DNA from: Lachnospiraceae bacterium
GTDB taxonomy: Bacteria; Bacillota; Clostridia; Lachnospirales; Lachnospiraceae
Direction: 5' to 3'
Assembly (NCBI GenBank): GCA_030540075.1
Contig: JAUNWX010000011.1
Coordinates: 1-51,603 of the forward strand
DNA length: 51,603 bases
Positions 1 through 51,603 of the stretch are shown here, one piece after another (the stretch's first letter is position 1; every line of letters begins with the position of its first letter). The position numbers and the translations under genes are program-made. The notes beneath the pieces were generated by a model, which was given only the letters and a program-made list of their open reading frames with translations, ran no database searches and was not told the DNA's origin.

Positions 1-77
1 CCGCTTAGGGTCCCCGGCTTAGATTGAACCGGTCTCGGAGTACTGTGCCTCCGTTTCCACCCCTCCAGGTTCCCATG
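1..77 (-). repeat. Partial copy (A) of the large hairpin repeat family, cut by the window edge
   Basis: The first 52 bases are the exact reverse complement of the 5' arm of the copy at 14453-14678, so the core lies on the minus strand and continues to the left of the window. The outer end (about 53-77) instead resembles the plus-strand 3' end of the short copy at 39470-39527 and is followed by the same flank, ATGGCTGA. The core therefore looks inverted relative to its end. It lies upstream of the alaS promoter. Confidence 0.8.
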
Positions 78-143
78 GCTGATCTTCTGCCAAACCAACA
101 CTGAGAGAGCGTAGGGGTCAAGCGCCGTATTCCCGCTGCCATC

Positions 144-172
144 TTGCAAGTTTCTGAGTGCTGTGCTATATT
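144..172 (+). promoter_or_regulatory. Sigma-A type promoter of alaS
   Basis: TTGCAA (144-149) and TATATT (167-172) are separated by 17 bp. The expected start of transcription near 179 leaves a leader of about 60 nt before alaS, too short for a T-box riboswitch, which many Firmicute synthetase genes carry. Confidence 0.7.
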
Positions 173-239
173 TTACGAGTTAATGTCTAAACTGCCCGTA
201 AAGGGCTTATATATGAAACAAAGCAAGGAGAGAACGAGA

Positions 240-2924
240 ATGCAGTACAGAGGCGTAAATGAGCTGCGTGAGCTGTTCCTGAGCTACTTCGAGGAGAAGG
301 GGTGCTTACGGATCAACAGTTTTTCACTGGTTCCGCATAATGATAATTCACTGCTTATTATCAATTCCGGAATGGCACCGATGAAGCCATGGTTTACAGG
401 ACAGGAGATTCCGCCGAGACGCAGAGTCACCACCTGCCAGAAGTGCATCCGTACCGGTGACCTGGAGAACGTTGGTAAGACAGCCCGCCACGGTACGTAC
501 TTCGAGATGCTCGGAAACTTCTCTTTCGGTGATTACTTCAAGAAGGAAGCGATTCCGTGGGCATGGGAGTTCCTGACCGAGCGTGTCGGCCTGGATCCGG
601 ACCGTCTGTATCCGTCTGTCTATGTTGACGATCAGGAGGCGTATGACATCTGGAAGAATGTGATGCATATCCCGGAGGACCACATCTACAAGTTCGGTAA
701 GGAAGACAACTTCTGGGAGCACGGCTCCGGACCTTGCGGACCATGTACCGAGATCTACTATGATCGTGGTGAGAAGTACGGAAACGGCCCGGAGGACGTC
801 ATGGGTGGCGAGGGCGACCGTTACATGGAAGTCTGGAATGTCGTATTCTCTCAGTTTAACAATGATGGTAAGGGCAATTATACAGACCTTGCGCAGAAGA
901 ACATCGATACCGGTATGGGTCTCGAGCGTCTCGCTGTCGCAGTACAGGATGTAGGCTCCATCTTCGATGTCGATACACTGAAGGATCTTCGTGATCTCAT
1001 CTGCGAGCTCGCCGGCGGCGTCAAGTATGAGGCACCGGGCAGCGAGGAGAGCGATGTATCGGTACGTATCGTGACCGACCACGCCCGTGCGATGACCTTC
1101 ATGATCTCCGATGGTATCATGCCGTCCAACAACGGCCGTGGCTATGTACTCCGTCGTATCATCCGTCGTGCGGTACGTCATGGACGTAAGCTCGGCATCG
1201 GCGGCTCTTTCCTGCCAACCCTGGCAAGCCGTGTCATCGAGACCTCGAAGGACGGTTATCCGGAGCTTGCAGAGAAGAAGGACTTCATTCTGAGCGTCAT
1301 CAAGGCGGAGGAAGAGAAGTTCGAGAAGACCTACGAGCAGGGCATGGAGATCCTCGAGGAGATGGAGGCGAAGCTTGCCGCAAGCGGTGCGCATGAGCTT
1401 TCCGGTGAGGATGCATTCAAGCTCTATGATACCTATGGCTTCCCGCTCGATAACACGAAGGAGATCCTCGAGGAGAAGGGCTTCACCGTCGATGAGGCTG
1501 CTTTCCAGGAGGCGATGGACAGCCAGAAGAAGCAGGCACGTAATGACCGTCTCGCTTCCGGTAAGATGGCCGATTACAGCGGTCACGCAGCGACCGTATA
1601 TGATGAGCTTGACCCGGCGATTGCAAGCAGCTTTGTCGGCTACGATAAGCTCGAGGCGGATTCAAAGATCGTAGCGATGGTTTCCCTCGCAGCAGGTGAT
1701 GCCGATGCTGAGGATGCGGTCGTAGAGGCGCTGTCCGATGGCGAGCATGGTGCGATCATCACAGAGGAGACCCCGTTCTATGGCACCATGGGTGGCCAGG
1801 TCGGTGATACCGGTGTGATCGAGCTCGGCAGCGAGGCTTCCTTCGAGGTGACATCCACTGAGCATGTCGGCGGCAACAAGATCGCCCACATCGGTGTGAT
1901 GCGCAAGGGCATGCTGAAGCTCGGCGACACCGTGACCCTGAAGGTCGATGAGAAGAACCACATGGCGACCTGCCGCAACCACAGCGCGACCCACCTTCTT
2001 CAGAAGGCACTGCGTGAGGTGCTTGGTACCCATGTCGAGCAGGCCGGCTCCTTCCAGGATGCAGGCAGAACCCGTTTCGACTTCTCACACTTCCAGGCGA
2101 TGACGAGAGAAGAGCTTCAGAAGGTCGAGGACATGGTGAACGAGAAGATCCAGGAGGGTCTCGAGGTTCGTACCGATGTCATGACCCTCGAGGAGGCGAA
2201 GAAGTCCGGTGCGATGGCCCTTTTCGGTGAGAAGTACGGCGCCGAGGTGCGTGTCGTTCGTATGGGCGATTTCTCGACCGAGCTCTGCGGTGGTACGCAT
2301 GTGAAGAACACCCTGCAGATCGGCCAGTTCAAGATCCTGTCCGAGACGGGTGTCGCTGCCGGTGTACGTCGTATCGAGGCGCTGACCGGGGACAATGTTC
2401 GTAAGTACTACGAGAATCTCGAGCAGGAGATGATCGCAGCCGCTGAGCTCGTGAAGGCGACGCCGGCGACCCTGAAGGAGCACATCCAGTCCCTTCAGAA
2501 GGAAGTGAAGGAGCTTCGCAGCGAGAATGAGGCGCTGAAGAGCAAGGAGGCGCAGAACGCACTCGGTAATGTCATGGATTCCGTGGTCGAGATCAAGGGC
2601 GTAAAGTTCCTCGGTGCACACGTATCCGGCGTGGATATGAACGAGCTTCGTAATCTCGGCGATGATCTGAAGGCTAAGCTCGGTGAGGGCGTGATCCTTC
2701 TGATCTCCGACAAGGACGGCAAGGTGTCCATGGTCGCCATGGCGACCGACGGTGCTGTGAAGAGCGGTGCCCATGCCGGTAACCTCATCAAGCAGATCGC
2801 ACCGATCGTCGGAGGCGGCGGTGGCGGACGTCCGAACATGGCACAGGCCGGTGGTAAGGATGCCGCGAAGATCGATGAGGCGATCGCAGCCGCTTCTGCA
2901 GCTGTCGAGGCGCAGATCAAGTAA
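240..2924 (+). CDS. alaS: Alanine--tRNA ligase
   Basis: Cytoplasmic AlaRS, which charges tRNA-Ala and edits mischarged Ser/Gly. The protein is 894 aa, the usual length. The N-terminal class II catalytic domain has the family stretches RVTTCQKCIRTGD and FEMLGNFSFGDYF. The editing domain carries the zinc ligands H581 and H585 (HSATH) and C683 and H687 (CGGTH). A coiled coil and a C-Ala domain with a glycine run (GGGGGGRPNMAQAGG) follow. An in-frame TTG at 144 would add 32 residues, but the ATG at 240 is chosen because AAGGAG (225-230) lies 9 nt upstream and MQYRGVNELRE is where the family begins. It has its own promoter, and rpsU follows with a separate one. Confidence 0.98.
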   Translation: MQYRGVNELRELFLSYFEEKGCLRINSFSLVPHNDNSLLIINSGMAPMKPWFTGQEIPPRRRVTTCQKCIRTGDLENVGKTARHGTYFEMLGNFSFGDYFKKEAIPWAWEFLTERVGLDPDRLYPSVYVDDQEAYDIWKNVMHIPEDHIYKFGKEDNFWEHGSGPCGPCTEIYYDRGEKYGNGPEDVMGGEGDRYMEVWNVVFSQFNNDGKGNYTDLAQKNIDTGMGLERLAVAVQDVGSIFDVDTLKDLRDLICELAGGVKYEAPGSEESDVSVRIVTDHARAMTFMISDGIMPSNNGRGYVLRRIIRRAVRHGRKLGIGGSFLPTLASRVIETSKDGYPELAEKKDFILSVIKAEEEKFEKTYEQGMEILEEMEAKLAASGAHELSGEDAFKLYDTYGFPLDNTKEILEEKGFTVDEAAFQEAMDSQKKQARNDRLASGKMADYSGHAATVYDELDPAIASSFVGYDKLEADSKIVAMVSLAAGDADAEDAVVEALSDGEHGAIITEETPFYGTMGGQVGDTGVIELGSEASFEVTSTEHVGGNKIAHIGVMRKGMLKLGDTVTLKVDEKNHMATCRNHSATHLLQKALREVLGTHVEQAGSFQDAGRTRFDFSHFQAMTREELQKVEDMVNEKIQEGLEVRTDVMTLEEAKKSGAMALFGEKYGAEVRVVRMGDFSTELCGGTHVKNTLQIGQFKILSETGVAAGVRRIEALTGDNVRKYYENLEQEMIAAAELVKATPATLKEHIQSLQKEVKELRSENEALKSKEAQNALGNVMDSVVEIKGVKFLGAHVSGVDMNELRNLGDDLKAKLGEGVILLISDKDGKVSMVAMATDGAVKSGAHAGNLIKQIAPIVGGGGGGRPNMAQAGGKDAAKIDEAIAAASAAVEAQIK

Positions 2925-3037
2925 GGATCTCTGCTTCCAGGGCGTAGCGAAGTCCGTTACGTGAAGAGAAAATGATATTTCACCTGCGCGGCCAATCAGG
3001 CTGCGCGGGCGTATATATAAAATCAGGAAGAAATTCC

Positions 3038-3065
3038 TTGACGAATAAATTTTCTGTGCTATACT
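3038..3065 (+). promoter_or_regulatory. Promoter of rpsU
   Basis: TTGACG (3038-3043), a 16-bp spacer and TATACT (3060-3065). The leader is about 35 nt and contains a strong GGGAGG ribosome-binding site. Confidence 0.7.
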
Positions 3066-3106
3066 TAACACTAAGTTTGCACCCGAAGGGAGGTTTGGGT
3101 TTCAGC

Positions 3107-3283
3107 ATGTCAAATGTTATCGTAAAAGAGAACGAGTCTCTGGACAGCGCACTGCGTAGATTCAAGAGAAACTGCGCGAAGGCAGGCATCCAGCAGGAGA
3201 TTCGCAAGAGAGAGCATTACGAGAAGCCATCTGTAAGACGCAAGAAGAAGTCTGAGGCGGCCAGAAAGCGTAAGTTCAACTAA
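3107..3283 (+). CDS. rpsU: 30S ribosomal protein S21
   Basis: Small basic protein of the 30S platform, 58 aa, the normal S21 size. It reads [18 protein letters not shown] and ends in the lysine/arginine-rich tail [14 protein letters not shown]. The start at 3107 follows GGGAGG (about 3088-3093); an upstream in-frame start at 2972 would add 45 unsupported residues that overlap the promoter. Codon use is shifted toward AGA and GTA/GTT, as expected for high expression. It sits alone between a good promoter and a terminator. Confidence 0.97.
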
Positions 3284-3312
3284 TTATAGATGATTCTTAA
3301 TAGATGATTCAT

Positions 3313-3351
3313 GTAGCCCTGATTCAGTGATGAATTGGGGCTATCTTTTTT
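3313..3351 (+). terminator. Rho-independent terminator after rpsU
   Basis: A 13-bp stem (TAGCCC...GGGCTA continuing inward through TGATTCA/TGAATTG with two wobble pairs), loop GTGA, then a T-rich run at about 3344-3351. Confidence 0.85.
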
Positions 3352-3537
3352 GGTATTTTTATTCTATTATTCGGGAGAGGGCCACGCCGGAACACATCGA
3401 TCCGTATCGCAGCGTTCGATGGCGCAGGTATGGATGATGTCATCGTGCGAGGAGGGCCCGGATCCGTCCGCACGCTGCGGGCATACAGTATGATATATCC
3501 CACGAAAGACCGTCGAAGGGCGGCGAGGAGGAAATCG

Positions 3538-4515
3538 TTGGCAAGCGTAGAAACAATTTTTGATATCCCGATGGAGCACGAGCAGAATGTTCTCGGGCTT
3601 CTCGACAGCAATCTGAAGAAAATCGAGCGTAGCTTTCATGTCACCATCATCGATCGGAACGGCGTTCTGAAGATCATCGGTGAGGAGAGGGATACCGAAA
3701 AGGCGAGAGCCGTCCTGAAGAATCTCCTCGAGCTCAGTCAGCGTGGCAATGCCCTGACCGAGCAGAACGTGGATTATGCGATTTCCCTCAGCTTCTCCGA
3801 GAAGAGCTCGGGCAGCGACATGGTGGAGATCGATAAGGACATCCTCGCACGTACCGCACTGGGGAAGCCGGTGAAGCCGAAGACCCTCGGCCAGAAGGAC
3901 TACGTGGATGCAATCCGCGAGAACATGATCACCTTCGGTATCGGTCCGGCGGGTACCGGTAAGACCTACCTCGGTATGGCGATGGCCATCACGGCCTTCC
4001 GACAGCAGGAGGTGCAGCGCATCATCCTGACCCGTCCGGCGATCGAGGCCGGTGAGAAGCTCGGTTTCCTGCCAGGTGATCTCCAGTCGAAGGTCGATCC
4101 GTACATGCGCCCGGTCTACGACGCGCTCTACAGCATCATGGGTGCCGAGCAGTACCAGGCGAACTCCGAGAAGGGTCTTATCGAGGTCGCACCGCTCGCC
4201 TACATGCGCGGCCGTACGCTGGACAATGCCTACATCATCCTTGATGAGGCACAGAATACGACACCGGCGCAGATGAAGATGTTCCTCACCCGTATCGGCT
4301 TCGGCTCGAAGGTCATCATCACGGGTGACCTCACGCAGAAGGATCTCGAGGAGGGCAAGAAGTCCGGTCTCGAGGATGCGATGCGCGTTCTCCGGGGCGT
4401 GGAGGGCATTTCCTTCGTCGAGTTGACCAGCGCGGACGTCGTCCGCCATCCGCTGGTTCAGCGTATCGTCAACGCCTACGAGAAGGACGAAGCGAAGCGT
4501 GCGCGCAGGAGGTAA
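3538..4515 (+). CDS. phoH: PhoH-family ATPase
   Basis: PhoH/PhoL-type P-loop NTPase, 325 aa, usually linked to RNA metabolism and found beside ybeY, as here. Walker A is GPAGTGKT at 136-143 and Walker B is ILDEAQN (D236). An N-terminal KH-like region (FHVTIIDRNGVLKIIGEE) precedes the ATPase. I choose the TTG at 3538 because GAGGAGG (3525-3531) is 6 nt upstream and the following residues ASVETIFDIP match the family N-terminus. The longer in-frame start at 3430 lacks a clear RBS. The stop is 3 nt before the ybeY ATG, so the two are translationally close. Confidence 0.93.
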   Translation: MASVETIFDIPMEHEQNVLGLLDSNLKKIERSFHVTIIDRNGVLKIIGEERDTEKARAVLKNLLELSQRGNALTEQNVDYAISLSFSEKSSGSDMVEIDKDILARTALGKPVKPKTLGQKDYVDAIRENMITFGIGPAGTGKTYLGMAMAITAFRQQEVQRIILTRPAIEAGEKLGFLPGDLQSKVDPYMRPVYDALYSIMGAEQYQANSEKGLIEVAPLAYMRGRTLDNAYIILDEAQNTTPAQMKMFLTRIGFGSKVIITGDLTQKDLEEGKKSGLEDAMRVLRGVEGISFVELTSADVVRHPLVQRIVNAYEKDEAKRARRR

Positions 4516-4518
4516 AAT

Positions 4519-5016
4519 ATGACGATAAATATCGATTTTGATACAGAGAAGAAGCTGGATCTCGATTTCGAGGCGATCATCCGGGACATCATCGGGGCGT
4601 CGATCGAGTATGAGCACTGCCCGTATGAGTGCGAGCTCAGTGTGATGATCACGGACGATGACGGCATCCATGAGCTGAACCGCGAGACGCGCGGGATCGA
4701 CCGTCCGACGGATGTGTTGTCATATCCGATGATCGACTGGGCGAGCCCGTCGGATTTTGATGCGATTGACGAGGACGATGACGACATCTTCAATCCGGAC
4801 AGCGGGGAGCTGCTGCTCGGGGATATCGTGCTGAACCAGGACCGGATCGCGTCGCAGGCGGCGGAGTATGGTCACCCGGAGCGCCGGGAGCTGGCCTTCC
4901 TCGTGGCGCACAGCATGCTGCACCTTTTCGGCTATGACCACATGGAGGATGAGGAGCGCATCGAGATGGAGCGCCGTCAGAAGGAGATTCTCGAGGGAAG
5001 GGGATACTTCAGATGA
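4519..5016 (+). CDS. ybeY: Endoribonuclease YbeY
   Basis: Zinc-dependent single-strand endoribonuclease involved in 16S rRNA 3' maturation and ribosome quality control, 165 aa. The signature H131-xxx-H135-xxxxx-H141 (HSMLHLFGYDH) is intact, as is NRETRGIDRPTDVLSYP, typical of the family. An insert of acidic residues (DAIDEDDDDIFNPDSG) precedes the GDI strand. AGGAGG lies inside the end of phoH, and the TGA overlaps the ATG of the next gene (ATGA), so the three genes form an operon. Confidence 0.97.
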   Translation: MTINIDFDTEKKLDLDFEAIIRDIIGASIEYEHCPYECELSVMITDDDGIHELNRETRGIDRPTDVLSYPMIDWASPSDFDAIDEDDDDIFNPDSGELLLGDIVLNQDRIASQAAEYGHPERRELAFLVAHSMLHLFGYDHMEDEERIEMERRQKEILEGRGYFR

Positions 5017-6746
5017 ATGAACGAGCATCCAGATGTCCGTCTGCCCGCCGACAGGTAAACGCACAGCGTACCCGTATTCAGCGGACCGCGGGCGAGCAGC
5101 AGCGGCAGAACCGCCGGAACAACTTCATCGTGCAGGGCTCCCTCCTCGCCATCGCGAGTATCATCGTGCGCATCATCGGTATGGTGTACCGCGTGCCGCT
5201 CACGGCGATCATCGGCGATGAAGGAAACGGCTACTACACCAGTGCCTTCAGTATCTATACACTCCTGCTGATCCTCAGCAGCTTTTCCATGCCGACCGCG
5301 GTCTCGAAGATCGTCTCGGCGAACCTCGTGAACCGGCAGTACCGGAACACCGCCCGCGTGCTTCGTGCCGCGTTTTTCTACGCAACCATCGCCGGTGCCG
5401 TGATGTGCGGTGCGCTCTGGTTCGGCGCGGATGCCATCGCCGAGGTCTTTCTGAAGAAGCCGTTTTGCTCCTTCGCGCTCCGTGCGCTGGCGCCGACGGT
5501 CTGGCTCATGGCCTACCTCGGCATCCTGCGCGGCTACTTCCAGGGCAGCGGGAACATGGTGCCGACGGCGATCTCCCAGATTCTCGAGCAGATCGTCAAT
5601 GCTGCCATCTCGGTGCTCGCCGCGAGCATCCTGTTTCACCGTGGAGAGACGGCGAACGTGCTCTACCAGAGTGAGGAGTACGGCTATGCCTTCGGTGCCG
5701 CGGGTGGTGCCATCGGTACCGGTGCGGGTGCGCTCACGGCGCTGCTGTTTTTCGTGATCCTCTTCCTCAGCCAGGTGCCGGCGATGCGCCGGGATATGCG
5801 CGAGGATACGAGTGAGGTCGACAGCTATGCCTCGATCGGCTTCCTGCTGCTCGGCACGATGCTTCCGATCCTCATTTCCTCGACGGTCTACAACATTTCC
5901 TCCGTCATGGACGACGCTATCTTCGGTAACGTGATGGCGAAGCTCGGACGCGGTGACGAGATCGTCACGCAGTGGGGCATCTTCGGCGAGTATCACATCC
6001 TCTTTAATATTCCAGTGGCCCTGGCCAATGCTCTGTCATCGTCGCTGATCCCGAGTCTGACACGGGCGGTTGCGGAGCATAACCGCCGAGATACGGTGAC
6101 CCGTGTGCGTTACAGTATACGTTTCACGATGCTGATCGCGATTCCGTCGACGGTGGGACTCTGTGCACTGGCGGATCCGATCTGCCGGATGCTGTTCCCT
6201 GGTAAGCATGTGGCGATGCTCATCATGCTGACACGGATCGGTTCGCTGGCCGTCGCATTCTACAGTCTCAGTACCATCAGCAATGCGATCCTGCAGGGGC
6301 TCGGACATCTGAATATACCGCTGGTGAATGCGCTGATTTCGCTCGTCTTCCACGTGGTCTGCCTGCTGCTTCTGCTGATGACGGGCATGGGCGTGTATGC
6401 GGTCGTGATTTCGAACATTCTCTTTGCGTTCATGATGTGTTTCCTGAACCAGCTGGCGATCCGGAAGCATGTGCGTTTCAGCCAGGGTGTGGCGAAGACC
6501 TATGTGATGCCGGCCATCGCGAGTGTGGTGATGGGCATCGTGGCGTTTGCGATTTCGACGGGTGTGCGTATGGTGCTGCCGGAGGCGGAGAAGTACTCGC
6601 GCATCGGTTCGGTGCTGATGGTGGTGCCGGCGGTGATCGTTGCGATCGTGCTGTACTTCGGTATGTTGCTGGCGATGCATGCGTTTACGCGTGAGGATCT
6701 GGATCATATGCCGATGGGCGGACGGCTGAAGCGGTTTGTAAGCTGA
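5013..6746 (+). CDS. SpoVB/YtgP/MurJ-like lipid-linked oligosaccharide flippase
   Basis: Multi-pass membrane protein of the MOP superfamily, 577 aa with about 14 hydrophobic segments. Members move lipid-linked cell-wall or polysaccharide precursors across the membrane. FIVQGSLLAIASIIVRIIGM and YRVPLTAIIGDEGNGYY are the SpoVB/YtgP opening. Before it lies an unusual basic, Arg/Gln-rich cytoplasmic N-terminus of about 37 residues. The start overlaps the ybeY stop by 4 nt. Family and membrane topology are clear. Whether it flips lipid II for general growth or acts only in sporulation or polysaccharide export cannot be told from the sequence. Confidence 0.88.
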   Translation: MNERASRCPSARRQVNAQRTRIQRTAGEQQRQNRRNNFIVQGSLLAIASIIVRIIGMVYRVPLTAIIGDEGNGYYTSAFSIYTLLLILSSFSMPTAVSKIVSANLVNRQYRNTARVLRAAFFYATIAGAVMCGALWFGADAIAEVFLKKPFCSFALRALAPTVWLMAYLGILRGYFQGSGNMVPTAISQILEQIVNAAISVLAASILFHRGETANVLYQSEEYGYAFGAAGGAIGTGAGALTALLFFVILFLSQVPAMRRDMREDTSEVDSYASIGFLLLGTMLPILISSTVYNISSVMDDAIFGNVMAKLGRGDEIVTQWGIFGEYHILFNIPVALANALSSSLIPSLTRAVAEHNRRDTVTRVRYSIRFTMLIAIPSTVGLCALADPICRMLFPGKHVAMLIMLTRIGSLAVAFYSLSTISNAILQGLGHLNIPLVNALISLVFHVVCLLLLLMTGMGVYAVVISNILFAFMMCFLNQLAIRKHVRFSQGVAKTYVMPAIASVVMGIVAFAISTGVRMVLPEAEKYSRIGSVLMVVPAVIVAIVLYFGMLLAMHAFTREDLDHMPMGGRLKRFVS

Positions 6747-6756
6747 TGGACATGCT

Positions 6757-6789
6757 GCGGCAGGGTTATTTACATACCCTGCCGCTTTT
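6757..6789 (+). terminator. Rho-independent terminator after the flippase gene
   Basis: GCGGCAGGGT (6757-6766) pairs perfectly with ACCCTGCCGC (6776-6785) around a 9-nt loop and is followed by TTTT. It closes the phoH-ybeY-flippase operon. Confidence 0.85.
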
Positions 6790-6809
6790 CTATATGGAGT
6801 AAAGAATTC

Positions 6810-8162
6810 ATGGAAAGAAAACGAACAGTGGCGGTGATCGGTGGTGGTGCGGCCGGGATGATGGCGGCGATCGAGGCGGCGCGGGCCGGGGCGATCGTGA
6901 CGCTGATCGAGAAGAATGCGCAGCTGGGGAAGAAGCTGGCGACGACGGGCAATGGGCGCTGCAACTACACGAATCTCGATATGGGGGATCGGATCGGCGG
7001 GAAGTTCCGGGGCTTTCATCCGGAGTTCGCGGTGGAGGCGCTGGATGTGCTGCCGCCGGAGGCGGTGCTGGACTGGTTCCGTGAGATCGGGGTGGAGCCG
7101 CGTTTCCGTGGGAGCTATGTGTATCCGAATTCGGATCAGGCGAGTGCAGTGGTGGATGCGCTCCGCGAGGAGCTGCACCGGCTGTCGGTGAAGGTACACT
7201 ATAACGCAGAGGTGAAGAGCGTGCAGCGGGTCGACGGGGATGCGGAGGCTTCGGCTGTGAAGGTGTCGATGCCGGGGAAAACTGCTTCTGCCGATGGAGC
7301 TGCTGCGTCGCAGATTCAGCAGAAGAGGGATGCCGCTTATTTCCTGATTCAGTGTGTAGATGCGGTGGTGAAGGCGGATCGTGTGATCCTCGCGGCGGGT
7401 TCGAAGGCGGCACCGAAGACGGGCTCGAATGGAGACGGTTATTTCATCGCGCGGAAGCTGGGGCATAGCATCGTGCCGTATGTGCCGGCGCTCTGTGGGA
7501 TCCGCTGTGCCGGGGATGCGTTTAAGGCGCTCGCCGGGATCCGTACGGAGGCTGCGCTCGAGCTGGTGGTCGATGGGCACTGTGTCGACCGTGAGGCCGG
7601 GGAACTGCAGCTCGTCGATTATGGAATCTCGGGCATCCCGGTGTTCCAGCTGTCCCGCTATGCGGCGTATGCGCTGCAGGAGGGGAAGAAGGCCGCGGTC
7701 TATATCAATTTCCTGCCGGGATTCACGGAAGAAGCAGAGGATCCGAAGGATCGGGCACTTCAGCTGTACCGGCAGCGGCAGGAACGGCTCGTGGGGCGGA
7801 AGATGGAGAGCTTCTTTACGGGGCTGCTGCACCAGAAGCTGGGACAGCTGCTGCTCCGGATGGCGAACGTGCGCCCGGAGATTCCGGTCGCGGAGCTCAG
7901 TGAGAAGCAGCTGCGAAGCCTTGCATCCCTCAGCGTCCGCTTCAAAGCGGAGTGCGTTGAGATGAACGGCTTCCAGCAGGCGCAGGTTGTGGCCGGTGGC
8001 GTCGACATGAGCGAGGTCGATCCGCGCACCATGGCCTCCCGTCTCGTCCCGGGCCTCTACTTCGCCGGCGAAGTCCTCGACATCGACGGCATCTGCGGCG
8101 GCTACAACCTCCAGTGGGCCTGGGCTTCCGGCTTCGTCGCCGGACGACACGCCGCCGTCTGA
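6810..8162 (+). CDS. HI0933-family flavoprotein (NAD(P)/FAD-dependent oxidoreductase)
   Basis: FAD-binding protein of the HI0933/YhiN type, 450 aa; the physiological substrate of the family is unknown. The N-terminus has the dinucleotide motif VIGGGAAGM (about 9-17), then IEKNAQLGKKLATTGNGRCNYTN, a family hallmark. The C-terminus has GLYFAGEVLDIDGICGGYNLQWAWASG, the second FAD contact. A 20-30 residue Ala/Ser/Gln-rich insert (about residues 150-175) breaks the substrate domain. GGAG at 6796-6799 sets the start. It lies just after a terminator, and no clear promoter is visible in the short gap. Confidence 0.9.
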   Translation: MERKRTVAVIGGGAAGMMAAIEAARAGAIVTLIEKNAQLGKKLATTGNGRCNYTNLDMGDRIGGKFRGFHPEFAVEALDVLPPEAVLDWFREIGVEPRFRGSYVYPNSDQASAVVDALREELHRLSVKVHYNAEVKSVQRVDGDAEASAVKVSMPGKTASADGAAASQIQQKRDAAYFLIQCVDAVVKADRVILAAGSKAAPKTGSNGDGYFIARKLGHSIVPYVPALCGIRCAGDAFKALAGIRTEAALELVVDGHCVDREAGELQLVDYGISGIPVFQLSRYAAYALQEGKKAAVYINFLPGFTEEAEDPKDRALQLYRQRQERLVGRKMESFFTGLLHQKLGQLLLRMANVRPEIPVAELSEKQLRSLASLSVRFKAECVEMNGFQQAQVVAGGVDMSEVDPRTMASRLVPGLYFAGEVLDIDGICGGYNLQWAWASGFVAGRHAAV

Positions 8163-8202
8163 ATCCCCCTCGTGTATTTTTCCAGAAACGTATTCGTAAA
8201 TC

Positions 8203-8231
8203 TTGCGTATATTTAAATTTGATAGTAGAAT
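8203..8231 (+). promoter_or_regulatory. Possible promoter of the diguanylate cyclase / binding-protein pair
   Basis: TTGCGT (8203-8208), 17 bp, TAGAAT (8226-8231) in an unusually AT-rich 230-bp gap. It implies a leader of about 160 nt before the GTG start at 8397. I see no known riboswitch in that leader. Confidence 0.5.
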
Positions 8232-8396
8232 ATTTATAAAATTTAGTGATAAAGCAAATAGCTGATTGTAATAGCAGCAATGAGTAAATAGAGTAATCCG
8301 TTTGTAATAATGTTTCGTTTTTGATGAAGAGTCATCCATTCGAGACTATATTCTGTTTCTGAAGAGTGTTTCGCGATCTAGAGGGGTGTATCACGC

Positions 8397-9854
8397 GTGA
8401 ACAAAATGTTGCATAAGATTCAGCTGACGATGACCATCATCTTTTCGCTCGGTATCCTGATGGTGGCGATCGTCGTGACGGGTCTTACATTATCGAGTTC
8501 GAATTCGACACTGCGACAGCAGGTGTCGGTGTTGGTGTCAGCGAATTCGAAGCAGCTGGAACTGAATATCGATAACTATATCCGGGAGGTTCAGCAGAAG
8601 GCGGCCCTCCTTTTTTCCAGTGAGGACTACTATGGCTATGATCCGCTGGATGCGACGCTCGACGACTATGACAAGCTGCAGCGGAAGAAAGCCATCGAAG
8701 AGAAAATCGTCGACCTCGGTATCATGGAGAACTTCTCGGATTTCGGCATCGTCTACAGCGATGAGAGCTCGATCGGCTGGATCTCGCAGGTGACGAAGGC
8801 GATGTTCCCGAAGGGCGGGATGTACGAGACCTTCGAGAAGACCATCACGAATCCGCAGACGGAGGATGGCTGGGCTTTCGGCGTCAACGGAAATTATGAT
8901 CGTCTCTACTATACGAAGCGTCTGAATCCGCACGCCCTCATCGTGGCGTCCATCTATAACCGCGAGCTCGAGAGTGTGTTTGAGCTTCCGAAGGCGCTTG
9001 ATGACATGACGGTACGTCTGGTCAATGCAGACGACCGGATCCTCTACTCGAGCCGTCAGGATGAGGTTTCCTCCATGCTTCCGAAGAACATCGCAGACCT
9101 GCTGAGGGGTGTCGAGAGCGGCAGTGTCATGGGCAGAGAGTACCTCGTGACGAAGGACAGCTGCCAGAACGGCTGGCATGTCATCTGTACGATTTCCGTG
9201 GAGTCGATGACCCGTGAGAACGCCATCGCGGCGCAGAAGACGATTCTTATCGTCGCCGCCATCTGCTGTGTGCTGATCCTCGGCGGTATCTTCCTCTATA
9301 CGGTGTGCAACCGATCCGTATCCGGTATGGTGACGGATCTCAATGATAAGGCGAGTCATGATCAGATGACCGGACTCCTCAATAAGACCTCCTTCCAGAA
9401 CTTCGTGACGAACGAGATCGCCGCGGTTTCGGAGACACAGGTGAGCAGCTTCATCATGCTCGACCTCGATAACTTCAAGAAGGTGAACGACCAGCTCGGC
9501 CACAGTGTCGGGGATGATGTCATCATCCGGATGGCGAAGCTGCTGCAGAACGCCTTCACCGAGAATGTGCTCGTCGGTCGTATGGGTGGTGATGAGTTCG
9601 CCATCTACCGGAACTATCCAGATCTTTCCTTCGAGGAGGCGAACGAGATGGCGCATGACGAGATCCATCATCTCTACAACTGCTTCAAGCGGGAGTTCGA
9701 GAAGGAGCGGGACATCTGTCAGATTTCCGTAAGCTCCGGCGTCTATCTGATGGAGAAGGGTAAATATACGTTCGAGGACGTCTATAAGCGCGCAGACAGT
9801 GCCCTCTATGAGGCGAAGCGCAGCGGAAAGGCACGTCCGAACTACGTTTCGTAA
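8397..9854 (+). CDS. Membrane-bound diguanylate cyclase with extracytoplasmic sensor domain
   Basis: Makes the second messenger c-di-GMP from two GTP. The protein is 485 aa, with TM helix 1 at about 9-31, an extracytoplasmic region of about 250 residues (Cache-like by layout, not proven), TM helix 2 at about 282-304 and a C-terminal GGDEF domain. The active site GGDEF is intact at 397-401, and DHDQMTGLLNK-type entry and MLDLDNFKKVND are present. The RxxD inhibitory site normally five residues before GGDEF is absent (TENV instead), so product inhibition may be lacking. The start is GTG at 8397 with GAGGGG 9 nt upstream. It is 14 bp ahead of a binding lipoprotein gene, suggesting a joint sensor. 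Confidence 0.92.
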   Translation: MNKMLHKIQLTMTIIFSLGILMVAIVVTGLTLSSSNSTLRQQVSVLVSANSKQLELNIDNYIREVQQKAALLFSSEDYYGYDPLDATLDDYDKLQRKKAIEEKIVDLGIMENFSDFGIVYSDESSIGWISQVTKAMFPKGGMYETFEKTITNPQTEDGWAFGVNGNYDRLYYTKRLNPHALIVASIYNRELESVFELPKALDDMTVRLVNADDRILYSSRQDEVSSMLPKNIADLLRGVESGSVMGREYLVTKDSCQNGWHVICTISVESMTRENAIAAQKTILIVAAICCVLILGGIFLYTVCNRSVSGMVTDLNDKASHDQMTGLLNKTSFQNFVTNEIAAVSETQVSSFIMLDLDNFKKVNDQLGHSVGDDVIIRMAKLLQNAFTENVLVGRMGGDEFAIYRNYPDLSFEEANEMAHDEIHHLYNCFKREFEKERDICQISVSSGVYLMEKGKYTFEDVYKRADSALYEAKRSGKARPNYVS

Positions 9855-9868
9855 GGTGGTGAGACAGG

Positions 9869-11167
9869 ATGAGAAGAATCGCATGGAAAAGAATACTGGC
9901 ATGCACCCTGATCTCAGCATTGGCCCTCGGTACCTGCGGCTGCAGTCTCTGGAACCAGCGCGTGCTCGGTGAGGGAACGCAGACGATCTACCGGCAGGAG
10001 ACGGAGCAGACGGTGATTTCCTACGCCTGGTGGGGCAACGACGCGCGCCATCAGTACACGCTGACCGGCATCCGGGTTTTCGAGGATAAAAATCCGGACA
10101 TCCGTGTGGACCATACCTACGGTGTGTGGGACGGCTACGAGACGCGAAATCAGGTGTTCATGAGGAGCCATACCAACGCGGACGTCATGCAGATCAACTA
10201 TTCCTGGCTGCATACCTACTCGCCGGACGGCACGGGCTACTACGATCTGAATCAGCTGACGGATGTGCTGGATCTCAGCCGCTATACGAAGGCGGATCTC
10301 GCGCTCGGCACGGTGAACGGGCATCTCAATGCGATCCCGATCGCCTACAATATGTCGGTGTTCTTCTATAACAAGGATGTGTATGACCGCTATGGGCTCG
10401 ACATTCCGGAGACCTGGGACGATCTGTTCAGGGCGGCGGAGCGGATGTCGAAGGATGGGATCTATCCGGTCGGGATGGTGAAGAAGCATCTGTTCCTGAG
10501 CCTCGTTGCGCATTTCGAGCAGACGACGGGGCGGGTGCTGTTCACGGCGGATGGAAGCTACTGCGGCACGCCGGAGGACTGGGCGGAGATGCTCGAGTTC
10601 TATAAGCTGCTGATGGAGAAGAAGGTCATCCCGCAGGTCGAGGATTTCGACGCGACGGATTTCGAGAACGGAACGACGGCCGGGGCCAGCTTCTGGGCGA
10701 GTGATGCGTCGCGCTACTGTGCGGAGCTCTCTGCGTCCGGGGCCAATATCGTCATCGGAAACAACATCATGGAGCCAGGGGCGCTTCGCAGCGGCTGGTA
10801 TACGAAGCCGGCGACGCTCTATGCGATGAGTGCGACGACGCAGCATCCGAAGGAGGCGGCACGTTTTCTCAACTTCCTCATCAATGATGCGGATATGGCG
10901 CGGCTGCAGGGCACGGAGAAGGGTGTGCCGATTTCGGAGCGGGCGCTGGATGCGCTGAAGTCTTCGCGGCAGCTGGATTCGCTGGAGTATGCGGCATCGC
11001 AGGAGATCATGGAGATGCAGGAGGAGAACGAGGTCATGATTCCGCAGCTCGAGTCGTCGGATGTGATGGATACCTTCAAGGATACGGCGGATAAGTATGT
11101 ATATGGCAGGGAGAGCCTGGAGGCGTGCGCGGCGGAGATTCACGCGCAGCTGCAGGGAAACTCCTGA
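9869..11167 (+). CDS. Extracellular solute-binding lipoprotein (sugar ABC type, family 1)
   Basis: Extracytoplasmic substrate-binding protein, 432 aa. The signal peptide has basic MRRIAWKR, a hydrophobic core and a lipobox-like LGTCGCS, so it is probably anchored through Cys. The mature part has the family pattern YAWWGNDARHQYTLTGIRVFEDKNPDI near the start, AYNMSVFFYNKDVYDRYGLDIPETWDD in the middle and KEAARFLNFLIND late, all typical of oligosaccharide-binding proteins. No permease or ATPase genes accompany it. Its partner is the diguanylate cyclase 14 bp upstream, so it may act as a ligand sensor instead of, or beside, transport. The ligand is unknown. Confidence 0.9.
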   Translation: MRRIAWKRILACTLISALALGTCGCSLWNQRVLGEGTQTIYRQETEQTVISYAWWGNDARHQYTLTGIRVFEDKNPDIRVDHTYGVWDGYETRNQVFMRSHTNADVMQINYSWLHTYSPDGTGYYDLNQLTDVLDLSRYTKADLALGTVNGHLNAIPIAYNMSVFFYNKDVYDRYGLDIPETWDDLFRAAERMSKDGIYPVGMVKKHLFLSLVAHFEQTTGRVLFTADGSYCGTPEDWAEMLEFYKLLMEKKVIPQVEDFDATDFENGTTAGASFWASDASRYCAELSASGANIVIGNNIMEPGALRSGWYTKPATLYAMSATTQHPKEAARFLNFLINDADMARLQGTEKGVPISERALDALKSSRQLDSLEYAASQEIMEMQEENEVMIPQLESSDVMDTFKDTADKYVYGRESLEACAAEIHAQLQGNS

Positions 11168-11187
11168 AAATTCATAATCTAAGCAGT

Positions 11188-11408
11188 GGCCGGAGGGCAG
11201 GCATCGGAAACGCAGTACGCCCTGCGGCGGTAAATTCTAAAACAGGACCCCTAAGAAACACTAGGCTCCTTCCAATCACCGGGTTTTCTTTATGAAAACC
11301 CGGCGTTGGAAGGAGTGCTGAGGAAAAATTGCTCCAAGTGTTTCTAAGGGGTCCTGTTTTGAATTTACACGTCCTCGGCGTATGGTTTCCGATGCCTGTC
11401 CTCCGGCC
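11188..11408 (+). repeat. Full copy (B) of the large hairpin repeat family
   Basis: 221 bp, starting 20 nt after the binding-protein stop. The outer arms 11188-11207 and 11389-11408 are complementary at 19 of 20 positions. Further stems are 11230-11237/11361-11368, 11240-11252/11347-11359 (13 bp perfect), AAGAAACACT/AGTGTTTCT, CTCCTTCCAA/TTGGAAGGAG and ACCGGGTTTTC/GAAAACCCGG, with apex TTTAT. Most paired bases differ from other copies, but unpaired pieces such as GCAGTAC, GTGCTGAGGAAAAAT, CTCCAAGTG and CGTATGG are kept. The gap 11168-11513 holds nothing else I can name apart from the AT-rich lead to the next gene. Confidence 0.9.
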
Positions 11409-11513
11409 CTCTGTTTGCTGATAATTTCGTATTTTCTATGTTTTATGTTATTATTGGAATGTTTTTGATTTTCGAAATGAATTAGAGTAAATCGTTCATA
11501 TAAAGGAGTTGTT

Positions 11514-13157
11514 ATGATCAAGGTGAATCAGGTGAAGCTTCCGGTGACGGCGTCGGTGAAGATGCTGCGGCTTCAGTGTGCGAAGCTGCTGGGGATCAAA
11601 CCGGCGGAGATCGCGACGCTGGAGGTGCTGCGGCGGTCGATCGATGCGCGGAAGCGACCGGAGATTTTTTTCAGTTATACGCTGCTGGTGGAGCTCGAGG
11701 GTGGTCTTCGGGCGGAGGAGAAGCTGGTGAAGAAGCTTCGGAACCGGGACGTCGTGATGGGTGAGCGGGTCGAGTACCGTGCGCCGGAGCTCGGGGAGAG
11801 CATCGATGGTGTGTCGCGGCGGGACTACTTCCGCGAGGAGGCGCATCGTCCGGTGGTCGTGGGATTCGGTCCGGCCGGGATGTTTGCGGCGCTGATCCTC
11901 GCGCGGGCGGGGATGCATCCGATCGTGTATGAGCGTGGTGCTTCGGTCGAGGAGCGTGCCCTTGATGTCGAGCGTCTCTGGGCGACGGGCGAGCTGAAGC
12001 CGGACTCGAATCCGCAGTTCGGTGAGGGCGGTGCCGGGACCTTCTCGGATGGTAAGCTGAACACCCTCACGAAGGATCCGGAGGGGCGCAGTCGTTTCAT
12101 CCTGAATCTTTTCGTCGGCTACGGGGCGGATCCGTCGATTCTCATCGATGCGAAGCCGCATGTCGGGACGGACTGTCTCCTCGATGTGGTGCGGGGAATC
12201 CGCTATGAGATCGAGGCGCTCGGCGGCGAGATTCACTTCCATACGAAGTTTACCTACGATCCGGTACGGGATAAGGACCGGAAAATCATCCTCGCGATCG
12301 GTCACTCGGCGCGGGACAGCTATGAGGAGCTCTACGCGGCCGGCCTCCACATGGAGGCGAAGGACTTCGCGATGGGCTTCCGTGTACAGCATCCGCAGGC
12401 GATGATCGACGAGGATCTCTATGGTGCGGTCGATGCGGAGACGCGGGCGGCGCTGGGGCCGGGTGCCTACAAGGTGACGCACACGAGTGCGAAGAACGGG
12501 CGGGGTGTCTACAGCTTCTGTATGTGTCCGGGCGGTTATGTCGTGAACAGCTCGTCGGAGCCGGGACGCCTCTGCGTGAACGGGATGAGCTATCATGCCC
12601 GGGATGGGAAGAACGCCAATGCTGCCATCATCGTGTCGATCCGGAAGTCGGATTATGACGGAGCAGCGCATCCGCTCGGCGGTATCGCGCTGCAGCGGGA
12701 GCTCGAGGCGCGGGCGTACCAGCTGCTGGACGGCCGGGTGCCGGTGCAGACCTACGGGGATTTCAAGGCGAACCGCGAAACCACCGAAGAAACGGTCGGA
12801 AGCATTGGCCCGGAGATCAGGGGGCAGTATGGCTACAGCCGGCTGAACGGGCTTTTCGAGTTCCCAGCGGACTCGCCGTATGCGTCGCTCAATGAGTTCA
12901 ACGAGACTTTCATCGAGGGGATGGAGAGCTTCGAGCACAAGCTGCATGGCTTCGCGCGGGAGGATGCGCTGCTCTGTGGTGTAGAGGCGCGGACCTCGAG
13001 TCCGGTGCGGATTCCGCGGGGTGCGGATTTCTGTTCGAACATCCCGGGGCTCTATCCGTGCGGCGAGGGCGCCGGGTATGCGGGCGGCATCATGAGCGCC
13101 GCGATGGACGGCATGAAAGCCGCGGAAGCACTTGTCAAGTCGTATAATTCATTATAG
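11514..13157 (+). CDS. FAD-dependent oxidoreductase (COG2509-like)
   Basis: Large flavoprotein of the uncharacterised 'NAD(FAD)-utilising dehydrogenase' type, 547 aa. An N-terminal domain of about 105 residues (MIKVNQVKLPVTASVKMLRL...) precedes the dinucleotide motif VVGFGPAGMFAALILARAG, then the family stretch PQFGEGGAGTFSDGKLNT. GRGVYSFCMCPGGYVV in the middle and LYPCGEGAGYAGGIMSAAMDGMKAAEA at the end complete the FAD site. The start is ATG at 11514 after AAAGGAG. It stands alone, between repeat copy B and the proB hairpin. Substrate unknown. Confidence 0.88.
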   Translation: MIKVNQVKLPVTASVKMLRLQCAKLLGIKPAEIATLEVLRRSIDARKRPEIFFSYTLLVELEGGLRAEEKLVKKLRNRDVVMGERVEYRAPELGESIDGVSRRDYFREEAHRPVVVGFGPAGMFAALILARAGMHPIVYERGASVEERALDVERLWATGELKPDSNPQFGEGGAGTFSDGKLNTLTKDPEGRSRFILNLFVGYGADPSILIDAKPHVGTDCLLDVVRGIRYEIEALGGEIHFHTKFTYDPVRDKDRKIILAIGHSARDSYEELYAAGLHMEAKDFAMGFRVQHPQAMIDEDLYGAVDAETRAALGPGAYKVTHTSAKNGRGVYSFCMCPGGYVVNSSSEPGRLCVNGMSYHARDGKNANAAIIVSIRKSDYDGAAHPLGGIALQRELEARAYQLLDGRVPVQTYGDFKANRETTEETVGSIGPEIRGQYGYSRLNGLFEFPADSPYASLNEFNETFIEGMESFEHKLHGFAREDALLCGVEARTSSPVRIPRGADFCSNIPGLYPCGEGAGYAGGIMSAAMDGMKAAEALVKSYNSL

Positions 13158-13184
13158 AATATTCCATTATTTGTTTATTAATTT

Positions 13185-13211
13185 CGGTCGAAGCCTCCGA
13201 GGCTTCGACCG
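13185..13211 (+). other. Perfect 13-bp inverted repeat between the oxidoreductase gene and proB
   Basis: CGGTCGAAGCCTC (13185-13197) is repeated in inverted form at 13199-13211. No T-run follows. A TATACT box at 13217-13222 lies immediately downstream, so the palindrome would cover the -35 region of a proB promoter; it could be a terminator stem or an operator. Confidence 0.6.
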
Positions 13212-13248
13212 AGCGTTATACTGAATATGATCGGTTCTCGGGAGTGTT

Positions 13249-14127
13249 ATGGAAAAAACGAATCATGAGATGAGAGCAAGTTTAAAAGAGAAGAAGCGGA
13301 TCGTGATCAAGGTGGGGTCTGCGAGCATCACCCATAAGGAGACGGGGAGTCTGGATCTTCGGAAGATTGAGAAGCTGGTGCGGGTGATTTCGGATCTGAA
13401 TGCGGAGGGGAAGGATGTGATTCTGGTGTCCTCTGGTGCGATTGCGACGGGTCGGAGTGTGATCGGGATGCACCGGCGGCCGCGGAGTATGGCGGAGAAG
13501 CAGGCGTTTGCGGCGATCGGGCAGGCGCGTCTGATGATGACCTACCAGAAGATTTTCTCGGAGTACAGTGTGATTGCGTCGCAGGTACTGCTGACGAAGA
13601 ACATCATGCTGGATCCGCGTTCGCGTGAGAATGCGACGAATACCTTCCTGGAGCTGCTGAATCTCGGGACGGTGCCGGTCGTGAATGAGAACGATACGGT
13701 GTCGACGTCGGAGATCAACCAGGTCGAGACCTTCGGGGACAACGACCAGCTGGCGGCGATCGTCGGTGCGGTGGTGCATGCGGATCTCGTGATTCTGCTG
13801 TCGGATATCGATGGTCTGTTCACGGATGATCCGAAGAAGAATCCGGATGCGGAGTTTATTCCGTTCATTCCGGAGATCAATGCGGACATCCTCGAGATGG
13901 GGAAGTCGGACAGCGGGTCCAATGTCGGCACCGGTGGGATGAGTGCGAAGCTCGCGGCGGCGCGGATCGCGACGGACAGTGGTGCGGATATGGTGATCGC
14001 GCGCTTCACGAGTGCGGATGTGATCACGGAGATTCTCGATGGGGAGAATGTCGGCACGCTGTTTGCGGCACATGAAAATAAGGATTTTGATCTCGTACAG
14101 TATCTCGAGAGTGAGGAGAATGCATAA
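13249..14127 (+). CDS. proB: Glutamate 5-kinase (without PUA domain)
   Basis: First step of proline synthesis, ATP-dependent phosphorylation of glutamate at the gamma carboxyl. The protein is 292 aa with the amino-acid kinase fold: KRIVIKVGSASIT at the start, VILVSSGAIATG, VPVVNENDTVST, FGDNDQLAAIVG and VGTGGMSAKLAAA. It lacks the C-terminal PUA domain found in the ~367-residue E. coli enzyme, a known short form. RBS GGGAG precedes ATG 13249. The stop shares a base with the ATG of the next gene, and proA follows beyond a repeat. Confidence 0.95.
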   Translation: MEKTNHEMRASLKEKKRIVIKVGSASITHKETGSLDLRKIEKLVRVISDLNAEGKDVILVSSGAIATGRSVIGMHRRPRSMAEKQAFAAIGQARLMMTYQKIFSEYSVIASQVLLTKNIMLDPRSRENATNTFLELLNLGTVPVVNENDTVSTSEINQVETFGDNDQLAAIVGAVVHADLVILLSDIDGLFTDDPKKNPDAEFIPFIPEINADILEMGKSDSGSNVGTGGMSAKLAAARIATDSGADMVIARFTSADVITEILDGENVGTLFAAHENKDFDLVQYLESEENA

Positions 14128-14435
14128 TGGTTACAGAGCAGGATATCAAGCGTATCAATGAGCTTTATCATAAGTCGAAGGAGGGCAGCGGTCTCAGTGA
14201 GGAGGAGAAGGCCGAGCAGGCGACGCTTCGCCGGGCCTACATCGATTCCGTGAAGGCGAACCTCGGCGTGTACCTGAAGGACATTAAGAATGCGTCGAAG
14301 CAGACCGAGCAGGACGCTGCGGACGCCTTCGACCCGAAGGCGAAGGCGCAGCAGGCGATGGCCGCCACCGACGCCCAGCTCGAAGCCGAGAAGGCCATGG
14401 CGGAGACTGACCAGGAAGTCAGGGAAGAGAAGTAA
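14127..14435 (+). CDS. DUF896 (YnzC/UPF0291) family small protein
   Basis: Small cytoplasmic helical protein, 102 aa. The first ~60 residues carry the family signature (IKRINELYHKSKEGSGLSEEEKAEQATLRRAYID), with VKANL and YLKDI following. The family is known from Bacillus YnzC and its function is unclear. Here an Ala/Glu/Gln-rich C-terminal tail of about 40 residues makes it longer than YnzC (about 77 aa). It overlaps the proB stop by one nucleotide, so it is translationally coupled to proline synthesis, an arrangement I cannot explain. Confidence 0.88.
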   Translation: MVTEQDIKRINELYHKSKEGSGLSEEEKAEQATLRRAYIDSVKANLGVYLKDIKNASKQTEQDAADAFDPKAKAQQAMAATDAQLEAEKAMAETDQEVREEK

Positions 14436-14452
14436 ACGTTAACATTCAGGCA

Positions 14453-14678
14453 GGGGTCCCGGAAGGGTGGCAACGGAGGCACAGTACTCCGAGACCGGTT
14501 CAATCTAAGCCGGGGACCCTAAGCGGCACTAGGCCCTCTGCAATCACTGAGTTTTCTTTATGAAAACTCAGCGTTGCAGAGGGTGCTAAGGAAAAATCAC
14601 TCCAAGTGCCGCTAAGGGAACCCGGCTTGATTTCACACGGTCTCTACGTATGGCCTCTATTGCCACCCCTACGGGGCC
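14453..14678 (+). repeat. Full copy (C) of the large hairpin repeat family
   Basis: About 226 bp, starting about 17 nt after the DUF896 stop. Stems from outside in: GGTGGCAA/TTGCCACC (14466-14473/14660-14667), GAGACCG/CGGTCTC, GCCGGG(GA)CCCT/AGGG(AA)CCCGGC, AGCGGCACT/AGTGCCGCT, CCCTCTGCAA/TTGCAGAGGG and CTGAGTTTTC/GAAAACTCAG, apex TTTAT. Conserved loops are GCACAGTACT and CGTATGG, facing each other, and GTGCTAAGGAAAAAT. With the palindrome at 14719 it fills the proB/proA gap. Confidence 0.9.
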
Positions 14679-14718
14679 ACTTAGCTGAACTGTTACAAGT
14701 AAACTTCTGGGTAGCCGA

Positions 14719-14730
14719 GGGTCTGACCCC
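14719..14730. repeat. Short palindromic repeat GGGTCTGACCCC
   Basis: Same sequence as the palindromes at 20758-20856 and 33755-33788. Here it is a single copy 30 bp before proA. Confidence 0.7.
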
Positions 14731-14760
14731 GGTGAGTAGTGATTAGAAAGGAGAGAGACG

Positions 14761-16047
14761 ATGATCGATCTTGAGCGAATCGGTGCGGCGGCGCGCGCAG
14801 CTGCGCGGCAGCTGGCGGTGCTGGATACCGAAAAGAAGAATCAGGTGCTGATGGCGGCGGCGGATGCCCTCGATCGGGAGGAGAACCAGGCGGAGATACT
14901 CCGGGCGAATGCGGAGGATCTCGCCATCGCGGATCAGAATCAGATGGCGGCGGGGCTCCGGGATCGTCTGCGTCTCACGGGGGAGCGTCTCCATGCGATG
15001 GCGGATGCGATCCGCGATATCGCGGCGCTTGAGGATCCGGTCGGCGAAGTGCTGTCCGAGACGGAGCGTCCGAATGGGCTCCGGCTTCAGAAGGTGGCGG
15101 TGCCGATCGGCGTGATCGGGATCATCTATGAGGCGCGTCCGAACGTGACGAGTGACGCCTGGTCCCTCTGCTTCAAGACGGCGAATGCCGTGATCCTGAA
15201 GGGCGGTTCGGATGCGATCCACTCGAACCTCGCGATTACGAAGGTCCTCCGGAGCGCCATCGAGGCCGCCGGCATTGACCCGAACGTACTGCAGCTCATC
15301 GAGGCGACGGATCACGAGACGACGAACCGCTTCATGCAGATGAACGAGTACGTGGATGTGCTGATTCCGCGCGGCTCACACCGGCTGATCCAGGCGGTCG
15401 TGCGCAATGCTTCCGTGCCGGTCATCGAGACCGGTGCCGGGAACTGTCACATCTTCCTCGACGAGGGTGCGGATGGGACGAAGGCCGTGCCGATTGTGTT
15501 TAATGCGAAGACGCAGCGTATCGGTGTGTGCAATGCCTGCGAGTCGCTGGTCGTGGATGCGCGGGTGCTGTCGACGGTGCTCGTGCCGGTGATCCGGAAG
15601 CTGCAGGAGAGGCAGGTCGAGGCGTACTGTGATGCGCCGAGTCTCGCAGCGGTGCAGGCGGCGGCAGAAGCCGGGGAGGGCATCGACATGGGCCTCGTGC
15701 ATCCGGCGATGGAGGAGGACTTTACGACGGAGTACCTCGACTATAAGATTTCGGTGAAGACGGTAGACTCGGTGGCGGAGGCGATCGCGCACATCAACCG
15801 CTGCAGCACCGGCCACAGTGAGGCAATCATCACGGAGGATGCGGCGCATGCGGAGCAGTTCCTGAACGGGATCGACAGTGCCTGTGTCTACTGGAATGCG
15901 TCGACGCGTTTCACGGATGGCGGCTGCTTCGGCTTCGGTGCCGAGATCGGCATCTCGACCGGGAAGCTCCACGCGCGGGGCCCGATGGGGCTTCGGGAGC
16001 TCACCACCTATAAATATAAGATCTACGGAGATGGACAGATCCGTTGA
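14761..16047 (+). CDS. proA: Glutamate-5-semialdehyde dehydrogenase (gamma-glutamyl phosphate reductase)
   Basis: Second step of proline synthesis, NADPH-dependent reduction of glutamyl 5-phosphate. The protein is 428 aa, the standard length. Catalytic Cys257 lies in GVCNACESLV. Other family pieces are PIGVIGIIYEARPNVT, NAVILKGGSDAIHSN, ETGAGNCHIFLD and the C-terminal FGAEIGISTGKLHARGPMGLRELTTYKY. RBS GGAGAGAG precedes ATG 14761. It is separated from proB by DUF896 and repeat copy C, so a joint transcript would contain the whole hairpin. Confidence 0.97.
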   Translation: MIDLERIGAAARAAARQLAVLDTEKKNQVLMAAADALDREENQAEILRANAEDLAIADQNQMAAGLRDRLRLTGERLHAMADAIRDIAALEDPVGEVLSETERPNGLRLQKVAVPIGVIGIIYEARPNVTSDAWSLCFKTANAVILKGGSDAIHSNLAITKVLRSAIEAAGIDPNVLQLIEATDHETTNRFMQMNEYVDVLIPRGSHRLIQAVVRNASVPVIETGAGNCHIFLDEGADGTKAVPIVFNAKTQRIGVCNACESLVVDARVLSTVLVPVIRKLQERQVEAYCDAPSLAAVQAAAEAGEGIDMGLVHPAMEEDFTTEYLDYKISVKTVDSVAEAIAHINRCSTGHSEAIITEDAAHAEQFLNGIDSACVYWNASTRFTDGGCFGFGAEIGISTGKLHARGPMGLRELTTYKYKIYGDGQIR

Positions 16048-16053
16048 ATTCTG

Positions 16054-16128
16054 CAGGGCCCCGGAGGGCCGGCATCAGAAGCACAGTTTCTACGTATGGC
16101 GTCTGCTGTCGGTCCTCCGGGGACCTTT
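16054..16128 (+). repeat. Short copy (D) of the hairpin repeat family, outer arms only
   Basis: Begins 6 nt after the proA stop. The outer arms (CCCCGGAGGGCCGGCA type against CTGTCGGTCCTCCGGGG) remain, while GCACAGT is joined almost directly to TACGTATGG, so the ~130-nt central domain of full copies is missing. It ends in the same flank, GGCTGAA, as the copy at 39470. Confidence 0.85.
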
Positions 16129-16179
16129 GGCTGAAATGATACCAAAACATAGATATGTACAGAAAGTTGATTCGTTTTT

Positions 16180-17658
16180 ATGGACTATATAATTGATTAT
16201 AAAGAAATCGTGGAGCAGGCTCCGGTGGAGGAGCCTGCGCGGCAGTACTATTTTATGGACCGTGTCCGTGAGCTCGTGGAGATAAAGAAGCAGGAGGGCT
16301 ATGCGGCGCACTGTATGGTCGAGGTGATGGGCTGTCAGATGTCGGCGAAGGATGGCGAGAAGCTGCTCGGTATCCTGGAGCGCTGCGGCTACACGGTGAC
16401 GGAGGATGACCGGGATGCGGATGTGGTGCTGTTCACGACCTGCACGGTGCGGGAGAATGCGAACATGAAGCTCTACGGTCGGGTCGGTCGTCTGAAGCAT
16501 CAGTACGAGCGCCGCGACGGGATGATCATCGGGATCACCGGCTGCATGATGCAGGAGAAGGACGAGGTCGAGGGGATCCGGAAGCGTTATCCGTACGTGC
16601 GTCTCGTCTTCGGTACGCACAATGTCTACAAGCTCGCGGAGCTTCTGTACCAGACACTCGTGACCGGAAAGCGGACCTTCGAGGTGCTCGACGATACGAA
16701 GATGATCGTCGAGGAGCTGCCGAGTGACCGTCGTTACCGCTTCAAGGGCGCGGTGAACATCAGCTACGGCTGCAATAATTTCTGCACCTACTGTATCGTG
16801 CCGTACGTGCGTGGTCGGGAGAAGTCGCGGAATGCGACGGCGATCCTGCGTGAGTGCGAGCAGCTGATCGCGGATGGCTGTCTCGAGATCACCCTGCTCG
16901 GTCAGAATGTCAATTCCTATGGCAATGATATCCCGGGCAGCACGAGCTTCCCGGAGCTGCTCGCTGCCGTGGCGGAGCTGCCGGGCCTCCGGCGCGTCCG
17001 CTATATGACCTCGAACCCGAAGGATCTTTCGGATGAGCTCATCGAGGTGATGAAGACGCATCCGAACATCGAGCGGCACATTCACCTGCCGCTGCAGTCC
17101 GGCTCCAGCGCGATCCTCAAGCGCATGAACCGTCACTATACGAAGGAGAGCTACCTCGCGCTCGTGGAGAAAATCCGCCGGGAACTGCCGGATGTGGCGC
17201 TCAGCACGGATATCATCGTGGGCTTCCCGGGTGAGACCGAGGCGGACTTTCAGGATACCGTAGACGTCGTGCAGAAGGCGCAGTTCGACGCGGCTTACAC
17301 CTTCATCTACAGCAAGCGGACGGGCACGCCGGCGGCGAGCTTCGAGCAGGTGCCGGAGGAGGACGTGAAGGATCGCTTCGACCGTCTTCTGAAGGTCGTG
17401 CAGGAGAGCTCGGCGGCGAACGAGACGCGTGACCTTGGGAAGACCATGGAGGTCCTCGTCGAGGATGAGAACAAAAACCAGGAGGGCTACCTCACGGGAC
17501 GCCTCTCGAACAGCGTGCTCGTGCATTTCCCGGGCCCGAAGGAGATGATCGGCACCATGCAGATGGTGAAGCTCACGGAGTCGAAGGGCTTCTACTACTT
17601 CGGCGAGCTCGTCGGACGGCAGTCGGAAACACAGTACTGCGAGACCGGTTCAATCTAA
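16180..17658 (+). CDS. miaB: tRNA-2-methylthio-N6-dimethylallyladenosine synthase
   Basis: Radical SAM methylthiotransferase acting on i6A37 of tRNAs, the step after MiaA, which is encoded at 23.3 kb. The protein is 492 aa. The N-terminal UPF0004 domain has three cluster cysteines (MGCQMS, TTCTVREN, TGCMMQ). The radical SAM motif is C198-xxx-C202-xx-C205 (GCNNFCTYC), and a TRAM domain ends the protein. The start at 16180 has no clear RBS, but the N-terminal EPARQYYFMDRVREL is a feature of clostridial MiaB. The last residues, about SETQYCETGSI, are encoded by repeat copy E rather than by ancestral miaB sequence. Confidence 0.96.
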   Translation: MDYIIDYKEIVEQAPVEEPARQYYFMDRVRELVEIKKQEGYAAHCMVEVMGCQMSAKDGEKLLGILERCGYTVTEDDRDADVVLFTTCTVRENANMKLYGRVGRLKHQYERRDGMIIGITGCMMQEKDEVEGIRKRYPYVRLVFGTHNVYKLAELLYQTLVTGKRTFEVLDDTKMIVEELPSDRRYRFKGAVNISYGCNNFCTYCIVPYVRGREKSRNATAILRECEQLIADGCLEITLLGQNVNSYGNDIPGSTSFPELLAAVAELPGLRRVRYMTSNPKDLSDELIEVMKTHPNIERHIHLPLQSGSSAILKRMNRHYTKESYLALVEKIRRELPDVALSTDIIVGFPGETEADFQDTVDVVQKAQFDAAYTFIYSKRTGTPAASFEQVPEEDVKDRFDRLLKVVQESSAANETRDLGKTMEVLVEDENKNQEGYLTGRLSNSVLVHFPGPKEMIGTMQMVKLTESKGFYYFGELVGRQSETQYCETGSI

Positions 17659-17826
17659 GCCAGGGACCCTAAGCGGCACTAGGCCCTCTGCAATCGCTGA
17701 GTTTTCTTCATGAAAACTCAGCGTTGCTAGAGGGTGCTAAGGAAAATGTACCAAGTGCCGCTAAGGGGACCTGACTTGATTTCACACGGTCTCTACGTAT
17801 GGCTTCCGCCTGCTGTCCGCCGAGCT
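17606..17826 (+). repeat. Full copy (E) of the large hairpin repeat family, overlapping the miaB 3' end
   Basis: The outer arms 17606-17626 and 17806-17826 are complementary apart from a few mismatches, with the left arm lying inside miaB codons. The core matches copy C closely: GAGACCG/CGGTCTC, GCCAGGGACCCT against AGGGGACCTGAC (a G-C to A-T swap relative to copy C), AGCGGCACT/AGTGCCGCT and CTGAGTTTTC/GAAAACTCAG. One arm of the CCCTCTGCAA stem has an extra base (TTGCTAGAGGG), and the GGAAAA loop is shorter, so this copy is partly decayed. Confidence 0.88.
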
Positions 17827-17948
17827 ACGCCTTGACTTAACGACGTTTCAACAGTGACGGGCGGAAGGCAGATGTGTGTATTGGCCCCGGCAGCGGGCGG
17901 AATGGAAGACAGAAGGACCTGCGGGCAGCAGGCAGCGAAAGGAAACAG

Positions 17949-20741
17949 ATGGCTGAGAAAAAGTTGTCGCCGATGATGGCGGAGTACCTCGAAACCAAAA
18001 AGCAGTATCCGGACTGCATCCTCTTTTATCGCATCGGCGATTTCTACGAGATGTTCTATGAGGATGCGAAGACGGCGTCGTCGGTGCTGGACCTGGTGCT
18101 GACGGGCAAGGACTGCGGACAGGCGGAGCGGGCACCGATGTGCGGCATCCCGTTCCATGCGGCGGACAGCTATGTGACGCGTCTCGTGGGCGCGGGCTAC
18201 AAGGTGGCCATCGCGGAGCAGCTCGAGGATCCGAAGCTCGCGAAGGGACTGGTGAAGAGAGGGGTCATCCGCGTGGTGACACCGGGAACATTGACCGCCG
18301 AGCAGGGGCTCGATGAGACGAAGAACAACTTCCTCATGAGCATCTTCTACGATGCGTCGGGCTTCGGCGTCAGCAGCGTCGATGTGTCGACCGGTGAGTT
18401 CCTGACGACGACCTGCGGCACGGTGAAGGAGGTGCTCGATGAGCTGAGCCGCTTCCAGCCGGCGGAGATCGTGTGCAATCAGGCGTTTATGATCTCGGGC
18501 GCGGACACGGATTTCATCAAGGACCGCTTCAATCTGATTATCACGGAGCTCGAGGATTCTGTATACAAGGACGAGGCGGCGACGAAGCTGCTTGAGGAGC
18601 ATTTCCATGCGAGCATCCAGGGGATCGGCCTCGCGGACCGGGACCTCGCGCGTCTGAGCGCCGCGGCGGCACTGCACTATGTTTATGAGACGCAGAAGAA
18701 CACCGTCGCGCATATCTCGAACATCCGCTACTACGCAAGCAGCCAGTATATGATCATCGACACCGCGACGCAGCGGAACCTCGAGCTCATCGAGACGATG
18801 CGGGAGAAGAAAAAGCGCGGGACGCTGCTCTGGGTCCTCGACAAGACCCGGACCGCGATGGGCGCACGTATGCTCCGGCGCTTCCTCGAGCAGCCGCTCA
18901 TCGACCGGGCGCAGATCCTCGCGCGGCAGGACGCCATCGAGGAGCTCTGCGGGCACTATATCGACCGCGAGGAGATGTCCGAGTACCTGAACACCGTCTA
19001 CGATTTCGAGCGTCTGCTCGGAAAGATCTGCTATAAGACGGCGAATCCGCGCGACCTCATCGCCTTCAAGCAGTCGCTCCGTATGCTGCCGGATATCCGG
19101 CAGGAGCTCGGGCTCTTCGAGTCCCCGCTCATGAAGGAGATCCACGAGGGCATCGACGAGATGCAGGAGCTCTACCAGATGATCGACCAGGCGATCGTGG
19201 AGGATCCGCCGGTCTCGAGCCGTGATGGCGGGATCATTCGCGAGGGCTACCACGAGGAGGCGGACCGCTACATGCAGTCGAAGCTGAACGGTAAGCAGTG
19301 GCTCGCGGAGCTCGAGCAGCGGGAGCGGGAGCGCACGGGCATCAAGACCCTGAAAGTGAAGTTCAACCGTATCTTCGGCTACTGCATCGAGGTGACGAAC
19401 AGCTTCAAGGACCTCGTGCCGGCGGACTATATCCGGAAGCAGACCCTGACGGGCGCGGAGCGCTACACGACGGAGGAGCTCGAGAAGCTCCAGAATGAGA
19501 TCCTCGGTGCGGAGGAGAAGCTGCACCAGCTCGAGTACGAGCTTTTCTGTGATGTGCGGGATACCATCGCGGAGAACGTGCAGCGTGTGCAGAAGACCTC
19601 GCATTATGTGGCGCTGCTCGACTGCCTGATCTCGCTTTCGAAGGTCGCGACGAGCAACAACTACTGCCGTCCGGAGATCAACGAGGCGGGGCGTATCGAC
19701 ATCAAGGATGGGCGTCATCCGGTCATCGAGAAGCTCCTCCAGGATGGGATGTTTGTGACCAATGATACCCGCCTCGACGATACGACGGACCGGATCGCCA
19801 TCATCACCGGACCGAATATGGCCGGTAAGTCGACCTACATGCGGCAGGTGGCGCTGATCGTGCTGATGGCGAGCATCGGCTCCTTCGTGCCGGCGAGCCA
19901 CGCGGACATCTCGATCTGCGACCGCATCTTCACGCGGGTCGGCGCAAGCGACGACCTCGCGTCCGGGCAGTCGACCTTCATGGTGGAGATGAACGAGGTG
20001 GCGAACATCCTCCGGAATGCGACGACGAAGTCGCTGCTGATCCTCGACGAGATCGGCCGCGGTACCTCGACCTTCGACGGCCTCAGCATCGCCTGGGCCG
20101 TGGTCGAGTACATCGCGAAGGTCGTTCGGGCGAAGACCCTCTTCGCCACCCATTACCACGAGCTCACCGAGCTCGAGGGACGGCTGGACGGCGTCAACAA
20201 TTACTGTATCGCGGTCACCAACCACGATCAGGACATCGTGTTCCTGCGGAAGATCATCCCTGGGGGCGCCGACCAGTCGTACGGCATCGACGTGGCGAGT
20301 CTCGCCGGCGTGCCGCGCCCGGTCATCGACCGGGCGAAGGAGATCGCCGCGGAGCTCAGCGACGCGGATATCCTCGCGAAGGCGCGCGAGCTCGACCGCG
20401 AGCCGGGCTTCCGTCAGGAAAGCCTCGCGCTCGAGGAGAGCGGCGCCGGCGCGGACGGAGACCTGGCCTTCGGTGCAGGGGATGCGACGAAGGGCATGGT
20501 CGCGGAGCGGCAGCCGGGTGCGGCAGCACAGCCGGGCAATGCTGCGGCCGCAGCAGGCACCACAGCCGGCGGCACAAGTCCGGCAGCAGGAGCAGCAGCT
20601 GTCCCAGCTGCCGAACCGGCGCTCCCGGCCTCAATCCGCGACGCCATCGACTACCTCCGCGCCATCGACATCAACCACATGACCCCACTCGACGCCATGA
20701 ACACCCTCTACGAACTGAAGGATCGCTTCAAACTGTCCTGA
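17949..20741 (+). CDS. mutS: DNA mismatch repair protein MutS
   Basis: Recognises mismatches and recruits MutL. The protein is 930 aa from ATG 17949, which has AAAGGA upstream; an earlier in-frame ATG at 17874 would add 25 atypical residues. The mismatch-reading FYE motif is at 32-34 (GDFYEMF), Walker A is GPNMAGKS at 621-628, and LLILDEIGRGTSTFDG and FATHYHELTELE are Walker B and the H-loop region. An Ala/Gly/Pro-rich linker at about 841-894 separates the ATPase from the C-terminal helical tip (IRDAIDYLRAIDINHMTPLDA). mutL follows after a 168-bp gap containing palindromes. Confidence 0.97.
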   Translation: MAEKKLSPMMAEYLETKKQYPDCILFYRIGDFYEMFYEDAKTASSVLDLVLTGKDCGQAERAPMCGIPFHAADSYVTRLVGAGYKVAIAEQLEDPKLAKGLVKRGVIRVVTPGTLTAEQGLDETKNNFLMSIFYDASGFGVSSVDVSTGEFLTTTCGTVKEVLDELSRFQPAEIVCNQAFMISGADTDFIKDRFNLIITELEDSVYKDEAATKLLEEHFHASIQGIGLADRDLARLSAAAALHYVYETQKNTVAHISNIRYYASSQYMIIDTATQRNLELIETMREKKKRGTLLWVLDKTRTAMGARMLRRFLEQPLIDRAQILARQDAIEELCGHYIDREEMSEYLNTVYDFERLLGKICYKTANPRDLIAFKQSLRMLPDIRQELGLFESPLMKEIHEGIDEMQELYQMIDQAIVEDPPVSSRDGGIIREGYHEEADRYMQSKLNGKQWLAELEQRERERTGIKTLKVKFNRIFGYCIEVTNSFKDLVPADYIRKQTLTGAERYTTEELEKLQNEILGAEEKLHQLEYELFCDVRDTIAENVQRVQKTSHYVALLDCLISLSKVATSNNYCRPEINEAGRIDIKDGRHPVIEKLLQDGMFVTNDTRLDDTTDRIAIITGPNMAGKSTYMRQVALIVLMASIGSFVPASHADISICDRIFTRVGASDDLASGQSTFMVEMNEVANILRNATTKSLLILDEIGRGTSTFDGLSIAWAVVEYIAKVVRAKTLFATHYHELTELEGRLDGVNNYCIAVTNHDQDIVFLRKIIPGGADQSYGIDVASLAGVPRPVIDRAKEIAAELSDADILAKARELDREPGFRQESLALEESGAGADGDLAFGAGDATKGMVAERQPGAAAQPGNAAAAAGTTAGGTSPAAGAAAVPAAEPALPASIRDAIDYLRAIDINHMTPLDAMNTLYELKDRFKLS

Positions 20742-20757
20742 CCTCCCGGGCGGCCAA

Positions 20758-20856
20758 GGGGTCAGACCCACGCTTACCGCCTGGTATCACGTAGATTTAG
20801 CAAGAAGGGGGTCTGACCCCGGTAACCAAAGGACGTCACAAGGGGGTCTGACCCCC
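20758..20856. repeat. Three palindromic repeats of the GGGGTCTGACCCC type in the mutS-mutL gap
   Basis: GGGGTCAGACCC (20758-20769), GGGGGTCTGACCCC (20807-20820) and GGGGGTCTGACCCCC (20842-20856). Each is self-palindromic, and neighbours can pair with each other. No transposase gene is nearby. In other bacteria this kind of palindrome resembles REP-type elements; that link is by analogy only. Confidence 0.75.
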
Positions 20857-20909
20857 TTTGACTTCCGGGAACGATCAGCGCTCCGACTCTATGAACCGAG
20901 GAATGACAC

Positions 20910-23243
20910 ATGAAAATCAACATTTTAAGTGATGAGACCATCAATCAGATTGCGGCGGGCGAGGTAATCGAGCGGCCGCTCAGCGTCGTGAAGGAGCTCC
21001 TCGAGAACGCCATCGATGCCGGCAGCACCGCGGTATCCGTCGAGATCCGCGACGGCGGCATCTCCATGATCCGCGTGACGGACAACGGCGGCGGCATCGC
21101 AGAGGAGGACGTGCGCAATGCCTTCGTCCGCCATGCCACCTCGAAGATCCGCGATGCCCGCGACCTTCTCAGCATTCAGACACTCGGCTTCCGCGGTGAG
21201 GCCCTCGCCTCCATCGCCAGTGTCGCCCGCGTCGAGCTGATCACGAAGACCCCGGGCGCCCTCATGGCCGTGCACTACCAGATCGAAGGCGGCGTCGAGA
21301 AGGATTTCGCCCAGATCGGCGCACCCGACGGCACCACCTTCATCGTCCGGGACCTCTTTAAAAACGTTCCGGCCCGCCGCAAGTTCCTGAAAAGTCCGCA
21401 GGCCGAAGCTGCCCGGATCCAGGATATCCTGGAGAAAGAAGCATTGGCCCACCCGGAGGTCGCCTTCCGCTACCTGCAGGACGGCCGCCAGCTCCTCGCG
21501 ACGCTCGGCAACGGCTCCCTCCTGGACGTGATCTACTCGATCTACGGCCGCGACGTCACGAACCAGCTCATCACCGTGAACCGCGCCTACCAGCGCTCGA
21601 CCCTCACCGGGCTCCCGGCGGTCACCGTCCGCGGCTTCATCGGAAAGCCCGTCATCACCCGTGCGAACCGGAACTTCGAGCTCTACTTCGTGAACGAGCG
21701 CTTCGTGAAGAACCCGATGATCATGAAGGCCATCGAGGACGGCTACCGTGCCTTCCTCATGCAGCACAAGTTTCCGTTCGTCGTCCTGATGATCGACGTG
21801 AACCCGGAAATCGTCGACGTGAACGTGCACCCGCAGAAGCTCGAGGTGCGCTTCTCCGACGGCATGCTCATCTATAACTCCGTCCTCGACGCCGTGCAGA
21901 ACGCCCTCCGCCAGACGGAGCTGATCGTAAACACGGATCTGGACAATGCAGACGGCGGCAGGGGCGCACACGCCGCCGCTTCGACCGGTAGCGGAAGTAC
22001 CGTGCCGACGCCCCCGGCCATGCCGCACGTCGAGCCGTTTGAAAAGAAGCGCGTGGAAGAGACCCGCGAAGCCTACGCGGAAGCCCTCCGCCCGCAGCTG
22101 AACCCGGAAGCCGCCCCGAAGGAGGACATCTACCTCCAGAGACAGTCCCGCATGGCCAGCAGCGGAAGCCGCGACGGACTCCACGAGCGCAGAAGCGAAG
22201 CTTCGATGGCGCAGACCAGCACCGCAGCTGCCGACCGCAACAGCTTCCGTACCTCTCCGAACGAGCACAACAGTGGCTTCACGCTGAAGGATTTCGACCG
22301 CTCGATGGAAGAAGTGCGACGCGATAACCCGGCGTATATGCAGAGCGCAACCGGAGAATCCGCATCGGCTGATCTCATGACTGCCGCAGGAGAACAGAAA
22401 GCTACTTTTGCTGAACGTCTTTCAACAGATGATGTTTCAGTCACGAATGACATTCAGGCAGCAGCTGAAACGAACGACGCTTCGGTGCCGCACGATGCGA
22501 AGGAAGCAGGCAACACATCTGCGATTTCTGCCACTTCGGAAGAGAAGAGTATCGCTGCCGATGGCGCGTCATCCGCGTCACCGGAGACCACCGCAGCCGC
22601 GCCCGCACCGCAAAAGCCGGAGCAGGAAACCCTGTTCTCGGAGCGCTTTCTGAGTGAGCAGGCGCGCACCGCGCATCGCATTATCGGCCAGGTCTTCGAG
22701 ACCTACTGGCTCGTCGAGTACGGCGACAAGCTCTACATCATCGACCAGCACGCCGCCCACGAGAAGGTGAACTTCGAGCGCATGATGAAGCGCCTCCGCG
22801 AGAAAAAGCCGGCCAGCCAGTACCTGAACCCACCGATTCTCCTGACCCTGACCGCCGACGAAGCCCGCGTCCTCGAGGAGCACATGAGCTACTTCGAGCA
22901 GCTCGGCTACGTGATTTCCGGACTCGGCGATCGCGACTACAGCATCTCCGCCATCCCGACCGACCTCCCGGAGCTCGGAAAGAAGGAGCTCCTCCTCGAG
23001 ATCCTCGACGAGCTCACCGACGAAGCCGGCATGACGACCCCGGACACCATCTACGACAAAATCGCCTCGATGTCCTGTAAGGCTGCCGTCAAGGGCAATA
23101 ATAAACTGAGCCTCATGGAAGCCGACGCCCTCATCGGAGAGCTCCTGACCCTCGAGAACCCGTACGCCTGTCCGCACGGCCGCCCGACAATCATTTCGAT
23201 GTCGAAGACGGAACTGGAAAAGAAGTTTAAGCGCATCGTTTAG
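20910..23243 (+). CDS. mutL: DNA mismatch repair protein MutL (endonuclease type)
   Basis: Works with MutS, with its own nicking activity as in bacteria lacking MutH. The protein is 777 aa. The GHKL ATPase N-terminus has IAAGEVIERPLSVVKELLENAIDAG, DNGGGI and LGFRGEALASIASV. The C-terminal endonuclease motif DQHAAHEKVNFE begins at D612, and the metal-site motif CPHGRP begins at C754. A linker from about 345 to 575 is unusually long and rich in Ala/Ser/Thr/Glu. ATG 20910 follows GAGGAA. miaA starts 22 nt after the stop. Confidence 0.97.
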   Translation: MKINILSDETINQIAAGEVIERPLSVVKELLENAIDAGSTAVSVEIRDGGISMIRVTDNGGGIAEEDVRNAFVRHATSKIRDARDLLSIQTLGFRGEALASIASVARVELITKTPGALMAVHYQIEGGVEKDFAQIGAPDGTTFIVRDLFKNVPARRKFLKSPQAEAARIQDILEKEALAHPEVAFRYLQDGRQLLATLGNGSLLDVIYSIYGRDVTNQLITVNRAYQRSTLTGLPAVTVRGFIGKPVITRANRNFELYFVNERFVKNPMIMKAIEDGYRAFLMQHKFPFVVLMIDVNPEIVDVNVHPQKLEVRFSDGMLIYNSVLDAVQNALRQTELIVNTDLDNADGGRGAHAAASTGSGSTVPTPPAMPHVEPFEKKRVEETREAYAEALRPQLNPEAAPKEDIYLQRQSRMASSGSRDGLHERRSEASMAQTSTAAADRNSFRTSPNEHNSGFTLKDFDRSMEEVRRDNPAYMQSATGESASADLMTAAGEQKATFAERLSTDDVSVTNDIQAAAETNDASVPHDAKEAGNTSAISATSEEKSIAADGASSASPETTAAAPAPQKPEQETLFSERFLSEQARTAHRIIGQVFETYWLVEYGDKLYIIDQHAAHEKVNFERMMKRLREKKPASQYLNPPILLTLTADEARVLEEHMSYFEQLGYVISGLGDRDYSISAIPTDLPELGKKELLLEILDELTDEAGMTTPDTIYDKIASMSCKAAVKGNNKLSLMEADALIGELLTLENPYACPHGRPTIISMSKTELEKKFKRIV

Positions 23244-23265
23244 TGAGGCCGAAAGGAATTATGAA

Positions 23266-24330
23266 ATGAATGTTGATTTCAGCAGAAAGCCCCTCATCAT
23301 CCTCGCCGGCCCGACGGCGGTGGGGAAGACGAGCACCTCGGTGGCGCTGGCGAAAGCGATCGACGGTGAGATCGTCTCGGCGGACTCCGTCCAGGTCTAC
23401 CGCGGCCTCGACATCGGCTCCGCGAAGGTGACGCTGCAGGAAATGGACGGTGTGCCGCACCACCTCATCGACGTCATCGACGTCGACAGTGATTATGATG
23501 TCCAGACCTTCCAGCAGATGGCGTCGGAAGCCATCGACGGCATCTACCGGCGCGGTCACATCCCGATCCTCGTCGGCGGCACCGGCTTCTATATCCAGGC
23601 GCTTCTCTACGGCATCGACTTCACGGAGGAAGACGATGCGAAGCATCAGGAAGTCTCGGCCCGCCTCCAGGCGATCGCCGACCAGCCGGGCGGAGCAGAA
23701 CAGCTCTACGCGCGCCTCCGCGAGATCGACCCGGCGTCGACCGAGAAGATCCACGCCCATAATATCCGCCGCGTGATCCGTGCGCTCAGCTTTTATGAGC
23801 TCCACGGCAGCCCGATCTCCGCGCACAACGAAGAGGAGAGCAGGAAGACCGCCATCTACGACAGCGTCTTCTTCGTCCTGAACGACGAGCGCGAGAAGCT
23901 CTACCAGCGCATCAACCAGCGCGTCGAGGGCATGCTGCAGGACGGCCTCCTCGACGAGTGCATCCGGCTCCGTGCCCGGAACCTGCCGCCGGAGCGCACC
24001 TCGATGAAGGGCATCGGCTACCGCGAAGTCCTCGCGGCGCTTGACTCGATCCTCGCGTATCTGAAGGGCATTTCCCCTGAAGAAGCGTCGAAATGCCACG
24101 TTTCCGAAGCCGAACTCCGGGCCCTCCCGCTTGAAACCCCGGAGAATCGTGTTATAATGGCTCAGGCTGTCGCTAAGATCCAGCAGAACTCGCGGAATTA
24201 TGCGAAGCGCCAGCTCACCTGGTTCCGCCGCGAGCGCGACGTCCACTGGGTCGAGCTTCAGAATTTTGAATATAAGAAGGAAAAGATAGTAGAATGGATA
24301 ATCGAGACATGTTCCGTGCACTGGGCATAA
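23266..24330 (+). CDS. miaA: tRNA dimethylallyltransferase
   Basis: Transfers a dimethylallyl group to A37 of tRNAs reading UNN codons, making the substrate of MiaB. The protein is 354 aa, slightly longer than the usual ~310 because of an extended C-terminus. P-loop GPTAVGKT is at 15-22, followed by EIVSADSVQVYRGLDIGSAK, PILVGGTGFYIQALLYG and RNYAKRQLTWFRR, all family landmarks. AAAGGA lies upstream of ATG 23266. The mutS-mutL-miaA order is common. The 3' end overlaps the next gene by 37 nt. Confidence 0.97.
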   Translation: MNVDFSRKPLIILAGPTAVGKTSTSVALAKAIDGEIVSADSVQVYRGLDIGSAKVTLQEMDGVPHHLIDVIDVDSDYDVQTFQQMASEAIDGIYRRGHIPILVGGTGFYIQALLYGIDFTEEDDAKHQEVSARLQAIADQPGGAEQLYARLREIDPASTEKIHAHNIRRVIRALSFYELHGSPISAHNEEESRKTAIYDSVFFVLNDEREKLYQRINQRVEGMLQDGLLDECIRLRARNLPPERTSMKGIGYREVLAALDSILAYLKGISPEEASKCHVSEAELRALPLETPENRVIMAQAVAKIQQNSRNYAKRQLTWFRRERDVHWVELQNFEYKKEKIVEWIIETCSVHWA

Positions 24331-25574
24331 AGGAAGAAGTATATACACTCTGTGAGGAGGCCCTCGCCGACCTCCGTGAGCGCTTCGAGGAGATCGACAG
24401 TATCGCCGAGTACAATCAGCTGAAGGTCGTGAAGGCCTTCCAGGACGCACACGTATCCGAGGCGCATCTCTATGGCACCACCGGCTACGGCTACGACGAT
24501 ATCGGTCGTGATACCCTCGAGCAGGTATATGCCAATGTCTTCGGCACCGAGGATGCACTCGTCCGCTCACAGATCACCTCCGGTACACACGCGCTCGGCA
24601 TCGCCCTCGCCGGCAACACCCATCCGGGTGACGAGATCCTCTGCCCGGCCGGCGGCCCGTATGACACCCTCGAGGAGATCATCGGTATCCGCCCATCCAC
24701 CGGCAGCCTCGCCGAGTACGGCATTACCTACCGCCAGGTGGACCTGCTGCCGGACGGCGGCTTCGACTACGACGGCATCCGTGCCGCCATCAACGAGCGC
24801 ACGCATCTCGTCGAGATCCAGCGCTCGAAGGGCTACGCAAGCCGCGATACCTTCTCTCCGGAGCAGATCGGCGAGCTCATCGCCTTCGTGAAGTCCATCA
24901 AGCCGGACGTGATCTGCATGGTCGATAACTGCTACGGTGAGTTCACCCGCCGTGAGGAGCCGTCCCTGTACGGTGCCGACATGGTCGTGGGCTCCCTCAT
25001 CAAGAACCCGGGCGGCGGACTCGCGCCACTCGGCGGTTACATCGCCGGCACAAAGGACTGCGTCGAGCGTGCCGCCGTACGTCTCACGACCCCGGGCCTC
25101 GGGAAGGAAGTCGGTGCTTCCCTCGACAACAACAAGCTGTTTTACCAGGGTCTCTTCATGTCCCCGGTCATCACAGCCAATGCTGAGAAAACCGCCATCT
25201 TCGCCGCAAAGGTGTATGAGCGCTTAGGCTTCCAGTGCCACCCGAGTGCAGACACCACCCGTTACGACATCATCCAGGCCATCACCCTCGGCTCCGAGGA
25301 GGCCATGGTCGCGTTCTGCCAGGGCATCCAGGCAGCCGCACCGATCGACAGCTTCGTCACTCCGTATCCGGATGATATGCCGGGCTACGACAGCAAGGTC
25401 ATCATGGCAGCCGGCGCCTTCGTCCAGGGCAGCTCCATCGAGCTCTCTGCCGACGGCCCGATCCGTGCCCCGTACAACGTCTACTTCCAGGGCGGCCTCA
25501 CCTGGTACCACGGAAAGCTCGGCATCATGATGTCCGTACAGAAGATGCTGGAAAAGGGCCTCATCACGATTTAA
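24294..25574 (+). CDS. PLP-dependent methionine gamma-lyase family protein (aluminium-resistance type)
   Basis: Fold-type I PLP enzyme of the YnbB/COG4100 group, 426 aa, often named methionine gamma-lyase family or aluminium resistance protein; its real substrate is not settled. The likely PLP lysine is K237 in SLIKNPGGGLAP. SQITSGTHALGIAL and CMVDNCYGEFTR are further cofactor-site stretches, and HVSEAHLYGTTGYGYDDIGRD is typical. The start at 24294 lies inside the end of miaA (37-nt overlap), with AAGGAAAAG upstream. The gene follows miaA in many clostridia and is read with it here. A hairpin terminator follows. Confidence 0.9.
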   Translation: MDNRDMFRALGIKEEVYTLCEEALADLRERFEEIDSIAEYNQLKVVKAFQDAHVSEAHLYGTTGYGYDDIGRDTLEQVYANVFGTEDALVRSQITSGTHALGIALAGNTHPGDEILCPAGGPYDTLEEIIGIRPSTGSLAEYGITYRQVDLLPDGGFDYDGIRAAINERTHLVEIQRSKGYASRDTFSPEQIGELIAFVKSIKPDVICMVDNCYGEFTRREEPSLYGADMVVGSLIKNPGGGLAPLGGYIAGTKDCVERAAVRLTTPGLGKEVGASLDNNKLFYQGLFMSPVITANAEKTAIFAAKVYERLGFQCHPSADTTRYDIIQAITLGSEEAMVAFCQGIQAAAPIDSFVTPYPDDMPGYDSKVIMAAGAFVQGSSIELSADGPIRAPYNVYFQGGLTWYHGKLGIMMSVQKMLEKGLITI

Positions 25575-25654
25575 GCGATGTTCTACCTGCATCATCACGG
25601 AACATCTCCGGATCGCAGGAGAATTCTTAAAAATTCAAGACACAGAATCATCAC

Positions 25655-25686
25655 AAAACCGTAAACTCTTAGGCGTTTACGGTTTT
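25655..25686 (+). terminator. Hairpin terminator after the PLP-enzyme gene
   Basis: AAAACCGTAAAC (25655-25666) pairs perfectly with GTTTACGGTTTT (25675-25686) around an 8-nt loop. A-run and T-run flanks make it usable from either strand. Confidence 0.8.
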
Positions 25687-25704
25687 GCTGCTTTATGTTA
25701 GAAT
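25676..25704 (+). promoter_or_regulatory. Promoter of radC, overlapping the preceding terminator
   Basis: TTTACG (25676-25681), 17 bp, TAGAAT (25699-25704). The -35 box is the right half of the terminator stem. Confidence 0.55.
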
Positions 25705-25749
25705 AAGGCATCGTGGGCTCCATGTTCTTCCCTGGGACAAGGAGTAAAT

Positions 25750-26460
25750 ATGTGTAATAAATGGAATGAGCTGAAACCTGAGGAGATGCCGTACGAGAAG
25801 TGCATGACGCTGGGGGCGGAGAGCCTCACCGACGCCGAGCTCCTCGCGATCCTGCTGCGCACCGGCACGAAGAATCACACGGTGCTGGAGGTGGCGGAGA
25901 AGGTGCTGTCGATGAATCCGGAATTTGACGGACTCGTCGGCATGATGCATTTTACGCCGGAGGAGTACCGGCAGGTGGAGGGCATCGGCCGTGTGAAGGC
26001 CGTTCAGCTCAGTGTCGTCGGTGAGATCGCGCACCGCATCTGGCAGCGTGCGAAGAGAGTGAAGCATACCGTGTTTTCACGCCCCGAGCTGGTGGCAGAG
26101 TACTATATGGAGGACCTCCGGTATCTCGACCATGAGGTCGTCCGCATCCTCTACCTCGACTATCAGATGCAGCTTCTGAAGGATAAGCTCCTTTCGACCG
26201 GCACCTGCTGCCGTTCTGCGATTTCATCACGGGAAATCTTCATCGAAGCGCTCAGCATTCATGCCGCCTGCTTCATCATGGTGCATAATCACCCAAGCGG
26301 AGATCCGGCACCATCGGAGGAGGATATCCAGTTCACGCGTGAGCTGGAGCAGGCCGCACGGCTCGTCGGGATCCGACTCATCGATCATGTCATCATCGGC
26401 GACCATCGCTATATCAGCTTCAGAGAACAGGAATTAATCAGTGGAAAACAGGAAGAGTAA
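25750..26460 (+). CDS. radC: RadC family JAB/JAMM-domain protein
   Basis: Member of the RadC (YeeS-like) family, 236 aa. Despite the name, a direct role in DNA repair is doubtful. An N-terminal helix-hairpin-helix region (LTDAELLAILLRTGT; VEGIGRVKAVQL) is followed by the JAMM metal site H179-x-H181 and D192 (VHNHPSGDPAPSEED). It commonly sits just before mreB/mreC in Firmicutes, as here. Its last 20 nt overlap the start of mreC. Confidence 0.95.
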   Translation: MCNKWNELKPEEMPYEKCMTLGAESLTDAELLAILLRTGTKNHTVLEVAEKVLSMNPEFDGLVGMMHFTPEEYRQVEGIGRVKAVQLSVVGEIAHRIWQRAKRVKHTVFSRPELVAEYYMEDLRYLDHEVVRILYLDYQMQLLKDKLLSTGTCCRSAISSREIFIEALSIHAACFIMVHNHPSGDPAPSEEDIQFTRELEQAARLVGIRLIDHVIIGDHRYISFREQELISGKQEE

Positions 26461-27499
26461 ATATATCTTTATCGTTCTGACGGTACTATGCGTCATGATG
26501 ATCGTCCTTTCGAGCGTAAAGGACGGTCTCATGAATCCGATCCGAAACACCATCGGCTATGTGCTGGTGCCGCTCCAGTCCGGCGTGAACCGCGTGGGCT
26601 ACGGGCTCTATGAGGAGCTCCAGGACCACCGCAACCTGAAGGCCGTACAGGAGGAGAACAAGCGCTTAAATGAACAGATCGACCTGCTCACGGAGGAGAA
26701 CAACCGGCTCGCCCAGAACGAGGGCGAGCTGAGTCGCCTCCGTGATCTTTATGCCCTGGATCAGGATTACCTTCAGTATGAGAAGGTAGCCGCCCGCGTC
26801 ATCGCAAAGGATTCCGAGAACTGGTTCCAGGTCTTCCGTATCGATAAGGGCTCCCAGGACGGCATCCGCGTCGATCAGAACGTCATGGCGAACGGCGGAC
26901 TCGTCGGCATCGTCACCGACGTCGGCCTGAATTACGCGACCGTCCGTTCCATCATCGATGATGAGTCCCGTGTCTCTGCGATGTGTCTCCAGTCGAGCAG
27001 CACCTGCATCGTCGCCGGTGACCTGACCCTCTACCAGCAGGGCCGTCTCCGCATCACCGATATGCAGAAGAACGCGACGATCCAGGACGGTGACCGCATC
27101 GTCACCTCGAACATCTCCTCGAAGTTCATGCCGGGGATCCTCGTCGGCTATGCCGTCGATATCCAGGATGATGAGAAGAAGCTGATGAAGACCGGCTATC
27201 TGATTCCGGCCGCCGATTTCGATGATCTCACCGAGGTCCTCGTGCTGAAGGATGTGAAGTCGGACAGCTTCCTCGATACGAACGAGGGACAGGATGTTCT
27301 GATGAAGAACCTGACGGAGACGACGGTCGCAGAGGAGAGCAGTGCAGCGGATGAAGCGACCACCGCAGCAGACGGACAGAGCATCGCGTCCACGGAGGCG
27401 TCGTCACAGTGGCCCGGGATGGAAGGACTGACACCGCTCAGCGAAATCACCGGAGAGACGAGTGCGTCCGCTGACAGCACGAGTGAGGATGCAGGTTGA
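26441..27499 (+). CDS. mreC: Rod shape-determining protein MreC
   Basis: Bitopic scaffold of the elongation machinery that links MreB/MreD to PBP2. The protein is 352 aa with one N-terminal TM helix (YIFIVLTVLCVMMIVLSS), a coiled coil at about 65-108 (LKAVQEENKRLNEQIDLLTEE) and the double beta-barrel domain containing DKGSQDGIRVDQNVMANGGLVGIV. A Ser/Thr/Ala/Glu-rich extracellular tail of about 70 residues closes it. The start is GTG at 26441 inside radC, with AGGAA upstream. mreB is not in this window. Confidence 0.95.
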   Translation: MENRKSKYIFIVLTVLCVMMIVLSSVKDGLMNPIRNTIGYVLVPLQSGVNRVGYGLYEELQDHRNLKAVQEENKRLNEQIDLLTEENNRLAQNEGELSRLRDLYALDQDYLQYEKVAARVIAKDSENWFQVFRIDKGSQDGIRVDQNVMANGGLVGIVTDVGLNYATVRSIIDDESRVSAMCLQSSSTCIVAGDLTLYQQGRLRITDMQKNATIQDGDRIVTSNISSKFMPGILVGYAVDIQDDEKKLMKTGYLIPAADFDDLTEVLVLKDVKSDSFLDTNEGQDVLMKNLTETTVAEESSAADEATTAADGQSIASTEASSQWPGMEGLTPLSEITGETSASADSTSEDAG

Positions 27500-27512
27500 G
27501 GTCAGACAGGCT

Positions 27513-28064
27513 ATGAACGCAGTTACGAAACGAAAATTACCGAAATTTAAACCGCTGAAGCGGAAGACGAAGCAGCGTCTTCGTATCCTCTTTTATATCG
27601 CATCCCTGGGGCTCGCGTTCCTGATTCAGACCAGCGTGTTTCCGCTGATCCCGTTTCTCGCCGCCTCCCCGAACCTGCTGCTGATTCTGACCTTCTCCTT
27701 CGGCTTCCTGCACGGCAGCCTGCCGGGGATGATCTACGGACTCGGCGCCGGCCTCCTGATGGACCTGTTCTACTCCGGTCCCTTTGGCTTCTACAGCCTC
27801 GTCTTCGTCCTGATCGGGTATCTCAACGGCTTCTTCAGCCGCTTCTACTACGAAGAGTACATCACCCTGCCGATGTTCATGTGCGTGTTCAATCTCCTGA
27901 TCTACCACATCTACATCTATATGTTCCGCTTCCTGATCCGACTGAAGCTGAATCTTCTGTACTATGGACTGCACGTCGTACTGCCATCCATCGTATTTTC
28001 ACTACTCGTCACACTGGTACTGTACCGTTTCTTCTTCTCCGCCCATGAGCGGATCGAACGCTAG
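27513..28064 (+). CDS. mreD: Rod shape-determining protein MreD
   Basis: Polytopic membrane partner of MreC, 183 aa with five to six hydrophobic segments. A basic cytoplasmic N-terminus (KRKLPKFKPLKRKTKQR) precedes them, and GLGAGLLMDLFYSGPFGFYSLVFVLIG is the family core. I chose ATG 27513, which lies after the mreC stop with GAGG upstream, over the earlier in-frame starts at 27462 and 27489 inside mreC. The exact start is uncertain by a few codons. It sits between mreC and PBP2 in the canonical order. Confidence 0.9.
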   Translation: MNAVTKRKLPKFKPLKRKTKQRLRILFYIASLGLAFLIQTSVFPLIPFLAASPNLLLILTFSFGFLHGSLPGMIYGLGAGLLMDLFYSGPFGFYSLVFVLIGYLNGFFSRFYYEEYITLPMFMCVFNLLIYHIYIYMFRFLIRLKLNLLYYGLHVVLPSIVFSLLVTLVLYRFFFSAHERIER

Positions 28065-28075
28065 AGGAGTCTTCA

Positions 28076-30946
28076 TTGTTCAAGGAATTACTGAGCGCAG
28101 TTAAAGAATTTATCATCCGTTTCGTCAGCTCCCGTCTCTTTGCACTGGGGCTGATTTTCACGATTTTATTTGCAGTGCTTGCAGGACGCCTGTTCGAGCT
28201 CCAGATCGTGAACGGAGATCAGTACCTCTCGGATTACCAGAACCGTACCCTGACGAAGGTGACCACGGTCGGCACGAGGGGCAATATCTATGACCGCGAC
28301 GGTCGGCTCCTCGCGTATAACGAGCTTCAGTACAACATCACGATCGCCGACAACGGGGCCTACGACACGACGGATAAGGGCATCAACCGCCGGAACCTGA
28401 TGCTGTATCACCTGACGCAGATTATCGAGAAGTACGGCTATTCCGTCGACGGACAGTATAAGATCAGGCTCGATGAGAATCATGAATTTCAGTTCACGAC
28501 GAGCTCTGAAAATGACCGGAAGCGTTTCATCGCGAACATCCGCGGGCGCAATGTCTCCGACCTCAGCGAGAAGGACTTTGATATCAGTGCACGCGAGGCC
28601 TTCAACACCTCGAAGCGTCGTTACCGCTTCGATAACATCAAGGATGAAAACGGCATGGCAGTCGTCCTCGATGATGAGACCGCCCTCGACATGATCAATA
28701 TTTTCTTCACCATGCGTCTCACCGCCTACCAGCGCTACCAGACCACGACCATCGTAAAGAACGTGTCGAAGGAGTGCATGGCGGAGATTCTTGAGGCGAA
28801 GGGGGAGCTGCAGGGCGTCGATATCGAAAATGTTTCCGTGCGAAAGTACAACTATGCGCCGTACCTGAGCCACATCGTCGGCTATACCGGTCAGGTCCGG
28901 GAGGATCAGCTCGCAGAGCTCCGAAAGACCGACGAGAGCTACGAGCTGAACGACACCGTCGGTGTCTGGGGTCTCGAGAAGAGCATGGAGTCCGAGCTGA
29001 AGGGCCAGAAGGGCTACCGCGAGATGTACCTGAACTCCGTCGGCTCTGTCCTCGAGGTCGTCTCGGAATCCGAGGCGAAGGCGGGCAATGATATCTATAC
29101 CACCATCTCCGCGAACGACCAGATCGCAATCTACCACCTGCTCGAGCAGGAGCTGGCCGGCATCCTCGCTTCGAAGATCGTCGAATCGGATGCCCCGCAG
29201 AACGCGCACGTAAAGCAGTCCCAGATCACCATCCCGGTGAAGGACGCCTACTTCCAGCTCATCAATAATAACGTGCTGGATTCCGGCCATTTCGCCCAGG
29301 CCGCGCCGGGCAGCGCCGAGCGTCAGATCGCGGCCATCTTCACCAGCAATAAGGAGAAGAACCTTCAGCGCATCGAGAACGAGCTCCTGAACCCGAGTAC
29401 GAGTGATCTGAATGCGCTTCCGAAGGATATGCAGGCCTTCATCGTCTACATCTATGACTACCTTCTGAGCGATGCTTCGGGTATGATTCAGAGCTCGAAT
29501 CAGACGTTCAAGGATTCGGAGGCCTACCAGGCATGGCGAAACGACACCATCAGTCTCCACGACTTCATCATCGCCGGCATCGAGGGGGCATGGCTCGATA
29601 CCTCGAAGCTGTCCCTTTCCGAGGACTACTATGATACCGAAAACATCTACCAGCTCCTCGTCGAGCAGCTGATGGAGCGTCTCCGGGACGATACGGATTT
29701 TGATAAGGTCCTCTATAAGTACGCGATCGCGGACAACACCCTCCAGGGCTATCTCTTACTGATGGCACTCTTCGAGCAGGGCGTTCTCCCGGAGGATGCG
29801 CAGGCGTATCTTCAGCTCTCGACCGGCGACGCGCACTATGCCTATACTTTCCTCGTGAAGAAGGTCCGGCAGATTGCATTGACCCCGGCGCAGCTCGCGC
29901 TGGATCCGTGCAACGGCTCGGTCGTCGTGACGGATGTGAAGACCGGAAAGATCCGGGCCCTCGTCACCTATCCGGGCTTCGACAACAACCGGATCACGGA
30001 CAGCGACTACCTCGCGAAGGTGAACAAGGACCTGTCCCTGCCGCTCCTCAACAACGCGACCCAGACCCAGCTCGCGCCTGGTTCGACCTTCAAGCCGATC
30101 ACCTCGATCGCGGCGATGGAAGAGGGCGTCATCGACCTCTCGACCATCATCGACTGTACGGGTATCTATAAGGAAGTCGTACCGAACATCAAGTGCTGGA
30201 TCTATCCGGAGAAGCACGGCGAGGAGAATATCATCGACGGTATCAAGAACTCCTGCAACTTCTTCTTCGCGGAGGTCGGCCATCGCCTGGCGACGGATCC
30301 GAACGGCATCTACAGTCAGACCCTCGGCCTCGAACGAATCGCGAAGTACGCGGCTGCCTTCGGTCTCGATTCCCTCTCGGGCGTCGAAATCGATGAGACG
30401 AAGCCGCACATCTCGGATTACGATCCGGAGCGTTCTGCGATGGGTCAGGGTAATCACGCATACAACAACGTGCAGCTCGCCCGCTATATCACCGCGGTTG
30501 CGAACCGTGGCACGGTCTTCGACCTCTCGATCCTCGATAAGGTGACGGATTCCGACGGAAACGTCCTCCGCACGATCGAGCCGAAGGTGAAGGACCAGCT
30601 CGACTTCAGCACGGTGACCTGGAATGCGGTCCAGACGGGACTTCGTGAGATGATCACGGAAGGTGTCGCGAAGAACGTCTTCAGCGGTCAGAACATCCCG
30701 ATCGCCGGTAAGACCGGTACCGCCCAGGAGCGTGAGGATCGTGGTAACCACGCGGTCTTCGTTTCCTACGCGCCGTATGACAACCCGGAGATCGCCGTCA
30801 CCGTGAACATCCCGTACGGATATTCCTCCGGTAACGCCGCGAGTCTCGCAAACAACGTATACAATTACTGCTATGGCAAGGACAGTCTCGAGGCCATCCT
30901 TTCACGGGATGCGTCCTACGTTTCCTCGGTCAATGTTTCCGACTAA
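28076..30946 (+). CDS. mrdA: Penicillin-binding protein 2 (elongation-specific transpeptidase), long form
   Basis: Class B PBP that cross-links peptidoglycan during side-wall growth with RodA. One TM helix (LFALGLIFTILFAVLAGRLFELQ) starts a 956-aa protein, compared with 600-700 in most rods. Catalytic motifs are S670-TFK673, S726-CN728 and K879-TG881. NIYDRDGRLLAYN and VGYTGQVREDQL belong to the dimerisation domain. The extra length is an insert of roughly 230 residues (about 375-610), helical and rich in Gln/Asn/Asp, lying before the active-site serine. The start is TTG 28076 with AGAGGAG upstream, directly after mreD; rodA follows. Confidence 0.94.
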   Translation: MFKELLSAVKEFIIRFVSSRLFALGLIFTILFAVLAGRLFELQIVNGDQYLSDYQNRTLTKVTTVGTRGNIYDRDGRLLAYNELQYNITIADNGAYDTTDKGINRRNLMLYHLTQIIEKYGYSVDGQYKIRLDENHEFQFTTSSENDRKRFIANIRGRNVSDLSEKDFDISAREAFNTSKRRYRFDNIKDENGMAVVLDDETALDMINIFFTMRLTAYQRYQTTTIVKNVSKECMAEILEAKGELQGVDIENVSVRKYNYAPYLSHIVGYTGQVREDQLAELRKTDESYELNDTVGVWGLEKSMESELKGQKGYREMYLNSVGSVLEVVSESEAKAGNDIYTTISANDQIAIYHLLEQELAGILASKIVESDAPQNAHVKQSQITIPVKDAYFQLINNNVLDSGHFAQAAPGSAERQIAAIFTSNKEKNLQRIENELLNPSTSDLNALPKDMQAFIVYIYDYLLSDASGMIQSSNQTFKDSEAYQAWRNDTISLHDFIIAGIEGAWLDTSKLSLSEDYYDTENIYQLLVEQLMERLRDDTDFDKVLYKYAIADNTLQGYLLLMALFEQGVLPEDAQAYLQLSTGDAHYAYTFLVKKVRQIALTPAQLALDPCNGSVVVTDVKTGKIRALVTYPGFDNNRITDSDYLAKVNKDLSLPLLNNATQTQLAPGSTFKPITSIAAMEEGVIDLSTIIDCTGIYKEVVPNIKCWIYPEKHGEENIIDGIKNSCNFFFAEVGHRLATDPNGIYSQTLGLERIAKYAAAFGLDSLSGVEIDETKPHISDYDPERSAMGQGNHAYNNVQLARYITAVANRGTVFDLSILDKVTDSDGNVLRTIEPKVKDQLDFSTVTWNAVQTGLREMITEGVAKNVFSGQNIPIAGKTGTAQEREDRGNHAVFVSYAPYDNPEIAVTVNIPYGYSSGNAASLANNVYNYCYGKDSLEAILSRDASYVSSVNVSD

Positions 30947-30958
30947 AAGAGTATAATT

Positions 30959-32098
30959 ATGAGGTTTGATTACAATTTTAAGCATTATGATTTCCGGCTC
31001 GTCCTCTACATGATCGTGCTGAACATCTTCGGCGTGCTCGTCATGCGCTCTGCCGTCGGTGCCGAGAGCTTCCAGGACGTACAGGTCGTGCGTCAGATCC
31101 TGGGCTCCTTCGCGGGACTGGCGATCTGCATCGCCCTGTCACTCGTGGACTATCGCTGGATCGTGCAGCAGGCGAATCTGATCTACATGTTCTGCGTCCT
31201 GCTCCTTGCGGGTGTTCTGATCTACGGAACCGCCGCCGGACACGATGCGGTCCGCTGGATACAGCTGCCGGTTATCGGACAGGTCCAGCCGGCCGAGTTT
31301 GTGAAGATCGGACTCATCGTGTTCTTCGCGGCCTATTTTCAGCGGGCGAAGGACCAGATCAATCTGCCGCACATCGTCCTCATGGCCTTCGTGTGGTTTA
31401 TGATTCCGATCCTGCTGATCCTTCTGCAGCCGAATCTGAGTACGAGTATCATCATCACGATCATCGTGGCGGCCATGGTCTTTGCATCGAATATCAGCTT
31501 TCGCTGGATCCTCGGTGTGCTCCTCGCCATCGTTCCCTTCGCCCTGATCTTCGTTTATCTGTTCCGGTCGGGCCTCTATGATAAGATCCCGCTGCTGCGT
31601 GGCTACCAGGCACAGCGTATCCTGACCTTCCTGAACCCGTCGGAGAACACCCAGACCTTCTACCAGCAGATGTACTCCATGATGGCGATCGGCTCCGGAA
31701 AGCTTGCGGGCAAGGGCCTCTACAACAACTCCATTTTCTCCGTGAAAAACGGTAATTTCCTCGCAGAGGAGGATAATGACTTCATTTTTGCGGTCGTAGG
31801 AGAGGAGCTTGGCTTCCGCGGAGCGATCATAATTATCATATTATTCTTGTTGATTATCGTAGAATGTCTTATAATAGCAAGAAAGGCCCGGAATATAAGT
31901 GGACGTCTGATATGTGTCGGCATGATGGCATGGATCGGCTTTCAGACGTATACGCACATTGCGGTCACCACGGGAATCTTCCCGAATACCGGTATCACAC
32001 TTCCATTTTTCTCGAGAGGCGTAAGTTCACTGGTTTCCGTCTATGCCGGTATGGGCATCGTATTAAATGTAGCATTGCAGAGAAGCGAACGTGCGTAA
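30959..32098 (+). CDS. rodA: Rod shape-determining protein RodA (SEDS glycosyltransferase)
   Basis: SEDS-family peptidoglycan polymerase that pairs with PBP2, 379 aa with about ten TM segments. The family stretches are YQAQRILTFLNPSENTQTFYQQMYSMMAIGSGKLAGKGL, AEEDNDFIFAVVGEELGFRGA and the C-terminal GITLPFFSRGVSSLVSVYAGMGI. The start ATG 30959 has only a weak RBS (AGAG), and the gene follows mrdA by 12 nt, so coupling is likely. Confidence 0.96.
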   Translation: MRFDYNFKHYDFRLVLYMIVLNIFGVLVMRSAVGAESFQDVQVVRQILGSFAGLAICIALSLVDYRWIVQQANLIYMFCVLLLAGVLIYGTAAGHDAVRWIQLPVIGQVQPAEFVKIGLIVFFAAYFQRAKDQINLPHIVLMAFVWFMIPILLILLQPNLSTSIIITIIVAAMVFASNISFRWILGVLLAIVPFALIFVYLFRSGLYDKIPLLRGYQAQRILTFLNPSENTQTFYQQMYSMMAIGSGKLAGKGLYNNSIFSVKNGNFLAEEDNDFIFAVVGEELGFRGAIIIIILFLLIIVECLIIARKARNISGRLICVGMMAWIGFQTYTHIAVTTGIFPNTGITLPFFSRGVSSLVSVYAGMGIVLNVALQRSERA

Positions 32099-32175
32099 GT
32101 TGACGATCCACTGGTGAAGGGGGCGTCCTGCTTCGCTGTTGTAAAAAGAGAAACTAAGATCAGAGAGGTCGAATA

Positions 32176-32565
32176 ATGAATGTCGGATTAATCGCACATG
32201 ATTCAAAGAAGAAGCTGATGCAGAACTTCTGCATCGCATATCGTGGCATCCTGAGCAAGCATGAGCTCTATGCGACCGGTACCACCGGACTCCTCATCGA
32301 GGAGGTCACGAATCTTCGTATTCATAAATTCCTGCCGGGAGAGACGGGCGGTGCCCGTCAGCTGGCATCGCAGATCGAGCAGGGAAACCTCGATATGGTG
32401 ATCTTCCTGCGGGACCCGCTGCATGTAAAGGCAGAGGAGCCGGAGGTCAACTCCATCGTCCGTCTGTGTGACAGTTACAACATCCCGATCGGAACGAACC
32501 TCGCGACCGCGGAGCTCCTGATCAAGGCACTGGAGCGTGGCGATCTCGAGTGGCGGAACATCTGA
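32176..32565 (+). CDS. mgsA: Methylglyoxal synthase
   Basis: Converts dihydroxyacetone phosphate to methylglyoxal and phosphate, a bypass of lower glycolysis under phosphate limitation. The protein is 129 aa. The family fold is visible as IALIAHDSKK-like NVGLIAHDSKKK at the start, YATGTTGLLIEE, GGARQLASQI and DMVIFLRDPLHVK, ending with IPIGTNLATAELLIKAL. GAGAGG precedes ATG 32176. It commonly follows rodA in Firmicutes; a functional link to wall growth is not established. Confidence 0.95.
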   Translation: MNVGLIAHDSKKKLMQNFCIAYRGILSKHELYATGTTGLLIEEVTNLRIHKFLPGETGGARQLASQIEQGNLDMVIFLRDPLHVKAEEPEVNSIVRLCDSYNIPIGTNLATAELLIKALERGDLEWRNI

Positions 32566-32695
32566 TGGAGACATTGGCTTCACAAGGGACGACACCCGGA
32601 TGAAGACCGCAGTCAGCATCCCCGCGTACAGGTATGCGCGGAGACCACGCTGATGCAGCAGGAAATCGAAGATTATTCAGGAGATAAACAGATAC

Positions 32696-33736
32696 ATGCT
32701 TAGACAGAATCGAAAGAATCGGGATCGCAGCATGAAACCATCCGGAGGGAGCTTCCAGCGAAGACTCCTTCCGGTTCTTTTATGCGTATTTTTGATGATG
32801 CCGCTCGCCGGCTGCGGGCGGAAAAAGCTGGAACACAGCTATGACATCCGCATGGGGCTCACCCGTATGAATGCGGTCAGTGTCAGTGATGTCTCCGGAA
32901 AGCACGCCGACGGCTTCTCGAAGGGCCTCGCGCTCCCGGATGCGAAGCAGGCGGTCGGGGCAGACGGCCTCACGGCAGAAGCGGCCCTCCTCGTCTCGAA
33001 CGAGGGAGATGATCCACAGGTGCTCGTCTCGAAGAATCCGTATGTCCGCACCTATCCGGCGTCCATCACGAAGGTGATGACAGCCCTCGTGTGCCTCCGG
33101 AATGTCGACGACCTGCAGCAGGAGTTCACGGTCACGCAGAACTCGAAGATCAGCGTCTCCGGATCCTCCATGGCCTATATCCATCCGGGCGAGACCCTCA
33201 CCATCGAGGAGCTTCTCTATGGTATGCTGTTGCCGTCCGGAAACGACGCCGCGGTCGCCGTCGCGGAGGCTACCGCCGGCTCCGTCGACGCCTTCGTCCA
33301 GATGATGAACGAAACCGCGATGGAGATCGGCGCCACCGGCTGCCACTTCGTCAACGTCAACGGACTTCCGGACGAGAATCACTACATGACGCCGTATGAT
33401 ATCTACCTGACGATGCATGCGGCCCTCGAGTACGACGCCTTCCGCGAGATCGTCGGAAGCGTGCACTACGACCCGGAGTATAAGGATTCAAACGGCATGC
33501 CGAAGAAGCAGGAGTGGACCGTCTCGAACAAGTACATGCTCGGCGAAGTCCCGACCCCGGACGGCCTCCGTGTCCTCGGCGGAAAGACCGGCACCACGAA
33601 GGCCGCCGGCTACTGCCTCACCCAGGCGACGGAAAAGGAGGCCACCGGCGAAGAGTATATCAGCACCGTCATGAAGGCGAAAACCCGCGATGATCTCTAC
33701 AGTAATATGACGATGTTACTCGAGAAAATACATTGA
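32696..33736 (+). CDS. D-alanyl-D-alanine carboxypeptidase, lipoprotein (peptidase S11)
   Basis: Low-molecular-weight PBP that trims the terminal D-Ala of peptidoglycan stem peptides, 346 aa. The signal peptide ends in the lipobox LAGC, so it is probably membrane-anchored by lipid instead of the usual C-terminal amphipathic helix. Active-site motifs are S123-ITK126, S181-GN183 and K297-TG (GGKTGTTKAAGYC). The C-terminal beta-domain of DacA/DacF is missing. AGGAGA precedes ATG 32696. It lies after mgsA across 130 bp without a terminator, so it may belong to the elongasome operon. Confidence 0.92.
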   Translation: MLRQNRKNRDRSMKPSGGSFQRRLLPVLLCVFLMMPLAGCGRKKLEHSYDIRMGLTRMNAVSVSDVSGKHADGFSKGLALPDAKQAVGADGLTAEAALLVSNEGDDPQVLVSKNPYVRTYPASITKVMTALVCLRNVDDLQQEFTVTQNSKISVSGSSMAYIHPGETLTIEELLYGMLLPSGNDAAVAVAEATAGSVDAFVQMMNETAMEIGATGCHFVNVNGLPDENHYMTPYDIYLTMHAALEYDAFREIVGSVHYDPEYKDSNGMPKKQEWTVSNKYMLGEVPTPDGLRVLGGKTGTTKAAGYCLTQATEKEATGEEYISTVMKAKTRDDLYSNMTMLLEKIH

Positions 33737-33753
33737 GGATGCCCTCTGCTGAA

Positions 33754-33798
33754 AGGGGTCTGACCCCGCTTCGCCGGGGTCAGACCCCTCGACTTTTT
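33754..33798 (+). terminator. Terminator built from two GGGGTCTGACCCC palindromes
   Basis: GGGGTCTGACCCC (33755-33767) and GGGGTCAGACCCC (33776-33788) form a 13-bp stem around GCTTCGCC, followed by TCGACTTTTT and a second ACTTTTT. The repeat that is scattered elsewhere serves here as a normal-looking terminator. Confidence 0.8.
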
Positions 33799-33834
33799 AG
33801 AGACTTTTTAGAAGCCATGTTCTTTGATTGCTCC

Positions 33835-33863
33835 TTGAATTAGACCCCCGAATGAGCTATACT
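33835..33863 (+). promoter_or_regulatory. Promoter of the small P-loop gene
   Basis: TTGAAT (33835-33840), 17 bp, TATACT (33858-33863). The leader of about 25 nt carries GGAGG. Confidence 0.7.
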
Positions 33864-33893
33864 AAAGCCACAAAAGTTAGGAGGTACTTGACT

Positions 33894-34313
33894 ATGGTAC
33901 AGTTGATTGTAGGCAAGAGAGGCAAAGGTAAGACCAAGCAGCTTCTTGATAAGGCAAACTCAGTAGTGAAGGAAGCCAATGGCAGCGTTGATTTCCTCGA
34001 TAAGTCGGCACAGCATATGTATGAGCTCAGTAATAAGATCCGTCTTATTAACGTAAATGAGTTCCCAATCGATTCCGAAGATACGTTCATCGGCTTCGTA
34101 AGCGGTATTATTTCTCAGGATCACGACCTCGAGTACATGTTCCTGGACAGCTTCCTTAAGCTTTCTTCTCTTGAGGGCGCAGATATCACAAACTGCATCA
34201 AGCGCTTAGAGGATCTCGGCGATAAGTACAAGGTAACCTTCGTACTGAGCGTATCGATGGATGCCGATGAGCTTCCTGACAGCGTGAAGAAGGATGTAGC
34301 GATCGCGCTTTAA
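33894..34313 (+). CDS. Small P-loop protein of unknown function
   Basis: 139-aa cytoplasmic protein. Near the N-terminus is a nucleotide-binding loop, VGKRGKGKTK, fitting GxxGxGKT at 7-14. Later hydrophobic strands (YMFLDSF; VTFVLSVSMDADELP) could hold a Walker B-like acid, but none is certain. ATG 33894 is preferred over the earlier in-frame start at 33828 because GGAGG lies just upstream and the promoter ends at 33863. Codons favour AGA, GTA and CTT as in rpsU, rplU and rpmA, unlike the flanking genes. I recall related proteins beside HlyD-like and sepF genes in Lachnospiraceae, sometimes labelled PilT-like; that label is not supported here. Confidence 0.85.
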   Translation: MVQLIVGKRGKGKTKQLLDKANSVVKEANGSVDFLDKSAQHMYELSNKIRLINVNEFPIDSEDTFIGFVSGIISQDHDLEYMFLDSFLKLSSLEGADITNCIKRLEDLGDKYKVTFVLSVSMDADELPDSVKKDVAIAL

Positions 34314-34326
34314 TCCACAGTTCACA

Positions 34327-35766
34327 ATGGCCGTTAAACAGCAAGTAAAATCTACAGCTAAATACAGAAGACCATTTCAATTCAATGTAGGGATGATAAT
34401 CTTCGCGATTATCTTTCTCTACATTGTTTTTAGTGTATACTCCTATGTCTCCCGTGACCAGATCCGATATTATGAGGTCCAGAAGGGGAGCATTGTCCGT
34501 GACCAGCAGTATACAGGTATCGCCATCCGGCAGGAGCAGGCCGTGAATGCCACGAGCTCCGGCTATGTGCACTACTATATCCAGGATGGCCGAAGAGTGG
34601 CCGTCGGTAGTGATGTCTATACCATCGATGAGACCGGTGCACTCCAGTCTTATCTGAAGGAGCATCCGGAGCTTACGACGGAGATGACGAGTGAGCAGAT
34701 CTCGGATATCCGCTATCGTCTGTCACAGTTTTCACAGTCCTTCAAAAACAGTAATTTCTCTGCACTGTATAACACGAAATACTCGCTCGACGCGTCTGCG
34801 CTCGAGTATTCCAGTGTGTCGAGTGCGCAGGACCTCGATGATGTGCTCCAGAAGCTCGGCATCAACTATGTGCGGGTGAGCGCCGATCAGGCCGGGGTGG
34901 TTTCCTACGCCATCGACGGTGATGAGGGGCTGACGGCCGATGCCGTGACCGCGGATCTCTTCACGATGAGCGGCTATAAGCGGAACATCACGAAACCGGG
35001 TGCACTGATGGAGAGCGGACAGCCGGTCTATAAGCTGATCACGAGCGAGAAGTGGAGTCTCGTTTTCCAGCTCGATGATGAGGCGAAGGCGAAGTACCAG
35101 GATGTGAAGAAGGTGAAGGTTCACTTTACGGAATCGGATCTGACGGTGAGTGCGGCGCTTCAGGTCTTCACGGGGAAGGATGGGAACAGCTACGGTCAGC
35201 TCGATTTCACCGAGCTGATGGAGCAGTTCTGTGACGAGCGTTTCATCCAGTTTGACATCGTGACGAATGATCAGAAGGGACTCAAGATTCCGGTGACTGC
35301 GGTCACGGAGAAGGACTTCTACATCGTACCGAAGGCGTTTAAGACCACGGGACCGGATGGCAGCACGGGCTTCTATCGTGAGACCGTGGCACAGGACGGT
35401 TCCGGTGCGTCCGTCGAGTTCGTGCCGACGGACATCTACCGTATCGATGACCAGTACTGCTACCTCAGCATCCCGGATGACAGTGCTACGAGTTCGATCC
35501 GAACGAATAACATCCTCGTGCGACCAGAAGCGGCGACGAGCGGGCAGCTCGATTCGACGCAGACCTATCCGGTGGGACCGGTGAAGTCCCTGCAGGGTGT
35601 CTACAACATCAACCGTGGCTACTGCATCTTCCGACAGATCGTGCCGATCGAGCAGAACACGGATTACATCATCGTCGCAGAGAATACAGATTACGGCATC
35701 TCGGTCTATGATCATATCGTGCTGAATGCGTCACTCGTGAAGGACGGACAGCTGGTTTACCAGTGA
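34327..35766 (+). CDS. HlyD-like membrane-anchored protein next to sepF
   Basis: 479-aa protein with a single N-terminal TM helix (VGMIIFAIIFLYIVFSVYSYV, about 21-41) and a large outside domain. Short biotinyl-lipoyl/barrel-sandwich-like stretches flank the middle (YYEVQKGSIVRDQQYTGIAIRQE; then GALMESGQPVYKLIT), the pattern called HlyD family in such genomes. No ABC exporter or outer-membrane partner accompanies it, and a Gram-positive cell has no use for a classic adaptor. Position between the P-loop gene (13-nt gap) and sepF suggests a cell-division or wall role. No clear RBS is seen at ATG 34327. Confidence 0.8.
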   Translation: MAVKQQVKSTAKYRRPFQFNVGMIIFAIIFLYIVFSVYSYVSRDQIRYYEVQKGSIVRDQQYTGIAIRQEQAVNATSSGYVHYYIQDGRRVAVGSDVYTIDETGALQSYLKEHPELTTEMTSEQISDIRYRLSQFSQSFKNSNFSALYNTKYSLDASALEYSSVSSAQDLDDVLQKLGINYVRVSADQAGVVSYAIDGDEGLTADAVTADLFTMSGYKRNITKPGALMESGQPVYKLITSEKWSLVFQLDDEAKAKYQDVKKVKVHFTESDLTVSAALQVFTGKDGNSYGQLDFTELMEQFCDERFIQFDIVTNDQKGLKIPVTAVTEKDFYIVPKAFKTTGPDGSTGFYRETVAQDGSGASVEFVPTDIYRIDDQYCYLSIPDDSATSSIRTNNILVRPEAATSGQLDSTQTYPVGPVKSLQGVYNINRGYCIFRQIVPIEQNTDYIIVAENTDYGISVYDHIVLNASLVKDGQLVYQ

Positions 35767-35797
35767 TTTTTCATATATGTTACGCAGGGAGCATCCT

Positions 35798-35819
35798 TGT
35801 CGTCTGTATACAGACGACA
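35798..35819. promoter_or_regulatory. Perfect 22-bp palindrome upstream of sepF
   Basis: Half-site TGTCGTCTGTA followed at once by its inverted copy, with no spacer and no T-run. It lies 30 bp after the HlyD-like gene and about 95 bp before the first sepF promoter. The form suits a dimeric regulator, but a weak terminator stem is also possible. The rest of the 273-bp gap holds the promoters and an ATTCGGAT/ATCCGAAT inverted pair. Confidence 0.5.
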
Positions 35820-35891
35820 TCCAGTGAATGGATTCGGATTCCCGGAAGATTGTTTCTTCTGAAAAACATCGGTCGAGCATCCGAATAGACC

Positions 35892-35991
35892 TTTACAAAA
35901 AGTGAAAATGATGTAAAATTTCACTATTCTGTGTTTTCATGTCAAAACACGGAGCTGTATTTATTGACAAGCAAAGATAATTGTATAAAAT
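35892..35991 (+). promoter_or_regulatory. Two tandem promoters of sepF
   Basis: TTTACA (35892-35897), 16 bp, TAAAAT (35914-35919), and TTGACA (35964-35969), 16 bp, TAAAAT (35986-35991). The second gives a leader of about 45 nt before ATG 36040. Confidence 0.65.
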
Positions 35992-36039
35992 AGACCTTAT
36001 GAATAGTAGGGAAACTGCGTGTACACGGGGGTTAAGTAA

Positions 36040-36570
36040 ATGAGCTTTATCAGTAATATCATGAAATCCATGCGCGTCGATCAGGATGATGATTACGATC
36101 TCGACGATGATTATAACTATGACGACGATTATGAGGAGGAGCCACAGCGTGGTGGCAATATCTTCTCGAGATCGAAGTCGCAGGATATGGACGACGACGG
36201 GGCAGAGGACCGTCCGTTAAAGCCGACACTTTTCTCCAGAAAGTCACAGGCGCAGCCGCAGCCGGCACATAGAGGTATGGAGGTCACCATGATCAAGCCG
36301 ACCTCGATGGACGATTCCCGAGAGATCTGTGATTATCTGCTGCAGGGCAAGGCGGTCGTGCTCAATATGGAGGGGCTTCATATGGAGATCGCGCAGCGCA
36401 TCATTGACTTCACATCCGGTGCAGCGTATTCTCTGGAGGGCAATCTTCAGAAGATCTCGAACTACATCTTCATCGCGACACCGCCAAATGTGGAGCTGTC
36501 CGGTGATTTCCAGAACATTCTGGCAGCGACCTCAGATGTGAACATCGGTGGGCTGAATCTTCGGGTTTAA
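36040..36570 (+). CDS. sepF: Cell division protein SepF
   Basis: Membrane-bound FtsZ partner that organises Z-ring filaments, 176 aa. The N-terminal amphipathic anchor MSFISNIMKSMRV is followed by a strongly acidic linker (Asp/Tyr repeats, about 14-36) and the C-terminal SepF core (VVLNMEGLHMEIAQRIIDFTSGAAYSLEG...). In related genomes yggS/ylmE usually precedes it; here that gene is absent and the upstream neighbour is the HlyD-like protein. It has its own promoters and a TTCG-loop terminator-like hairpin after the stop. Confidence 0.95.
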   Translation: MSFISNIMKSMRVDQDDDYDLDDDYNYDDDYEEEPQRGGNIFSRSKSQDMDDDGAEDRPLKPTLFSRKSQAQPQPAHRGMEVTMIKPTSMDDSREICDYLLQGKAVVLNMEGLHMEIAQRIIDFTSGAAYSLEGNLQKISNYIFIATPPNVELSGDFQNILAATSDVNIGGLNLRV

Positions 36571-36585
36571 TCAAAATGATACAGG

Positions 36586-36614
36586 GCGGAGGGGCTTCGG
36601 CTCCTCCGCTCTTT
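36586..36614 (+). terminator. TTCG-tetraloop hairpin after sepF
   Basis: GCGGAGGGGC pairs with GCTCCTCCGC around TTCG (36586-36609), followed only by CTTT. A short T-run, so termination may be partial. Confidence 0.65.
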
Positions 36615-36624
36615 ACGTTATGTG

Positions 36625-36671
36625 GCAGGTGCCCCGTATGGCTTCTGCTGCCGGCCCTCCGGGGCACCTGC
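36625..36671 (+). repeat. Remnant (I) of the hairpin repeat family
   Basis: Arms GCAGGTGCCCC (36625-36635) and GGGGCACCTGC (36661-36671) pair perfectly. Between them are GTATGGC and the 3' arm CTGCCGGCCCTCC, so the left arm was deleted up to the conserved GTATGG. It follows the sepF terminator. Confidence 0.75.
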
Positions 36672-36767
36672 GTGAACTGTACGCTATAGCGGAAAGAATA
36701 TTTCGGAACTGTATTTTATAAAGTCTGTATGGTAAAATGAAATGAGTTTTTGCAGGGGGACGGTTAG

Positions 36768-37850
36768 ATGTCGAGAAAATTAGATGTGATGTATCAGGGG
36801 GCTTTTTCCTACTCGATTTATATCGAGGAGAGTTTCGCGGGGCTGGCAGCGGCTATAGAGACGCTGGGGCTTCGGGAGCGGCGTGCGCTGATCGTGACGG
36901 ATGAGCATGTGGCACCGCTGTATCTCGAGGAGGTGCGCGCGGCGCTTCGTCCGTGCTTCCGTGAGCTTCATGAGCTGGTGCTGGTGCCGGGGGAGGAGCA
37001 TAAGAATACGGATTCCATCGCGGAGATCTATGCGGCGGCGGTGGAGGCGAGCTTCGACCGGAACGATGTCTTCGTCGCACTCGGTGGTGGTGTCGTCGGC
37101 GATATGACGGGTTTTGCGGCAGCGACCTATATGCGTGGAATCCGTTTCATTCAGATTCCGACGACGCTGCTTTCGCAGGTCGACAGCTCGATCGGTGGAA
37201 AGACGGGGGTCGATTTCCGTGCCTATAAGAACATGGTCGGTGCCTTCCATATGCCGTCGCTTGTCTACAGTAATGTGGCGACGCTCCGGAGTCTCGATGC
37301 GAACCAGTATGCCTCCGGTATGGGAGAGGTCATCAAGCACGCGCTCATCAAGAGCCGTGATTATTTCAATTATCTGAATGCACATCAGGCGGAGCTCGAG
37401 GCGCGGGATATGGCCGTGCTGATGGAGACCGTCTACCAGAGTAATCTCATCAAGCGTGCGGTGGTCGAGGTCGATCCGACCGAGAAGGGGGAGCGTCAGT
37501 TGCTGAACTTCGGTCATACCCTGGGGCATGCGATCGAGAAGTGCTCGAACTTCAGCTACAGCCACGGCCAGTGTGTGGCGTTCGGCTGTCTCGCGGCGAT
37601 GCAGATTTCCGGGACGATGACGACGGCAGAGGTCGACAGCATTGAGCGACTGATGTCGGCGGTCGGTCTCGAGACCCGCTGCCGGGCGATGGACCAGGAG
37701 GAGATCCTCCAGGCGACGCGGAAGGACAAGAAGATGGACCATGGTCATGTGCGCTTCATTCTGCTCCGGCAGCTCGGCGAGGCGTATATCGATCATGCGG
37801 TGTCGGATGCGCAGATGCTCGAGGGGCTTCGGGCGATTATGAAGGAGTAA
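36768..37850 (+). CDS. aroB: 3-dehydroquinate synthase
   Basis: Second step of the shikimate pathway, NAD- and zinc-dependent conversion of DAHP to 3-dehydroquinate. The protein is 360 aa, full length. It shows FVALGGGVVGDMTGFAAATYMRGI (nucleotide site), QIPTTLLSQVDSSIGGKTGV and LNFGHTLGHAIE with the metal-binding histidines. GGGGGA lies upstream of ATG 36768. Only 1 nt separates its stop from the lspA ATG, so the two are co-translated. No other aromatic synthesis genes are near. Confidence 0.97.
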   Translation: MSRKLDVMYQGAFSYSIYIEESFAGLAAAIETLGLRERRALIVTDEHVAPLYLEEVRAALRPCFRELHELVLVPGEEHKNTDSIAEIYAAAVEASFDRNDVFVALGGGVVGDMTGFAAATYMRGIRFIQIPTTLLSQVDSSIGGKTGVDFRAYKNMVGAFHMPSLVYSNVATLRSLDANQYASGMGEVIKHALIKSRDYFNYLNAHQAELEARDMAVLMETVYQSNLIKRAVVEVDPTEKGERQLLNFGHTLGHAIEKCSNFSYSHGQCVAFGCLAAMQISGTMTTAEVDSIERLMSAVGLETRCRAMDQEEILQATRKDKKMDHGHVRFILLRQLGEAYIDHAVSDAQMLEGLRAIMKE

Positions 37851-37851
37851 G

Positions 37852-38355
37852 ATGAAAGAGAATTCGAAACGTTGGGGTATTTTTCTGCTGCTGGCGCTGG
37901 TGCTGGTTGGGCTTGACCAGTTCACGAAGCAGCTTGCGGTGGAGCATCTGATGGGGGCGGAGCGTGTGCCGATCATCCGGAATGTGCTTTACCTGCTGTA
38001 TATCGAGAACCGCGGTGCGGCGTTCGGCAGCCTGCAGGGCGCGCAGGTTTTCTTCTATATCATCACGGTCGTGGTGCTGTGCGGCATCGTCTATGTCGTG
38101 CATCGCATCCCGCAGGGCGACCGGCATTTTCTGCCGCTGCTTCTCGTGTGCGAGCTGATCTTTTCAGGCGCGATCGGTAATTTCATCGACCGTGTCCGCC
38201 AGCAGTATGTCGTCGATTTCATCTATTTCAGCCCGATCGATTTTCCGGTGTTCAATGTTGCCGATATCTACGTGACAGTGGGCTGCGCCCTGATGGTCGT
38301 GCTCTTCCTGTTCTACTATAAGGATGAGGAGCTCGGCTTCCTGCATCGGCCCTGA
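37852..38355 (+). CDS. lspA: Lipoprotein signal peptidase
   Basis: Cleaves the signal peptide of prolipoproteins before the lipidated cysteine. The protein is 167 aa with four TM segments. The aspartic protease pair is D113 (GNFIDRV) and D138 (FNVADIY), and VVDFIYF and NRGAAFG are conserved. Its likely clients here include the binding lipoprotein at 9.9 kb and the carboxypeptidase at 32.7 kb. AAGGAG at the end of aroB serves as the RBS. The stop codon lies inside the first of three hairpins. Confidence 0.96.
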   Translation: MKENSKRWGIFLLLALVLVGLDQFTKQLAVEHLMGAERVPIIRNVLYLLYIENRGAAFGSLQGAQVFFYIITVVVLCGIVYVVHRIPQGDRHFLPLLLVCELIFSGAIGNFIDRVRQQYVVDFIYFSPIDFPVFNVADIYVTVGCALMVVLFLFYYKDEELGFLHRP

Positions 38356-38443
38356 CCTTGAGCTTGTAAGGCTCAAGGTCAGCCCTTCGGGCACAGAACA
38401 AGTTCTGTGGGATATCGTTCCGGAGTTTGCTGATGCAAACTCC
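38352..38443 (+). other. Three consecutive perfect hairpins between lspA and the pseudouridine synthase gene
   Basis: CTGACCTTGAGC/GCTCAAGGTCAG (38352-38363/38371-38382, containing the lspA stop), CACAGAAC/GTTCTGTG (38392-38399/38402-38409) and GGAGTTTGC/GCAAACTCC (38422-38430/38435-38443). No T-run follows any of them. The third, with its tail TACACTC, recurs as GTTTGC/GCAAACTCCTACGCTC in the obgE leader (43398-43422). Confidence 0.75.
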
Positions 38444-38470
38444 TACACTCAATGAGGAGCGCTGAGAACC

Positions 38471-39463
38471 ATGAGTAAGGAAAGAGAAACGGAGCTCGAG
38501 CTGGAGCTGGATGAGGACGTAGAGGCAGAAGCAGGGACGGTCGAGATCCGTGTGCCGGCGGAGCTGTCTCCGGTTCGGATCGATCAGTACCTCGCGACGC
38601 TGAAGGAGCCGGAGATTTCGCGGAGCTATGCGGCGAAGCTGCTGAAGGAGGAGCGTATCCTTCTCAACGGGAAGCCGGCGAAGGCGAGTACGAAGCTGAA
38701 GGCCGGCGATGTGCTGTCGCTGGATCTGCCGGCACCGGTGGCGCTCGACGTGGAGCCGGAGGACATCCCGCTCGATATCGTCTACGAGGATCAGGATGTG
38801 CTGATCGTGAATAAGCCGAAGGGGATGGTCGTGCATCCGGCGGCGGGGCATGCGCAGGGCACCCTCGTGAATGCGGTGATGTATCATTGTGGTTCGGAGC
38901 TCAGCTCCATCAACGGGGTGATGCGTCCGGGCATCGTGCACCGCATCGATATGAACACGACGGGGCTGCTTGTGGTCTGCAAGAACGACCAGGCGCATAA
39001 ATTTCTCGCGGCGCAGCTGAAGGTCCATTCCATCACCCGCCGCTACGTGGCAATCGTGATCGGAAACCTCCGGGAGGACGACGGCACCGTGGATGCGCCG
39101 CTCGGCCGCTCGAAGAAGGACCGGAAGAAGCAGGCCATCGATGAGCTGAACGGTCGTCCGGCGGTGACGCACTACCATGTGCTCGAGCGTTTCGGTGGGG
39201 CGTATACCCTCGTGCAGTGCACGCTCGAGACGGGGCGCACGCATCAGATCCGTGTGCACATGGCCTCCCTCGGCCATCCGTTGCTCGGCGACGAGGTCTA
39301 TGGGCCGAAGAAGTGCCCGTTTGACCTCCAGGGGCAATGTCTCCATGCGCAGGTGTTGGGCTTCATTCATCCGCGAACCGGGGAGTACGTCGAGTTCAGC
39401 TCGCCGTATCCGCCGTATTTCGAAGAGCTTCTGACGAAACTTCGAAATAAATATAACAGTTAA
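38471..39463 (+). CDS. RluA/RluD-family 23S rRNA pseudouridine synthase
   Basis: 330-aa rRNA pseudouridine synthase. A Glu/Asp-rich N-terminal leader of about 25 residues precedes an S4 RNA-binding domain (VRIDQYLATLKEPEISRSYAAKLLKEERILLNG). The catalytic loop is HRIDMNTTGLLVV with Asp160; the usual form is HRLDxxTSG, so the change is conservative. GRTHQIRVHMASLGHPLLGDEVYG is a further signature. It follows lspA as in B. subtilis (lspA-ylyB). GAGGAG is about 12 nt from the ATG. Confidence 0.93.
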   Translation: MSKERETELELELDEDVEAEAGTVEIRVPAELSPVRIDQYLATLKEPEISRSYAAKLLKEERILLNGKPAKASTKLKAGDVLSLDLPAPVALDVEPEDIPLDIVYEDQDVLIVNKPKGMVVHPAAGHAQGTLVNAVMYHCGSELSSINGVMRPGIVHRIDMNTTGLLVVCKNDQAHKFLAAQLKVHSITRRYVAIVIGNLREDDGTVDAPLGRSKKDRKKQAIDELNGRPAVTHYHVLERFGGAYTLVQCTLETGRTHQIRVHMASLGHPLLGDEVYGPKKCPFDLQGQCLHAQVLGFIHPRTGEYVEFSSPYPPYFEELLTKLRNKYNS

Positions 39464-39469
39464 TGTAGA

Positions 39470-39527
39470 GGGACCCGGAGGGGCGGCAACGGAGGCACAG
39501 TACTCCATTGCCGCCCCTCCGGGTCCC
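39470..39527 (+). repeat. Short copy (F) of the hairpin repeat family with a perfect 20-bp stem
   Basis: Arms 39470-39489 and 39508-39527 are fully complementary, closed by an 18-nt loop containing GGAGGCACAGTACTCC. The central domain is absent. Starts 6 nt after the preceding stop and ends in CATGGCTGAA. No T-run. Confidence 0.9.
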
Positions 39528-39573
39528 CATGGCTGAAATTCACGAAAAATTAAAATTTTCGGGCGCAGAGCTG

Positions 39574-39582
39574 TGCTAGAAT
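39574..39582 (+). promoter_or_regulatory. Extended -10 promoter of the NlpC/P60 gene
   Basis: TGC followed by TAGAAT (39577-39582) fits an extended -10; no good -35 box is seen. Transcription would start at about 39589-39590, at or beside the ATG at 39590. Confidence 0.5.
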
Positions 39583-39589
39583 GTAGCCT

Positions 39590-42154
39590 ATGAAAAAAAC
39601 TGATTTCCCTATCCATATGAATAAAAAACAGACGGTAGCCACAGCAGTTTTACTGGCTGCCGGTCTTGTTGTGTCCATCGCGGCGCAGCACTATGGCGCA
39701 GCACCGGTGGAGACGACGCCTGCAGAAACCGAGACGGTCGTCGAGGAAGAGACATTGGCCACCCTCAGCGAGCTGCCGAAGGCGAACGGCCTCAATTTCG
39801 GAGGCCTGCGATCTTCCCTCGCGAACCTCATGGACAGTGAGAGTGCGTCGCAGTTCCAGCCGGCGCCGGATAAGCTGAACCTCGCGTACTTCTACCGCGA
39901 CGGCGCGGATACCAGCGACACCATCCACAGCTACGCCGGTGAAGTCTACCAGAAGCTGATGACCGCCGACAACGAGTACCTCGCGAAGATCTACGATGAG
40001 GCGGGCGTGTCGCCGCTGAACCTTGCGAAGCGCCTCGGCGTGAGCTCGAGCCGCGTCATGGGTAAGTATAACCCGAACGCCGGCGGGCAGGATCCGAACA
40101 ACGCCGCGACCTGGTACATCCCGAACTTCAAAAATGTCAATGTCTCCTTCTATAACGCAGATGGCGAGCAGGTAAACGAGTACTCGAACGTCAAGGACAT
40201 CATGGCGATGGCGTCCGTTTACTGCTATGCACACGATTATCTCGACGTCGATACCTTCGAGAAGTACTGCGAGGAGCTCTACAGCAAGTCGCGGAAATAT
40301 ACGATCAGCATCGGAAATGTCTACTACGACAGCGGCTGTATCAACCGGACCGCGAAGGAAGAGGCGGACGACGCAAAGAAGGTTGAGGAGGCACTGGCTG
40401 CGCTGAAGCTGCAGCTGCAGGCCGCGACGAACCGGAGCGAGGGACTGCTCACGCAGAATGCACTGTCGGCGGGCAGTGCGGCGATCTCTGCGCAGAACCA
40501 GCAGGTGCTGAACCTGACGGGTGACAGCAGCACCATGACGACGGCGGAGATGAAGAACTATGAGACCCAGACGGATGCCGAGGGCAATGCCGGCGGCAAG
40601 GGGATCATCTTTCATTCGGACAGCGCCAGCAGCCAGGGCGCGGTGACGAGTGTGCCGGAGAGTGCGGCGGCTTCGACGGAAGCCGAGACGCAGGAAGCCG
40701 CCCAGACGGCGGCACCGGTGCAGACCGCCGCGCCGACCCAGGCGCAGACGCAGACGCAGGCGGCAGCACAGACGCAGGCCGCATCCAATAACAGTATGCT
40801 GGTGCTTGGCGCGATGCAGCCGGTGAAGAAGATGGCGCAGGCGGCGCAGGAAACGCTGGCGTCACTCGATGGGGTTCACTACGGAACACCGGGGAATTAT
40901 GGTTCTGCGAGGGAGTATGCGGAGGCACAGAAGAAGGCGCGTGCCGCGGCTTCCCTGACCAGCAGCATGCTGGTCTTCGGCGACAGTGATACCGCGGCGG
41001 CGAGTGCCGTACCGGAGACGGCGGCGGTTTCGACCGAGGCGAGTGAGACCCAGGCGGTCGTTTCTGCTGCGACGACGCCGACGAGTACCGAGGATACGAC
41101 CTACGAGACGGATGAAAACGGGCAGAAAAAGAAGCGCTATGCGGGCTACGAGGCCGGCAAGGGCATCGATGAGGTGAATAAGCAGGCGACAAGCGCAGCG
41201 GCCGCGAGCAGCAGTGCGGGTGGTGACGTTCAGGCGACGACAGCATTGGACGACAGCCAGCAGACCGTGATCGGTACCTTCACGGGCGAGCAGCTGAAGA
41301 ACATGGATGAAAACACGCTTCGTCAGCTCGTGCAGCAGAGCCTCGCAGCCGAGGAAACCAGGCAGAGCACGAATACTGAGACGGATGTCAAGAGCAAGAA
41401 CTACTGCCCGGGCCATGTGGACCTCTATGTGAAGGTGACGATCTACGGCTTCGAGGATGCGAAGGGCCTCCGTACGGTGGCGCTCTCTGCCGACGACCAG
41501 GATGAAAACGAGGCGACGAAGAGCCTCGATGCGGCGCTCGCGCGGAATGGCTGGAACGGCTGGACCGAGGAGCAGATGGGCTATGTGCAGAAGCTGATTT
41601 CGCAGGACTGGTTCAAGACCTATGGTCTCTCGATCTCGACCATCAATCCGAAGCAGCCGCTGACGGAGGAGGAGATCTCGAAGTACCTGTCCTCGCTTCC
41701 GGAGGATATTTCGGACGAGCGGAAGGCTGTCATTCAATTTGCGCTTTCGTCGGTCGGCAAGATCCCGTATTACTGGGGCGGCAAGGCGAGTGCGGCGAGC
41801 TATGAGAAGAACGGCTTCGGTCGTGTCGTAGAGGCAGACTACAAGGGCCGTGTGCTGCGGGGCCTCGACTGCTCCGGCTGGGTACAGTGGGTGTACTGGT
41901 CGGCGATCGGGAACCGACTGAACGGCGCGAGCAGTACGGCGACGCTCATCGGTGAGGGACAGAAGATCAAGCGGTCGGAGCTGCAGCCGGGCGATATCGT
42001 CGTCCGTGTCGGCGCGGATTCGCATGTCGTGATGTTCCTGCAGTGGGCCGGGAACGGAAACATGATCGTCATCCATGAGAACTCTGGTGCGAATAATGTG
42101 TCGGTGAGTGAGGTGACGGCAAACTATCCGTATTACCGGAAGTTAATTGATTAA
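39590..42154 (+). CDS. Secreted NlpC/P60-family cell-wall hydrolase
   Basis: Extracellular cysteine peptidase, probably cutting peptidoglycan stem peptides, 854 aa. The N-terminal segment MNKKQTVATAVLLAAGLVVSIAA is a signal peptide or anchor. A unique region follows (about 50-300), then Ala/Thr/Gln/Ser-rich low-complexity linkers (about 340-610), then the C-terminal NlpC/P60 domain with Cys761 (LDCSGWVQWVYW) and His812 (DSHVVMFL), with ENSG near the end. ATG 39590 has no RBS; ATG 39620 is an alternative, also without one. It stands alone between two repeat copies. Target bond and role in growth or division are inferred from the family. Confidence 0.88.
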   Translation: MKKTDFPIHMNKKQTVATAVLLAAGLVVSIAAQHYGAAPVETTPAETETVVEEETLATLSELPKANGLNFGGLRSSLANLMDSESASQFQPAPDKLNLAYFYRDGADTSDTIHSYAGEVYQKLMTADNEYLAKIYDEAGVSPLNLAKRLGVSSSRVMGKYNPNAGGQDPNNAATWYIPNFKNVNVSFYNADGEQVNEYSNVKDIMAMASVYCYAHDYLDVDTFEKYCEELYSKSRKYTISIGNVYYDSGCINRTAKEEADDAKKVEEALAALKLQLQAATNRSEGLLTQNALSAGSAAISAQNQQVLNLTGDSSTMTTAEMKNYETQTDAEGNAGGKGIIFHSDSASSQGAVTSVPESAAASTEAETQEAAQTAAPVQTAAPTQAQTQTQAAAQTQAASNNSMLVLGAMQPVKKMAQAAQETLASLDGVHYGTPGNYGSAREYAEAQKKARAAASLTSSMLVFGDSDTAAASAVPETAAVSTEASETQAVVSAATTPTSTEDTTYETDENGQKKKRYAGYEAGKGIDEVNKQATSAAAASSSAGGDVQATTALDDSQQTVIGTFTGEQLKNMDENTLRQLVQQSLAAEETRQSTNTETDVKSKNYCPGHVDLYVKVTIYGFEDAKGLRTVALSADDQDENEATKSLDAALARNGWNGWTEEQMGYVQKLISQDWFKTYGLSISTINPKQPLTEEEISKYLSSLPEDISDERKAVIQFALSSVGKIPYYWGGKASAASYEKNGFGRVVEADYKGRVLRGLDCSGWVQWVYWSAIGNRLNGASSTATLIGEGQKIKRSELQPGDIVVRVGADSHVVMFLQWAGNGNMIVIHENSGANNVSVSEVTANYPYYRKLID

Positions 42155-42380
42155 GGCCCGGAGGGCCGAACCCGGAAGCACAGTACTGCGAGATCGGAAA
42201 GCTCTAAGTCGGGCGCCCTAAGCGGCACTAGGCCCTCTGCAAACGACTGAGTTTCCTTTTATGGAAACTCAGTGTTGCAGAGGGTGCTAAGGAAAAATTA
42301 CTCCAAGTGCCGCTAAGGGTGCCCGGCTTGAGTTTTCACGATCTCTTCGTATGGCTTCCGGGTTCGGTCCTCCGGGACCT
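42155..42380 (+). repeat. Full copy (G) of the large hairpin repeat family, directly abutting a stop codon
   Basis: 226 bp whose first base follows the TAA of the NlpC/P60 gene. Outer arms pair as GGCCCGGAGGGCCGAACCCGG against CCGGGTTCGGTCCTCCGGGACC with few mismatches. Inside: GAGATCG/CGATCTC (copy C has GAGACCG/CGGTCTC), GTCGGGCGCCCT/AGGGTGCCCGGC, AGCGGCACT/AGTGCCGCT, CCCTCTGCAA/TTGCAGAGGG and CTGAGTTTCC/GGAAACTCAG. Conserved GCACAGTACT, GTGCTAAGGAAAAAT and CGTATGG are present. Confidence 0.92.
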
Positions 42381-42403
42381 GAAAATTAATTTTGCAAAAC
42401 TTA

Positions 42404-42432
42404 TTGACAAATCGAGGATAGAAGAGTAATTT
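42404..42432 (+). promoter_or_regulatory. Promoter of the rplU-rpmA operon
   Basis: TTGACA (42404-42409), 17 bp, TAATTT (42427-42432). A leader of about 80 nt precedes rplU. B. subtilis has an L21 autoregulatory leader at this place; here I see only a small GTGT/ACAC hairpin and cannot confirm one. Confidence 0.7.
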
Positions 42433-42517
42433 ATATGAGTATGCCGCGTGACGAGGTAAAAGTGTGTGAAAACACCACCGAAGCCAGCGAGTAATGATAA
42501 AAAGGAGGACCCTCGTA

Positions 42518-42823
42518 ATGTATGCAGTAATCCTTACAGGTGGAAAGCAGTACAAGGTAAGCGAAGGCGATATCATTAGAGTTGAGAAGCTTGATGTAAA
42601 GGAAGGCGACAAGGTTACTTTCGATCAGGTGCTTGTTCTTAATGATGGCGCTATGAAGATCGGTACACCGGTCGTTGATGGTGCTAAGGTATCAGCCACT
42701 GTAACTAAGAATGGCAAGGCCAAGAAGGTTATCGTTTACAAGTATAAGAGAAAGTCTGGATACCATAAGAAGAATGGTCACAGACAGCTCTTTACCGAAG
42801 TAAAGATCGATTCTATCGGCTAA
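42518..42823 (+). CDS. rplU: 50S ribosomal protein L21
   Basis: Large-subunit protein, 101 aa, full length. [25 protein letters not shown] and the C-terminal [23 protein letters not shown] are diagnostic. The ATG at 42518 with AGGAGG (42503-42508) is chosen over an in-frame ATG at 42494. Codon use is that of a highly expressed gene. rpmA follows after 25 bp, with no prp/ysxB gene between them. Confidence 0.98.
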
Positions 42824-42848
42824 TCAGTTTGTTTTTTGGAGGATAATC

Positions 42849-43112
42849 ATGGCTCATCATAAAGGTATGGGCTCTACCAAGAATGGTAGAGATTCGGAGT
42901 CCAAGAGACTTGGACAGAAGAGAGCAGATGGTCAGTTCGTAAAGGCTGGCAATGTTCTTTACAAGCAGAACGGAACAAGAATTCACCCGGGTCTTAACGT
43001 AGGTCTCGGCAATGACTACACCCTTTTTGCAAAGGTTGATGGCGTCGTTAAGTTCGGCCGCCTCGGCAGAGACAAGAAGCAGGTTTCCGTTATGCCAGTG
43101 GATGCTGAGTAA
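42849..43112 (+). CDS. rpmA: 50S ribosomal protein L27, short N-terminus
   Basis: Large-subunit protein whose N-terminal tail reaches the peptidyl-transferase centre, 87 aa. It begins [29 protein letters not shown], like the E. coli protein. Most Firmicutes make L27 with a cleaved extension ending in a phenylalanine-rich site removed by the protease Prp; that extension is absent, and the upstream sequence has no in-frame alternative start. GGAGG precedes the ATG, and a strong terminator follows. Confidence 0.98.
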
Positions 43113-43137
43113 TTTACTGAGCGCTTCTACAAGAATC

Positions 43138-43171
43138 AAACCCTGTACTGAATCTTCAGTACAGGGTTTTT
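43138..43171 (+). terminator. Rho-independent terminator after rpmA
   Basis: CCCTGTACTGA (43141-43151) pairs perfectly with TCAGTACAGGG (43156-43166) around ATCT, followed by TTTTT. Confidence 0.95.
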
Positions 43172-43191
43172 GCTACTATAATGTTCCGGAC

Positions 43192-43351
43192 GAAGCCGAA
43201 GCATGGTGGGCACTGCTCACTTAGTTCAAAGTACAGAACCCGCTTTATGGTTCGTGTCTGTCATAGCAGCAGGCTGTATGCCAGAGCACGGACCATAAAG
43301 CAGAACCTGTTCTTTGAATGCGCAAGCTAGTGCCCGCCATGCTTCGGCTTC
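43192..43351. repeat. 160-bp imperfect inverted repeat between rpmA and obgE
   Basis: GAAGCCGAAGCATGG at the left end matches, inverted, CCATGCTTCGGCTTC at the right end. Pairing continues through GGGCAC/GTGCCC, TTCAAAG/CTTTGAA, AGCTTTATGGT-like CGCTTTATGGT/ACCATAAAGC and, near the centre, GGTTCGTG/CACGGACC. It is unlike the GCACAGTACT family. No open reading frame of note lies inside. Together with the terminator before it and the obgE leader after it, it fills the 377-bp gap. Confidence 0.8.
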
Positions 43352-43371
43352 TGTTTTATGGATGCATGGTA

Positions 43372-43422
43372 TATAATGTAGTTGTTTCAATATACGGGTT
43401 TGCTTTATGCAAACTCCTACGC
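43372..43422 (+). promoter_or_regulatory. obgE -10 box and leader hairpin
   Basis: TATAAT at 43372-43377 is a consensus -10, but the -35 position (TTCTGT) is weak. In the leader, GTTTGC/GCAAAC (43398-43403/43409-43414) with tail TCCTACGCTC repeats the third hairpin before the pseudouridine synthase gene at 38.4 kb. Confidence 0.5.
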
Positions 43423-43489
43423 TCTCCAACTGCTAGCGTCGGTTTCTATGGCCGCCACGAGGATGCAGTTGGGAAAGGAGAAAGATTCT

Positions 43490-44956
43490 ATGTTTGCAGA
43501 TATTGCAAAGGTTTTCATCAAGAGTGGTAAGGGCGGAAATGGTCATGTGTCGTTCCGTCGTGAGCTGTACGTGCCGGCGGGTGGTCCGGATGGCGGTGAT
43601 GGCGGTAAGGGCGGTGATATCATCGTCGAGGTGGATAAGGGGCTGAATACGCTCGAGGATTTCCGTAATCGTCAGAAGTACATCGCGACGCCGGGTGAAG
43701 AAGGCGGCGGAAAGCGGATGCATGGTAAGAATGGTAAGGACCTGGTGATCCGTGTTCCGGAGGGAACGATCATTCGTGATTTCGAGACGAAGAAGATCAT
43801 CGCGGATATGTCCGGCGAGAACCAGCGTATGGTTCTGCTGAAGGGCGGTAAGGGCGGTCTCGGCAACATGCACTTCGCGACACCGGCCATGCAGGCACCG
43901 AAGTTCGCGCAGCCGGGTCAGGATTCCCGTGAGCTCTGGGTACAGATGGAGCTTCGTGTGATCGCGGATGTCGGTCTCGTCGGTCTTCCGAACGTGGGTA
44001 AGTCGACGATTCTGTCGATGTGCAGTAATGCGCGTCCGGAGATTGCGAACTATCACTTCACGACGCTGACGCCGCATCTCGGTGTGGTCGGCCTGAAGGG
44101 TGACCGCAGCTTCGTCATGGCGGATATTCCGGGTCTCATCGAGGGCGCTTCGGAGGGGATCGGTCTCGGTCACGAGTTCCTGCGTCATATCGAGCGTTGT
44201 AAGGTGTTGATCCACGTGGTCGATGCCGCCGGCTCGGAGGGCAGAGATCCGGTCGAGGATATCAAGACGATCAATGATGAGATCGCGAAGTATGATCCGC
44301 GCATCCTCCAGAAGCCGATGATTATCGCGTGCAATAAGACGGATCTCATCATCGATGAGCAGGGGACAGACTGTCCGCTCACGCGCATCAAGGAGATCTA
44401 CGAGCCACAGGGCGTGAAGGTCTTTGCAATTTCTGCAGCGACGAATACCGGTCTTCGGGATCTGCTCGAGGCCGCCTGGACCTATGTCGAGGCCGCGGGT
44501 GCAGAGAAGACGGAGGTGTTTGAGAGCGAGGTCGATCTCGAGACGCTCGGTCATAAGGAGCAGCTCGCCATCGAGTTCAAGAAGCTGAATGCGGATACCT
44601 ACTCCGTCGAGGGTCCGAAGATCGAGAAGATGCTCGGCTATACGAACCTCCAGGCAGAGAAGGGCTTCGAGTTCTTCCAGCAGTTCCTGGTGGATCAGGG
44701 CATCATCCGGAAGCTGAAGAAGATGGGCATCCAGGAGGGCGATACCATCAAGATCTACGGTCATACCTTCGAGTTCTATGATACGGATGCGTATGAGGAG
44801 GGCGACCTCCAGTCGGCCATCGATCAGGCCTTCCCGAAGCGTCATGCAGAGAAGAGTGACGAGGTCGAGGACGAAGACATTGTCTACGACGAGGGTGACG
44901 AGGATGACTACGCAGAGGCCCTCGGGCTCGGCGACGAGGATGATACAGAGAACTAA
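43490..44956 (+). CDS. obgE: GTPase Obg
   Basis: Essential ribosome-assembly and stress GTPase, 488 aa. The Gly-rich Obg domain (SGKGGNGHVSFRRE...PAGGPDGGDGGKGGD) is followed by the G domain with G1 GLPNVGKST at 165-173, G3 DIPGLIEG and G4 NKTDL. An OCT domain and an acidic tail (Asp/Glu-rich, last ~35 residues) complete it. ATG 43490 with AAAGGAG is chosen over an in-frame start at 43382, which would overlap the promoter. yhbY follows after 108 bp. Confidence 0.97.
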   Translation: MFADIAKVFIKSGKGGNGHVSFRRELYVPAGGPDGGDGGKGGDIIVEVDKGLNTLEDFRNRQKYIATPGEEGGGKRMHGKNGKDLVIRVPEGTIIRDFETKKIIADMSGENQRMVLLKGGKGGLGNMHFATPAMQAPKFAQPGQDSRELWVQMELRVIADVGLVGLPNVGKSTILSMCSNARPEIANYHFTTLTPHLGVVGLKGDRSFVMADIPGLIEGASEGIGLGHEFLRHIERCKVLIHVVDAAGSEGRDPVEDIKTINDEIAKYDPRILQKPMIIACNKTDLIIDEQGTDCPLTRIKEIYEPQGVKVFAISAATNTGLRDLLEAAWTYVEAAGAEKTEVFESEVDLETLGHKEQLAIEFKKLNADTYSVEGPKIEKMLGYTNLQAEKGFEFFQQFLVDQGIIRKLKKMGIQEGDTIKIYGHTFEFYDTDAYEEGDLQSAIDQAFPKRHAEKSDEVEDEDIVYDEGDEDDYAEALGLGDEDDTEN

Positions 44957-45064
44957 GCGGGAACAGAGATTATGGTTTCACCGGCTATGTGTACGAGACT
45001 GCGCAGCGTCCATGTGATGGTGCCGCTCGTGCAGAGGTGAAACGTCTGCATACAGGAGAATAAA

Positions 45065-45526
45065 ATGAAGAAATATATCAGAGACAGTAAGATGCGTTCC
45101 CAGCTGAAGGGCGCAGCCATGACCATCGAGCCGGTGCTTTCCATCGGTAAGAACAGCCTGACACCGGAGTTCATCGATGCGGTGCGCGAGAACATCGTAA
45201 AGAACGAGCTCATCAAGATCAATATTCTGAAGAACTGCGATGATGATGCAAACGAGATCGCGTATACGCTCGCGGGTCGTACGCAGTCCGAGGTGGTACA
45301 GGTGATCGGTCGGAAGATCGTGCTGTACAAGCCGAATCCGGATTTCAAGAAGCGGAAGTACGAGACCTCGAAGGCGGAGCTCGAGAAGCAGAAGAAGGGC
45401 GCGAAGCGTTCCGGTCATAAGCAGGAGATCGCGGATGCGAAGAATGCAGCGAGATCCGGCGGTTTCAGCCTTCGTTTCGTCGAGGAAGACGACGAGGAGT
45501 TCGATAACGAGTTTGACGGCGAGTGA
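45065..45526 (+). CDS. yhbY: YhbY-family CRM-domain RNA-binding protein
   Basis: Ribosome-assembly factor with a CRM domain, 153 aa compared with about 97 in most members. The domain covers residues 10-100: MRSQLKGAAMTIEPVLSIGKNSLTPEFIDAV, KNELIKINILKNC and the GxxG-like AGRTQSEVVQVIGRKIVLYK. A basic stretch (KKRKYETSKAELEKQKKGAKR) and an acidic end (EEDDEEFDNEFDGE) are extra. GGAGA precedes ATG 45065. The upstream gap carries a GTTTCACC/GGTGAAAC inverted pair. Order obgE-yhbY-nadD-yqeK-rsfS matches other Firmicutes. Confidence 0.94.
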   Translation: MKKYIRDSKMRSQLKGAAMTIEPVLSIGKNSLTPEFIDAVRENIVKNELIKINILKNCDDDANEIAYTLAGRTQSEVVQVIGRKIVLYKPNPDFKKRKYETSKAELEKQKKGAKRSGHKQEIADAKNAARSGGFSLRFVEEDDEEFDNEFDGE

Positions 45527-45642
45527 TCGCAGTGACGATGCATCCGCGGATGCGGGTGTGTATGACAGGACTGGCTGCACAGGCAGGTTTATGCTGTGCA
45601 GCGCGATTTCAGTCCGGGTGCGGATAGAAAGGGAGGCTGGCG

Positions 45643-46263
45643 ATGGAGAAGGATACCAGGAAACGCGTGGGCATCATGGGCGGGACCTTCGACCCGATCC
45701 ACAACGCGCATCTCGCGCTTGCGGCGTGTGCGCAGGATCAGCTTCAGCTCGATGAGGTCTGGTTCATGCCGGCCGGGGATCCGTACCTGAAGCACAGCCG
45801 GAAGGTGAGTCCGGCCGCCGATCGTGCGGCGATGACGGAGCTCGCCATTGCGGGGCATCCGGGCTTCTGCCTGTCGCGACTCGAGATGGAACGGAGCGGT
45901 GAAACCTACACGTCGGAGACATTGACTATACTGCATGCGCGGTATCCGGAGGTGCACTTCTACTTCATCGTCGGTTCGGACTCGCTGTACCAGCTTGAGC
46001 GCTGGCACGAGCCGGAGACCATCCTGCGGCTCGCGACGCTGGTGGCGGCCGAGCGGGAGTATGCGGACCGGCCGCGGAGCTTCGAGGCGCAGGAGCGTTA
46101 CCTCGAGGAGCGTTACGGCGCGGATGTCGCGGTGCTGCAGTTCGAGGAGATGGACATCTCGAGTACGGAGATCCGGGAGCGGGCGGCGCGTGGTGAGGAC
46201 ATCAGGGCGCTCGTGCCGGCGGCGGTCGCGGAGTACATCGCGGCGCATCAGCTGTATCGCTGA
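45643..46263 (+). CDS. nadD: Nicotinate-nucleotide adenylyltransferase
   Basis: Makes NaAD from NaMN and ATP in NAD synthesis, 206 aa. The nucleotidyltransferase motifs are GGTFDPIHNAHL (13-24) and the C-terminal ISSTEIRERAARGE. FIVGSDSLYQLERWHEPE is the family middle. GGGAGG precedes ATG 45643. The 116-bp gap from yhbY contains two hairpins, GCATCC/GGATGC and GCTGCACA/TGTGCAGC, without T-runs. Confidence 0.97.
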   Translation: MEKDTRKRVGIMGGTFDPIHNAHLALAACAQDQLQLDEVWFMPAGDPYLKHSRKVSPAADRAAMTELAIAGHPGFCLSRLEMERSGETYTSETLTILHARYPEVHFYFIVGSDSLYQLERWHEPETILRLATLVAAEREYADRPRSFEAQERYLEERYGADVAVLQFEEMDISSTEIRERAARGEDIRALVPAAVAEYIAAHQLYR

Positions 46264-46278
46264 CTCAGTACAGACCGC

Positions 46279-46352
46279 TGCCCCGGAGGGCCGGTAATGG
46301 AGGCACCGTACTCCGGGACCGGTGAACTCTAAACCGGGGACCCTAAGCGGCT
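46279..46352 (+). repeat. 5' half-copy (H) of the hairpin repeat family
   Basis: Matches the 5' arm of full copies from CCCCGGAGGGCCGG through GGAGGCACCGTACTCC, GGGACCGG, ACCGGGGACCCT and AAGCGGC, then stops. What follows is the yqeK RBS. Without its 3' half, it cannot fold into the long hairpin. Confidence 0.85.
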
Positions 46353-46366
46353 CAGAAAGGAGCATT

Positions 46367-47002
46367 ATGGGAAAACAGAAAGATACGGAGAACGGAAAGA
46401 CCGATTTAGAGAACATCCTGGAGATCCGTGCGAAGCTGCAGACGATGCTGAAGCCGTCGCGTTATGAGCATTCGCTGAGTGTGAGCTTCACCTGTATCTG
46501 TCTCGCGATGCGCTATGGTGTGGATCTGCATCAGGCGGAGCTCGCGGGGCTCGTGCATGACTGTGCGAAGCAGTTTTCGAACGAGGAGCTCCTGAAGGCG
46601 TGCGCGAAGGACGGCGTGACGCTCAGCGAAGACATGCTGCGGGCACCGCAGGTGATTCACAGCGTCTACGGCGCCACGTACGCCCGTAGATGCTTCGGCA
46701 TCGAGGACCCGGCGATTCTGTCTGCAATTTACTTCCACACGCTGGGAAAGCCGGATATGAGCCTTCTGGAGGCCATCGTGTTTACGGCGGACTACATCGA
46801 GGCGCGGCGGGACAAGGCGGCGCGGCTCCCGGAGATCCGGCAGCTCGCATTTACCGACCTCGAGCGCGCGGTGTACGAGATCAATCACGACACGATCCAC
46901 TACCTCGAGGCCTCCGGCGGCTACATCTGTAAGGATTCGTACGATACCTACCAGTATTACCGCGCACGGATGCAGGAGAGGGGTCTGCCCGTTTCGAATT
47001 GA
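46367..47002 (+). CDS. yqeK: YqeK-family HD-domain phosphohydrolase
   Basis: HD-domain protein; Firmicute YqeK hydrolyses Ap4A symmetrically to ADP. The protein is 211 aa from ATG 46367, which has AAAGGAG (46354-46360). Metal-site pieces are RYEHSLSV, LVHDCAKQ, HSVYGATYAR and YFHTLG, and IVFTADYIEARRDK is conserved. A longer in-frame start at 46322 would read through repeat H. Truncation of that repeat ends at the RBS, so the repeat directly adjoins the translation start. Confidence 0.94.
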   Translation: MGKQKDTENGKTDLENILEIRAKLQTMLKPSRYEHSLSVSFTCICLAMRYGVDLHQAELAGLVHDCAKQFSNEELLKACAKDGVTLSEDMLRAPQVIHSVYGATYARRCFGIEDPAILSAIYFHTLGKPDMSLLEAIVFTADYIEARRDKAARLPEIRQLAFTDLERAVYEINHDTIHYLEASGGYICKDSYDTYQYYRARMQERGLPVSN

Positions 47003-47111
47003 TCGATACCCCGAGGGGCTGCATACGATGGCGGCCTTCGGAAGCCGGCGCGGTGCCAGGAGAGCTGCCGGCATGATACTGACATATGAAAGCTCAGAAA
47101 AGGAGAAATAT

Positions 47112-47465
47112 ATGAGTAATTCAAAGGATATGGTAAAGGTAGTCTACGCTGCACTCGAGGAGAAGCAGGGCAAGGATATCTCCATCATGGATATCGGCGG
47201 CGTGTCGGTCATCGCGGATTATTTCGTGATCGCGACCGCAGACAATATCCGTCAGGTGGATGCACTCTGCGACGAGGTCGAGGATAAGATGGCCCAGCAC
47301 GGCTACGAGCTTCGCCGCCGTGAGGGTGTAACCAACAGCGGCTGGATCCTCCTCGACTACAACGACATCATCGTGCACATCTTCGACAAGGAGCAGCGTC
47401 TCTTCTACGACCTCGAGCGTATCTGGTCGGACGGAAAGAAGATCGTGTCGGTGGACGAGCTGTGA
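47112..47465 (+). CDS. rsfS: Ribosomal silencing factor RsfS
   Basis: Binds L14 and blocks subunit joining in poor nutrient conditions, 117 aa. Family landmarks are DISIMDIGGVSVIADYFVIATADNIRQVDALCDEVEDKM and GWILLDYNDIIVHIFDKEQRLFYDLERIW. ATG 47112 with AAAAGGAG is preferred over an in-frame start at 47028. It ends the operon and is followed by a terminator. Confidence 0.96.
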   Translation: MSNSKDMVKVVYAALEEKQGKDISIMDIGGVSVIADYFVIATADNIRQVDALCDEVEDKMAQHGYELRRREGVTNSGWILLDYNDIIVHIFDKEQRLFYDLERIWSDGKKIVSVDEL

Positions 47466-47541
47466 CAATGCCTACAGGAATCAACATCAATGTTCTATCG
47501 GTTGCCGGCCCCGTTTATATAAGTGAATACGATTATCCGGT

Positions 47542-47570
47542 AAAGCTGACCTTCGCGGGTCAGCTTTTTT
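47542..47570 (+). terminator. Rho-independent terminator after rsfS
   Basis: AAAGCTGACC (47542-47551) pairs perfectly with GGTCAGCTTT (47558-47567), with the T-run extending to 47570. Confidence 0.9.
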
Positions 47571-47725
47571 GATGTCCATACGTTCTTCAGGCACAGATTT
47601 TCACAAATGGAAACGCTTTGAAACCCTGGATTTCACGTGGCGAATGAGGAGTAGTCTCAAATGTCCCAATGGGTGACGGACTGAACTGTCACAGCTTCGC
47701 ATGTAAACTCATGCAATCATTTCGG

Positions 47726-47755
47726 TTGACATTGCAAGCTCTGATGTCGTATATT
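47726..47755 (+). promoter_or_regulatory. Promoter of the biotin operon
   Basis: TTGACA (47726-47731), 18 bp, TATATT (47750-47755). The -10 box overlaps the first half of the BirA-type operator. Nothing else is recognised between the rsfS terminator and this promoter. Confidence 0.75.
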
Positions 47756-47785
47756 GTAAACCGACTCAAAAATGGAGGTTAACTG
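47754..47785. promoter_or_regulatory. BirA-type biotin operator upstream of bioY
   Basis: TTGTAAACC (47754-47762), 14 bp, GGTTAACTG (47777-47785). This fits the Firmicute BirA box, an inverted pair of TTGTTAACC-like halves about 14-15 bp apart. The left half overlaps the -10 box and the right half overlaps the GGAGG ribosome-binding site of bioY, so biotin-bound BirA would shut off transcription. Confidence 0.85.
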
Positions 47786-48376
47786 ATGAATACGAAAACG
47801 AAGAGTATGGTTTACTGTGGGCTGTTCACGGCGCTGATTGCGGTGGGGGCGTTTATCAAGGTGCCGGTTCCGGTGGTGCCGTTCACGCTGCAGTATCTGT
47901 TTACGATGCTGGCGGGGCTGCTGCTGGGCGCGAAGCGTGGAGCGATCGCGGTGCTGGCGTATATGCTGCTGGGACTTGCGGGTCTTCCGATCTTTACGGA
48001 GGGCGGCGGACTCTGGTATGTCCTGAAGCCGAGCTTTGGCTACATCATCGGCTTCGTGCTCGGGACCTATGTGACCGGTCGCATCGCGGAGACGATGCCG
48101 AAGAAGACGATCCCGCACTACCTGCTCGCGAACCTCGCGGGGCTCGCCATCGTCTATGCCTGTGGCATGAGCTACTACTATGTGATCTGTAATTACGTGA
48201 TCGACACGCCGATCGCCGTCTGGCCGCTGTTCCTGTACTGCTTCATCCTCGCGGTGCCGGGCGACATCGCGCTGAGCGTTCTCGGCGCGGTGATTGCGAA
48301 GCGCGTACGTCCGCTGGTGTTCAATGTTTTCGGCCAGGACGCCGTCACGGAAGCCGCAACGACAGGGAGGGCATAA
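47786..48376 (+). CDS. bioY: Biotin transporter BioY (ECF S component)
   Basis: Membrane substrate-capture subunit for biotin, 196 aa with about six TM segments. The family reads FTALIAVGAFIKVPVPVVPFTLQYLFTMLAGLLLG, GLAGLPIFTEGGGLWYVLKPSFGYIIGF and FLYCFILAVPGDIALSVLGAVIAKRV. It needs the energising EcfA/EcfT module, which is not encoded nearby. It is the first gene behind the BirA operator, and bioB follows 2 nt after the stop. Confidence 0.96.
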   Translation: MNTKTKSMVYCGLFTALIAVGAFIKVPVPVVPFTLQYLFTMLAGLLLGAKRGAIAVLAYMLLGLAGLPIFTEGGGLWYVLKPSFGYIIGFVLGTYVTGRIAETMPKKTIPHYLLANLAGLAIVYACGMSYYYVICNYVIDTPIAVWPLFLYCFILAVPGDIALSVLGAVIAKRVRPLVFNVFGQDAVTEAATTGRA

Positions 48377-48378
48377 AG

Positions 48379-49500
48379 ATGGAGAGACAGCATACCACCA
48401 CAACACCGACAGTAGAAGAGAAGAAGATGGATTCCATCTCTGCTGCGACTGCGACAGCAGCTTCAGAGGCAGCAGGGGCTGACGTGCAGCCATCTGGAGC
48501 CGCGCTGGAGACATTGGACCCGGGTACACTGGCGGACGAGATCATCGCGGGGCGGCGCATCACCCGCGCGGACGATCTCAACTGGTTCCTGCACTGTGAT
48601 CTCGAGGCACTCTGCAAGGGTGCGGACCGCATCCGTGCGGCCTGTGTGGGCGATCACGTCGACCTTTGCTCGATCATCAATGCGCGCAGCGGTCGCTGCC
48701 CGGAGGACTGCAAGTACTGTGCGCAGTCGGCGCATCACCACACAAACTGTGAGGTCTATGATTTCCTGCCGGAGGAGAATATCCTCGAGGCCTGCCGCAT
48801 GAACGAGCGGGAGGGCGTGCACCGCTTCTCCATCGTGACGGCCGGCAAGGCACTGACGGGTGCGGAATTCGAGCAGGCGATCCATGCCTACGAAACGATG
48901 CACAGGGAGGCTAAAATCGAGCTTTGTGCGTCGATGGGATTTCTTACGACGGAGCAGCTCCACCGCCTCCACGAGGCCGGTGTGACGTCCTATCACCATA
49001 ATATCGAGACCTCCCGCCGGAATTTCCCAAATATCTGCTCGACCCATACCTATGAGATGAAGATCGAGACCCTGAAGAAGGTGAAGGCCGAGGGCATGTG
49101 TGCCTGCTCCGGCGGCATCATCGGCATGGGTGAAAGCTGGGAAGACCGTCTCGACATGGCCATCAGCCTCGCGGAGCTCGGCATTGACTCGATCCCGCTG
49201 AACGCGCTGATGCCGATTCCGGGCACGCCGCTCGAGCATCTGCCGAGGCTCACCGAGCCGGAGATTCTCCGGACGATTGCGTTCTTCCGCTACATCAATC
49301 CGGAGGCGAACATACGACTCGCCGCCGGCCGCGCACTGCTGACGCATGATGGCGAGACCGCCTTCCGCGCCGGTGCCTCGGCGACCATCACCGGCAATAT
49401 GCTGACCACCGTCGCCTGCGCGACGATCCGGAGTGACCGGAAGATGCTCGAGGATATGGGACGCGATGTGACACCGCCGTGGGAGGTTTCCAATGAGTAA
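48379..49500 (+). CDS. bioB: Biotin synthase (atypical cysteine pattern)
   Basis: Radical SAM enzyme inserting sulfur into dethiobiotin, 373 aa. The SAM-cluster motif is C107-xxx-C111-xx-C114 (CPEDCKYC). Of the three cysteines that hold the 2Fe-2S cluster in E. coli, two correspond to C183 (ELCASMG) and C243 (ACSGGI), but the position of Cys97 is serine here (S151, RFSIVTAG). Additional cysteines occur at C97, C124, C220 and C241. This agrees with the Type II BioB of anaerobes. A Ser/Thr/Ala-rich N-terminal extension of about 45 residues is unusual. Overlaps bioD by 8 nt. Confidence 0.96.
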   Translation: MERQHTTTTPTVEEKKMDSISAATATAASEAAGADVQPSGAALETLDPGTLADEIIAGRRITRADDLNWFLHCDLEALCKGADRIRAACVGDHVDLCSIINARSGRCPEDCKYCAQSAHHHTNCEVYDFLPEENILEACRMNEREGVHRFSIVTAGKALTGAEFEQAIHAYETMHREAKIELCASMGFLTTEQLHRLHEAGVTSYHHNIETSRRNFPNICSTHTYEMKIETLKKVKAEGMCACSGGIIGMGESWEDRLDMAISLAELGIDSIPLNALMPIPGTPLEHLPRLTEPEILRTIAFFRYINPEANIRLAAGRALLTHDGETAFRAGASATITGNMLTTVACATIRSDRKMLEDMGRDVTPPWEVSNE

Positions 49501-50191
49501 AGCAGTCTTTATCACCGGCACCGGTACGGATGTCGGAAAAACCTATATCACGGGGCTGATCGTGAAGAAGCTTCAGGAGGCCGGGAAGCATCCGGCCTAT
49601 TATAAGGCGGCGATGAGCGGCAATGCGCGCCGCGCGGACGGGAGTCTCATCCCGGGGGATGCGCTGTTCGTGCAGCAGCTCTCCGGCATCCCGCAGCCGC
49701 TCGAGGAGATGTGCCCGTACGTTTACGAGCACGCCTGGTCCCCGCACCTCGCGTCCCGCGTCGAGGGGCATCCGGTCGATATGGCGGTAGTCCGTCAGGG
49801 CTACCTCGACGTCGCCGCGAAATATGACTACATCACGATGGAGGGCAGTGGCGGCATCCTCTGCCCGCTCTGCGTCGATGAGCGCCGTATCCAGCTCGAG
49901 GACGTGCTTCGGGAGCTCCGGCTCTCCAGCATCCTCGTCGCCGACGCCGGCCTCGGCACGATCAACAGCGTCGTGCTCACCGCCGAGTATATGAAGGCGC
50001 ATGCGCTTCCGCTGAAGGGCATCATCTTCAACCACTACCACGCGGGCGACACGATGGAAGAGGACAATATCGCGATGTGCAGGCAGATGACCGGCCTGCC
50101 GGTGCTGGCGACGGTCAGTGACGGGGCAGAGGACATAGACATTGACCCGGAGGTACTGGCGGGGCTGTACGAAGATATCCGTCTTGTCTGA
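49493..50191 (+). CDS. bioD: ATP-dependent dethiobiotin synthetase
   Basis: Closes the ureido ring of DAPA with CO2 and ATP, 232 aa. P-loop GTGTDVGKT is at 9-17, with KAAMSGNARR, MEGSGGILCPL and GIIFNHYHAGD following, as in clostridial BioD. ATG 49493 lies inside the end of bioB (8-nt overlap), indicating coupling. It supplies the BioB substrate. A strong hairpin lies between it and bioA. Confidence 0.96.
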   Translation: MSKAVFITGTGTDVGKTYITGLIVKKLQEAGKHPAYYKAAMSGNARRADGSLIPGDALFVQQLSGIPQPLEEMCPYVYEHAWSPHLASRVEGHPVDMAVVRQGYLDVAAKYDYITMEGSGGILCPLCVDERRIQLEDVLRELRLSSILVADAGLGTINSVVLTAEYMKAHALPLKGIIFNHYHAGDTMEEDNIAMCRQMTGLPVLATVSDGAEDIDIDPEVLAGLYEDIRLV

Positions 50192-50222
50192 GGCCAATGT
50201 TTCGGTATATACATGAATGGAT

Positions 50223-50270
50223 GGGCCGTCCCGCTCGTCGGCAGCAGAAATCGCTGCGACTGGGCGGCCC
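50223..50270 (+). other. GC-rich hairpin between bioD and bioA
   Basis: GGGCCG(T)CCC pairs with GGGCGGCCC, and inside it GTCGGCAGC pairs with GCTGCGAC. Only a GTGTGTTTGG sequence follows, so it is a weak terminator at best; it could lower bioA expression or protect the upstream mRNA. Confidence 0.6.
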
Positions 50271-50290
50271 GTGTGTTTGGGAGGACATAG

Positions 50291-51478
50291 ATGATCTGGT
50301 ATCCATATGAACAAATGAAAACGATGAAGGCGCCGTACAAGATTCTGGACGCGGAGGGCGTCTATCTCTACACGAAGGATCAGAAGCTGATCGATTCGGT
50401 GTCCTCCTGGTGGTGCATGATCCACGGCTACAAGCACCCGGAGCTGACCGCGGCGATCAAGGCGCAGGCGGATCACTTCTGTCATGTGATGCTCGGCGGT
50501 CTCACGCACGATCCGGTCGAGAAGCTCTCTGCGAAGCTGCAGGAATTTCTGCCGGGCGACCTCGACTACTGCTTTTTCTCGGATTCCGGCAGTGTCGCGG
50601 TCGAGGTGTCCCTCAAGATGGCGCTCCAGTACAATACGAACCAGGGCCGCAAGCGTCCGCTGGTGCTGGCCCTCGAGCACGCCTACCATGGCGATACCTT
50701 CAAGGCGATGGAGGTCGGCGACGACGAGGACTATCACTTCGCCTTCGACCAGAAGGAGGGCGTGATGCACATCCCGACGGAGATTCCGGCGCTCGAGGAG
50801 GCGTTCGCGAAGTACCACGACCGCCTGAACTGCTTCATCGTGGAGCCGCTGCTGCAGGGTGCGGGCGGCATGCGCATGTATGACATTGGCTTCCTGCAGC
50901 GTGCGCGCGAGCTCTGTGATCAGTACGACGTGCTGCTGATCTTCGACGAGGTGGCGACCGGCTTCGGACGGACGGGGCATCGCTTCGTCGCGGATCTCGT
51001 GCTCCCGGACATCCTCGTGCTGGGCAAGGCGCTCACCGGCGGCTACATCGGCCACGCCGTCACCGTCGCGAATCACAAGGTCTTCCAGGCGTTTTACAGT
51101 GACGATGACCGGAAGGCACTGATGCACGGTCCGACTTTTATGGGCAATGCACTCGCCTGTGCGGTGGCACTGAAGGGGATCGAGATCTTCGAGCGGGAGA
51201 ACTACATGGCGAAGATCCAGCGCATCGAGGAAATCTCCCGTCGGGAGATGGCGGACTTCACCGATCCACGCATCCGCGAGGTGCGCATCATGGGTGGCTG
51301 CACCTGCGTTGAGGTCTACGATTCAGCGGATCTCGAGGGCTTCCAGCAGTTCGCCTACGAGCGCGGCGTGTTCAGCCGGCCATTCCTCAAGTACATGTAC
51401 TCGATGGTCCCGTATGTGATCGAAGAAGAGGAGCTCGTGAAGATCTTCGACGTCATGAAGGCGTGGTTCCGGAGATAA
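50291..51478 (+). CDS. bioA: Adenosylmethionine--8-amino-7-oxononanoate aminotransferase
   Basis: PLP enzyme converting KAPA to DAPA, the substrate of BioD, 395 aa compared with 420-450 usually. It begins directly at the conserved substrate-site segment (IWYPYEQMKTM; E. coli type HLWHPYT), so it lacks the short N-terminal extension. PLP lysine K246 lies in GKALTGGYIGHAVTV, and SSWWCMIHGYKHPEL, FSDSGSVAVEVSLKMALQY and FDEVATGFGRTG are intact. GGAGG precedes ATG 50291. bioF, bioW and bioC/H are not in this window, so the source of KAPA lies elsewhere or outside the cell. Confidence 0.95.
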   Translation: MIWYPYEQMKTMKAPYKILDAEGVYLYTKDQKLIDSVSSWWCMIHGYKHPELTAAIKAQADHFCHVMLGGLTHDPVEKLSAKLQEFLPGDLDYCFFSDSGSVAVEVSLKMALQYNTNQGRKRPLVLALEHAYHGDTFKAMEVGDDEDYHFAFDQKEGVMHIPTEIPALEEAFAKYHDRLNCFIVEPLLQGAGGMRMYDIGFLQRARELCDQYDVLLIFDEVATGFGRTGHRFVADLVLPDILVLGKALTGGYIGHAVTVANHKVFQAFYSDDDRKALMHGPTFMGNALACAVALKGIEIFERENYMAKIQRIEEISRREMADFTDPRIREVRIMGGCTCVEVYDSADLEGFQQFAYERGVFSRPFLKYMYSMVPYVIEEEELVKIFDVMKAWFRR

Positions 51479-51510
51479 AGCATTTCTGAGTACAGATGTT
51501 TATGTTTGTC

Positions 51511-51539
51511 TTGCAATGAACGCCTGTTCGTGGTATTAT
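51511..51539 (+). promoter_or_regulatory. Promoter of the gene at the right edge
   Basis: TTGCAA (51511-51516), 17 bp, TATTAT (51534-51539) with an extended TGG just before the -10. Confidence 0.7.
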
Positions 51540-51570
51540 GAAAGCAACATAGAATGAAAAGGAGTATACC

Positions 51571-51603
51571 ATGGGCAGACATAAGAAGCAGCCAGATCCG
51601 AAT
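51571..51603 (+). CDS. Start of an unidentified gene cut by the window edge
   Basis: ATG 51571 follows AAAAGGAG (51557-51564) and a good promoter. Only MGRHKKQPDPN is visible, a basic, hydrophilic start. It is too short to identify. Confidence 0.65.
   Translation, partial: MGRHKKQPDPN

What the first reader, a model, noticed from the sequence alone, without database searches (positions are those of the whole stretch)
11188..42380. Family of ~220-bp structured repeats with compensatory base changes between copies
Full copies at 11188-11408, 14453-14678, 17606-17826 and 42155-42380 fold into the same long hairpin. Stems change while staying paired: AGCGGCACT/AGTGCCGCT in three copies is AGAAACACT/AGTGTTTCT in the copy at 11188; CCCTCTGCAA/TTGCAGAGGG becomes CTCCTTCCAA/TTGGAAGGAG; GAGACCG/CGGTCTC becomes GAGATCG/CGATCTC in the copy at 42155. 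Unpaired segments stay nearly fixed: GCACAGTACT facing CGTATGG, and GTGCTAAGGAAAAAT. Paired change with fixed loops is the mark of a selected RNA or a single-stranded DNA structure. I do not recognise the family and see no encoded protein in it. It may be an undescribed ncRNA class or a non-autonomous mobile element.
Basis: seen in the sequence. Interest (0 to 1): 0.85.

Follow-up and report, generated by a model that had tools for sequence, protein, structure and literature searches.

The report
Giant-hairpin mobile DNA repeat family
The window holds several copies of a non-coding jumping DNA element of Oribacterium bacteria that folds into a giant hairpin and tends to sit at the ends of genes; the two sides of the hairpin change together, but more likely through DNA-level copying and exchange than because it is a proven functional RNA.

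Summary
All four copies exist and fold into one long hairpin; the window's genome has at least 49 full copies and ten internally deleted ones. In a 29-copy alignment 51 of 82 pairs show double-sided changes, against 25.6 in shuffles. Rfam has no match.

As far as searched the family is Oribacterium's: 34 of 35 pattern hits; 10 of 17 genomes of the genus, own included. It is mobile in the window's genome: 7 of 49 copies have GTAACAGTTCAG-type ends with an 8-bp duplication, four perfect. The copy at 42155 is absent from all 11 relatives read, eight showing the unduplicated site. Against this, eight of 74 relative elements have both ends but none a duplication.

Paired changes are weak evidence for a selected RNA. 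G-U is hardly favoured over A-C in the alignment (40:32 cells; another count gave 47:17). Single-sided differences stay near five per comparison while doubles accumulate. Both arms are replaced together in nested copies.

I conclude: a palindromic MITE whose arms stay matched mainly at DNA level. An RNA role is not excluded; no transposase was found.

The parts
11175..11421 (+). full copy 1 (subfamily AAGAAACACT); starts 7 nt after the end of a solute-binding protein gene (9920-11167)
14438..14696 (+). full copy 2 with terminal repeats GTTAACATTCAG (degenerate) / CTGAACTGTTAC
14430..14437 (.). left target-site duplication AAGTAAAC of copy 2; contains the TAA stop of the upstream gene
14697..14704 (.). 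right target-site duplication AAGTAAAC of copy 2
17594..17838 (+). full copy 3; fused to the 3' end of a miaB-like gene whose frame runs 15 codons past the conserved FGEL; the outer stem seems to reach the codons for GEL (by eye)
42143..42390 (+). full copy 4 as matched by the model; the upstream gene ends at 42154; absent from 11 of 11 relatives read
16046..16135 (+). internally deleted mini copy (outer stem with short tip)
39460..39537 (+). internally deleted mini copy, tip GGAGGCACAGTACTCC
46282..46351 (+). left half of a copy, ending 15 nt before the ATG of the next gene (46367)
1..82 (-). partial copy at the contig start

Best explanation
This is a palindromic MITE (a non-autonomous, non-coding transposable element) of Oribacterium, 253-283 bp between its terminal repeats where both were found, without the optional apical module. 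SHOWN: many dispersed copies; in some own-genome copies, terminal repeats of the form GTAACAGTTCAG/CTGAACTGTTAC with 8-bp target duplications; an unoccupied site in relatives for the window copy at 42155; placement mostly against gene 3' ends; internally deleted copies. INFERRED: a DDE transposase acting in trans on these ends moves it (IS66-like by the form of the ends, recalled), and the ends decay with age while the hairpin body persists. INFERRED, less certain: the arms stay complementary mainly through DNA-level processes. The folded strand serves as its own template (template switching), or hairpin ends are exchanged between copies, so that both arms are rewritten in one event. That would give double-sided changes, apices swapped as a unit, and copies nested at symmetric points. 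Selection for a foldable RNA or ssDNA may add to this but is not needed for the pairing.
For: Copies: 49 full and 10 mini in one genome (150 of 609 candidates scored, so a lower bound). Ends with an 8-bp duplication in 7 of 49 own copies: CTGTAAAT, AAGTAAAC, AAATAAAG, CAATGCAT perfect, two with 1 mismatch, one with 2, best of nine offsets, ends at up to 3 mismatches; with ends at up to 2 mismatches 8 copies have both ends and 6 of them a duplication, reversed control 0 of 49 with both. The same ends bound other non-coding cargo with 8-bp duplications (GGATTAAG, GATCAGGC; read), and GTRACAGTTCAGCC occurs 11-48 times in four genomes and 0-2 times in the other 13, reversed control 0. Copy 4: 8 of 11 relatives read GTTAATAAATTAATT where the window has GTTAATTGATTAA[element]AATTAATT. 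Position: one end lies within 20 nt of a stop codon in 35 of 49 own copies (counted) and within 25 nt in 24 of 35 relative loci, their ends approximated (counted). Arm coupling: single-sided differences stay at about 5 per comparison at all divergences while doubles rise from 4.4 to 23; G-U 40 to A-C 32 cells; five nested copies at four loci with symmetric junctions among 74 relative elements, two of them with un-nested orthologues; an 80-nt apical module in 14 of 74, present or absent between orthologues at three loci; an orthologous pair whose only hairpin difference is one double change (L209/L212).
Against: Eight of 74 relative elements have both ends (seven of them good), yet none has a duplication at 2 or fewer mismatches, so insertion through these ends is shown for the window's genome only. 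No autonomous partner was found: the candidate end of the genome's IS66 reads GTAAGCGCTCAG, and a scan of ten IS66 loci found no GTAA-ended inverted repeats at all, so that scan is weak. Isolated mismatches in all 49 copies gave G-U 47 to A-C 17, or 29 to 13 without one recurrent position, which suggests some RNA-level tolerance. In three of the least altered orthologous pairs single changes outnumber doubles: L198/L220 2:0, L206/L252 7:1, L204/L248 5:0. Sense orientation is favoured in the window's genome (24:7).
Confidence: 0.65

Rival explanations
1. A selected structured RNA: once mobile, the element acts in transcripts as a 3'-end mRNA stabiliser or as a small RNA, and pairing is kept by selection on the RNA.
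For: Strong covariation; fixed internal motifs; sense bias 24:7 in the window's genome; isolated mismatches G-U 47 to A-C 17; positions right after stop codons.
Against: G-U 40 to A-C 32 cells in the alignment; orientation 11:10 in the relatives' loci; no Rfam match; unpaired columns as a whole change more than stems; arms exchanged as blocks.
Confidence: 0.25
2. A transcription terminator: the hairpin serves as a strong intrinsic terminator, or inserts into existing terminators.
For: Often at gene 3' ends; L260, the orthologue of L215, carries AGAGCCGGAGGG-TTG-CCCTCCGGCTCTTTT, and L258, the orthologue of L219, a GC-rich hairpin; the copy at G000:C41:5268 is followed by a T run.
Against: T runs of 4 or more lie beside the 3' end in 10 of 49 copies, A runs of 4 or more in 8 of 49. 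The unoccupied site of copy 4 has no hairpin (by eye). The outer stem GAGCCGGAGGGCATCC is shared by other copies and L265 keeps left-arm sequence, so L260 is better read as an internal deletion.
Confidence: 0.08
3. An element moved as folded single-stranded DNA (REPIN/RAYT- or IS200-like), the hairpin being selected for mobility.
For: REPINs also show compensatory changes on both sides of a hairpin (PMC3116915, passages); the small G-U preference suits ssDNA; relative elements with both ends but no duplication.
Against: 8-bp target duplications with terminal repeats in own copies fit a DDE transposase, not an HUH one (family knowledge, recalled). No search for a RAYT or HUH gene was made.
Confidence: 0.12

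Closest known systems
Prokaryotic MITEs (review PMC10969869, passages read; e.g. QMITE2, Chunjie-1)
   Same: Non-coding, short, terminal inverted repeats, direct repeats of 7-9 bp (QMITE2), intergenic preference, stable stem-loops predicted for transcripts, size variants and truncated copies.
   Different: Here nearly the whole 250-285 bp is one imperfect palindrome with fixed internal motifs, exchangeable apices and nested copies; the body is GC-rich; these ends are not named in the passages read.
REPINs (PMC3116915, passages read)
   Same: Dispersed extragenic hairpins with compensatory changes in both arms.
   Different: [quoted passage not shown] own copies here have terminal repeats with 8-bp duplications.
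IS66-family insertion sequences (recalled: ends begin GTAA, 8-bp duplications)
   Same: Ends begin GTAA and end TCAG; 8-bp duplications; an IS66 transposase is present in the genome.
   Different: The candidate IS66 end is GTAAGCGCTCAG, 9 of 12 identical; no IS66 with GTAACAGTTCAG was found.
Template-switch maintained RNA hairpins (PMC8794818, abstract and outline)
   Same: The proposed mechanism, multibase compensatory changes made by one DNA-replication event, fits the block changes here.
   Different: The section titles concern rRNA and other RNA genes; here a mobile palindrome with apex swaps and nesting.

Membership tests
MITE (non-autonomous DNA transposon) | multiple dispersed, non-coding copies | tested here: met
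   49 full copies in the own genome; no ORF of 100 aa or more lies within a window copy, though gene 16180-17658 reads into copy 3 and a mechanical minus-strand ORF 17793-20225 overlaps its end
MITE (non-autonomous DNA transposon) | terminal inverted repeats | tested here: met
   both ends in 9 of 49 own copies at up to 3 mismatches, or 8 of 49 own and 8 of 74 relative elements at up to 2 (reversed control 0 and 0 with both; 3 own and 7 relative single ends)
MITE (non-autonomous DNA transposon) | target-site duplication / unoccupied site | tested here: met
   own genome: 7 of 49 with an 8-bp duplication at 0-2 mismatches; unoccupied site of copy 4. Not met in relatives: 0 of the 8 elements with both ends
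MITE (non-autonomous DNA transposon) | autonomous partner with the same ends | tested here: inconclusive
   fetched IS66 loci lack these ends; repeat-collapsed contig ends carry the ends but their interior was not recovered
IS66-derived element | ends homologous to an IS66 element | tested here: inconclusive
   GTAACAGTTCAG against GTAAGCGCTCAG, 9 of 12
Structured ncRNA class | match to a curated family | tested here: not met
   0 at gathering score; only MAT2A_E at E 0.05 and 0.99
Structured ncRNA class | covariation beyond controls | tested here: met
   0 of 500 shuffles reach it; R-scape not available
Structured ncRNA class | wobble tolerance (G-U well above A-C) on one strand | tested here: inconclusive
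   40:32 cells; 47:17 isolated mismatches, 29:13 without one position
Structured ncRNA class | transcription as a defined RNA | not testable with these tools
   no RNA-seq available
Intrinsic terminator | T run directly after the hairpin | tested here: not met
   10 of 49 with a T run of 4 or more, 8 of 49 with an A run of 4 or more, in the 30 nt at the 3' end
REPIN | partner RAYT transposase and GTAG-type REP ends | not tested
   no RAYT search made; terminal repeats differ

The most novel reading that the evidence does not exclude
Folded hairpins of this family recombine with one another as if they were duplex ends. One exchange in the folded state replaces the apex, or a whole stretch of both arms, giving symmetric nested copies, swapped apical modules and arms that rewrite neighbouring codons. 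RNA-style covariation would then arise without selection on RNA, and hairpins could spread by capping other hairpins as well as by transposition.
Probability: 0.3. Interest if true: 0.72.

Novelty: new variant of a known kind. Interest (0 to 1): 0.47.

Why it matters
Covariation is the standard evidence for functional RNA structure. A repeat family with very strong covariation that is better explained by arm-to-arm DNA events would be a natural counter-example for calibrating covariation tests, and a system with dozens of copies per genome in which template switching or hairpin exchange can be measured. It also documents a mobile element of one genus that reshapes gene 3' ends, including the last codons of a miaB-like gene.

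Tried and rejected
Insertion into hairpin or terminator loops. L215/L260 and L233/L273 first suggested that the element inserts into the loop of an existing hairpin. Not kept as a general rule: copy 4's unoccupied site has no hairpin, the outer stem is shared by other copies, and L265 keeps left-arm remnants, as after an internal deletion. Of the eight less-occupied orthologues compared, L202/L241 and L228/L031 show nesting; L215/L260, L257/L265 and L233/L273 I read as deletions; L219/L258, L222/L260 and L212/L157 stay unclear.

RNA function from sense orientation. 24:7 in the own genome was not repeated in the relatives' loci, 11:10.

Relative ends. My first scan of relatives' terminal repeats (4 of 74 with both ends) used search windows that were too narrow. 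One search repeats it with wider windows (8 of 74), still with no duplications.

Autonomous IS66 partner. Searched with PF03050 in the own genome and the genus, scans of fetched loci and repeat-bearing contig ends: not found.

Spread outside the genus. Model R1 in 120 same-family genomes (17 candidates scored in each, strict filters) matched the own genome and G042 (E 5.5e-13). The G042 hit (L127) is a long palindrome; the model rewards any palindrome (real copies also score on the reverse strand), so I do not count it as homologous. Viral contigs: 0. The first genome-wide pattern found 0, the second 35; each covers one subfamily only.

Arm extension into coding sequence over all copies. The script's trimming rule stopped at an internal loop in most copies, so only copy 3 and G000:C41:5268 were judged, by eye; anecdotal.

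Literature. Six searches listed no paper on this family. PMC8794818 and PMC1590033 were seen as abstract and outline (the former with part of its introduction), PMC10969869 and PMC3116915 as passages; the others only as listings.

Full report
The observation. An alignment of 29 copies of the same genome (two partial matches left out) gives 82 pairs, 51 of them with double-sided changes, more than in any of 500 shuffles or in the slid structures. The family is not in Rfam at gathering score; the only weak match is MAT2A_E.

Extent and host. Model R1, built from those copies, finds 49 full copies in the 2.3-Mb genome and ten of 77-90 bp that keep the outer stem and lack the core (150 of 609 candidates scored; fragments at contig edges not counted). 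Five of the ten minis run through CACAGTACTCC straight into the right arm, as after a deletion at a palindrome. Ten of the 17 genomes of the genus, own included, hold the family. A core pattern hits 35 loci among 84,980 genomes, 34 of them titled Oribacterium and one an uncultured Lachnospiraceae bin. I therefore take the genus to be Oribacterium; equal contig lengths show that G004 is NK2B42 and G012 is KHPX15. In 120 same-family genomes only the own genome and one doubtful palindrome match.

It is mobile. Seven of 49 own copies have both terminal repeats (up to 3 mismatches) and an 8-bp duplication, four of them perfect; two further copies with end-like sequence have none. Copy 2 of the window is bounded by AAGTAAAC at 14430-14437 and 14697-14704. 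The region before the L21 gene was read in 11 relatives: none has the element, and eight show one undivided GTTAATAAATTAATT where the window has the element between two ATTAA copies. The same ends bound other non-coding cargo: relics of about 870-1230 bp, tandem arrays, solo hairpins. Against this, eight of 74 relative elements have both ends (seven good, 271-283 bp apart) and none a duplication. In relatives the insertion route is therefore not shown: the duplications may have decayed, or the hairpin body may have been exchanged into older end-bearing hairpins. The ends resemble IS66 ends in form (recalled), but no IS66 with these ends was found, so the transposase is unknown.

Where it sits. 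A codon-usage gene caller puts 35 of 49 full copies after a same-strand gene, 28 of these within 12 nt of its end; five of the seven copies between two antisense genes also abut a gene end (counted). Fourteen of 49 do not lie within 20 nt of a stop codon. In 35 relative loci 24 lie within 25 nt of a stop codon (ends approximated), with no strand preference: 11 (+,+) against 10 (-,-). T runs are not clearly enriched. Copy 3 is fused to a miaB-like gene: of 12 relatives, nine end in FGEL or FGEI plus 1-6 residues and three otherwise, whereas the window's frame continues for 15 codons past FGEL into the element. Its right arm also matches the GEL codons (CGAGCTACGCC against GGCGAGCTCG, one bulge, by eye), as if host sequence had been copied into the other arm. 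One further copy (G000:C41:5268) pairs across the last codons of both neighbours (by eye). These two cases are suggestive only.

Why paired change need not mean RNA. (a) In pairwise comparisons single-sided differences stay at about 5 while doubles grow from 4.4 to 23 with divergence: mismatches are transient, which fits strong selection or correction. (b) If RNA pairing were the target, G-U should be well tolerated (recalled). The alignment has 40 G-U and 32 A-C cells of 2372, in 21 and 20 columns (counted). Isolated mismatches in all 49 copies give 47 and 17, or 29 and 13 without one recurrent position. The test is inconclusive: at most a modest wobble preference. (c) Both arms are replaced together. 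Five of 74 relative elements, at four loci, are nested, one element lying in place of the apex of another with matching junctions on both arms; two have un-nested orthologues (L202/L241, L228/L031). An 80-nt apical module occurs in 14 of 74 and in none of the 49 own copies, and differs between orthologues at three loci. (d) Of 14 orthologous pairs compared, five could not be counted because the fold was broken. The other nine, single to double: L198/L220 2:0, L209/L212 0:1, L206/L252 7:1, L204/L248 5:0, L201/L237 17:5, L202/L241 8:10, L196/L236 4:12, L216/L234 4:9, L198/L235 2:10. The last groups include exchanged blocks; the least altered pairs show that correction is not immediate. The published precedent is template switching that creates or mends hairpins (PMC8794818, abstract).

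Conclusion. The element is a palindromic MITE, a known kind, in an unusual form: a very long imperfect palindrome with fixed internal motifs, modular apices, nesting and jointly evolving arms. An RNA function remains possible (about 0.25).

Noticed in passing
G000: L158-L161, L163, L170; L166, L167; G004/G012: L320, L322, L323, L325: Other non-coding families share the ends GTAACAGTTCAG...CTGAACTGTTAC: relics of about 870-1230 bp, two with perfect 8-bp duplications (GGATTAAG, GATCAGGC), solo hairpins of 47 and 50 bp, and end-bounded tandem arrays with a period of about 53 bp.
   Followed up: partly
L308, L310, L311 (G004 contig starts); L309, L312: The same 311-325 bp end at several contig starts suggests larger multi-copy elements with these ends, collapsed in the assembly; they may be the autonomous partner.
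   Followed up: partly
L127 (G042:C89:15190-15453 with flanks): In another genus of the family, an almost fully self-complementary stretch of at least 380 nt; probably not homologous, origin unknown.
   Followed up: no
14 relative elements, e.g. L226, L229, L247: An 80-nt apical module with extra small hairpins (AAAGAATCC..GGATTC, CCCAAGATT..AATCTTGGG) is present at the apex of some copies and absent from all 49 own copies.
   Followed up: partly
L208, L224, L233 (relatives): Three elements with intact ends and no duplication share the bases ACGGA(C) just outside the left end, so the unit or its target may extend further than I drew it.
   Followed up: no
window 16180-17658: The miaB-like gene reads 15 codons past the conserved FGEL into copy 3, instead of stopping as in relatives.
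   Followed up: yes
G000:C55:51-485 and C6:41-502: IS66 transposase matches lie at two contig ends; a candidate right end reads GTAAGCGCTCAG, similar to but not the same as the ends of this family.
   Followed up: partly
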